Virus record (IMG/VR): IMGVR_UViG_3300042402_001880
Location: 1-29,225 of that record
Origin: a virus
Strand: one strand, 5' to 3'
Length of the DNA: 29,225 nt
Part shown: positions 1 to 29,225 of the stretch, piece by piece
Layout: each line of letters begins with the position of its first letter
Numbering within the stretch: the first letter of the stretch is position 1
The notes under the pieces: generated by a model
Told to the model about the DNA's origin: nothing
The model's input: the letters and a program-made list of their open reading frames with translations, nothing else
Databases searched by the model: none
Translations under genes and position numbers: made by a program

Positions 1-92
1 ACTGCGTCAAGGGCATTAGAGTAACGACCAACCCAAAGTGTATTGGTATCACTATCATTAGTGCTAGTTACTGAGTATAGGTATTCGTTCAT
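1..92 (-). CDS. Small protein, cut by the window edge
   Basis: The first 30 residues of a minus-strand gene are visible, beginning MNEYLYSVTSTNDSDTNTLW; its 3' end lies outside the window. The ATG (92..90) overlaps the TAA of the preceding gene as TAATG, and a GGAG Shine-Dalgarno lies nine bases upstream inside that gene. The gene is probably the fourth cistron of an operon read from about 600 leftwards. I do not recognise the family and nothing visible suggests a function. Confidence 0.6.
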   Translation of the reverse strand, partial: MNEYLYSVTSTNDSDTNTLWVGRYSNALDA

Positions 93-244
93 TAGTTATT
101 CTCCTTAGTGATAAATAATTGGTGTGGGTTACAATCGCAAGACTCTGTATCATAGTCTAAACTATTTCCAAAGTGTAGCCACCCTGTTCCATAGCATAAT
201 TCGCAAGTAGTTATTTCTAAGTGTAATTCTTTCATTACTCCCAT
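92..244 (-). CDS. Small cysteine-rich protein, possible zinc binder
   Basis: A 50-residue product beginning MGVMKELHLE. It has a CELCYGTGW segment near residues 14-22 and a CDC near residues 36-38, so CxxC plus CxC could bind one zinc ion; the CxxCxGTG shape recalls DnaJ-type zinc ribbons but the protein is far too short to be one. I chose the ATG at 244 because it overlaps the previous TAA (TAATG) like its neighbours and has AGGAAGGGG eight bases upstream; an in-frame ATG at 235 is the alternative. Function unknown. Confidence 0.6.
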   Translation of the reverse strand: MGVMKELHLEITTCELCYGTGWLHFGNSLDYDTESCDCNPHQLFITKENN

Positions 245-366
245 TAAATAGCCCCTTCCTGAAATAGTCCAATTTCCAAATCAAGTAATTCTTGGTCTGT
301 TGCCTTAGACAAGTCTATCCAACCTGCCCCTTCATTGTCAATTCTAAAAATCTCTATGTATCCCAT
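244..366 (-). CDS. Small acidic protein of unknown function
   Basis: A 40-residue product beginning MGYIEIFRIDNEGAGWIDLS and ending in an acidic, probably helical part rich in Asp, Glu and Leu. Start and upstream stop overlap as TAATG, and the downstream gene starts on its own stop codon, so translation is very likely coupled through the operon. No family is recognised. Three successive genes using the same overlap is the main reason to accept such a short frame. Confidence 0.55.
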   Translation of the reverse strand: MGYIEIFRIDNEGAGWIDLSKATDQELLDLEIGLFQEGAI

Positions 367-569
367 TAGTTTTCTACCTTTACTGCTACTGTACGACATA
401 CGACTTTTCCAAAATTACTAGGGCGTACTTCCACTAGATAACTTTCGCAACCCTGATACCAAACTGCTTTAGGGTGTATCTCTGCTGAGATAATTTCGCC
501 TGTTAAAGTGCGTGAGCGATAAGGTGTTCCTACTAGTAGGCTTTCTATTGTATAGACATTTGCTGACAT
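366..569 (-). CDS. Small protein, first gene of the leftmost minus operon
   Basis: A 67-residue product beginning MSANVYTIESLLVGTPYRSR. Alternating hydrophobic and polar residues (ISAEIHP, YLVEVRP, VVCRTVAVKVE) suggest a small beta-rich fold. The ATG follows an AAAGAGG ribosome site at good spacing. A candidate promoter lies at 602-623. I do not recognise the family; position and size fit an early accessory phage protein. Confidence 0.65.
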   Translation of the reverse strand: MSANVYTIESLLVGTPYRSRTLTGEIISAEIHPKAVWYQGCESYLVEVRPSNFGKVVCRTVAVKVEN

Positions 570-601
570 TTGCCAACCTCTTTCTTTTTGTTGATAATTC
601 T

Positions 602-623
602 ATCCTACCATAGGGGTCTGACA
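602..623 (-). promoter_or_regulatory. Extended -10 promoter with TGTCAG element
   Basis: On the minus strand TGTCAG (623..618), ten bases, then TAGGAT (607..602) preceded by TGG. The same arrangement occurs at 1686-1707 and 2637-2658, each upstream of a minus-strand operon. The predicted start is near 595, ahead of the gene beginning at 569. TGTCAG is too close to the hexamer to be an ordinary -35 and may be an activator or operator sequence. Confidence 0.5.
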
Positions 624-677
624 TTTCTGCTAGACACGCCCAAAGTAAATAGACTTTCTTTTTTTACTTACTATGTA

Positions 678-706
678 AGTTTAGCCTATTAGACACAAAA
701 TATCAA
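678..706 (-). promoter_or_regulatory. Candidate sigma70-like promoter
   Basis: On the minus strand TTGATA (706..701), 17 bases, TAAACT (683..678). The -35 and spacing are good but the -10 is weaker than the extended boxes elsewhere. It could be a second promoter for the genes from 569 leftwards. The CRP-like site at 748-763 is centred about 84 bp upstream of its predicted start. Confidence 0.35.
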
Positions 707-747
707 GTTACTAGCCAGTAAGTCCATATAGTAAGACGCTCAACCTA

Positions 748-763
748 TGTGATAAATCTCACA
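748..763. promoter_or_regulatory. CRP/GlxR-like operator
   Basis: TGTGA-TAAATC-TCACA, a perfect TGTGA-N6-TCACA palindrome, the known half-sites of CRP-family regulators (CRP in proteobacteria, GlxR in actinobacteria). Three other perfect copies occur in the first 3 kb. Confidence 0.55.
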
Positions 764-830
764 CAAATAGGCCTGTGGATAACCTGTGTACGACACGCCG
801 TCTGCGCCGAGGAAATCTCGGGGCAAAATT

Positions 831-863
831 TGAGCAGTTTTAAATCTTGCTCAGGATTTTTTT
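831..863 (+). terminator. Hairpin with T-run at the end of a minus operon
   Basis: TGAGCA (831-836) pairs with TGCTCA (848-853) across an 11-base loop and is followed on the plus strand by GGA and seven T. On the minus strand the hairpin lies just past the stop of the gene ending at 872 but has only a TTTT nearby. It may work both ways; by sequence the plus direction is stronger, although no plus gene ends here. Confidence 0.45.
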
Positions 864-871
864 ATTTTATT

Positions 872-1030
872 TTAGAAGTCGTTCAGTTTTCTAAAAGTTC
901 GCAAAGAAACTTGAAGTCTGCGAATTTCTTTTTCTAATTTAACATTGCGTTGCCAAAACGCAATCATCATTCCAACAGATCCAGCAAGCGCAATTGTAAT
1001 TGCGATTAGTGTTCCAGTATCTAAAATCAT
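872..1030 (-). CDS. Small membrane protein with coiled-coil tail
   Basis: A 52-residue product beginning MILDTGTLIAITIALAGSVG: a hydrophobic segment at about residues 8-25, then a basic, heptad-like helix (residues 31-50, NVKLEKEIRRLQVSLRTF). The ATG overlaps the upstream stop as ATGA. It looks like a single-pass membrane protein with a cytoplasmic coiled coil, resembling the holin-like protein at 7427 in plan but shorter. Last gene of its operon, followed by the hairpin at 831-863. A holin or membrane anchor are possible roles; neither is proven. Confidence 0.6.
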   Translation of the reverse strand: MILDTGTLIAITIALAGSVGMMIAFWQRNVKLEKEIRRLQVSLRTFRKLNDF

Positions 1031-1227
1031 TTAGCCATCTCCAATTTTTCATAGCAAGCAATAGCAAATTTAGTTGCGTCAAATCTTGGATTATCTGTTT
1101 CAAACATTAGAGAAAAATCATCCACTAAATCAGCGAATAGCATTTCTCCTTGCTCATCAAAAACAGAGGTAGCAAAGTAATTGCTAAGAATTTCAGCAGT
1201 TGCCACATAGTCTTTTCGTGTCATCAT
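1027..1227 (-). CDS. Small conserved-type phage protein
   Basis: A 66-residue acidic helical product beginning MMTRKDYVATAEILSNYFAT, with NPRFDATKFAIAC near the C-terminus. The pattern MTRKDY...NPRFD...F..AC is, as I recall, common among small hypothetical proteins of actinobacterial phages; I cannot check this here. Start and upstream stop overlap as TAATG; the second ATG two codons in gives almost the same protein. Function unknown. Confidence 0.65.
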   Translation of the reverse strand: MMTRKDYVATAEILSNYFATSVFDEQGEMLFADLVDDFSLMFETDNPRFDATKFAIACYEKLEMAK

Positions 1228-1433
1228 TATTCTGCCACCTTAAGAATTGCGTAAGTGCCTCTCTCATTGATTTCATCAATTACTGGCTTTAGTTTTGGAG
1301 TTAGTAAATCCTTTAGCATTGACTCTAAAAGATGAATTTGAGAAACTTCATCAAGGCGCAAGAATTCTTGTGCTACTGGATGAGTTTCATCAAACTCTGT
1401 TACGAAACGAAGTGCGTGTTCTACTTTTACCAT
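1227..1433 (-). CDS. Small helical protein of unknown function
   Basis: A 68-residue product beginning MVKVEHALRFVTEFDETHPV and ending in TYAILKVAE. It is acidic and probably all-helical with a leucine-rich middle (HLLESMLKDLL). An AGGAAA ribosome site lies about ten bases before the ATG, and the stop overlaps the next start. No family recognised; operon position suggests an early accessory gene. Confidence 0.6.
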   Translation of the reverse strand: MVKVEHALRFVTEFDETHPVAQEFLRLDEVSQIHLLESMLKDLLTPKLKPVIDEINERGTYAILKVAE

Positions 1434-1453
1434 TTTTATTTATTTCCTATTCT

Positions 1454-1651
1454 TTAGTTTGATTGTGAGGGTGTAAGAGTGCCACGAAGTGTGCCACTAA
1501 TTCCTAGGGTGTCGCAAGCGACTTTTACAGATACGCCAACAGGTAATTGTGTTGGGTAGGTTGAGATGAATTGAGCCACTGCGCCCTTAGAAGGCATAGC
1601 GATTTTTTTGGTAGAACCATTAAAGGTTTCTAGTGTTATAGTGTAAGTCAT
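1454..1651 (-). CDS. Small protein, first gene of the second minus operon
   Basis: A 65-residue product beginning MTYTITLETFNGSTKKIAMP, mostly beta by residue pattern. The frame stays open upstream to 1708, but that extension covers the promoter at 1686-1707. The ATG at 1651 has GAAAGGAAG at suitable distance, so I take 1651 as the start. Predicted promoters lie at 1686 and 1812, with CRP-like and TGAGCCT repeats between them. Family unknown. Confidence 0.65.
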   Translation of the reverse strand: MTYTITLETFNGSTKKIAMPSKGAVAQFISTYPTQLPVGVSVKVACDTLGISGTLRGTLTPSQSN

Positions 1652-1685
1652 TTTTAGACTTCCTTTCGTTTTTAGTGATAAGACT

Positions 1686-1707
1686 ATCTTACCATTAGGG
1701 GCTGACA
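1686..1707 (-). promoter_or_regulatory. Extended -10 promoter with TGTCAG element
   Basis: On the minus strand TGTCAG (1707..1702), ten bases, TAAGAT (1691..1686) preceded by TGG. The predicted start near 1679 gives a short leader containing the GAAAGGAAG ribosome site of the gene at 1651. The CRP-like site at 1736-1751 is centred about 64 bp upstream. Confidence 0.55.
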
Positions 1708-1717
1708 TTTTGGCTAC

Positions 1718-1768
1718 TTATTTGCTAAGGCTCACTGTGATACTGGTCACATTTATTTGCTTAGGCTC
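1718..1768 (-). promoter_or_regulatory. Composite operator: two TGAGCCT boxes flanking a CRP-like site
   Basis: On the minus strand GAGCCTAAGCAAATAA (1768..1753), then the perfect palindrome TGTGA-N6-TCACA (1751..1736), then GAGCCTTAGCAAATAA (1733..1718). The same box, followed by a near-match CRP site, occurs on the plus strand at 3034-3063, so this is a repeated module rather than chance. Confidence 0.6.
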
Positions 1769-1811
1769 ATTAGCCAATTTGTCCTTTATTTAATTTTTTT
1801 CTATACCTAGA

Positions 1812-1840
1812 AGTATAGCAGACCAAGCCCCAAAAGTCAA
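1812..1840 (-). promoter_or_regulatory. Sigma70-like promoter
   Basis: On the minus strand TTGACT (1840..1835), 17 bases, TATACT (1817..1812) with an extended TGC before the hexamer. It is the best consensus promoter on the minus strand. The predicted start is near 1805, upstream of the gene at 1651. A near-match CRP site (1872-1887) is centred about 74 bp upstream. Confidence 0.6.
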
Positions 1841-1871
1841 ATTTAGACACGCACAAAACGGACATTTTGAC

Positions 1872-1887
1872 TATGATTTACATCACA
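1872..1887. promoter_or_regulatory. CRP-like operator, one mismatch
   Basis: TATGA-TTTACA-TCACA differs from TGTGA-N6-TCACA at one base. The same variant occurs at 2708-2723. It lies upstream of the minus promoter at 1812-1840. Confidence 0.4.
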
Positions 1888-1890
1888 TCG

Positions 1891-1912
1891 CCCCGAGGGG
1901 CTCGGGGTTTTT
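1891..1912 (+). terminator. Rho-independent terminator, plus direction
   Basis: CCCCGAG (1891-1897), GGG loop, CTCGGGG (1901-1907) and TTTTT (1908-1912). It is the most GC-rich hairpin in the window. It abuts the stop of the minus gene ending at 1911, yet the T-run serves plus-strand transcription, so it may block antisense transcripts or end both directions. Confidence 0.6.
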
Positions 1913-2012
1913 ATTCACTTTTTACAGATAAATAAAAACCGCTAATTAAACAGATCATAGAAAACCAAAACAATGCGTTTCCACTTTCAAAAAAGGTTTG
2001 ATAAAAACTCAT
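1911..2012 (-). CDS. Very small membrane protein
   Basis: A 33-residue product beginning MSFYQTFFESGNALFWFSMI with one hydrophobic segment at about residues 13-30, then VKSE. Start and upstream stop overlap as ATGA. Last gene of the operon that starts at 2586. Too short for family assignment; a membrane microprotein. Confidence 0.5.
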   Translation of the reverse strand: MSFYQTFFESGNALFWFSMICLISGFYLSVKSE

Positions 2013-2149
2013 TTTTTATAAACCTTCTTTCCATAGTATTCATCAAATTCAGTTATAGTCATTAGACCTTTATACTCATTACAGAAACCGCAAAATAGCG
2101 TTCCCTTGGAATAAGTGTTTTCGCAAAAGCAACAAATTAGAGTACTCAT
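2009..2149 (-). CDS. Small zinc-ribbon-like protein
   Basis: A 46-residue product beginning MSTLICCFCENTYSKGTLFC, with CCFC and CGFC knuckles (about residues 6-9 and 20-23), a spacing typical of zinc ribbons. The rest (MTITEFDEYYGKKVYKK) is polar. The start overlaps the upstream stop as TAATG and the stop overlaps the next ATG. Possible nucleic-acid or protein binder; function unknown. Confidence 0.6.
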   Translation of the reverse strand: MSTLICCFCENTYSKGTLFCGFCNEYKGLMTITEFDEYYGKKVYKK

Positions 2150-2328
2150 TATTTAGACACTTTCCAATCTGTCCACATAGGTAGACGCTCAGGGTCAGTA
2201 TCGTTATACCAACGCTCTATGTTTTGTTCACAATCTTGGCAGAAAGTGAATTGCTCATCTCCTACATTTGAGATAGCAGATTTCATTGGATTGTGCTCTA
2301 CGCACTTTTTATTTTCTAGTGTTATCAT
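2149..2328 (-). CDS. Small cysteine/histidine protein, possible zinc finger
   Basis: A 59-residue product beginning MITLENKKCVEHNPMKSAIS, with CVEH and FCQDC motifs that could form a Cx2H...Cx2C zinc site, and a Trp-rich C-terminal part (WYNDTDPERLPMWTDWK). An in-frame TTG nine bases upstream exists, but the GAAAGG ribosome site is correctly spaced only for the ATG at 2328. Function unknown. Confidence 0.6.
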   Translation of the reverse strand: MITLENKKCVEHNPMKSAISNVGDEQFTFCQDCEQNIERWYNDTDPERLPMWTDWKVSK

Positions 2329-2391
2329 TTTTGACAACCTTTCTTTTTTTATTAGTTAATTTTTATTTTATTAAGTTTTTTATTTATCTAA

Positions 2392-2586
2392 TTACTTAGA
2401 TGATGGAAGTGAACGACCACAGCGACTATGGTAGCATTTTGTACCATACTTGTCACCTTCTGGTGTACACATTTCGTGAATTGTAGCAGGTGCTAAAACA
2501 ACCTGACCACATTGGCAGGTATTCATTAAACCTGCTGGGTAATCGCTAACTGTAGCGAACCCTTGTCCAAAGATACTATTTGACAT
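2392..2586 (-). CDS. Small cysteine-rich protein, first gene of the third minus operon
   Basis: A 64-residue product beginning MSNSIFGQGFATVSDYPAGL. Its cysteines lie in CQCG, in EMC and in CYHSRCG, so up to five cysteines and a histidine could bind zinc. GAAAGGAC precedes the ATG at good spacing. The promoter at 2637-2658 lies upstream. Family not recognised. Confidence 0.65.
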   Translation of the reverse strand: MSNSIFGQGFATVSDYPAGLMNTCQCGQVVLAPATIHEMCTPEGDKYGTKCYHSRCGRSLPSSK

Positions 2587-2636
2587 TTTATGTCCTTTCT
2601 AGTTTGAGAACCTTTCTCAACTTTCTTTATACTGTA

Positions 2637-2658
2637 AGTATAGCAGGGGGGTCTGACA
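2637..2658 (-). promoter_or_regulatory. Extended -10 promoter with TGTCAG element
   Basis: On the minus strand TGTCAG (2658..2653), ten bases including CCCCCC, then TATACT (2642..2637) preceded by TGC. Predicted start near 2630, ahead of the gene at 2586. The CRP-like site at 2692-2707 is centred about 70 bp upstream. Confidence 0.6.
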
Positions 2659-2691
2659 TTTAGGGGGGTATAAAACGGACATTTGGTACAT

Positions 2692-2723
2692 TGTGAGGTA
2701 GGTCACATATGATGTACATCACA
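2692..2723. promoter_or_regulatory. Tandem CRP-like operators
   Basis: A perfect TGTGA-GGTAGG-TCACA (2692-2707) directly followed by the one-mismatch site TATGA-TGTACA-TCACA (2708-2723). The centres are 16 bp apart. Both lie upstream of the minus promoter at 2637-2658. Confidence 0.55.
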
Positions 2724-2740
2724 TTTTTACCGAGGCTCTA

Positions 2741-2822
2741 TATAGGGGGTACCTGTACAGGGGGGGTGCTATATGGGGGTACCTGTATATAGGGGGGGTA
2801 TATATAGGGGGCCTATATAGGC
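2741..2822 (+). repeat. Periodic G-run repeat
   Basis: Five runs of 5-7 G start at 2745, 2760, 2775, 2792 and 2807, spaced 15-17 bases, separated by TATA-rich or GTACC-containing linkers. TATRGGGGGTACCTGTA is repeated almost exactly at 2741 and 2772. The strong G over C skew could allow a G-quadruplex on the plus strand, although the 8-12-base loops are longer than canonical. It ends in the palindrome GCCTATATAGGC. Confidence 0.6.
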
Positions 2823-2896
2823 AGGGTATACAGAGGGTACCCTATATGACTAGTCCTATGCACACCCACCTATGTATGGTCATTTTCTCGGGGCCC

Positions 2897-2912
2897 TGTG
2901 ATAGAGATCACA
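2897..2912. promoter_or_regulatory. CRP/GlxR-like operator
   Basis: TGTGA-TAGAGA-TCACA, a perfect palindrome. Its centre lies about 64 bp upstream of the predicted start of the plus promoter at 2934-2962, close to the class I activator position known for CRP. Confidence 0.6.
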
Positions 2913-2933
2913 CACGACACGCCGTATTAGGAC

Positions 2934-2962
2934 TTGACTTTTAGGGGTAGATGTGTTATTAT
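2934..2962 (+). promoter_or_regulatory. Main rightward early promoter
   Basis: TTGACT (2934-2939), 17 bases, TATTAT (2957-2962) with TG one base before the hexamer. Predicted start near 2969. It would drive the plus genes from 3294 through a 320-base leader containing the TGAGCCT boxes. Confidence 0.6.
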
Positions 2963-3000
2963 ACTAGTATAAGAAAAATTAAATAGAGATAAAAGGTTAT

Positions 3001-3234
3001 GAGCCTAGCAAATAAGATAACGAATTGTTATATGAGCCTAGCGAATAAGTGACCTAAATCACATAGTACACGCTCCACATAGTGAGACTACTAGTGAGTA
3101 TACTAGACAGTATGACATTTATCTGTTACACTTACATAGTAAGAAAAATTAAATAAGGATAAATCCTAGTTGAGCCTCTGAGCCTACCAAATAAACCTAG
3201 CAATAGGGTGAGCGTAGCAAATAAGAGCAAATAA
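3001..3234 (+). repeat. TGAGCCTAGCAAATAA boxes in the early leader
   Basis: Four related boxes: GAGCCTAGCAAATAAG at 3001, GAGCCTAGCGAATAA at 3034, GAGCCTACCAAATAA at 3180 and GAGCGTAGCAAATAAG at 3210; a shortened GAGCAAATAA follows at 3225. All are preceded by TG. The second is followed by AGTGA-CCTAAA-TCACA (3048-3063), a CRP-like site with one mismatch. TAAGAAAAATTAAATA is also repeated (2970 and 3140). They could be iterons or operators. Confidence 0.6.
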
Positions 3235-3293
3235 CACTAGGCAAGGAAAGAGATTAGAAAGTCTAATCAAATTAAAAGAAAGGTGGTCTATAA

Positions 3294-3497
3294 ATGACTA
3301 CATTAAGTAACTACTCTAACATTGAGGTAGGAGATACCATTACCCTACCTAATTGTATGAACCTTGTTAAATCAGGGGTAATTGTAAAAATTAGAAAATG
3401 GAATGGTAGCGCAATGCGTGTTATCTGTTCTAATGGTGCTATTTTTGAGTTAAATAAGCATAAGCGTGATTTTGTCCTCACTAGAGAGGATAACTAA
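3294..3497 (+). CDS. Small beta-rich protein, first rightward early gene
   Basis: A 67-residue product beginning MTTLSNYSNIEVGDTITLPN. The pattern IEVGDTITL...GVIVKIRKW...RVICSNGAIFEL resembles a small SH3/KOW-like barrel, a fold often used for binding nucleic acid or protein; this is a guess from residue pattern only. AAAGGTGG lies about nine bases before the ATG. Confidence 0.6.
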   Translation: MTTLSNYSNIEVGDTITLPNCMNLVKSGVIVKIRKWNGSAMRVICSNGAIFELNKHKRDFVLTREDN

Positions 3498-3499
3498 TT

Positions 3500-3589
3500 A
3501 TGAGCCTGCCCCTTATTGTCCTAGCCTTGTCAGTGCTATGCGCTATAATTGTACTAATCCCTACTATGTTAGATAAGAGTGAATACTAA
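3500..3589 (+). CDS. Very small membrane protein
   Basis: A 29-residue product beginning MSLPLIVLALSVLCAIIVLI, almost entirely one membrane helix with a short DKSEY tail. It starts three bases after the previous stop, and its TAA overlaps the next ATG (TAATG). Such membrane microproteins are common in phages; the role is unknown. Confidence 0.5.
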   Translation: MSLPLIVLALSVLCAIIVLIPTMLDKSEY

Positions 3590-3693
3590 TGCACTTATAC
3601 CTATGTTCATCTTGCAACACCCTTGCAATCGTTACAAAAAACAATAAACAAATAACAATCAACCCCTGCTTATGCACAACAGAAAAGAGATAA
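3589..3693 (+). CDS. Very small cysteine-pair protein
   Basis: A 34-residue product beginning MHLYLCSSCNTLAIVTKNNK and ending with CLCTTEKR. CxxC plus CxC about 17 residues apart fits a minimal zinc ribbon. The start overlaps the previous stop as TAATG. Function unknown. Confidence 0.5.
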   Translation: MHLYLCSSCNTLAIVTKNNKQITINPCLCTTEKR

Positions 3694-3697
3694 ATAA

Positions 3698-3907
3698 ATG
3701 AACACAATGACCTGCCAAGTAATTAACTGTGACTCAACAGAATTAGTCTATAGTGGAACAGATGCCTTTATGCTAGGCATTAACACAGAAACCTATTGCT
3801 ATAAGTGCGCTAATGCTTACGCACAAATAGATAGAGTTATGTCTAAGGTGCGCCAAGAATACCTTGACTCACTTACCCCTGCATCATCCCTTACTACATC
3901 TGACTAA
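3698..3907 (+). CDS. Small zinc-knuckle-like protein
   Basis: A 69-residue product beginning MNTMTCQVINCDSTELVYSG, with CQVINC near the N-terminus and CYKC near residues 34-37. Four cysteines in two pairs suggest a zinc-stabilised fold. The C-terminal part is helical and polar. It follows the previous gene by four bases. Function unknown. Confidence 0.6.
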   Translation: MNTMTCQVINCDSTELVYSGTDAFMLGINTETYCYKCANAYAQIDRVMSKVRQEYLDSLTPASSLTTSD

Positions 3908-3915
3908 GGAGTTTC

Positions 3916-4206
3916 ATGTTTGATTTTATTTCTGCACCATTTGATTGGTTTGCTAACATAGTCCAATACTCACTTATCTTTATGGCTATTATTATTCTAG
4001 TGCTAACAATAGGCGCAGTAGTTGCTATTCCTGTAGGGTTAAAACTTTTAGGTGTTGCATTTGCTAAAACTATTGTAGTAGAAACTAGCAAGGTAGTTAG
4101 AGATTTAGGTATCACTAGCATTGACCTCAAGCAAGCAAAAGACACTGAAAAAATGAAGGCTTGGGTAGATCGCAAAGTGGTGCCTATACTAAGTAAATCT
4201 AGTTAG
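3916..4206 (+). CDS. Small membrane protein
   Basis: A 96-residue product beginning MFDFISAPFDWFANIVQYSL. A long hydrophobic stretch (about residues 18-50) contains one or two membrane helices, followed by an amphipathic, charged C-terminal half. AAGGAG precedes the ATG by six bases. Possible membrane-acting early protein or a holin-like protein; a minus-strand frame over the same bases is a shadow. Confidence 0.65.
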   Translation: MFDFISAPFDWFANIVQYSLIFMAIIILVLTIGAVVAIPVGLKLLGVAFAKTIVVETSKVVRDLGITSIDLKQAKDTEKMKAWVDRKVVPILSKSS

Positions 4207-4443
4207 CACCACCTAGTGATATTTATTAGGTAGGTGCCAGTAGTTAAATAAATTGCTGGTGCCTCCTACTAAATTAAATTAAAATAAAAAAAATTAACAA
4301 AACAAATAACCATTAAAATTTTGGCCCGAGGATGTGCTCACTATATTTTTACCCCACACCTTTTAAAACCCTGCATCATACATCTGGATAAAATATTCAG
4401 ATTTTAGGCTATTTGGGGTTTACAAAATTTTTCAGATTTGTGC

Positions 4444-4449
4444 TATAAT
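4444..4449 (+). promoter_or_regulatory. Extended -10 promoter, leaderless
   Basis: TGC-TATAAT with six bases before the ATG at 4456, which places the start of transcription on the start codon. There is no ribosome site before this gene. The preceding gap (4207-4443) holds only an imperfect hairpin just after the stop of the upstream gene (GCACC/GGTGC, about 4204-4236) and AT-rich sequence. Confidence 0.6.
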
Positions 4450-4455
4450 GGCTTC

Positions 4456-4548
4456 ATGAGCGAAACCACAGAAGCAGGCAATCCAGAGCAATGCTGCCTA
4501 GGATGCATCTGCACAAACATTCACAAGTCAGCACCAGTAGAGGAATAA
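4456..4548 (+). CDS. Cysteine-rich microprotein
   Basis: A 30-residue product: MSETTEAGNPEQCCLGCICT is its first part. Four cysteines lie within seven residues (CCLGCIC). Translation is probably leaderless from the promoter at 4444. The next gene begins two bases after its stop and also ends in a clustered-cysteine motif, so the two may act together. Function unknown; metal binding is possible. Confidence 0.45.
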   Translation: MSETTEAGNPEQCCLGCICTNIHKSAPVEE

Positions 4549-4549
4549 T

Positions 4550-4741
4550 ATGGGTATCCTAGACAATTTCGAAAATGCCTGGGATATAGATTTCCAAACT
4601 GAATCAAAGCCTATGTCAGAAACAGACAACATGGGTAGAGAGAAGTTTTGGGAAGATCTAGGTAGACCAGAAGAGCCTAACTTGGCTGTAAAATTATTTT
4701 CAGAAACCTGCTGCACAGATTGTAGTTGTAAAAATGGATAG
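4550..4741 (+). CDS. Small protein with C-terminal cysteine cluster
   Basis: A 63-residue acidic product beginning MGILDNFENAWDIDFQTESK and ending SETCCTDCSCKNG, four cysteines in CCTDCSC. This resembles the CCLGCIC cluster of the preceding microprotein. It overlaps the next gene by eight bases. Possible metal-binding tail; function unknown. Confidence 0.55.
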   Translation: MGILDNFENAWDIDFQTESKPMSETDNMGREKFWEDLGRPEEPNLAVKLFSETCCTDCSCKNG

Positions 4742-4904
4742 CGATCATCAGAAATTAACTCCTGAGCAAGCACAGGCAATTTTATTATTTCAGATTGAGC
4801 AAAAACTAAGGTTTGCTATTGCAAAACAAGTTGAGAATAAATTTCACGGTATGTATCATAATGCATCACACGACATAGCACAATTTATAAGACACAGTGC
4901 TTAA
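4734..4904 (+). CDS. Small helical protein
   Basis: A 56-residue product beginning MDSDHQKLTPEQAQAILLFQ, predicted helical, with six histidines in all, most in the last third. It overlaps the preceding gene and converges with the minus-strand oxygenase, sharing bases 4901-4904 with its stop. No family recognised. Confidence 0.5.
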   Translation: MDSDHQKLTPEQAQAILLFQIEQKLRFAIAKQVENKFHGMYHNASHDIAQFIRHSA

Positions 4905-5515
4905 GGGTAATTAGATCCATCTGATTGCTCTACATCGCCAAACAACTCTTGATTTAATATAACTGGTTTGTCGACGGTACCTCTAACGAACGAAGTAGAA
5001 AAATACCTATAATCATTACTTGTAACCTTAGTAGTTCCATGTAGGATATTCCCACCATGTAAGATTAATGACCTAGCCTTCGGTTTGTGAACAAGATTAA
5101 TATCGGGGTACTTAATGGCACCACCTTCATACTCATCATTAAAATATACAACTACGCCATACCTAACATGTGTATCTGCTTCTTTGTTCCAATAGTCTCT
5201 ATGAGGCTCCATAAAGTTTCCACTTGGGTGTCTTTGTAACGAAAGTTTATCAATATAGTGTAAATCGGAAAAAAGGTTTTCAAGGTTTGCATTTATTGAG
5301 TCAAACTCTTTTGGCTTAGGTCCTAATTTTTGCTTTCCATAAAAGAAACCTTTTTTATATTGTTCGGAATCGCTATCTGTCCAACCAAAATCTTCTGATT
5401 TCCACCATTCGGACTCGTCTAAAGATTTACAATAATCTAAGATAGCGGTTTGTTCGTCAAGTGAAACAAAATCTTCTATCTCATAAATATCGGGGGATAG
5501 AAGGTTAACCTTCAC
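4901..5515 (-). CDS. 2OG-Fe(II) oxygenase, prolyl-4-hydroxylase type
   Basis: A 204-residue protein with the double-stranded beta-helix core of the prolyl-4-hydroxylase family, which couples 2-oxoglutarate decarboxylation to hydroxylation. Visible residues: metal ligands H105 and D107 (PHRDYW), distal H159 (ILHGTTKV) and R170 (DYRYFSTSF) for 2-oxoglutarate; YFNDEYEGGAIKYP is the family core strand. I chose GTG at 5515, which overlaps the previous gene, because the protein then starts like the other family members; an ATG at 5596 would add 27 odd residues. It is the only oxygenase outside the fibre and operon regions. Substrate unknown. Confidence 0.85.
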   Translation of the reverse strand: MKVNLLSPDIYEIEDFVSLDEQTAILDYCKSLDESEWWKSEDFGWTDSDSEQYKKGFFYGKQKLGPKPKEFDSINANLENLFSDLHYIDKLSLQRHPSGNFMEPHRDYWNKEADTHVRYGVVVYFNDEYEGGAIKYPDINLVHKPKARSLILHGGNILHGTTKVTSNDYRYFSTSFVRGTVDKPVILNQELFGDVEQSDGSNYP

Positions 5516-5705
5516 TGGCCAATTCCCACATACGAATATCAACAAACCCATATCTAGATAGATCAGCCAATTCCTCAGTATCTGCTTCAATGACAAGTCT
5601 CACATTTGACTCAATATCAAACCCTGGTTCGTAATCCTTCTGAGCATTGGTCAGATATGCTTCTTGAATCTTTTCTAAAATTGGTTTGTAATAAAACTTA
5701 GGCAA
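5505..5705 (-). CDS. Small protein between methyltransferase and oxygenase
   Basis: A 66-residue product beginning with a TTG start (MPKFYYKPILEKIQEAYLTN). AGGTGG lies five bases before the TTG, inside the end of the upstream gene. It overlaps both neighbours. The acidic, helical sequence is not recognised. The tight overlaps make co-expression with the oxygenase likely. Confidence 0.6.
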   Translation of the reverse strand: MPKFYYKPILEKIQEAYLTNAQKDYEPGFDIESNVRLVIEADTEELADLSRYGFVDIRMWELASEG

Positions 5706-5883
5706 TTACGCCACCTGCTTGTAACTTATCATAGATATTTGACATCATAAAACCAAGGCTTGGCTGGCTTTGCTCAATTTGGCTTTTTAGTTGTTCTTCA
5801 TCTATTCCAGCCTGAAGACCTAATGCAAGATTATCTGCGTTGATGCTTTCCATCATAATTGATACTGCTTCTTCTTTTGTCAT
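5698..5883 (-). CDS. Possible internal in-frame product of the methyltransferase gene
   Basis: Within the methyltransferase frame an ATG at 5883 is preceded by AAAAGGAG six bases upstream, better than the ribosome site of the full-length gene. Initiation there would give a 61-residue helical acidic protein beginning MTKEEAVSIMMESINADNLA. It could be a separate phage protein fused in frame, or a second product. The evidence is the ribosome site only. Confidence 0.35.
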   Translation of the reverse strand: MTKEEAVSIMMESINADNLALGLQAGIDEEQLKSQIEQSQPSLGFMMSNIYDKLQAGGVIA

Positions 5884-6633
5884 ACCCACTCCTTTTTCTA
5901 TTGTTGTTGTAGTATTCTGACTATATCCTATTATATCATCAATCCGTTTTTTTGCAACTTTTATCTGTTCCGTCGAAGAGTCGTTATAGATTGTTTTTCT
6001 GTTATTTTTTAATGCTGATATAGCGACAGTGCCCGTCCCTGCAAGAATGTCTGCAACGACATCTCCCTCTTTTGAAAATGTAAGCACTAGCAAATCAGAC
6101 AGGTTTTGAGGCAAAGCATCATTTATAAATGCAATATCCCCATATTTATCTTGATCTTCAGGTGAAGCCCCAAACCCCTCTTTTATAATAAAACTTTTGA
6201 AACCTTTTATACGCCAAAGAAGGTTCTCAGAATAGGTTATATGAAATATTAGATTTGTTCCCATACCAGAAGCATCTTTTTCCCCACTTATTTCTTGTGC
6301 CCACTCTTCAAAATCCCAAGTAATAGCCCTACTAGGACATAATTTTGTTTCTTTGATTATATCTGCAATAATCCTAAACGTTCTAGGTCCATTAGGTAAA
6401 ATTAGAATTATGCTACCACTATCCTTTAAGGCGTAGTCCATGTGCTTTATAACCTTTAGCACTGATTCAAGAAATTCTTCAGTATCCTGTGCATTTTGTA
6501 ATTGTAAGGACGGATCTCCACCATATGCAATAAAATTTCTTTGATAAAATGGGAAATGAGATATAAAAAGATCTACGCTGTTAGGAGACAGGAATGTTTC
6601 TCTGGCATCTTTATTAAAAAATTCTATTTCCAC
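5698..6633 (-). CDS. DNA methyltransferase-like protein with altered catalytic motif
   Basis: A 311-residue protein with the order of a beta-class amino-methyltransferase: a motif IV-like segment first (DLFISHFPFY, residues 21-30) and the SAM-binding motif later (ADILAGTGT, 194-202) after PQNLSDLLVLTFSKEGD. Such enzymes transfer methyl groups from SAM to adenine N6 or cytosine N4, normally with S/DPPY; here the motif reads SHFPFY, so activity is uncertain. The GTG start follows CAGGAG and overlaps the previous gene. Residues 251-311 follow a strong internal ribosome site and may also be made separately. Confidence 0.65.
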   Translation of the reverse strand: MEIEFFNKDARETFLSPNSVDLFISHFPFYQRNFIAYGGDPSLQLQNAQDTEEFLESVLKVIKHMDYALKDSGSIILILPNGPRTFRIIADIIKETKLCPSRAITWDFEEWAQEISGEKDASGMGTNLIFHITYSENLLWRIKGFKSFIIKEGFGASPEDQDKYGDIAFINDALPQNLSDLLVLTFSKEGDVVADILAGTGTVAISALKNNRKTIYNDSSTEQIKVAKKRIDDIIGYSQNTTTTIEKGVGMTKEEAVSIMMESINADNLALGLQAGIDEEQLKSQIEQSQPSLGFMMSNIYDKLQAGGVIA

Positions 6634-7394
6634 GCTATCTCCTGATCGTAAGTTACGGAGTACTCTCCTGTAAATATCTCTGCATAAGAGATGATATCTC
6701 TATTGTACCTTATAACGGTGTTGATGCCTACTTTGTCTGATACATACTTCATACCCTGGACTAATGGCTCAAAAGCCATCTCCTGGTCTGCTAGGGCCTT
6801 ATTAAGGGTATCCAGGTATCTTTCCTTGCCGTACCTTTTAGATACAAATGCTTGGTCTACATAATCAAACCTTGCTTGTGCATCATTTCTTCTTGCAATG
6901 TCCGAATTGTCTATTATGTACCTTGTTGCAAAATGATCCATCCGTGTAGACCAGTTTCGCATGTTATCGCTGTACTTCTCCATGTTCTTTAGAGTTGAGT
7001 CAGCGAAAGCCATGCGTATAAGGTCTTGTTCGGAGAGATCAACCTCTGTTGCGAACGAAATCAAAAAAGCGGTTGCATAGGGGAACTTGTCGCTATATGT
7101 CTCCACGTCGAAGTGCACATTAGGATTAAAGGATTTACTCGACATACCGTCTCGAATTAAACGCATATGATTTCCGAGCGAAACAAACTCTTCTCGATTC
7201 ATATCGCAATCGACGAACAAACATTCTTCGGCATTGACTCCATCGGCGAGACATAAAATATTTTTATCATATGAACCCACTATTTTCGAACCGTTAAAAC
7301 GCTCCAATAATTTTGCGGTCATAAAACCATCCATGTCGGGAGATATAATCAAATTCTTAGAATGCTCAAGTGTTTTGAGGATGGCTGTTTTCAT
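6624..7394 (-). CDS. DHH phosphoesterase-like protein
   Basis: A 256-residue protein beginning MKTAILKTLEHSKNLIISPD. Residues 16-30 (LIISPDMDGFMTAKL) match the first motif of DHH-family phosphoesterases (D-x-D-G), followed by a VDCD strand (61-64) and GNH (74-76), which sits where DHH would be expected. DHH enzymes hydrolyse phosphodiesters in nucleic acids or nucleotides using two manganese ions. The DHH motif is altered and the C-terminal DHHA1 domain is not obvious, so the call is tentative. First gene of the minus operon; the next gene's GTG start overlaps its end. Confidence 0.45.
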   Translation of the reverse strand: MKTAILKTLEHSKNLIISPDMDGFMTAKLLERFNGSKIVGSYDKNILCLADGVNAEECLFVDCDMNREEFVSLGNHMRLIRDGMSSKSFNPNVHFDVETYSDKFPYATAFLISFATEVDLSEQDLIRMAFADSTLKNMEKYSDNMRNWSTRMDHFATRYIIDNSDIARRNDAQARFDYVDQAFVSKRYGKERYLDTLNKALADQEMAFEPLVQGMKYVSDKVGINTVIRYNRDIISYAEIFTGEYSVTYDQEIAWK

Positions 7395-7411
7395 TTTTGT
7401 AAAATACCCCT

Positions 7412-7417
7412 TATAAT
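7412..7417. promoter_or_regulatory. Divergent promoter region
   Basis: TATAAT (7412-7417) lies nine bases before the ATG of the plus gene at 7427. The overlapping TTATTATAAG on the minus strand lies 17-27 bases before the minus gene at 7394. One AT-rich palindrome may therefore serve both genes. No -35 is evident. Confidence 0.4.
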
Positions 7418-7426
7418 AATCTAGTT

Positions 7427-7696
7427 ATGACAATCCAAGACTGGGCTTCCCTTATAGTAGCCATCCTTACAATTGTATCATCAATAGCCTTTGCTATCAA
7501 GTGGATGGTAAAACATTATCTCAGCGAACTTAAGCCGAATTCTGGATCAAGTTTAAAAGACCAGGTTTCAAGATTAGAAAGTGCTTTGGACGAACAAAGA
7601 GTAGACTCTATAGTGTCACGAGATAGACAAGAGAAAAAACTTGACGAAATGTATAAGATTTTAATCGACCATATTGCTAAATTTGATAAGAAGTAA
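7427..7696 (+). CDS. Membrane protein with coiled coil, holin-like
   Basis: An 89-residue product beginning MTIQDWASLIVAILTIVSSI: one membrane helix at about residues 7-29, then a linker (LKPNSGSSLKDQ) and a charged coiled coil to the end. Small single-helix proteins of this plan are often annotated as holins or membrane proteins in phages of Gram-positive bacteria; lysis activity is not shown by sequence. A lysozyme gene lies 7 kb away on the minus strand. Translation starts near the predicted transcript start, without a ribosome site. Confidence 0.6.
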   Translation: MTIQDWASLIVAILTIVSSIAFAIKWMVKHYLSELKPNSGSSLKDQVSRLESALDEQRVDSIVSRDRQEKKLDEMYKILIDHIAKFDKK

Positions 7697-7720
7697 TTCT
7701 CCTATATACTATATATAAGA

Positions 7721-7758
7721 TATCTTGTAAATACAAACCTTAAAGATAGTTCTTTTTT
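7721..7758 (+). terminator. Weak terminator-like hairpin
   Basis: TATCTT (7721-7726) and AAGATA (7743-7748) can pair across a 16-base loop and are followed by GT and TCTTTTTT. The stem is short and AT-rich. It lies after the holin-like gene and may end its transcript. Confidence 0.35.
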
Positions 7759-7881
7759 CTTATATATTTTAAGTATACACTATCCGACATCCTGACTATT
7801 AAGACTTATTATGACAAAACGGACATTACCTATTATAACAATTTGATAACTTTAAATATCACTGTCCAAATTGTACTGATA

Positions 7882-7953
7882 TGATATACTTTAATCTGAC
7901 TAGTACTCTGGTTTGTCTCTCATACCCACCAGCCTGAGTACTAGTCTTTTTTT
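7882..7953 (+). ncRNA. Promoter-hairpin-terminator unit, candidate small RNA
   Basis: An extended -10 box TGA-TATACT (TATACT 7885-7890) predicts a start at 7897-7898, where a perfect 11-bp inverted repeat begins: GACTAGTACTC (7898-7908) and GAGTACTAGTC (7936-7946), followed by seven T. The inner 27 bases can form extra TGG/CCA and GGT/ACC pairs. The transcript would be about 56 nt and consist of little besides the hairpin. It may be a small regulatory RNA, or a strong terminator that happens to have a promoter-like box. Confidence 0.45.
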
Positions 7954-7954
7954 A

Positions 7955-7963
7955 TGGTATAAT
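7955..7963 (+). promoter_or_regulatory. Extended -10 promoter
   Basis: TGG-TATAAT directly after the T-run of the hairpin unit, nine bases before the ATG at 7973; the predicted leader is about three bases and has no ribosome site. Confidence 0.55.
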
Positions 7964-7972
7964 CTAGATATT

Positions 7973-8353
7973 ATGAATCTATGTTCACCTGAGATATTTG
8001 GAGCAGATCCAGCCAGAATTAAATGGCAGATCGTTAGAGGAGATACCTCTCCGCTTCGTGTTGAATTTTTAGAAGATGACGAAACCACATATTTTGATAC
8101 CTCTGAATGGACATATCAGGCTACTTCTTATGATCCTCAATCTGATATTTTAGATGCTCTTACAGTTACCCCTGGTGCTGGTTATGTAGATATTCTAGCC
8201 CCTGCAATTTTGACCGCTAACTGGGGTGTTGGTTATAAATCAGTTGTTACTGAATTAACTTTTGATCTTCAAGTAACCATTGATGTAAATACAATCTGGA
8301 CACCTTTGATTGGAACCATATCAGTCATTGGTGATATTACAGGAAGTCTATAA
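7973..8353 (+). CDS. Baseplate/fibre beta-domain protein, BppU-N-like
   Basis: A 126-residue product beginning MNLCSPEIFGADPARIKWQI. The segment WQIVRGDTSPLRVEFLEDD and the closing LIGTISVIGDITGSL match the plan of the two related proteins at 9199 (N-terminal domain) and 15771: an Ig-like beta domain seen at the N-termini of siphophage upper baseplate proteins. The frame is open further upstream, but that part is the hairpin unit, so I start at 7973. Likely a structural adaptor in the tail tip. Confidence 0.6.
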   Translation: MNLCSPEIFGADPARIKWQIVRGDTSPLRVEFLEDDETTYFDTSEWTYQATSYDPQSDILDALTVTPGAGYVDILAPAILTANWGVGYKSVVTELTFDLQVTIDVNTIWTPLIGTISVIGDITGSL

Positions 8354-8439
8354 TGGCAGTCGTAAAAGTAACTTCTCCTAGACCTGAGTTACCTCCAGTA
8401 ATCAGAATTAAAAACAAAACCTTCAAAGTAAATAAATAA
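8353..8439 (+). CDS. Very small basic protein
   Basis: A 28-residue product beginning MAVVKVTSPRPELPPVIRIK. It is basic and proline-containing. Start and upstream stop overlap as TAATG, implying coupled translation with the baseplate-like gene. No family recognised. Confidence 0.45.
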   Translation: MAVVKVTSPRPELPPVIRIKNKTFKVNK

Positions 8440-8444
8440 TATTG

Positions 8445-8453
8445 TGAGATAAT
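8445..8453 (+). promoter_or_regulatory. Extended -10 promoter, leaderless
   Basis: TGA-GATAAT, six bases before the ATG at 8460. No ribosome site precedes that ATG. Confidence 0.5.
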
Positions 8454-8459
8454 GTCTAT

Positions 8460-9191
8460 ATGGCTGCCTCTAAATCTATGGACTTCCCTAATGCAAAAAA
8501 ATCTAGTTATGCTGCACAAGTAGAACAGGTTCAAGCATCTCCAACTCAAGAAAGTTCAATATCTTTTCTTCCAGTCCCTGGACCAGTTGGACCACAAGGA
8601 CCAGCAGGTAGAGATGGAAAAGATGGATTGCCAGGGCCCCAAGGACCAGAAGGACCAAAGGGACAAAAGGGAGAAAAGGGACTAACTGGACAAAACGGAT
8701 TAAGTTCTTTATCTTCTTCAGGTCAACAAGCAGGGTGGGCTTCATACACAAATGTTTTTGACAAACCAATAAAACTTGGTATATCTCAAGGAGACGATGG
8801 TTGGGTAACTCTTCTACTTGACACTAAGGATAAAAACCAAAACGAAAAGTACCTTCCAAAAGATTGCACAAGTCTTTGGAATAGCCACCAGAGAGCCTTA
8901 AACTTTCACGGTATAAAGGAAGGATCCCAGGTATTCATAACATATAACTTTGAACTAACTACCTATACGTCTAACACTGAGGTTTGGCTAAGAACATATT
9001 TTGCAAGCAAGGGTAGGGAATTTGTTCAGTTGGTAGGATCTTTAAAATACCAGAACACCTACAACCTTTCTGTTACTCAACAAATATTTATTGAAGACCA
9101 GAGTATGTGGGGTAGCGGAGCAGTTCCTCAGATTAGAACGGACTTTGATGCTTCTGTAATTTTCAATTCTGTATATGTCAGCGTGGTATAA
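8460..9191 (+). CDS. Collagen-like fibre protein
   Basis: A 243-residue protein. Residues 41-80 form thirteen uninterrupted Gly-X-Y triplets (GPVGPQGPAGRDGKDGLPGP and onward), with lysine in the Y position three times and proline in Y once. A C-terminal beta-rich domain of about 155 residues follows, probably the trimeric head. Collagen-like segments are known in phage tail fibres, where they form a stiff triple-helical stalk. In animals, P4H-type and lysyl hydroxylases act on Y-position Pro and Lys; several P4H-type genes lie in this window. The stop codon overlaps the next promoter. Confidence 0.85.
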   Translation: MAASKSMDFPNAKKSSYAAQVEQVQASPTQESSISFLPVPGPVGPQGPAGRDGKDGLPGPQGPEGPKGQKGEKGLTGQNGLSSLSSSGQQAGWASYTNVFDKPIKLGISQGDDGWVTLLLDTKDKNQNEKYLPKDCTSLWNSHQRALNFHGIKEGSQVFITYNFELTTYTSNTEVWLRTYFASKGREFVQLVGSLKYQNTYNLSVTQQIFIEDQSMWGSGAVPQIRTDFDASVIFNSVYVSVV

Positions 9192-9192
9192 T
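9187..9192 (+). promoter_or_regulatory. Extended -10 promoter, leaderless
   Basis: TGG-TATAAT containing the TAA stop of the collagen-like gene; six bases then ATG at 9199. No ribosome site. Confidence 0.6.
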
Positions 9193-9198
9193 AAAACT

Positions 9199-10068
9199 AT
9201 GGCATTTCCAGGAGAACTCAATATAAACTACTACAAGGGTGATACCCATGAGTTTAAAGTATACCCTCAAAAAACAGATGGGTCAATCTTTTATCTAACG
9301 GACTATGGAAACGCTACTTTTACAATTGCTGAGACACGTGGGGTGGCAGGGGTAGATCTAGGACAGATCAGAGCAAGTGCGATAATCTCAAACGATAACA
9401 CATACATCACCTGTGCCATCACTCCAGACAATGCAAAACTTATGGATGCAGCAAAGACTTATGTATATGATATTCAAGTCTATGCTCAAGGACCAAATAC
9501 ATACGACAAAGTTTTTACTCTTTTGACAGGATCTATTTCTGTAACAGATGATGTAACACAAGATATTGGAACCCCTAATAAAGCAATTCCAACCTATAGA
9601 GTTATTTATCATAATATAAATGCAACAAGTGGAGCAATTCCAGTAGATACAAATGGATACCTTCCAAATCAAAATGTTGTCGTTGCAAACAACGGAACTC
9701 TTGCAAGATTAGGATACACTTTTGCTGGTTGGACAAAGTTTGCAGATGGTACAGGAACTGTATATTCAGCAGGATCAACAATTCCTCTTGCTAACGCAGA
9801 TATAAAACTTTATCCTAAGTGGAATGCTCCAACAGTTACATATGATAACCAGAGTGCAACAACAAGTCAAGTTGGAGGATCAACATCTTATATTCCGCAA
9901 TCGGCAATTGCGTCAATTCCAACAACAGCACCAATTAGAACAGGACATACTTTTGGCGGATGGTTTACTGGTCCTGCAGGATCGGGAACACAGGTAACAA
10001 ATAATTCTTATACTCCAGAATCTCCATACAATCCAGTTATACTTTATGCAAAGTGGACTGTAGCATGA
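9199..10068 (+). CDS. Baseplate-like protein with two Listeria-Bacteroides repeats
   Basis: A 289-residue protein. Residues 1-130 are a BppU-N-like beta domain (YYKGDTHEFKVYP ... LTGSISVTDDVT). Residues 133-209 and 211-287 are two Listeria-Bacteroides (InlB B-type) repeats, each with the signature GYTFAGW or GHTFGGW and ending in YPKW or YAKW. These small beta-grasp repeats occur in bacterial surface adhesins and would suit receptor contact. I start at 9199 because the TATAAT lies six bases upstream; an in-frame ATG at 9175 lies inside the previous gene. The next gene overlaps as ATGA. Confidence 0.75.
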   Translation: MAFPGELNINYYKGDTHEFKVYPQKTDGSIFYLTDYGNATFTIAETRGVAGVDLGQIRASAIISNDNTYITCAITPDNAKLMDAAKTYVYDIQVYAQGPNTYDKVFTLLTGSISVTDDVTQDIGTPNKAIPTYRVIYHNINATSGAIPVDTNGYLPNQNVVVANNGTLARLGYTFAGWTKFADGTGTVYSAGSTIPLANADIKLYPKWNAPTVTYDNQSATTSQVGGSTSYIPQSAIASIPTTAPIRTGHTFGGWFTGPAGSGTQVTNNSYTPESPYNPVILYAKWTVA

Positions 10069-10652
10069 CAGAGGTATTTGTATCAACTGACGATGTAAAA
10101 GTTATTGGTGGTACAGCCAATGTAAATGTTGAGGTTGACTTTGGCTCTCAAGGAGAAAGAGGAAATCTTTTTCTTTTTGGATATGGACATCCAGATGACC
10201 AAACAAATCCAGAAAATGTACAAGTCTTAGATATCTATATAAACATATTAACAACAGACTCTAAATACTTGATGATCTACCAGTTAATGCAGGTCAATGA
10301 TGTTCTAACCTGGGTTGAAATAAGCAAACTTATGGTAGACAAATATAGTGCTAATAAAAACGTATCATTTACTAACGGGGTAGCCACAGAAAGCATAGAC
10401 TTTAAGATTTCTAACATAGTCCCAACTAGTCTTATAAGTGGGCTAACTGCTTCACAGTTTAACATTCAATGTACCTTCTCAAATCCAACAAAACCCGTTG
10501 CCCACTCAATAGTAGTAAAGCCAATTACAATAGAGTCAGCAACAGGGGACATCATATTACCAGTAGGTATTAACGCTGCTGAGTTTTCAGGAAGTGCTTG
10601 GACAGGGCTTAGCGGAACACACGTAGTCCATTTCCTAATTACGGTGGTATAA
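10065..10652 (+). CDS. Virion-associated protein of unknown fold
   Basis: A 195-residue product beginning MTEVFVSTDDVKVIGGTANV. GSQGERGNLFLFGYGHP near residue 30 looks like the short Gly-rich turn before beta domains of phage fibres. The rest is beta-rich and ends in LITVV. Start overlaps the previous stop as ATGA. Its stop lies inside the TATAAT of the next promoter. Probably a structural or adhesin subunit. Confidence 0.6.
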   Translation: MTEVFVSTDDVKVIGGTANVNVEVDFGSQGERGNLFLFGYGHPDDQTNPENVQVLDIYINILTTDSKYLMIYQLMQVNDVLTWVEISKLMVDKYSANKNVSFTNGVATESIDFKISNIVPTSLISGLTASQFNIQCTFSNPTKPVAHSIVVKPITIESATGDIILPVGINAAEFSGSAWTGLSGTHVVHFLITVV

Positions 10653-10653
10653 T
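10646..10653 (+). promoter_or_regulatory. Extended -10 promoter
   Basis: TG-G-TATAAT (hexamer 10648-10653) includes the stop of the previous gene. Predicted start near 10660 gives a leader of about 12 bases with GGTGAT before the ATG at 10672. Confidence 0.5.
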
Positions 10654-10671
10654 CTAAGATGGTGATATGTA

Positions 10672-13083
10672 ATGGCTGCTGAATATATTGATGACACAGA
10701 AACTGGCAACGGTCAATACCCCACCCTAATTCCTGGATATGACCAGTCTGCTGATATTCAAGAAGCCTTAAGACTATATCATTATGGATCAGTATCTCCA
10801 ACAGGTCAAGCGGTAATTCCAGCAAACTCTGCAGCAATTAACCCAAAATCAATTGCAGGATACCTAGATGCTTTAGATACAAAAATTGATAACTCTGTTG
10901 TAGATCAAGCCACACTTGCGGGTGTTGGTATTGACTGGAATGCCGTAACTACACAGTTTGACATTGACTCTACAGTTGCTACAAAATCTTATGTTGCAAA
11001 CTCAACATCCGTAGTCACTAAGGGTTCAAGTTTTACATTAACTTTAGCAGATGCTAGCAAGACTATTCTTCTTTCTACTACTACTCCAATGACTTTGACT
11101 ATCCCGTCAAATTCTTCAGTTGCTATTCCAATTGGATATCAATATAACCTTGTTGAAATTGGAACAGGAAAAACAACTCTATCTGCAAGTTCTGGAGTTA
11201 TCATAGGAAGCAAAAATTCACAACTATTTTTAGATGGACAGTACAGCAAAGGAACGCTATTAAAGATCGATACAGATACTTGGATTTTTTATGGCGATGT
11301 TTACGAAGGTGCAGTTATTGCTCCTGTTACTCCAGCAGTTACACCTGCAGTTACACCAGTAACACCAGTAACACCAGTTACTCCTGTAACTCCTGTAACT
11401 CCTGTAACACCTGTAACTCCAGTAACACCAGTAACTCCTGTAACGCCACCAGTAACTCCTGTAACGCCACCAGTTACACCCGTAGTAATGAGAACAGTTC
11501 CAAATGTTGTGGGCTTAACACAGGCAGCAGCAACAAGTGCAATTGATGCAGCAGGATTATCAGTAGGAGGTTTTGCAACGGGATCAACCACATATGATTC
11601 TGCAAATGCTGAAAAAGTTCAAAGCCAATCTCCTACAGCAGGAACATCGGTTCAATCAGGATCAAGTGTTAACCTTACAATGTGGAATTATGTTGCATCA
11701 GTAACACCAGCCATCCAGCCAAGTATCAGTATCATAGAGGAGTCTAGCGACTGTACTTCAATTAGTATTAATTGGATAGGAACTGGAGCATCATGGGCTG
11801 TTACAAATAGTACAGGCTGGACTGCTACTCAATCTGGAGAAGGAAGCGGTGGATATTGGACTGCATCATTACCTTGCGGAACAACAAAAACATCAACTCT
11901 AAGAATGTACTCTGGTCCAAATCAAACTGGAAGCCAGGAAACTCAGGCATTTACAATATCAACAACTTCATGTACAACATGTAATCAGCAGGTTACACCA
12001 GTAACAACTCAAACATATTACGCTTGTTGTACTGATAGCCCAGGGGTTAGTGGACAATATTCTAGTTCATCAGCAGCAACAACTGGTTTAAATGCACTCT
12101 GTGCAGCCACACCAGGAAGCACAATAGATCCACAAGGAGTCTCAACAACTGCACTAAATTGTACTTCTGTCACACCAGCAGTCACCCCTGCAACAGGTCC
12201 TAACACTTACACCTATACATACTATGACGGTAAGTGTAACTATCAAGTTAAGAACTCAAATGGAACTTATCTAAGAGACTACTCAACAAACCTTTGTACA
12301 AACTCAGGAACAGATGAGTCAGGGGCAACACTTCCAAACTGTAATCAATCAGGATGTACACCAGCATCAGTCACCCCTGCCGTTACACCTGCAGTCACAC
12401 CAGCAGTAACACCTGCAGTCACACCAGCAGTTACTCCAGCAGTTACTCCAGCACCAGCATGTCCAAACAATGACACCTATGGAGTTACAACTGGAGGAGT
12501 CTACGGTGGTTCTTGCCCTGATGGTTCATGTCCAGGATGTAGCAATTACCAAGAGAAGTGGTACAAGTGCTCTGATGGAAGTTCAGGAACTAAGTTCTAT
12601 GTAGGTCTTGGCTGTGCAGTAACACCTGCAGTAACACCTGCAGTAACACCTGCAGTAACACCTGCAGTAACACCTGCAGTTACACCTGCAGTTACTCCAG
12701 CAGTTACACCTGCAGTTACACCAGCAGTAACACCAGTTGACTGTACTTCATGTTCACCAACACAAAGTTATAACAGTACAAGGGCTGTATCAACAAGCGT
12801 CTGTGCTTCTGGAATAATGAACACATATGTTTGCTATACCCCAGGTACTTGCCCTAACATAACAACAGACACAGGTTGCCAACCTGCATCAGTAACCCCA
12901 GCCGTTACCCCAGCAGTAACACCTGCAGTAACACCTGCAGTAACACCTGCGGTCACACCAGCAGTAACACCTGCTGTTACCCCAGCCGTAACTCCTTCTG
13001 TTACCCCATCGAACTGTACTTGCTATCTTGATTACATCTGGCAGAATTGCCCAACATGTTGTAACGGTCAATGCGCTTACTAG
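10672..13083 (+). CDS. Long fibre/adhesin with Val-Thr-Pro repeats and PASTA domain
   Basis: An 803-residue protein. Order: N-terminal part (1-105) containing [14 protein letters not shown], shared with the fibre at 19057; a beta domain (105-215) also shared with that fibre's C-terminus; a Val-Thr-Pro repeat stalk (219-270); a PASTA domain (about 273-337, [20 protein letters not shown]), a family that binds peptidoglycan; then cysteine-bearing domains separated by Val-Thr-Pro-Ala repeats (567-593, 650-688, 741-779), ending in [11 protein letters not shown]. This looks like an extended, wall-binding receptor fibre. The repeats are rich in proline, a plausible substrate for the neighbouring hydroxylases; that link is inference. 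Confidence 0.8.
11326..11481 (+). repeat. Val-Thr-Pro repeat tract 1
   Basis: Short tandem repeats of 9-12 bases (GTAACTCCT, GTAACACCA and variants) coding for 52 residues built from Val, Thr, Pro and a few Ala. Synonymous codon drift shows selection on the protein. It forms the stalk before the PASTA domain. Confidence 0.85.
12370..13008 (+). repeat. Val-Thr-Pro-Ala repeat tracts 2-4
   Basis: Three tracts of the 12-base unit GTAACACCTGCA and variants: 12370-12450, 12619-12735 and 12892-13008, separated by cysteine-rich modules of about 55 residues. Units within a tract are nearly identical, suggesting recent expansion by slippage or recombination. Confidence 0.85.
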
Positions 13084-13090
13084 TCATTAT

Positions 13091-13098
13091 GATATACT
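13091..13098 (+). promoter_or_regulatory. -10 box upstream of zinc-protein and oxygenases
   Basis: TATACT (13093-13098) preceded by TGA. The AGAGGAGG ribosome site at 13103-13110 follows, six bases before the ATG at 13117. It would drive 13117-14521. Confidence 0.5.
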
Positions 13099-13116
13099 AG
13101 TAAGAGGAGGATATTT

Positions 13117-13353
13117 ATGGACAAAGAATTGTCAGCGTGGGAAAAATATAAGGAAAGTCTTGGAGAATCAAGACCTTGGCACTTGCTAGATAAAGAAAAT
13201 TATGTAGAAGATGAAGTAGCAAAAGAAAGATTTTCTATATGCAAAGGATGCCCAGAATTGATTAAATTAACAACACAGTGTAAAAAGTGTGGGTGTTTTA
13301 TGGCAGCAAAGACTAAACTTAAGATGGCTTCATGTCCAATAGGAAAATGGTAA
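13117..13353 (+). CDS. Small zinc-binding phage protein
   Basis: A 78-residue product with CKGC (about residues 42-45), CKKCGCFM (55-62) and a closing ASCPIGKW. The pattern C-x2-C ... C-x2-C-x-C-F-M ... K ... CP.GKW is, as I recall, conserved in small phage proteins found beside 2OG oxygenase genes; I cannot check this here. It overlaps the following oxygenase start as TAATG, so coupled expression is likely. A chaperone or partner role for the oxygenase is possible but unproven. Confidence 0.7.
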   Translation: MDKELSAWEKYKESLGESRPWHLLDKENYVEDEVAKERFSICKGCPELIKLTTQCKKCGCFMAAKTKLKMASCPIGKW

Positions 13354-13949
13354 TGAAAAAAAGACAGTTAGCACCAGGGATAGTCGTATACTCTGACGTT
13401 CTTGAAAATTATGATACTTTAGTTCAAGACATTGAAGAGGGACTTTCTACTTCTGGACAGCAGTGGATGCAATCTTCAATACAAAAAGATGACAAGATAC
13501 AGGTAGACACAAATTACAGAGACACAATGCTTATTAGTGTAAATTATAAAGATTTTATAAATGAAGATTTTATAAATTTACAAGACGCTTTTAATTCAAG
13601 TTTATCAAATATGTTTTTAACTGGTTTTGGTCCTTTAGAATCAGACTACAAACAAGATCATCAACTAGACACTACATCTCACGAAGAATATAGCATATTA
13701 AAATATGGCGAGGGACAAAAGTTTACAAACCATATTGACGATCATAAAGATCATCATAGAAGAATGTCCTGGGTCTACTATATTAATGATGACTATACTG
13801 GAGGAGAGATTTCTTTTCCAAGATTTAATTTAACATATAAACCAGTAGCAAATGAGTTTATAGTATTTCCATCAAACTATATTTACAACCACTCAGTTCT
13901 TCCAGTAATAGAAGGAACGAGATACGCAGTTGTTAGTTGGCTAAAATAA
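13353..13949 (+). CDS. 2OG-Fe(II) oxygenase, prolyl-4-hydroxylase type
   Basis: A 198-residue protein beginning MKKRQLAPGIVVYSDVLENY. Metal ligands H127 and D129 (NHIDDH), distal H180 (YIYNHSVLP), 2-oxoglutarate-binding R190 (EGTRYAVVSW), core YINDDYTGGEISFP at 143-156. The ATG overlaps the TAA of the zinc-protein gene. It lies directly after the Val-Thr-Pro fibre gene, which is the nearest candidate substrate. All residues needed for activity are present. Confidence 0.9.
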   Translation: MKKRQLAPGIVVYSDVLENYDTLVQDIEEGLSTSGQQWMQSSIQKDDKIQVDTNYRDTMLISVNYKDFINEDFINLQDAFNSSLSNMFLTGFGPLESDYKQDHQLDTTSHEEYSILKYGEGQKFTNHIDDHKDHHRRMSWVYYINDDYTGGEISFPRFNLTYKPVANEFIVFPSNYIYNHSVLPVIEGTRYAVVSWLK

Positions 13950-14521
13950 TGATAGACATGGCTTTAGTTGAGCAGGCAAGGTTAGAAAACAGAATCCATA
14001 TATTTAAAAATGTTTTTACAAATTTGCCATCATTAGATACAATTATGTCAATGGTTTCTAAGTATGTTGATGAGGATTTGACTGCTTTCCCAGACAGGTC
14101 ATATCTTTTAAATGATTTTGTTGAAGGCGAATCTTCTGACATGAGATTAAAATGTAGGTTTTGGTCAAGAATGGCTTTTCAACTTTATGATACCAACGAC
14201 CTATACATGTCTATAATCCCAGAGTTGGGTCCAGTAACTGAGTGGGGTCTTTCACATTATCCAGCAGATATTTATACTGGTAATTTTTGCTTAGTATCTT
14301 TAATGAAAAACAGGGGAGTTGTAGGAAGTAAACATAGAGACTATGTTGATCAATTCCAGTGGGTAGTTAAAGGTGAGATGATTTGGCGCACAGGAGAGAA
14401 TTTAGAGAATGAGCATCATCTTGTAGAAGGCGACTTTGTTTTTATCCCTAAAAATCTTGCTCACGAGGTTGAAACACTAGTAGCCCCACGAGTAGCAATT
14501 AATTTAATATTAAGAAACTAA
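13949..14521 (+). CDS. Cupin/JmjC-type 2OG oxygenase candidate
   Basis: A 190-residue protein beginning MIDMALVEQARLENRIHIFK. Unlike its neighbour it has a JmjC/cupin-like arrangement: H129 and D131 (GSKHRDYVDQFQWVVKGEM), then GDFVFIPKNLAHEVE with H172 as third ligand. Such proteins hydroxylate amino-acid side chains in known JmjC and ribosomal oxygenases; the substrate here is unknown. The ATG overlaps the previous stop (TAATG). A metal-binding cupin without oxygenase activity is the alternative. Confidence 0.65.
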   Translation: MIDMALVEQARLENRIHIFKNVFTNLPSLDTIMSMVSKYVDEDLTAFPDRSYLLNDFVEGESSDMRLKCRFWSRMAFQLYDTNDLYMSIIPELGPVTEWGLSHYPADIYTGNFCLVSLMKNRGVVGSKHRDYVDQFQWVVKGEMIWRTGENLENEHHLVEGDFVFIPKNLAHEVETLVAPRVAINLILRN

Positions 14522-14552
14522 AAAGCACCCATAGGTTTTACCCTACAGGTGC
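14519..14552 (-). terminator. Rho-independent terminator for the lysozyme gene
   Basis: GCACC/GGTGC (14525-14529 with 14548-14552) plus an inner TAGG/CCTA stem; on the minus strand it is followed by TTTTT. It lies between the convergent lysozyme and cupin genes and may stop both, but the T-run favours the minus direction. Confidence 0.65.
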
Positions 14553-14568
14553 CTCTAGTTATTATATT

Positions 14569-15132
14569 TTACTTGGGAAATTTACTCATCCAAAATTTGG
14601 TTCTTGGAGTGATGCCCTTCCATGAGGACCAATCATCTCCACCGTTTGTCATGTAGTATGCAATCTCTGCATTCTTGACGGGATTGAATAGTTCAGCGTT
14701 AGAGTCAAGATCAAACTTGGTTCTACGATCAGGACCAAGAGCGTCAATCATATTAATTTGGAACATACCATAAGACGAGTCACCAGTCTTGTGATTGCCG
14801 TTAAAAGCCAATGGTCGCCCATTAGACTCTTTTTTAGCCACTGCCCAAGCAACTACAAGGTCTTTACCCTTGAAGCCTACTAGTGAAAGCAGTTCCTTTA
14901 GTTCTAAATCAGTCAGAGAAACCTTGTTCTCAAAACTCTCTAACTTTTTAGCCTTAGAAACCAAAAAAACCTCTTTCGAGGCGGTTTCCAATGTCTGAGC
15001 CTGTTCTATGCTCAAGTTGTTTTTAGTATCAAGACCTGAATCAGCATTGGCTCCGTTCGACAAAACAGTTACTAATGCTACGATACTGAGTGTGCTAATG
15101 ATCTCTTTGTTTCTTTCGATAAATTTAATCAT
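14569..15132 (-). CDS. Secreted lysozyme / lytic transglycosylase
   Basis: A 187-residue protein. Residues 1-30 form a Sec-type signal (basic MIKFIERNK, hydrophobic core, ANA before D31). The catalytic domain has E102 (AKKESNGRP), GDSSYGMFQIN (117-127) and a WSSWKG motif near the end, typical of the lysozyme-like SLT fold that cleaves peptidoglycan glycan strands. I start at 15132, which has AAGGAGG at proper spacing; an upstream in-frame ATG lacks one. Being exported on its own, it may act in lysis without a holin, or locally on the wall. It has its own promoter and terminator. Confidence 0.8.
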   Translation of the reverse strand: MIKFIERNKEIISTLSIVALVTVLSNGANADSGLDTKNNLSIEQAQTLETASKEVFLVSKAKKLESFENKVSLTDLELKELLSLVGFKGKDLVVAWAVAKKESNGRPLAFNGNHKTGDSSYGMFQINMIDALGPDRRTKFDLDSNAELFNPVKNAEIAYYMTNGGDDWSSWKGITPRTKFWMSKFPK

Positions 15133-15153
15133 AGTTTCCTCCTTAGAAAACAA

Positions 15154-15178
15154 TAACACCCTGGTAGGTGTTACTACC
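15154..15178 (-). promoter_or_regulatory. Alternative hairpins in the lysozyme leader
   Basis: TAACACC (15154-15160) pairs with GGTGTTA (15167-15173); alternatively GGTAG (15163-15167) pairs with CTACC (15174-15178). The two overlap and exclude each other. They lie between the promoter and the ribosome site, so they could tune expression of the lysozyme. Confidence 0.35.
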
Positions 15179-15179
15179 T

Positions 15180-15209
15180 AGTATAACATGTTTTTGGGCC
15201 AAAAGTCAA
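15180..15209 (-). promoter_or_regulatory. Lysozyme promoter
   Basis: On the minus strand TTGACT (15209..15204), 18 bases, TATACT (15185..15180) with TGT before the hexamer. The TTGACTTTTGG start resembles the promoter at 1812-1840. It lies back to back with the plus promoter at 15219. Confidence 0.6.
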
Positions 15210-15218
15210 ATTTGGGTG

Positions 15219-15224
15219 TATAAT
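15219..15224 (+). promoter_or_regulatory. -10 box for fibre genes
   Basis: TATAAT after GGGTG, nine bases before the ATG at 15234; no ribosome site, so translation would be nearly leaderless. Confidence 0.5.
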
Positions 15225-15233
15225 TATTTTATT

Positions 15234-15758
15234 ATGACTACATATGACTTTTCTGCCACGGGAGTTAAATATCCCCTTGAAAACTCCCCCGTAAATGTAC
15301 ACGGAGACTTTAAAAAATTAGCAGAATCATTAGATGCAATTCTACCAGCATATGGTGTATCATATTTTCAGATTAATGTGCATAATAACAGTGGAGCAGC
15401 AATATCTAACGGAGTCCCAGTTTATGCAACAACTGGAAAAGTAAATGGCAAGGTTACAATTGCAAAAGCACTTCCATCAACAACTGCACCAATATTAGGA
15501 TTACTAAAAAACAATACATTAAACGGTTCTGATGGAATAGTGGTTGTTGCTGGAGTTATGGAAGGTTTAAATACTTCAGGCTTTGCTGCAGGACAAACAC
15601 TTTATGTTGGCCAATCTGGAGGTTTGACAAATGTTAGACCAACAGGAGGATCAGCAGCAGTTGGAATTTGCGCTATTGCAGATAGTGTTAATGGAATTGT
15701 AATAGTAGAGGCAAAAGGAAACGGTACCTGGGGAGCACTCAGAGACGGTTTGTCGTGA
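15234..15758 (+). CDS. Virion beta-domain protein
   Basis: A 174-residue product beginning MTTYDFSATGVKYPLENSPV. Residues 45-165 follow a pattern common in phage fibre and capsid-decoration proteins: NNSGAAISNGVPVYATTG, then APILGLL, then GIVVVAGVMEGLNTSGFAAG, TLYVG and VGICAI. Probably a beta-barrel head or collar domain of a fibre. Its TGA forms the TG of the next extended -10 box. Confidence 0.65.
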   Translation: MTTYDFSATGVKYPLENSPVNVHGDFKKLAESLDAILPAYGVSYFQINVHNNSGAAISNGVPVYATTGKVNGKVTIAKALPSTTAPILGLLKNNTLNGSDGIVVVAGVMEGLNTSGFAAGQTLYVGQSGGLTNVRPTGGSAAVGICAIADSVNGIVIVEAKGNGTWGALRDGLS

Positions 15759-15764
15759 TATAAT
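15757..15764 (+). promoter_or_regulatory. Extended -10 promoter, leaderless
   Basis: TGA-TATAAT (hexamer 15759-15764) with six bases before the ATG at 15771; overlaps the upstream stop. Confidence 0.6.
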
Positions 15765-15770
15765 AAACCT

Positions 15771-16217
15771 ATGGCCACATACAGAAACCCCAATGAAACC
15801 CCTATTACTGGAGTAGTTGCACCAGCAACATATAATATTGGGAACAAGCCACCGCTTATTAACTGGACTGTTGTAATTGGAGATACCGCATCTTTTAGAA
15901 TTTATGTAGAAGATGATTTGGGAAATCCCTTAGATTATAATACAACCACCTTTGACCCAAATGATGCTGGTTGGAATATTACAGGAGACTTTAGAAGATA
16001 TTCAGATAACGATGGAGACGATTTACTGTTTACTGTTTTGCCAGATAAAACAGACAATGATGACGATGGAGAATTTACAGTAACTTTGTCTGCAGCCCAA
16101 TCAAAACAACTTTTAACTGGAGACGTTTTTGATATTCAACTAAAAGACGGTGATCGTGTTTGGACAGTCTGCCAAGGCGAGATGATTATGCTTGGTGAAA
16201 TCACAGATCAGGCGTAA
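15771..16217 (+). CDS. Baseplate/fibre beta-domain protein, BppU-N-like
   Basis: A 148-residue product: WTVVIGDTASFRIYVEDD (about residues 31-48), then a long loop of Asp and Asn, then FTVTLSAAQSKQLLTGDVFD and a closing GEMIMLGEIT. The plan matches the proteins at 7973 and 9199. Asp-rich runs (DNDGDD, DKTDNDDDG) might bind calcium. Probably part of the tail-tip assembly platform. Confidence 0.6.
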   Translation: MATYRNPNETPITGVVAPATYNIGNKPPLINWTVVIGDTASFRIYVEDDLGNPLDYNTTTFDPNDAGWNITGDFRRYSDNDGDDLLFTVLPDKTDNDDDGEFTVTLSAAQSKQLLTGDVFDIQLKDGDRVWTVCQGEMIMLGEITDQA

Positions 16218-16223
16218 CCAAAA

Positions 16224-16484
16224 ATGGCAACAACCGTAATTTCCCAGGGCATTGCTTTAGCAGTATTAGTTTCAGCAGCAACAATCTCTCCAGGAATACA
16301 GATAGAAGATCTTAGTCCAGTATCTAGCGGTGTAGTATCTGTTGGGTATCCTAAGATAGTTACTCCAGCAGACATACTCCCTTTTAGGTTGACAATAACT
16401 AATATAGGAATTGAAGGATACGGTCAAAGCAATCCACCAGGAATTGGTGTTCAGGTTATTGGGTTTTCCAACTACATTCTCTAA
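16224..16484 (+). CDS. Small hydrophobic protein in fibre cluster
   Basis: An 86-residue product beginning MATTVISQGIALAVLVSAAT. It is rich in Val, Ile, Ser and Gly, and beta by pattern, with a hydrophobic N-terminus. It begins six bases after the previous stop with no ribosome site. Possibly a minor virion protein; not recognised. Confidence 0.5.
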   Translation: MATTVISQGIALAVLVSAATISPGIQIEDLSPVSSGVVSVGYPKIVTPADILPFRLTITNIGIEGYGQSNPPGIGVQVIGFSNYIL

Positions 16485-16502
16485 TAAGACTATTAAAAGG
16501 TA

Positions 16503-16511
16503 TGTTATAAT
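16503..16511 (+). promoter_or_regulatory. Extended -10 promoter, leaderless
   Basis: TG-T-TATAAT (hexamer 16506-16511), six bases before the ATG at 16518. Confidence 0.6.
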
Positions 16512-16517
16512 TACCAC

Positions 16518-16964
16518 ATGGCCAAACTCACAATTCCAAATGTTAAGTTAAAATTCCAAACTGGTGATCGTCCTTCACAAGAAGATTACGTAGATTTGAT
16601 CGACACCCTTTCATCCCAAGCAACAGATTTAGGATCAAAGGGTAATAATGAAAATGAAATCAATGGTGTTGAAAACGTAACTGTTATTGATGATTTTCAG
16701 GCTACAGAGTGGCGCATGGTCAAGTATATTATTTCAATATCAAAGACCTCTGCAGGGGACAACAAGTTCTATGCAACCGAATTAACAATTCTTGCTGACG
16801 GTACAGATGTATCAGTTAGTGAGTATGGCACTATCGACAATGATGGGAATATTGGCACCATTAATGTCTCTCGCACTGGAAATACCGTGGCTATTACAGT
16901 CACTCCAGATCCTGCGATCAAGCCAGTCACCGTACGTTACGCACGTATGGGACTTAAGGCATAA
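16518..16964 (+). CDS. Short fibre protein
   Basis: A 148-residue product: an N-terminal segment (MAKLTIPNVKLKFQTGDRPS), a helical linker and a C-terminal beta domain (about 55-148: WRMVKYIISISK ... TVSEYGTI-type turn ... GNTVAITVTPD). This domain corresponds to the last 90 residues of the long fibre at 16983 (YLVKVAYG ... ITEYGIVG ... GSNVQLQVT), so the two share a head module. Confidence 0.65.
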   Translation: MAKLTIPNVKLKFQTGDRPSQEDYVDLIDTLSSQATDLGSKGNNENEINGVENVTVIDDFQATEWRMVKYIISISKTSAGDNKFYATELTILADGTDVSVSEYGTIDNDGNIGTINVSRTGNTVAITVTPDPAIKPVTVRYARMGLKA

Positions 16965-16982
16965 TAAAAGGAGATATAAAAA

Positions 16983-18506
16983 ATGGCAACAGTAAATAAA
17001 GATTTTAAAATTAAGAGTGGTTTAATCGTTGAAGGTACAACAGCGACAGTTAACGGTTTTGACGTTCTTACAAAGAAGACAGCAGATCAAAATTATATTA
17101 TTGATCTTATTGGTGGTACAGCAACATCTGCTAACACTGCAAACACAGTTGTAAAGCGTGATGCTAATGGAGATTTTGCTGCTGGTGATATTACAGCAGA
17201 CTTGATTGGTAACGTAACTGGAACAGTTTCAAGCCTTTCAAACCACGACACTGCAGACCTTGCAGAAGGAACAAACCTTTACTTCACAAACCAAAGAGCA
17301 CTTGATGCAACAGCAGCAGCATATGAGGCAGCAGGATCATCATCTGCAGCAGCAGGCGCAGTTGCAGGAGATCTTACAGATCACGAAAATGCTACAGAAG
17401 CACACGGTGCAACTGGTGCGGTAGTTGGAACAACTAATACACAAACATTAACAAACAAGACTATTGGAGATACACTTAACTTCACTGGCGCAGGAGCAAT
17501 GACAATCAATTCTGATTCTCATATCGTTCTTACTCCAGCAGCAGGTTCTTCTGTTAAGTGGGGTGCAGATATTCTTGCAACTCAGGCTTATGCAGATCAA
17601 AAGGTTGCAGATCTAGTAGATTCAGCACCAGAACTTCTTGATACACTCAATGAATTAGCAGCAGCAATTGGAGACAATCCAAACTATGCAGCAGACCTTG
17701 CTACATCAGTAGGAACAAAGGTTTCAAAGGCTGGCGACACAATGACTGGCGCTTTGACACTATCAGGTGCACCAACTTCAGCAAATCATGCAGCAACAAA
17801 AGATTATGTAGACACAGCAGCATCAACAGCACAAGGAAATGCAGAAGATTATGCAGATGGGCTTGCAGGAAACTATGAGCCAGCAGGAGCAATCACTACA
17901 GCAATTAATGCACTTGACACAGATGACATTGAAGAAGGTGCTACAAACCAGTACTTCACAGATGCTCGTGCAAAGGCTTCAGCAGGAGATCTTCTTGCAG
18001 GAGCAACAAAGGAAAATGTTCAAATCAGTTACATTGGTGGAGTTCTAAGCATCTCTGCAGAAAACGGTGTAGCAGACTCTGACACTGATGACCTTGTAGA
18101 AGGTACAACAAACAAGTACTTCACAGATGCTCGTGCAGTAGATGCTCTTGAAGCAGTTGTTCCAAACTTCACAGCAGTTGAGTTAAACTCAGTTGCTAAG
18201 CAGGTTGCAGCAACACTCTCAGCACCTACAGCAGGAATTCAAGTAGCCCACGCTTTTGCTAAGGCTGACTACCGTTCAGCAGAATACCTTGTAAAGGTTG
18301 CCTACGGAACACACACTGAAATCTCAAAGGTCCTCTTGACACTTGATTCTTCAGACAACATTGCAATTACTGAATACGGAATTGTCGGAACAAATGGCTC
18401 AGCGTCATCAGTTTCAGCAGGTATTTCAGGATCAAACGTACAACTTCAGGTTACAACCGTTAACAATAACTCAACAGTTACTGTTGTCGGAACACTTGTT
18501 GCGTAA
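16983..18506 (+). CDS. Long tail fibre
   Basis: A 507-residue protein after a strong AAAAGGAG site. N-terminus MATVNKDFKIKSGLIVEGTT resembles the start of the gene at 18542. The shaft carries three repeats of the type DTADLAEGTNLYFTNQRALD (near residues 84, 310 and 360), plus NTQTLTNKTI and ATKDYVDTAAS motifs seen in phage and phage-like fibres, then a C-terminal beta domain shared with the gene at 16518. It is Ala- and Thr-rich, as trimeric shafts often are. Receptor-binding role inferred. Confidence 0.75.
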   Translation: MATVNKDFKIKSGLIVEGTTATVNGFDVLTKKTADQNYIIDLIGGTATSANTANTVVKRDANGDFAAGDITADLIGNVTGTVSSLSNHDTADLAEGTNLYFTNQRALDATAAAYEAAGSSSAAAGAVAGDLTDHENATEAHGATGAVVGTTNTQTLTNKTIGDTLNFTGAGAMTINSDSHIVLTPAAGSSVKWGADILATQAYADQKVADLVDSAPELLDTLNELAAAIGDNPNYAADLATSVGTKVSKAGDTMTGALTLSGAPTSANHAATKDYVDTAASTAQGNAEDYADGLAGNYEPAGAITTAINALDTDDIEEGATNQYFTDARAKASAGDLLAGATKENVQISYIGGVLSISAENGVADSDTDDLVEGTTNKYFTDARAVDALEAVVPNFTAVELNSVAKQVAATLSAPTAGIQVAHAFAKADYRSAEYLVKVAYGTHTEISKVLLTLDSSDNIAITEYGIVGTNGSASSVSAGISGSNVQLQVTTVNNNSTVTVVGTLVA

Positions 18507-18541
18507 TAAAAAATAAAAATAGTTGGAAGAAGGAGTAGTAA

Positions 18542-18997
18542 ATGACAACAGTCGACAAAGACTTCAGAGTCAAGAATGGGTTAGTCGTTGCAAACGGCGG
18601 TACATTCGGAGATGCAGTAACAGTAGGGGAACCAACCCTTGCCTCACATGCAGCAACTAAGGAGTATGTTGATTCTTTGTCAGGATCTATGCAAGTAGGA
18701 ACAACTCCTCCTTCTTCACCAACTAATGGAACACAGTGGCTAGACACTCTAACAAATAGAGTTAATTTTTATTACAGTGGTAACTGGTATACCCAGGCAA
18801 CTATTGACGATACAAATAATCTTCCACAGCACATTCACGATACCGCAATTGATGGAACTGGTTTTATAGTATCCCAGTTCTATGAAGGTGGATCATTCAA
18901 TAGCCCATTGGGTGTAGGTTTGGATGCTGGAGGCCCAAGTTCAACAACTTGGACTGTAGTATTCGATGGCGGTAGTGTAGTAGATAACTTCAACTAA
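18542..18997 (+). CDS. Short fibre protein
   Basis: A 151-residue product beginning MTTVDKDFRVKNGLVVANGG, an N-terminus shared with the long fibre at 16983, followed by ASHAATKEYVDSL, a GTTPPSSPTNGTQWLDT segment and a beta-rich end. The segment TPPSSPTNGTQWLDT...FYYSGNWY is a common small beta motif in phage fibres. GAAGGAG precedes the ATG. Probably assembles on the same attachment point as the long fibre. Confidence 0.7.
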   Translation: MTTVDKDFRVKNGLVVANGGTFGDAVTVGEPTLASHAATKEYVDSLSGSMQVGTTPPSSPTNGTQWLDTLTNRVNFYYSGNWYTQATIDDTNNLPQHIHDTAIDGTGFIVSQFYEGGSFNSPLGVGLDAGGPSSTTWTVVFDGGSVVDNFN

Positions 18998-19007
18998 AAA
19001 CAGGGGT

Positions 19008-19046
19008 TATAATAAGATAAGTAAATGGGCAGCCCCCATTAAGGAG
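19008..19046 (+). promoter_or_regulatory. -10 box, leader hairpin and ribosome site
   Basis: TATAAT (19008-19013), then AATGGG (19024-19029) pairing with CCCATT (19035-19040) directly before AAGGAG (19041-19046). The hairpin would sit at the 5' end of the fibre mRNA and could stabilise it. Confidence 0.45.
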
Positions 19047-19056
19047 AAATAAAAAT

Positions 19057-20574
19057 ATGGCAACAAGAATGCAACAGCGCAGAGGAACTGCAGCGCAATG
19101 GACGGCTGCGAACCCAATTCTAGCAGCAGGTGAGATCGGATTTGAAACCGACACAAGTAAGTTTAAGATGGGTAACGGCTCTTCAGCCTGGTCTGCCCTG
19201 ACATATTTTGCTAATGCAGCAGAACTAGCAGCCATTGTTGATGCTGCTCCAGAGACCCTAAATACCCTTAATGAATTAGCAGCAGCACTAAATGATGATC
19301 CAAATTTCTTTGCAAATATTGCAGACAGTATTGCAGACAATATTGATTTGCACAATGTTACAACAGGAGTTCACGGAATTGCTAACACAGCACTACTTGC
19401 AACTCTAACAAATGTTTCTACTGCACAAACAGCAGCAGAAGGTTTTGCAACAACAGCAATTACAACTCATAATACTGACACAACGGACGTTCATGGTATT
19501 GCTGACACAGCAGCACTTGCAACAACCGCAAATGTAACAACGGCTATTGGCAATGCAGTGACAGGACACTCTTCAGATACCACAGAAGTTCACGGAATAT
19601 CAAATACAGCAAACTTAGTGTATGCTACAGATCTTTCAACCCATGCTTCAGATACTACCTCAATTCACGGTATTGAAAACACAGCAGACCTTGCTACAAA
19701 GACTTATGCAGACACAGCAGTGTCAACACATGCTGCTCTTACACTAGAGGTTCACGGTATTGCAAATACAGCACTTCTAGCAACACAAGATTATGTTGAT
19801 ACAGCAATTGGAACAGCAGCAGTAGATCAGTCAGCACTTGCTGGTGTAGGTCTTGACTGGAACGGAACAACATCCCAATACGATATTGACTCAACAGTAG
19901 CAACAACAACATACGTAGGAACTGAGATTGGTACACACAACTCAGATACTACATCTGTTCATGGTATTGCAGATACATCGCTTCTAGCACTCAAGTCAGA
20001 AGTTAACGCAATAACAAAAACTTCACTAGGACTTGAAAATGTTGATAATACAGCAGATGCATCAAAGCCAGTATCTACAGCACAGGCTTCAGCAATCGCC
20101 ACAGCCAAGTCAGAAGCAATTTCAGATGCTACATCACAGGTAAACGCTCTTCTAGCAGGTGCCCCAGCAGCACTTAATACACTTGATGAACTTGCTGCAG
20201 CACTTGGAGATGACGCAAACTTTGCTTCATCAGTAACAACTAGCCTTGGATTAAAGGTAGATTCTTTAACCCCAATTTCACAAAAGACAGCATCATACAC
20301 ACTTTCATCACTAACTGAAAGAGACGACCTAATTGAAATGGGTTCAGCCTCAGCACTAACTCTTACAATTCCACCAGCATCAGCAGTTGACTATCCAATT
20401 GGAACTTCAATTGATATTCTTCAAACTGGAGCAGGACAGGTTACAATTGCAGCAGGTGCAGGAGTAACAGTTAATGCAACACCTGGCTTGAAACTTCGTA
20501 CAACTTGGTCATCTTGTACTCTCTTTAAGAGAGCAGCAAATACTTGGGTTGTCTACGGCGACTTGACAGCGTAA
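19057..20574 (+). CDS. Long tail fibre with VHGIADT repeats
   Basis: A 505-residue protein. Residues 6-51 (QQRRGTAAQWTAANPILAAG ... GNGSSAWSAL) match the N-terminal domain seen in phage tropism determinants and many fibres. The shaft has six repeats of DTTxVHGIADTAxLAT. A VDQSALAGVGLDWNGTTSQY segment and the C-terminal beta domain (about 405-505) are shared with the Val-Thr-Pro fibre at 10672. AAGGAG precedes the ATG. Likely receptor-binding. Confidence 0.75.
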   Translation: MATRMQQRRGTAAQWTAANPILAAGEIGFETDTSKFKMGNGSSAWSALTYFANAAELAAIVDAAPETLNTLNELAAALNDDPNFFANIADSIADNIDLHNVTTGVHGIANTALLATLTNVSTAQTAAEGFATTAITTHNTDTTDVHGIADTAALATTANVTTAIGNAVTGHSSDTTEVHGISNTANLVYATDLSTHASDTTSIHGIENTADLATKTYADTAVSTHAALTLEVHGIANTALLATQDYVDTAIGTAAVDQSALAGVGLDWNGTTSQYDIDSTVATTTYVGTEIGTHNSDTTSVHGIADTSLLALKSEVNAITKTSLGLENVDNTADASKPVSTAQASAIATAKSEAISDATSQVNALLAGAPAALNTLDELAAALGDDANFASSVTTSLGLKVDSLTPISQKTASYTLSSLTERDDLIEMGSASALTLTIPPASAVDYPIGTSIDILQTGAGQVTIAAGAGVTVNATPGLKLRTTWSSCTLFKRAANTWVVYGDLTA

Positions 20575-20606
20575 TACAAAATTCAATAAGAAATTAGGAG
20601 ATACAA

Positions 20607-21596
20607 ATGGCAGCAGGTAAAAAGATAGGTAAGAAGTCCCAAGCGTCAAATGACTTTTTGGAGCCATTAGCACCAACAGGTGTTACTGGAACAAACATTG
20701 GAACAGATCGTCCATTTAATAATGGAGCAGTCTCTGTAGCGTTTTCTTTACCTGCACTTTCACCTGCTGCTACCTCTTTTACAGTAACAGCAAGCACAGG
20801 ACAAACAGCGACTGGAGCATCTTCTCCTATTACTGTAACTGGAATTGCTTCTTCAGCAACCCCAACATTTACAGTAACAGCAACTAATGCTGCAGGAACT
20901 TCAGCAGCGTCTTCTGCCTCTGCTGCAGTGACTGTAACAACAGTACCAGCAACACCATCTGCCCCAACAGCAACAGCAGGAGTAGATGCTGACTCAGTAA
21001 CTTGGACAGCCCCAGCAAATGGAGGAAGTGCAATTACTTCTTATGTTTGGGCAGCATCAGATGGAAAGACTAACTCAACAGCAGCAACATCTGTATCAGT
21101 TGGCCAAGAAGCAAATACAGCACAGACTTATACCGTCAGAGCAATAAATGCTAACGGAACATCTGCAACATCTCCTGCTTCTACTAGCGTAACTACTATT
21201 GCTCCGTTCTTCCCGTTCTTCCCATTCTTCCCGCCATTTTTCCCACCATTCTTCCCACCGTTCTTCCCATTCTTCCCACCATTCTTCCCGTTTTTCCCAC
21301 CATTCTTCCCGTTCTTCCCACCATTCTTCCCACCTTACTTCCCATTCTTCCCACCTTACTTCCCATTCTTCCCACCTTACTTCCCTTACTTCCCATTCTT
21401 CCCACCTTACTTCCCATTCTTCCCACCTTACTTCCCTTACTTCCCATTCTTCCCACCTTACTTCCCATTCTTCCCACCATTCTTCCCGTTCTTCCCATAT
21501 TTCCCACCAGCACCACCAACAGGAGGATGTACTAATTGCTACAAGGCATGCTGGTCTTGCAGTTGCCCATCATGTTGTGGTTCTTGTGCCTACTAA
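20607..21596 (+). CDS. FN3 adhesin with Pro-Phe-Phe repeat and cysteine-rich tail
   Basis: A 329-residue protein. Two FN3-like domains (about 22-110 and 117-197) are followed by 105 residues (200-304) made only of Pro, Phe and Tyr, except for a single Ala near the end, in units such as PFFP, PFFPP and PYFP. The last 25 residues hold eight cysteines and end in CPSCCGSCAY, like the end of the fibre at 10672 ([11 protein letters not shown]). I know no family with such a tract. It may be an aromatic, extended stalk or a surface-sticking segment. The tract is the most extreme candidate proline-hydroxylase substrate here; that is inference. Confidence 0.75.
   Translation: MAAGKKIGKKSQASNDFLEPLAPTGVTGTNIGTDRPFNNGAVSVAFSLPALSPAATSFTVTASTGQTATGASSPITVTGIASSATPTFTVTATNAAGTSAASSASAAVTVTTVPATPSAPTATAGVDADSVTWTAPANGGSAITSYVWAASDGKTNSTAATSVSVGQEANTAQTYTVRAINANGTSATSPASTSVTTIAPFFPFFPFFPPFFPPFFPPFFPFFPPFFPFFPPFFPFFPPFFPPYFPFFPPYFPFFPPYFPYFPFFPPYFPFFPPYFPYFPFFPPYFPFFPPFFPFFPYFPPAPPTGGCTNCYKACWSCSCPSCCGSCAY
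21204..21518 (+). repeat. Pro-Phe/Tyr-Phe coding repeat
   Basis: Pyrimidine-rich repeats of 9, 12, 15 and 21 bases (CCATTCTTC, CCACCTTACTTC) spanning 315 bases. Codons vary only at silent positions and at Phe/Tyr. Long open frames on the other strand and in another plus frame here are by-products of the repeat. Confidence 0.85.
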
Positions 21597-21602
21597 TTAC
21601 TA

Positions 21603-21611
21603 TGCTATACT
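21603..21611 (+). promoter_or_regulatory. Extended -10 promoter
   Basis: TGC-TATACT (hexamer 21606-21611), followed by an AAAGGAG ribosome site at 21617-21623 before the ATG at 21631. Confidence 0.45.
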
Positions 21612-21630
21612 ATAATAAAGGAGAAAAACT

Positions 21631-22083
21631 ATGTATGTTGTATTAACAAAAAATAGCAATAACACTTGGGATGCTATTTCCGATATAACTCTTGACGAGG
21701 GTACAATTTCTAAAAATGTACTAGAAGATGCTTTTGCGAGCAATCTTCCAATTATCGGAATGGACATAACCAACTATGGACCAACAGTATTTAAAAATTC
21801 TGTATTCGATGGCGATTCTTTTTCTGGGGGAATAACTCCACCACTATCATCACCAGAAATGCCAGAAGATTTTTTTACAGTAAATAAAAGATATGCATTT
21901 TTGTGTGACAACAAAGCCGTACTTTTTATTACAGTCCCAATTGGTAGTCCAAACTCTGACATGTTTGCAGCAGCCTTTGCTGGAGAAACAATACTCATTA
22001 AGACTGAAACTGGACCAAGGGTAAAAGTTGGAAAAACTTTTAATTGGGACGGTACTGAACTAACACTTGTTGTACCAGAATAA
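21631..22083 (+). CDS. Unknown beta-rich protein ending the fibre cluster
   Basis: A 150-residue product beginning MYVVLTKNSNNTWDAISDIT. The sequence alternates short strands and Gly/Pro turns (GGITPPLSSPEMPEDFF, VLFITVPIGSPNSDMF). AAAGGAG lies before the ATG and a clear terminator follows. Probably virion-associated by location; family not recognised. Confidence 0.6.
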   Translation: MYVVLTKNSNNTWDAISDITLDEGTISKNVLEDAFASNLPIIGMDITNYGPTVFKNSVFDGDSFSGGITPPLSSPEMPEDFFTVNKRYAFLCDNKAVLFITVPIGSPNSDMFAAAFAGETILIKTETGPRVKVGKTFNWDGTELTLVVPE

Positions 22084-22103
22084 ACAATATTTATATTAAC
22101 AAG

Positions 22104-22133
22104 ATATATAGACTTTAGGGTCTATATATTTTT
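22104..22133 (+). terminator. Rho-independent terminator
   Basis: ATATATAGAC (22104-22113) pairs perfectly with GTCTATATAT (22120-22129), loop TTTAGG, and the T-run continues to 22133. It separates the fibre cluster from the oxygenase operon. Confidence 0.75.
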
Positions 22134-22145
22134 GTTTTATCATAG

Positions 22146-22154
22146 TGGTATAAT
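22146..22154 (+). promoter_or_regulatory. Extended -10 promoter of the oxygenase operon
   Basis: TGG-TATAAT (hexamer 22149-22154), predicted start near 22161, with AAAAGGAAA before the ATG at 22181. It directly follows the terminator. Confidence 0.6.
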
Positions 22155-22180
22155 AGTTGTACTAGAGAAAAGGAAAGTCT

Positions 22181-22891
22181 ATGGAAATATATGACGAAAA
22201 TTCAAATCATTGGTTTACAAAAGATAGATCAGAGACTGCATCAAACAGGGTTCCTGCAAGAAAATTAGACAACACTGTAAGTGTTGAAAACCTAGGTTTA
22301 GGGTTACATGTATACCATGATACATTTTCTTTAGATGACGCAAACAGATACATCAATACGCTTGAGTCAAACCTTTCAAGAGGTGGCAAATATAAGTGGT
22401 CAGAAGCACAAGTAACGAACTCTACAACACCGATTAAAAAGGCTAGAGATGCTGTAGACTTTAAATACAAGCAAGAAAACTTGGGGCCAAGAGATAAAAC
22501 AAACTCTGAACTTATAGATTTGCATGAAGAGATTTATCAAAAACTTAAGTACTGCATAGATGACTATGCAAAGTATTGGGGAATAAACGTTGTATATTAT
22601 GAAGCCTTTAATTTTGTAAAGTATGAGGGTGCTGGAACTCATTTTAATATTCACGCTGATCATGGCCCTGCTTATAACTGTACTGTTTCTGCTGTTATTT
22701 ATATAAATGACGACTATGAAGGTGGGGACTTAAAGTTTCCAAGACTTGACAACTTAGTCTATAAACCAAGAGTTGGAGACATAGCAGTCTTTCCATCAAA
22801 CTATATTTATGAACATGCATCACTTCCTATGGAGTCTGGTACAAAATACTGTGTTGTCATTATGACAGACATCAATGAACTGAGTCACTAA
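22181..22891 (+). CDS. 2OG-Fe(II) oxygenase, prolyl-4-hydroxylase type
   Basis: A 236-residue protein with a longer N-terminal helical part. Metal ligands H158 and D160 (NIHADHGPAYNCTVS), distal H212 (YIYEHASLP), K222 (SGTKYCVV) for 2-oxoglutarate, core YINDDYEGGDLKFP (174-187). It is closely related to the enzyme at 23681, which shares EAFNF, DHG.xYNCTVS and SGTKY. The stop overlaps the next ATG (TAATG). First gene of the operon. Confidence 0.9.
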   Translation: MEIYDENSNHWFTKDRSETASNRVPARKLDNTVSVENLGLGLHVYHDTFSLDDANRYINTLESNLSRGGKYKWSEAQVTNSTTPIKKARDAVDFKYKQENLGPRDKTNSELIDLHEEIYQKLKYCIDDYAKYWGINVVYYEAFNFVKYEGAGTHFNIHADHGPAYNCTVSAVIYINDDYEGGDLKFPRLDNLVYKPRVGDIAVFPSNYIYEHASLPMESGTKYCVVIMTDINELSH

Positions 22892-23670
22892 TGAATAGTG
22901 AAAAGTCTAAATTAGCAATATTTAGATCATTCAGGCCCTGGATAAACAAAGATAGCAAACACGTTCCAGTACCAACACAAAAAGAAATGCCAGATTGGTA
23001 TAAAGATGCAGACAGATTTGCTAAAATGCCAAACGGAGAATACTATAAAGCACCAAAAGAAGTTTGTCCATTTCCCAAAGAAGGAACAACAGACGACTAT
23101 GGAAAGATACCTACATGGAAGGCGTGTCCTGCAATTATGGATGCGTTTGCAACTGGTTATGTATTTAAAACGCCGTGTGATCTAAAATTTGCCAAAAATT
23201 CTCAGGGAATAATTAATGTAACAATAGATGACCCTAAGTATAAAGACTTTTGTACTCAAAGACCACCAATGCCACAGTTTGAGCATCCTAAAGGATACTA
23301 TCAGTACCACTTTGCTTGGAGTTCTCCCTGGGGTCTAGAGTTGCCAGAAGGATATAGTGCATTGTTTATGACACCAATGAACAGGTTTGACCTTCCCTTT
23401 ATGAACACAACTGGAGTCGTAGATTCTGACAAGGTTCACCTTCTTGGAAGTTTCCCATTTTTTATTACAGAAGGCTGGGAAGGAACGCTTCCTGCTGGAA
23501 CACCTTATATTCAGGTACTTCCGTTTAAAAGAGAAAATTGGGAGCATGAAATAGAGATTTTAGATCAGTCTTCTATATATGGTAAAATGGTAGATAACGC
23601 AAATTTTTATCGTCAGCCTGATGGCGGGGTATATAAAAATAAAGTTTGGTCAAGAAGAGAATATAGATAA
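22891..23670 (+). CDS. Oxygenase-cluster companion protein
   Basis: A 259-residue product beginning MNSEKSKLAIFRSFRPWINK. The C-terminal half has YHFAWSSPWGLELPEGYSAL, MNRFDLPF, SFPFFITEGWEG and LPAGTPYIQVLPFKRENWEH. I recall similar proteins beside phage oxygenases but cannot name a verified family. The motif AGTPxxxxxPF also occurs in the protein at 24337 (AGTPVATIIP), so the two may be distant relatives. The Trp- and Pro-rich core suggests a beta fold. A role in substrate delivery or a second modification step is speculation. Confidence 0.6.
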   Translation: MNSEKSKLAIFRSFRPWINKDSKHVPVPTQKEMPDWYKDADRFAKMPNGEYYKAPKEVCPFPKEGTTDDYGKIPTWKACPAIMDAFATGYVFKTPCDLKFAKNSQGIINVTIDDPKYKDFCTQRPPMPQFEHPKGYYQYHFAWSSPWGLELPEGYSALFMTPMNRFDLPFMNTTGVVDSDKVHLLGSFPFFITEGWEGTLPAGTPYIQVLPFKRENWEHEIEILDQSSIYGKMVDNANFYRQPDGGVYKNKVWSRREYR

Positions 23671-23680
23671 GGGATATATT

Positions 23681-24337
23681 ATGCAAACATGGACAGATAG
23701 ACAAGACCTTGGCAATGGAATCTTTTGCTACAAGGGCGTAATCAAAAAAGAAATTGATGTTATTAATAGACTAGAGTCTAACTTAAAGCCTGTGGGAGAT
23801 ACTACAGGATATGCTTGGCTACCAGCATATGTTGGATACAAGCAACTAATGCCAGACTATAGAGATTGCAATGATTTTAAGTTTAAGAAAACAGACATCG
23901 AATATGATAAAAGTCCAACAAGCCTTAAACTTCAGGAACTTTGGCAAGATGTCTATGATGCACAGGCTCCTGCAGTTGAAGATTATTGCAAGATCCACAA
24001 CATTCATGAACTAAAGTACTGGGAAGCGTTTAACTTTATTAAGTATGGACCAGGCCAGCACTTCCAAGAGCACCACGACCATGGCTTCTCCTACAACTGC
24101 ACAGTGTCTCTTGTTGCTTATGTAAATGATGATTACGATGGTGGAGAACTAAACTTTAGACTTCAGAATTTGACTGTTAAGCCAGAGGCTGGAGATCTCT
24201 TTATATTCCCTTCAACCTTTATGTATCCTCATCGTGCAATGCCAGTACACTCAGGTACAAAATATTCTATTGTTACAATGCTTGACTACAATAAGAAGTT
24301 TCACACTCCAGAAATGTATGTTGCGGACAAAGACTAG
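23681..24337 (+). CDS. 2OG-Fe(II) oxygenase, prolyl-4-hydroxylase type
   Basis: A 218-residue protein beginning MQTWTDRQDLGNGIFCYKGV. Metal ligands H131 and D133 (QEHHDHGFSYNCTVS), distal H184 (MYPHRAMP), K194 (SGTKYSIV), core YVNDDYDGGELNF (147-159). The upstream extension of the frame lies inside the preceding gene; AGGG is a weak ribosome site for the ATG at 23681. Nearest relative in the window is the enzyme at 22181. The stop overlaps the next GTG (TAGTG). Confidence 0.9.
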   Translation: MQTWTDRQDLGNGIFCYKGVIKKEIDVINRLESNLKPVGDTTGYAWLPAYVGYKQLMPDYRDCNDFKFKKTDIEYDKSPTSLKLQELWQDVYDAQAPAVEDYCKIHNIHELKYWEAFNFIKYGPGQHFQEHHDHGFSYNCTVSLVAYVNDDYDGGELNFRLQNLTVKPEAGDLFIFPSTFMYPHRAMPVHSGTKYSIVTMLDYNKKFHTPEMYVADKD

Positions 24338-25053
24338 TGTTTAATATTTCAGTTGAAAAAACTCCAGGATGTCTTTTTGAGATATCTCCAATGTCTATTA
24401 AAAGAGACTGGATGGATGACACTTCTGAAAACCACGCTTATAGATGTTTCCCAGTAACTCAGGCAAACGTTGTTGGATATAGTCTATCTTGCACAGAAGA
24501 TATTGAGTTTGAGTGGGATGGAATAAATGATCAAACACCTGACCACGTTAAAATCTTAAGTCCAGAAAGAGCATATTCTGGGAGAGGACAATCATCTATT
24601 AGCATGGATACGGGTTTAATATTTAGAACAGATCAGGACGTTAGTATAATTGCTATTAATCCAGTCAACTATTTTAGTGATGAGTTTGAGACAATGTCTT
24701 CACTAATTAGTACATCTTTCTATGACAACCCTTTCCCTTTAGCACTTAAGGCAAAGACAGCAAATAAAAGAATAGTCATTAAAGCAGGAACTCCAGTTGC
24801 AACAATTATTCCAATATCTTTGACACAACTAAACAACACAGTTATAAAAATGGTTGACTATAAAGATGAGGACAGAAAAAGGGTAGAAGCAAACATCTCA
24901 TATGGTGAAGCAGCCCAAGTTGTAAACTCTACTGGAGAATGGACTGACTGGTATAGAAATGCTGTTAACGAAAAGCAAGAGTCTCTAGGGTCTCACGAAG
25001 TAAAGACTTTAAAACTTAGTGTAGAAGATCAAACAACTCAGGGCAGACCATGA
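24337..25053 (+). CDS. Oxygenase-cluster companion protein, DUF6065-like
   Basis: A 238-residue product starting at a GTG that overlaps the previous TAG. RDWMDDTSENHAYRCFPVTQ, VVGYSLSCTEDIEFEWDG, GLIFRTDQDVSIIAINPVNY and IKAGTPVATIIPI resemble my memory of the DUF6065 family, of unknown function, in bacteria and phages. The assignment is from memory and unverified. Predicted beta-rich; no catalytic motif seen. Overlaps the next gene as ATGA. Confidence 0.55.
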   Translation: MFNISVEKTPGCLFEISPMSIKRDWMDDTSENHAYRCFPVTQANVVGYSLSCTEDIEFEWDGINDQTPDHVKILSPERAYSGRGQSSISMDTGLIFRTDQDVSIIAINPVNYFSDEFETMSSLISTSFYDNPFPLALKAKTANKRIVIKAGTPVATIIPISLTQLNNTVIKMVDYKDEDRKRVEANISYGEAAQVVNSTGEWTDWYRNAVNEKQESLGSHEVKTLKLSVEDQTTQGRP

Positions 25054-25505
25054 ATGAATTAAATCCAACACACTCTGATATAGTTAATGACTACATCAAA
25101 AGTTCTAAAGAAGGCAAGGTTGGTCATTATATGATAACTGTTTCAAGAGATGGAGAGTCTCCTGTAAGATCTATCATATCTTTTGATAATCTAGAGCAGG
25201 CCTTAGAAGGTTATGAAATGTATCAAGATGCTGGGTTTGCAAAAAACTACCTAACAGTCTCTATGTATGAGCCATCTGGACAAATAAACACAAAGGTTTT
25301 AAAAAGAAACCACGCAGGAGATCCATCATTTGTAAGGCAAAACTATATTGATACAGTAGAAGCATTGCATTATTTGAAGGATAAGTTAGACAAAAAAGAC
25401 TATGAAGATGTCTGTATTAAGATTGTTACTTCTTTTGCAAAAGATAATTGGAGATTCAACGCAGAAAGATTCTTAAAACAACTAGAGATAGAGAGGACAT
25501 TGTAG
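25050..25505 (+). CDS. Unknown protein of the oxygenase cluster
   Basis: A 151-residue product beginning MNELNPTHSDIVNDYIKSSK. Mixed alpha/beta sequence with a helical C-terminal half (YIDTVEALHYLKDKLDKKDY). Starts on ATGA overlap with the previous gene. No family recognised. An inverted repeat TAGGG/CCCTA (25503-25517) covers its stop. Confidence 0.55.
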   Translation: MNELNPTHSDIVNDYIKSSKEGKVGHYMITVSRDGESPVRSIISFDNLEQALEGYEMYQDAGFAKNYLTVSMYEPSGQINTKVLKRNHAGDPSFVRQNYIDTVEALHYLKDKLDKKDYEDVCIKIVTSFAKDNWRFNAERFLKQLEIERTL

Positions 25506-25517
25506 GGCAAAACCCTA

Positions 25518-25526
25518 TGATATAAT
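25518..25526 (+). promoter_or_regulatory. Extended -10 promoter, leaderless
   Basis: TGA-TATAAT (hexamer 25521-25526), six bases before the ATG at 25533. It follows a small hairpin (25503-25517), giving the second half of the oxygenase operon its own start. Confidence 0.6.
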
Positions 25527-25532
25527 TCAATT

Positions 25533-26207
25533 ATGGACAAAATGGATGCTTCTGTTGTAATTAGAAAACCGTCACTAACGCCATCTGGCTGGTTTGGTAA
25601 TGGTAAAGAGATGATTGTTGAGTTAGAAAATTTTATGACTCAAGAAGAAATAGAGTTTTTAGAGAAGGCTGCAAAGTCTTTGACAATCTGGGATGTAACT
25701 CAAAGCCACGTTAACGAAAACGGAACAGTCGTATATGACTCTGAGTACTGGAAAGATCGAGTAGCCACTAGCCCAACTTTAGATAAAAATGATCCAACAA
25801 TCGCTCCAGTAATTGCAGGCCTGTTTCAAAGGCTTAAGCCAATCGTTGAAGAGTTCTATAAGGTAAAGGTTACCCCTACTGGTACAACTATCGTTAGATG
25901 GCTTCCAGGCCAGTTTCAGAACCCTCACGCAGACAAGGAACTGCACGAAGGCCCAGATGCTGGACTTCCAAATGATTTTCCAAACTATGATCTTTCAAGC
26001 CTATTTTATTTAAATGAGGACTATGAAGGTGGAGAGTTATACTTCCCACTACAGGGTGTACAGTTTAAACCTAAAAAGGGAGCAGCGTATTTTTTCCCAG
26101 GGGATATGAATTATGTTCACGGAGTAACAGAGATTAAGAGTGGTATTAGATACACATGTCCATTCTTCTGGGAGATAACAGAGCACACAGGAGACAGAAA
26201 GCCATGA
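25533..26207 (+). CDS. 2OG-Fe(II) oxygenase, prolyl-4-hydroxylase type
   Basis: A 224-residue protein beginning MDKMDASVVIRKPSLTPSGW. Metal ligands H132 and D134 (NPHADKE), distal H196 (NYVHGVTE), R206 (SGIRYTCPFFW), core YLNEDYEGGELYFP (159-172). Translation appears leaderless; a second ATG lies three codons in. It overlaps the next gene as ATGA. It has a longer insert after HxD than the 22181 type (residues 135-152). Confidence 0.9.
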   Translation: MDKMDASVVIRKPSLTPSGWFGNGKEMIVELENFMTQEEIEFLEKAAKSLTIWDVTQSHVNENGTVVYDSEYWKDRVATSPTLDKNDPTIAPVIAGLFQRLKPIVEEFYKVKVTPTGTTIVRWLPGQFQNPHADKELHEGPDAGLPNDFPNYDLSSLFYLNEDYEGGELYFPLQGVQFKPKKGAAYFFPGDMNYVHGVTEIKSGIRYTCPFFWEITEHTGDRKP

Positions 26208-27064
26208 CAGAAAAACTCTTAGAGCATATTGAACTTTATCCAAAGATATTTGTATACAAGAATCTTTTTAAGGATATCAATAAGACACTTGAGATATTAA
26301 AAGACGAAAGCGAAGATGCTATTTTTAGTCCTTGGACCCAGTGGTCACACTTTGGGGAGTATCTGAATCCACTGTTTAAAAACTACCCACACACAATGAG
26401 CATTGAAGATATGAGAAAGATAGAAACAAGAACAGAAAAAGAAGAAGCACAAAAACTTGCAATACTAGAAGTATTTGAAAACTTTCATTTAGCAACCCAG
26501 GACTATATCCTTAAAAACAATGTCGATTTTGATAAAGACAAAGTATTGGTAAACCGTGAAGGAGAGTCCTTTAATCTTTGGACAACAAATGGACCAGCAA
26601 TCGCAAGATATAAAACGGATATAGAGGATTCTTTGGCAATGGCATACCACTCTGACTTTATCAGAGAACCAATTGTAAGTCCAGGATATAAGTTTGGAAT
26701 TACTGCACTCACATACTTTAATGACGACTACGAAGGCGGAGAAATTGATTTTATTGTTGATGGAGAAGCCTATATGTATAAGCCAGAAGCAGGAGATTAT
26801 TTAATTTTTCCATCTGGACATCCAGAAATACTCACAAAAGAAGGTCAGGTCTACCTACATGGTGTGATGCCAGCAAGGGGAGAAAAGAAATATATCTCCA
26901 GAATGTATTGGATGAAGTATGAGGTTGGCGATGACAAATGGTTTGAAAAAGAGGCTGAGTTTGGAAAGGATGTTTGGAAAGAAATGCAACCAGACATTAT
27001 GCAAAAATTTAGAGATGCTCATCCTAATAAAATGAATGCTGATAAAGAAAAGAGAATAAAATGA
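26204..27064 (+). CDS. 2OG-Fe(II) oxygenase, prolyl-4-hydroxylase type, long form
   Basis: A 286-residue protein, the longest of the set. Metal ligands H149 and D151 (YHSDFIREP), distal H219 (VYLHGVMP), basic K228/K229 or R233 (EKKYISRMYWM), core YFNDDYEGGEIDF (171-183). It has a long helical N-terminal region and a charged C-terminal tail of about 45 residues. The ATG overlaps the previous TGA, with AGGAG about 11 bases upstream; an in-frame extension upstream is inside the previous gene. Confidence 0.88.
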   Translation: MTEKLLEHIELYPKIFVYKNLFKDINKTLEILKDESEDAIFSPWTQWSHFGEYLNPLFKNYPHTMSIEDMRKIETRTEKEEAQKLAILEVFENFHLATQDYILKNNVDFDKDKVLVNREGESFNLWTTNGPAIARYKTDIEDSLAMAYHSDFIREPIVSPGYKFGITALTYFNDDYEGGEIDFIVDGEAYMYKPEAGDYLIFPSGHPEILTKEGQVYLHGVMPARGEKKYISRMYWMKYEVGDDKWFEKEAEFGKDVWKEMQPDIMQKFRDAHPNKMNADKEKRIK

Positions 27065-27807
27065 ACCTAGAAAATAAAAAGAGAATTACAAAAGACATCG
27101 TTATTTATGAAAACTTTATTGATGAAGAGACTTGTCAAAAAATGATACAGGCGTTAGATGCTCAGGCAGATAACGGAAAAATCTCTTGGATGCCCATATC
27201 ATTCTATGAGTCATATTCTTCTGTTCTTCCACAAGACAACGACCAAGAACTACTTGATGCTGGACTATCTTCAACTATTTTTTCCGACATTGAAAAGGCA
27301 ATGCCAGAAGCAATCGCTTCAGTCCACGACCTTGACCCAAAGATAATTTCTAAAATTGGATACCACACACAAAAGTGGGAACCAGGAGCATATGCAAGAA
27401 TACACTCAGACAATACAGATGCTGAGGGAAATTCTGGAGCATTCACAAGAAGCCGTTATGCTGGGTTCTTATACCTTAATGATAATTTTGAAGGCGGACT
27501 ACTAAAGTTCCCAGGACAAGACATTAGTATTCAACCAAAAGTTGGAATGCTTGCTGTTTTTGACGGAGGATTTAATAATATGCACGAGGTAACTTTAATA
27601 GAAAGTGGAGTAAGATATACCATTGGATCTTTTTGGGATGACAGAGAAGAGTCTGCTTACCCTCAAGAACTAAGAGATGCCTGGGCAGAAGAAATGAAAG
27701 CAACAAGAGCCCAGCAAGAAATTGAAAGAGCAGAGTGGCAAGAACTCCTTAAAGAAGGATACAAAATAGATACTGATGGAAACAAATACAAAGTGGAGGA
27801 AAAGTAA
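27061..27807 (+). CDS. 2OG-Fe(II) oxygenase, prolyl-4-hydroxylase type
   Basis: A 248-residue protein beginning MNLENKKRITKDIVIYENFI. Metal ligands H115 and D117 (ARIHSDNTD), distal H175 (NNMHEVTLI), R185 (SGVRYTIGSFW), core YLNDNFEGGLLKFP (138-151). A charged, coiled-coil-like C-terminal tail (about 195-248) is unusual in the set and could mediate assembly. Start overlaps the previous stop as ATGA. Confidence 0.9.
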   Translation: MNLENKKRITKDIVIYENFIDEETCQKMIQALDAQADNGKISWMPISFYESYSSVLPQDNDQELLDAGLSSTIFSDIEKAMPEAIASVHDLDPKIISKIGYHTQKWEPGAYARIHSDNTDAEGNSGAFTRSRYAGFLYLNDNFEGGLLKFPGQDISIQPKVGMLAVFDGGFNNMHEVTLIESGVRYTIGSFWDDREESAYPQELRDAWAEEMKATRAQQEIERAEWQELLKEGYKIDTDGNKYKVEEK

Positions 27808-28470
27808 ATGGACATTTTTTTAAAAAAAGAGTTTGAGGATGCAGGATATAATACAGAAGTTTTTCACGATGGCGTTTTGTTTATCAAAGATTTTTTAAAA
27901 GAAAAAGAACTTGATACTATCTTAGAGATAATCAAAACAACTCCAGAAGAAGATTGGTCTATAGAATATACAAAAAACCTTGCCAGGTTCTGTATGGAAA
28001 AATTTGGCAGAGACGATGTCGATAATCTTGTTGCTGAGGGTAAATTTGAAATAACTCAAAACTGGCAAGATAAAAATTTAGATATTACAAAAGAAGAGAT
28101 TAGCAAAACCCTTCAGGTGAGGCTTGGGAATTTAATAAAACTATCAGATCCTAGCCTAGAACTCGCTGGCTTTGGAACTCTGCAAAGAATGCAAGAAGGA
28201 GTAGAACTAAAGGCTCATACAGATCAGCATACAGACCCATCAATTAAATATGCTGCTATACTATATATCAACGATGACTATAAGGATGGGACTCTATTCT
28301 TTAAGAATAAAGAAAATTCAGACTTAAGACCAGCACCAGGAACATTGCTTCTTTTCCCAGGAAACGAAGAATATGAACATGGAGTTCGTTTTGTAGGAGA
28401 AGGACCTATTCGTTATGTTACGGTAGGGTTTATAAAAATTACAGGTTTTTACGAACATAATAAATTCTAA
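27808..28470 (+). CDS. 2OG-Fe(II) oxygenase, prolyl-4-hydroxylase type
   Basis: A 220-residue protein beginning MDIFLKKEFEDAGYNTEVFH. Metal ligands H137 and D139 (KAHTDQHTD), distal H191 (YEHGVRFV), R202 (GPIRYVTVGF), core YINDDYKDGTLFF (153-165). This core departs from the EGG signature of its neighbours (KDG) and the strand that follows is polar rather than FP, suggesting a different substrate. GGAGGAAA precedes the ATG, which follows the previous stop directly. Confidence 0.88.
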   Translation: MDIFLKKEFEDAGYNTEVFHDGVLFIKDFLKEKELDTILEIIKTTPEEDWSIEYTKNLARFCMEKFGRDDVDNLVAEGKFEITQNWQDKNLDITKEEISKTLQVRLGNLIKLSDPSLELAGFGTLQRMQEGVELKAHTDQHTDPSIKYAAILYINDDYKDGTLFFKNKENSDLRPAPGTLLLFPGNEEYEHGVRFVGEGPIRYVTVGFIKITGFYEHNKF

Positions 28471-28481
28471 GGAGATATAAA

Positions 28482-29108
28482 ATGGACAGAGAAATACTTG
28501 AAGAAAAGGTTTACTATTACACAAACGTAATTGAGGATCCAAAGAAACTTGTTGAGGCAATTGAAAATGACAACAAGGATGAATGGGGAGAGTGGATGGC
28601 GTGTAGCGGACAGCACTATGTCTACGGAACAGACAAGAGTATCTCACAAGCAGATCCCTCAGATGAAAAAAATACATATATTTATTCAACACTCCAAAAG
28701 GCTTTTGACGATGTAGCAAGAGACTACGCAGCAGCCCACGGTATCACAGAAGAACCTAAACTGTTTCCAATGTATCCAATTAAGAAGTACATGGCTGGAA
28801 CATTTATGGGGGCACACTTTGATCAGCAAGAGGGAGATGAAAGACTTAAGGTTTCTTTCGTAATGTACCTCAATGATGATTATGAGGGTGGAGAGATTTC
28901 TTTTACAATTAGAGATCCAAAGGGCCCAATTCAAGGTCCAACTCCAGATTCAGATTTTGCAAATGCAGATCCTTCAGCATATCATTTTGCAGTTAAGCCA
29001 AAGGCTGGAAGTATTATTGTATTTCCTCCATCACCACCATATCACCACACAGCACACCTAGTTAAGAGTGGTTATAAGTATATGGTACCGCAACACTGGA
29101 TTCACTAA
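28482..29108 (+). CDS. 2OG-Fe(II) oxygenase, prolyl-4-hydroxylase type
   Basis: A 208-residue protein beginning MDREILEEKVYYYTNVIEDP. Metal ligands H112 and D114 (GAHFDQQ), distal H189 by spacing (PYHHTAHLV), K199 (SGYKYMVPQHW), core YLNDDYEGGEISF (129-141). A Pro/Asp-rich insert (145-167, DPKGPIQGPTPDSDF) sits in the loop over the active site, where substrate selectivity is usually set. AAGGAG precedes the ATG. Confidence 0.9.
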   Translation: MDREILEEKVYYYTNVIEDPKKLVEAIENDNKDEWGEWMACSGQHYVYGTDKSISQADPSDEKNTYIYSTLQKAFDDVARDYAAAHGITEEPKLFPMYPIKKYMAGTFMGAHFDQQEGDERLKVSFVMYLNDDYEGGEISFTIRDPKGPIQGPTPDSDFANADPSAYHFAVKPKAGSIIVFPPSPPYHHTAHLVKSGYKYMVPQHWIH

Positions 29109-29157
29109 TTCTATTATTGAATTACTTTTTACATAACTCTCAACAATACATTTAGGT

Positions 29158-29224
29158 AGAGTTTTACTTTTTAGAAAACTCTGCTATACTTAAGACTATT
29201 CCGTTTTTGAAAGGACGATACACA
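29158..29224 (+). promoter_or_regulatory. Hairpin-covered promoter and start of the next gene
   Basis: AGAGTTTT (29158-29165) pairs perfectly with AAAACTCT (29175-29182); an extended -10 TGC-TATACT (29185-29190) begins at its last base, so the -35 region lies inside the inverted repeat. AAAGGAC (29210-29216) and the final CAT suggest that a further gene starts at 29224 beyond the window, possibly continuing the oxygenase series. Confidence 0.45.
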
Positions 29225-29225
29225 T

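Follow-up and report, generated by a model that had tools for sequence, protein, structure and literature searches.

A modular fibre gene of a probable freshwater actinophage, with exchanged cassettes and a prolyl-hydroxylase-like neighbour that may match its linkers

Introduction

Which parts of a phage fibre are exchanged between relatives, which are kept, and what a 2OG-Fe(II) oxygenase encoded close to such a fibre may act on are the questions raised by the locus described here. It lies in a 29,225-base IMG/VR fragment of an uncultured freshwater phage, which was analysed as a whole and is referred to as the window. Few auxiliary genes are as common in aquatic phages as those of 2OG-Fe(II) oxygenases, and the viral use of prolyl 4-hydroxylase has been termed cryptic (PMC9301287). 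The match between the linkers of the fibre and the neighbouring enzyme offers a concrete and testable candidate substrate. The fibre family also illustrates how phages of the dominant freshwater actinobacteria may change their host-binding heads, namely by trading small cassettes at repeat linkers; among the exchanged cassettes is a PASTA domain, of a kind that senses the cell wall, which has been incorporated into a phage fibre. A sequence-only reading of the gene had described its domain order, proposed wall recognition by the PASTA domain, and expected the length of its stalk to vary between isolates. The present analysis adds that modules are exchanged between fibres, that the linkers inside any one fibre are uniform, and that a prolyl-hydroxylase-like neighbour is matched to those linkers.

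Architecture of the Fibre Gene

The features of the locus are collected in Table 1. The order that had been read from the sequence, a fibre N-terminus and beta module followed by a Val-Thr-Pro (VTP) stalk, a PASTA domain, and Cys modules alternating with VTPA tracts, is borne out by the open reading frame, Pfam, and phrog matches. Residues 1–211 match the tail fiber family phrog_16053 (E 1.2e-7), the N-terminus has 424 relatives in IMG/VR, and the model of the beta module resembles phage spike and baseplate proteins in Foldseek. Because its beta module resembles tail and spike proteins, the fibre is a candidate virion component that would bind to the host. AlphaFold2 (AF2) assigns a pLDDT below 50 to most of the fibre outside PASTA, linkers included.

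Table 1. Features of the fibre gene and its neighbourhood in the window.
Feature	Positions	Strand	Remark
Collagen-like gene	8460		tail/fibre neighbourhood (family scans)
List_Bact repeats	9175		tail/fibre neighbourhood (family scans)
Upstream gene	10053-10652	+	co-varies with fibre N-terminus, rho 0.73
Modular fibre gene, 803 aa	10672-13083	+	real ORF
Conserved N-terminal part with motif, aa 1-112	10672-11007	+	alignment of relatives
Beta module, aa 113-211	11008-11304	+	common to Gordonia phage minor tail proteins
Val-Thr-Pro stalk, aa 219-272	11326-11487	+	9-base units
PASTA domain, aa 275-336	11494-11679	+	Pfam, AF2, Foldseek
Fibronectin-like beta segment, aa 350-432	11719-11967	+	low-confidence model
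Cys module 1 (YYACC..), aa 448-500	12013-12171	+	
Cys module 2, aa 510-562	12199-12357	+	cluster C13; occurs in VAP-linker fibres too
VTPA tract	12367-12453	+	left junction of module swap in L006, L007
Cys module 3 (CPNNDTYG)	12460-12615	+	two other modules in its place in L006, L007
VTPA tract	12616-12735	+	10 units in window, 9 in L004 and L005
Cys module 4 (CTSCSPTQ..)	12742-12879	+	cluster C22
VTPA tract	12889-13008	+	10 units in window, 12 in L006
Cys-rich C-terminal tip	13015-13080	+	
DUF6171 gene	13117-13353	+	between fibre and oxygenase; relative in 137 loci
2OG-Fe(II) oxygenase, predicted prolyl-hydroxylase fold	13332-13949	+	HxD..H kept
Lysozyme-like gene (SLT_3)	14569-15159	-	conserved, median identity 95%
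Mtd_N protein	19057		tail/fibre neighbourhood
Second Cys-tipped fibre	20607-21596		Fn3-like part, long PFFPPFFP tract, Cys tip

Genomic Setting and Probable Host

Compared with the window, the fibre N-terminus of the related loci has a median identity of 49% and the lysozyme gene, which lies 1.5 kb downstream of the fibre, one of 95%; the fibre is hypervariable within a stable genomic setting. Because the upstream gene covaries with the fibre N-terminus (Table 1), the product of the former and the latter may interact. The second fibre of the window ends in a Cys tip, CTNCYKACWSCSCPSCCGSCAY, that resembles the tip of the 803-residue fibre. Between positions 2345 and 2819, amid small ORFs, the window is AT-rich with TATATA/GGGGG repeats (TRF periods 32 and 15).

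Actinophages are commonly recognised by the gene whiB (PMC6802176, PMC10202952). WhiB is found in all eight relatives of the 29-kb window that are longer than 100 kb, and a freshwater actinobacterium is therefore the most likely host. A cyanophage origin was rejected, since psbA was absent from all ten relatives searched. Assignment of a host through similarity to bacterial genomes was abandoned because 84,980 species genomes of bacteria and archaea contain no relative of either the fibre N-terminus or the lysozyme. The T4-type capsid protein (Gp23) was not found in the relatives, in a search whose control also gave no signal, and the terminase phrog_2 was detected in one of seven relatives. 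A diversity-generating retroelement was rejected, as neither a YxDD motif scan nor the family scans of the window, which is a fragment, revealed a gene of RT type. A setting that is similar by its description is the host-recognition island of Nanopelagicales phages, which are likewise freshwater actinophages with WhiB, a variable island, and tail fibre and collagen-like genes (PMC10202952); PASTA or an oxygenase is not mentioned there.

The PASTA Domain

PASTA is the sole Pfam domain in the ORF (PF03793, residues 275–336, E 1.3e-10), and its score of 41.5 bits, well over the gathering cut-off (23.2), upholds the domain that the sequence-only reading had placed at residues 273–337. AF2 predicts a confident PASTA-like fold with a pLDDT of 72–90 over residues 271–340, in which the elements E273, H284, E297, E315, E326, and E332 make up the beta-alpha-beta-beta fold of PASTA. 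Foldseek aligns residues 271–340 with the third PASTA domain of PknB (3ouv; TM 0.85 on the target, 1.8 Å) and also pairs them with PASTA domains of PBP1 and PrkC. The likeness to the PASTA domains of PknB, PrkC, PBP1, and PBP2x (PF03793) consists in the profile match above cut-off and the predicted fold. Those domains sit in membrane kinases or PBPs, whereas the fibre holds a single copy between the VTP stalk and the Cys modules. No relative of the fibre PASTA was found by tblastn in isolate phages, and PASTA sequences, once aligned, proved too diverse to serve for scanning the collection.

The PASTA region of actinobacterial PknB binds muropeptides (PMC3145798). By analogy with it, and because the host is likely actinobacterial, putative wall recognition by the fibre PASTA is plausible. 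PASTA is the commonest named domain of the related fibre backbones, yet optional, and because only 10 of 55 backbones carry it, it cannot be the general receptor function of the fibre family.

Exchange of Cassettes between Fibre Backbones

The parsing of 84 distinct fibres, which came from 43 initial loci and a further two scans, gave 443 modules that fall into 77 clusters, 50 of them recurrent. Of 158 small modules, 140 contain an even number of cysteines, with exactly four in 89; because the numbers are mostly even, these modules are probably disulfide-stapled beads. Two loci from different samples, L006 and L007, match the window at 99.9% up to position 12397 and at 97.6–98.7% from position 12643. 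Between these positions, two other modules replace the CPNNDTYG module, and both junctions lie inside VTPA tracts. The CPNNDTYG module shares 98.6% DNA identity over 146 bp with a module of a VAP-linker fibre that has another N-terminus. This pair is one of 12 among those listed in which modules are 92–100% identical in DNA across different backbones, the N-terminal DNA of the listed pairs being mostly 67–83% identical or not alignable. Because modules of such identity stand on different backbones, cassettes have been exchanged recently between them.

Mosaic phage receptor-binding proteins, such as tail fibres and spikes, share with this family a conserved N-terminal attachment part, exchanged distal domains, and recent mosaicism above 90% identity (PMC10684548), and the fibres studied here show that pattern, with a conserved N-terminal part and distal domains interchanged at high identity. 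Unlike those proteins, they carry many Cys modules of 30–60 residues, Pro-rich linkers that are uniform per gene, and cassette borders at the linkers. The PASTA domain and the Cys modules could also be spacers that set length, with receptor binding taking place elsewhere, for instance in the C-terminal tip, the Mtd_N-type protein at 19057, or the fibre at 20607. Several PASTA domains do not bind peptidoglycan, and the optional, mid-chain position of PASTA and the presence of other fibre genes in the window also fit such a role. We nevertheless hold it doubtful, as receptor-binding parts under selection typically show quick exchange of modules while the backbone stays fixed (PMC10684548), and neighbours such as the lysozyme gene are conserved.

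The Downstream Oxygenase

Two genes follow the fibre on the same strand (Table 1). The product of the DUF6171 gene is possibly a fibre assembly factor. The closest PDB sequences to the enzyme encoded at 13332–13949 are prolyl 4-hydroxylases, 3itq/5hv0 being the best. Its model (pLDDT 93.9) has the double-stranded beta-helix fold of 2OG oxygenases, and all 50 of the PDB matches listed for it are prolyl hydroxylases; the third of these is an algal enzyme with (Ser-Pro)5 bound, and the PBCV-1 enzyme is also among them. The iron ligands H134, D136, and H187 are invariant, giving the HxD..H motif, and a basic residue (R/K) for 2OG stands next to Y198. By predicted structure, the protein thus looks like a prolyl hydroxylase. 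It shares with the viral enzyme of PBCV-1 and the algal enzyme the fold, the metal-binding residues, and the presence of Pro-rich repeat proteins in the same genome, and the PBCV-1 enzyme, as cited in PMC9301287, is a precedent for a virus-encoded enzyme of such kind. In contrast to these, the virus here is an actinophage, and the enzyme gene is a near neighbour of the fibre gene, whose linker motif it tracks.

About 40% of the backbones are without a 2OG gene within 1.5 kb downstream. The idea that the gene occurs only beside Pro-rich linkers was rejected because the Pro fraction of the linkers does not differ with its presence (p 0.8). The window contains nine 2OG-Fe(II) oxygenase genes, one on the minus strand (4901–5596) and the others on the plus strand, beginning at 13332, 22181, 23621, 25533, 26156, 27061, 27808, and 28482, so that seven of the nine form one run from 22181. 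Relatives longer than 100 kb have 1 to 12 such genes by PF13640, the highest count being that of a 116-kb relative. With nine present in the window, not all of them can serve the 803-residue fibre.

Covariation of Linkers and Enzyme

The linkers of one fibre resemble one another far more than those of different fibres (cosine 0.76 vs 0.24, with a permutation maximum of 0.287), and the value is 0.22 even between fibres whose N-termini are 70–80% identical. Each gene thus has uniform linkers of its own, while modules pass from gene to gene. Phe-bearing linker types (FSVFTFTPF, FGFSPF) occur in fibres of the same family at L042, L044, L014, and L015.

In the first loci, linker similarity correlates with the identity of the oxygenase (rho 0.55, or 0.47 when this discovery set was re-parsed with the stricter script of the replication). 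The replication test was set before the new loci were fetched, which comprise 32 new backbones, 20 of them with the enzyme. It gave a rho of 0.49 between linker and 2OG enzyme (p 0.003; Mantel permutations treat loci as exchangeable), compared with lower values for DUF6171 (0.15), the fibre N-terminus (0.09), the upstream gene (−0.12), and the lysozyme (−0.15), and the partial correlation given DUF6171 and N-terminus is 0.50 (p 0.001). Module content of the fibre in the new set correlates with the enzyme at 0.24 (p 0.07) and the C-terminal tip at 0.04, and the linker effect persists when both are held fixed. For Pro-type linkers only, the replication gave a rho of 0.34 and a partial correlation of 0.43; the signal within this type is generally weaker (0.25–0.34) and is gone when just 13 very distant enzymes are kept. 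When enzymes are collapsed at 75% identity, rho is 0.49 across 28 loci and 0.30 for Pro-type linkers only, fading at 65%. The nearest 2OG neighbour below 85% identity has the same linker type in 39 of 45 loci, whereas the nearest DUF6171 agrees in 22 and the nearest N-terminus in 21 (chance 36%).

Shared descent of enzyme and linker as a block could add to this signal. It is probably not the whole cause, because the DUF6171 gene that lies between the two tracks the linkers only weakly. An alternative keeps the modular adhesin and lets the oxygenase act elsewhere, on nucleic acid, host proteins, or metabolism, with the genes downstream moving together with the C-terminal half of the fibre. The fibre and enzyme genes are indeed close, about 250 bp apart, the identities of 2OG enzyme and DUF6171 correlate (rho 0.43), and phage 2OG oxygenases are widespread with their role unknown (PMC12774648, PMC9301287). 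We consider this alternative rather unlikely: in the same loci, the intervening DUF6171 follows the linkers at only 0.09–0.23, and the enzyme is hardly followed by the modules that alternate with the linkers (0.09–0.24), for which reason joint movement was rejected as the cause of the covariation. The linker motif follows the sequence of the enzyme and hardly that of other genes or modules, a pattern explained most simply by action of the enzyme on the linkers, whose probable modifier it is.

Proposed Mechanism

We give a probability of about 0.58 to the reading that the gene encodes a modular adhesin and that the phage has a dedicated enzyme for hydroxylating its Pro linkers, the hydroxylation being read from covariation and predicted fold. 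The fibre would be a beads-on-a-string virion adhesin of a freshwater actinophage, its modules would be alternative heads that attach to the host surface, and among them the PASTA module would bind peptidoglycan stem peptides of the actinobacterial wall. The downstream 2OG-Fe(II) oxygenase would hydroxylate prolines in the Thr-Pro units of the fibre's own linkers, probably stiffening them or creating sites for further modification, with each enzyme matched to its own linker motif. The linker repeats would act as recombination sites at which modules are swapped in frame. The wider proposal is that freshwater actinophages have hydroxyproline-rich fibres, the Pro-rich linkers of which are modified by a phage prolyl hydroxylase encoded beside the fibre gene, the enzyme and linker motif co-evolving as a pair while the binding modules shuffle freely; we regard its chances as evenly balanced.

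Repeat Tracts in Near-Identical Contigs

The tandem repeats are confirmed by TRF, for example at 12615–12734 (period 12, 10 copies, 93%). Near-identical phages had been expected to differ in repeat number, with near-identical 12-base units forming the stalk. This holds for the C-terminal VTPA tracts, which are built of such units and vary from 5 to 12 units by whole 12-base steps, and not for the pre-PASTA stalk, which consists mostly of 9-base units, with a count of 16 VTP units in each of the seven near-identical contigs. Whole Cys modules and the later VTPA tracts are therefore the changing parts, and the stalk is constant. That the length differences and swaps are artefacts of short-read assembly is very improbable, even with tandem repeats and contigs that are all metagenomic, because no tract is longer than about 160 bases, alleles are shared across separate samples (L004 with L005, L006 with L007), and the swapped modules are in frame, open, and present in other phages. 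Any one tract taken singly could still contain an assembly error.

Directly 3′ of the fibre, the DUF6171 gene encodes paired cysteines. The related fibres L030, L033, L034, L042, and L044 have a Hint domain, which is intein-like, at their end, Pfam Hint_2 being found in three backbones, and some of the fibres with this ending may process themselves.

Follow-up and report, generated by a model that had tools for sequence, protein, structure and literature searches.

Beside a fibre protein that ends in a Pro-Phe repeat, the window (the whole 29,225-nucleotide stretch of viral DNA analysed here) encodes a row of oxygenases that is absent where homologous fibres have other endings, and this pattern suggests that enzymes of the phage chemically modify this fibre. 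We consider it probable that positions 20607 to 29108 comprise an appendage tail with a dedicated modification set, in which context-specific enzymes would act on the tail, most likely by hydroxylating its prolines, and that a second module serves a Val-Thr-Pro fibre. The putative substrate is the Pro-Phe/Tyr repeat ending the FN3 fibre protein at 20607, which seven prolyl-4-hydroxylase (P4H)-type oxygenases and two DUF6065-type partners would modify before or during virion assembly. Such a modification may keep the aromatic tail soluble, stiff or adhesive.

Oxygenases and repeat fibres of the window

Nine open reading frames in the window exceed the PF13640 (2OG-Fe(II) oxygenase) gathering score, with 29.5–60.9 bits against a cut-off of 27 bits, and in an alignment of the nine H132, D134 and H186 (HxD and the distal His) are invariant and the 2OG position is Arg or Lys in 9/9. 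These scores and the alignment confirm the original prediction of nine P4H-type proteins with HxD, distal His and a basic 2OG residue, and at the level of sequence they confirm the nine as P4H-type members of the 2OG-Fe(II) oxygenase superfamily, with peptidyl-proline hydroxylation as their predicted activity. All four catalytic residues are intact in 1265 of 1269 aligned homologues from relatives, and dN/dS of 0.01–0.22 across seven cassette oxygenases indicates purifying selection. The prediction had counted ten such enzymes, but the tenth (13937/13949..14521, + strand) proved to be a cupin only: its HRD...H pattern supplies a distal His, yet it had no 2OG-family match, scored 25.7 with Cupin_2 against a cut-off of 27.2, and had quercetinase as its best PDB match at E 0.43.

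Seven of the nine oxygenases and the two DUF6065-type genes belong to one syntenic cassette, which is known from more than 100 viral loci and lies directly 3′ of the FN3 fibre protein gene. All on the + strand, its genes are ox3 (22181..22891), DUF6065-related protein a (22891..23670), ox4 (23681..24337), DUF6065 protein b (24337..25053; PF19541, 7e-27), a small conserved gene that is absent from some relatives (25050..25505), ox5 (25533..26207), ox6 (26204..27064), ox7 (27061..27807), ox8 (27808..28470) and ox9 (28482..29108), with PF13640 matched by every oxygenase. Synteny extended over 80 loci, with the Pro-Phe-Phe protein present wherever its slot was covered. The first partner, protein a, is constant in the cassette and is tied to DUF6065 via phrog_7084 only, with a weak prediction of a dUTPase/dCTP-deaminase-like beta-clip fold, and protein b scores 94.8 with the DUF6065 profile against a cut-off of 26.6; DUF6065 found no match among PDB sequences. 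Among the oxygenases, ox4 occurs in 80 of 80 Pro/Phe-tail loci, ox6 is optional in relatives, and ox5 is the best conserved member, with distant similarity only in 50,697 phage records.

The candidate substrate (20607..21596, + strand) combines an FN3/PKD-like N-terminus, a tail of 29 Pro-Phe/Tyr-Phe/Tyr motifs within about 100 residues and a Cys-rich C-terminus; it matches a phage tail protein weakly (phrog_3995, 4e-4), and a tail-fibre protein gene with an Mtd N-terminal domain (19057..20574, + strand) lies directly 5′ of it. The C-terminal tail is exchangeable between homologous FN3 fibre proteins. No tail of this type was found in the 50,697 phage records, and across 84,980 genomes the only real FFPPFFPFFP tail belonged to a phage contig in which the cassette was present. 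We found no virion proteomics. The three repeat proteins that had been predicted are real, the other two being a collagen-like fibre (8460..9191, + strand; Pfam 1.3e-7) and a Val-Thr-Pro repeat fibre with a PASTA domain. The proposed link of the oxygenase at 4901 (ox1, 4901..5596; PF13640) to the fibres is unsupported; the gene lies outside the predicted region, on the − strand and beside a methylase-like gene, and there is no clear case for assigning ox1 to the fibre systems.

Carriers of the oxygenase row are uncultured freshwater phages with an actinobacterial marker gene, and the large cassette-bearing contigs encode WhiB and a Streptomyces-phage-like capsid protein; no near match to the window DNA turned up in the phage collection. 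In longer relatives a class II ribonucleotide reductase follows 3′ of ox9, and in the halovirus HRTV-8, too, a ribonucleotide reductase lies near the homologue. This neighbour and the weak dUTPase-like fold of DUF6065 count against the modification reading.

Tail type, cassette and possible linked inheritance

Among loci sharing the common fibre N-terminus, eight or more Pro-Phe/Tyr-Phe/Tyr motifs in the tail went with four or more oxygenases in all 49 cases, and all 13 loci with other or short tails (fewer than eight motifs) had fewer than four (Fisher 1.2e-13, uncorrected for ancestry). A broader comparison, of loci covered completely as far as a downstream landmark, gave 1–9 oxygenases, mostly 6–7, for Pro/Phe tails, 0–1 for FGVFGF, FTPYSF and YNFYN tails, and 0–2 for unclassified tails, and per genome there were 1–6 oxygenases without a Pro-Phe-Phe tail versus 6–10 with one (p = 3e-5). 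In a reverse search from a single distant DUF6065 homologue, every reachable slot beside distant cassettes contained a Pro/Phe tail, with a frameshift in one of these tails. Relatives that kept the oxygenases and lacked a proline-rich protein would have refuted the earlier proposal; they were looked for, and distant cassettes always adjoined a Pro/Phe tail. Homologous fibres with other tails lack the cassette, and the earlier proposal that the oxygenases, as predicted hydroxylases, act on the phage's own appendage is the best match to these data.

The principal competing explanation is linked inheritance of the adjacent tail and cassette loci, in which the oxygenases would act elsewhere, on the host surface, on metabolites or on the 2OG/nitrogen state, and travel with the tail merely as its neighbours. 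The two loci adjoin, so that one recombination can move both. In flanking-gene trees, which were quick trees with several weak nodes, tail type switches eight times (upstream, weakly supported) or five times (downstream, with three of the five forced by supported branches), and the cassette usually moves with the tail and almost never against it; independent switches with good support are nonetheless few, which favours mere linkage, and an independent-pair test on the trees had too few pairs for significance. A metabolic role has also been proposed for phage 2OG oxygenases, in cyanophages through a link to the 2OG/nitrogen state (PMC3037559). Against mere linkage speak a cassette size that tracks both tail type and repeat register, genome-wide oxygenase numbers that are far lower with other tails, and the occupation of the same slot by other gene families when the tail type differs, and we regard this explanation as rather unlikely. 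In that slot FGVFGF tails mostly have genes of an ‘HKFFER’ family, and the few FTPYSF tails seen have DUF6065-like genes, joined in one or two cases by a sulfotransferase and an aspartyl-hydroxylase-like gene. It is nearly as likely as not, and we put this forward tentatively, that these are exchangeable fibre tips, each low-complexity tail type being paired with its own modification genes, the Pro-Phe-Phe type with a hydroxylase cassette of several context-specific enzymes, and switching together with them as an adhesion module.

Proposed site of modification and related systems

If the cassette does modify the tail, different cassette enzymes may serve different proline contexts. Loci with Pro/Phe tails are without ox3 only if the tail has no, or almost no, isolated prolines between its aromatics: within one clade ox4 is the only oxygenase that accompanies PPYFPPYF tails and is joined by ox3 where the tail reads PYFPYF, and in a different lineage a locus with an almost PP-only tail (L162) is likewise without ox3. 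This link to proline context is drawn from those two lineages, and one further locus (L229) has ox3 at 39% identity though its different repeat is without isolated prolines. Modification of the tail on phenylalanine, tyrosine or cysteine would draw on the aromatics being the repeat's other constant and on the F-to-Y exchanges and Cys variants that occur, but the fold and profile neighbours of these enzymes target proline or lysine and the presence of ox3 goes with proline spacing, so a site other than proline seems to us decidedly unlikely.

The one oxygenase modelled, ox4, has a predicted double-stranded beta-helix (pLDDT 83) with Foldseek matches to P4Hs at 1e-8 to 1e-9. Its best match is vCPH (PDB 5c5t, 4e-9), and further top folds are an algal P4H with (Ser-Pro)5, PHD2, the P. 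putida P4H with EF-Tu and a mimivirus lysyl hydroxylase; none of the 50 fold matches listed is a nucleic-acid dioxygenase. The PBCV-1 enzyme vCPH is likewise a virus-encoded prolyl hydroxylase, and hydroxyproline in PBCV-1 viral proteins is attributed to Eriksson 1999 as cited in PMC9301287; vCPH belongs to an algal virus, whereas the present system comprises seven diverged paralogues in a bacteriophage beside a non-collagen repeat. Mimivirus L230 hydroxylates and glycosylates the virus's own collagen-like proteins, and the virions contain hydroxylysine (PMC9614988), but its target is lysine in Gly-X-Y and the phage candidate substrate consists of Pro/aromatic repeats. Cyanophage 2OG-Fe(II) oxygenases (PHROG 61) are of the same superfamily with several per genome, but no fibre-linked cassette has been described for them and their proposed role is metabolic (PMC3037559).

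A giant-virus style system with the collagen-like fibre as main substrate would suit the window's own collagen-like gene and the high rank of vCPH and the mimivirus lysyl hydroxylase among the folds, but such genes are about equally common without and with the Pro-Phe-Phe tail (8/11 and 9/15 genomes), independently of the cassette, and with no tie to a Gly-X-Y substrate a collagen P4H system was rejected, as was the idea that this fibre is a cassette substrate; we give it very little credence. Hypermodification of DNA in the manner of TET/JBP enzymes, in which DUF6065 would be a nucleotide enzyme, is highly improbable and was rejected, as the two proteins with Tet_JBP (PF12851) scores reach 21.4 and 19.8 bits against a cut-off of 34.9, ox4's fold neighbours are protein hydroxylases and its 50 best matches include no DNA dioxygenase, and cassette presence depends on fibre tail type, despite the weak dUTPase-like DUF6065 fold and the nearby ribonucleotide reductase.

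The Val-Thr-Pro slot and implications

A second repeat slot holds the Val-Thr-Pro fibre gene (10672..13083), followed by a smaller module at 13117–14521 that may serve this fibre, with a Cys-rich DUF6171 protein (13117..13353), ox2 (13353..13949; PF13640) and the cupin-like protein, all on the + strand. The expectation that different enzymes act on different repeats fits this arrangement: ox2 belongs to the Val-Thr-Pro slot, and the Pro-Phe-Phe tail is accompanied by the seven-gene cassette. In one relative each, the DUF6171 protein is fused to a PF11397 glycosyltransferase and the cupin to a family-61 glycosyltransferase; PF11397 genes also stand beside fibres and oxygenases in relatives (six records, counted regardless of tail type). 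PF11397 is the family to which the GlcNAc-transferase acting on Skp1 hydroxyproline belongs. Relatives' Val-Thr-Pro slots also hold glycosyltransferases and sugar-nucleotide enzymes, and hydroxylation may therefore prepare O-glycosylation of this fibre, in line with the glycosylation originally suggested. A 193-residue family in the same slot was set aside, matching only ‘ferrochelatase’ PHROGs and having no meaningful PDB match. In the Skp1 pathway prolyl hydroxylation is followed by addition of a sugar to hydroxyproline by Gnt1 (PMC11570480), and the PF11397 genes near these phage fibres recall it, but Skp1 is a cytosolic signalling protein and glycosylation in the phage would be read from neighbours in relatives, outside the window.

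Phage 2OG oxygenases are usually classed as metabolic helpers. Searches of the open-access literature turned up no account of hydroxylation in phage virion proteins, and a 2022 survey noted that viral use of prolyl 4-hydroxylase ‘remains cryptic’ (PMC9301287). The present locus sets candidate enzymes next to a candidate substrate that is short and defined, and homologous fibres that have other tails and are without the cassette provide natural controls; virion hydroxylation in a phage therefore becomes directly testable. If the proposal is true, it would provide a group of peptide hydroxylases with apparent context specificity, and phage appendage chemistry would gain a new layer.

Oxygenases and repeat proteins in the window

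The window spans the whole of one IMG/VR virus record (29,225 bases) and is probably a fragment of a genome. Nine of its ORFs exceeded the PF13640 gathering threshold in Pfam profile scoring, and across their alignment the HxD...H triad was invariant and the 2OG position was Arg or Lys in every one. The original prediction had counted ten 2OG oxygenases; these nine stand, while the tenth is a cupin (13949) for which 2OG family membership was not demonstrable. The three repeat proteins were present in the window as described. In the PDB, the ox4 (23681) profile matched a prolyl hydroxylase from Bacillus and the lysyl hydroxylase of mimivirus, and its predicted model (pLDDT 83) matched the folds of vCPH, an algal P4H with (Ser-Pro)5 peptide, PHD2, and P. 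putida P4H in complex with EF-Tu. DUF6065, the type to which 22891 and 24337 belong, weakly resembles a dUTPase/dCTP-deaminase-like beta-clip as modelled.

Cys-rich stretches with a final ...CAY close both the Val-Thr-Pro fibre (10672-13083) and the Pro-Phe-Phe protein (20607-21596). The similarity of a methylase-like protein (5698-6633) to N6_N4_Mtase covers the region of motif I, but HFPF stands where the catalytic (S/D/N)PP(Y/F) motif is usual; the protein may lack DNA methylase activity.

Tail type and the oxygenase cassette

Relatives collected by search with the 22891 protein shared the cassette order (window 22181-29108) ox3, D6065a, ox4, D6065b, (small gene), ox5, (ox6), ox7, ox8, ox9, followed in longer contigs by class II ribonucleotide reductase. 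Of 1269 homologues, 1265 retained the catalytic residues, and the cassette oxygenases had dN/dS values of 0.01-0.22. A distant 22891-protein homologue likewise lies near a ribonucleotide reductase gene in a halovirus, Halorubrum tailed phage 8 (L181, genes 36-38).

Homologues of the 20607 fibre protein, sought with its non-repetitive N-terminus, occupied the same slot with differing C-terminal tails. In a first comparison of 62 loci, each with 7 kb of downstream sequence, 49 reached eight or more Pro-aromatic-aromatic motifs and every one of them had at least four oxygenases; the other 13, with fewer motifs, all had fewer than four. Among 87 loci complete as far as a downstream landmark, the 55 with Pro/Phe tails had 1-9 oxygenases, mostly 6 or 7, compared with 0 or 1 for FGVFGF tails (23), 0, 0 and 1 for FTPYSF tails (3), 0 for YNFYN tails (2, both on one contig), and 0-2 for unclassified tails (4). 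Pro/Phe loci with just one or two oxygenases were those with short PPYF/PYF tails of 6-7 motifs; L178 has seven motifs and five oxygenases. In L229, which is incomplete, six oxygenases accompany a related PPLFFGPPGFFAPP tail. Genome-wide, fourteen large contigs with the Pro/Phe tail carried 6-10 oxygenases versus 1-6 in eleven without it, and DUF6065 scored above cut-off in 15/15 versus 0/11; collagen-like genes did not discriminate.

A reverse search for oxygenase-bearing relatives lacking a proline-rich protein, with a distant homologue of DUF6065 as its starting point, did not refute the original prediction: every locus extending into the tail slot had a Pro/Phe tail (one, L333, frameshifted). 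Codons for FFPPFFPFFP occurred in seven contigs among 84,980 bacterial and archaeal genomes, and the sole true repeat tail was on a contig that had been binned as a Chitinophagaceae genome but belongs to a phage of this group and also carries the cassette (L310, JAFMJX010000128.1).

Most FGVFGF-type loci carry, downstream of the tail, 1-3 copies of one uncharacterised family of ~220 residues with the motif HKFFERFLDNDL (L154:10765-11439; L177:2909-3556; L164:8032-10027), which had no Pfam match and of which one member matches the uncharacterised phrog_2696. Sub-threshold Pfam matches to a Hint/intein-like domain terminate several fibre tails (L046:3068-4390; L058:7870-9192; L172:1632-2816), suggesting that such tips could process themselves. 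Sulfotransferase-like and aspartyl/asparaginyl-beta-hydroxylase-like genes adjoin some tails (L132:11707-12507; L166:12634-13248; L317-L321, L327, L328, L331).

The Val-Thr-Pro slot and the virus group

In the window the Val-Thr-Pro gene (10672) is followed by DUF6171 (13117), ox2 (13353) and the cupin. Relatives have PF11397 glycosyltransferases in this slot, fused to DUF6171 in L099 and close to ox2 in others, as well as a GT61-cupin fusion, HtrL_YibB, NAD-dependent epimerases and a radical SAM protein. The cassette of L014 is separated from the Pro-Phe-Phe gene by a PF11397 gene.

A 115-kb relative (G001/L072) has a capsid protein 44-45% identical to those of Streptomyces phages (e.g. LukeCage), prohead protease, DNA polymerase III alpha, class II ribonucleotide reductase, and an ORF of 4,089 residues that, by length, is probably the tape measure. 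WhiB, an actinobacterial marker, was in 12/12 large contigs tested. The simplest reading is that these are phages of freshwater actinobacteria, the host being assigned indirectly and the freshwater habitat by inference. Among 50,697 phage records the 20607 tail protein had no match and ox5 distant matches only. A tryptophan halogenase (7e-102) lies at L093:11832-13385 in the 115-kb relative.

Proline context and probable tail modification

All 80 Pro/Phe loci examined had ox4. In one clade PPYFPPYF tails accompanied ox4 alone (L171, L179, L234, L235, L296) and PYFPYFPYF tails ox3 plus ox4 (L155, L236); L162, of another lineage with a nearly all-PP tail, likewise lacks ox3, and L229, with a divergent ox3-like gene, is an exception. 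This pattern, seen in two lineages, suggests that the cassette enzymes distinguish proline context.

Tail and cassette loci adjoin each other. Flanking-gene trees require eight tail changes (weak) or five (three forced), and the cassette nearly always goes along, with independent pairs too few for significance. On balance we favor the interpretation that the cassette modifies the 20607-type tail; the catalysis, its site and its benefit to these phages are what we infer.
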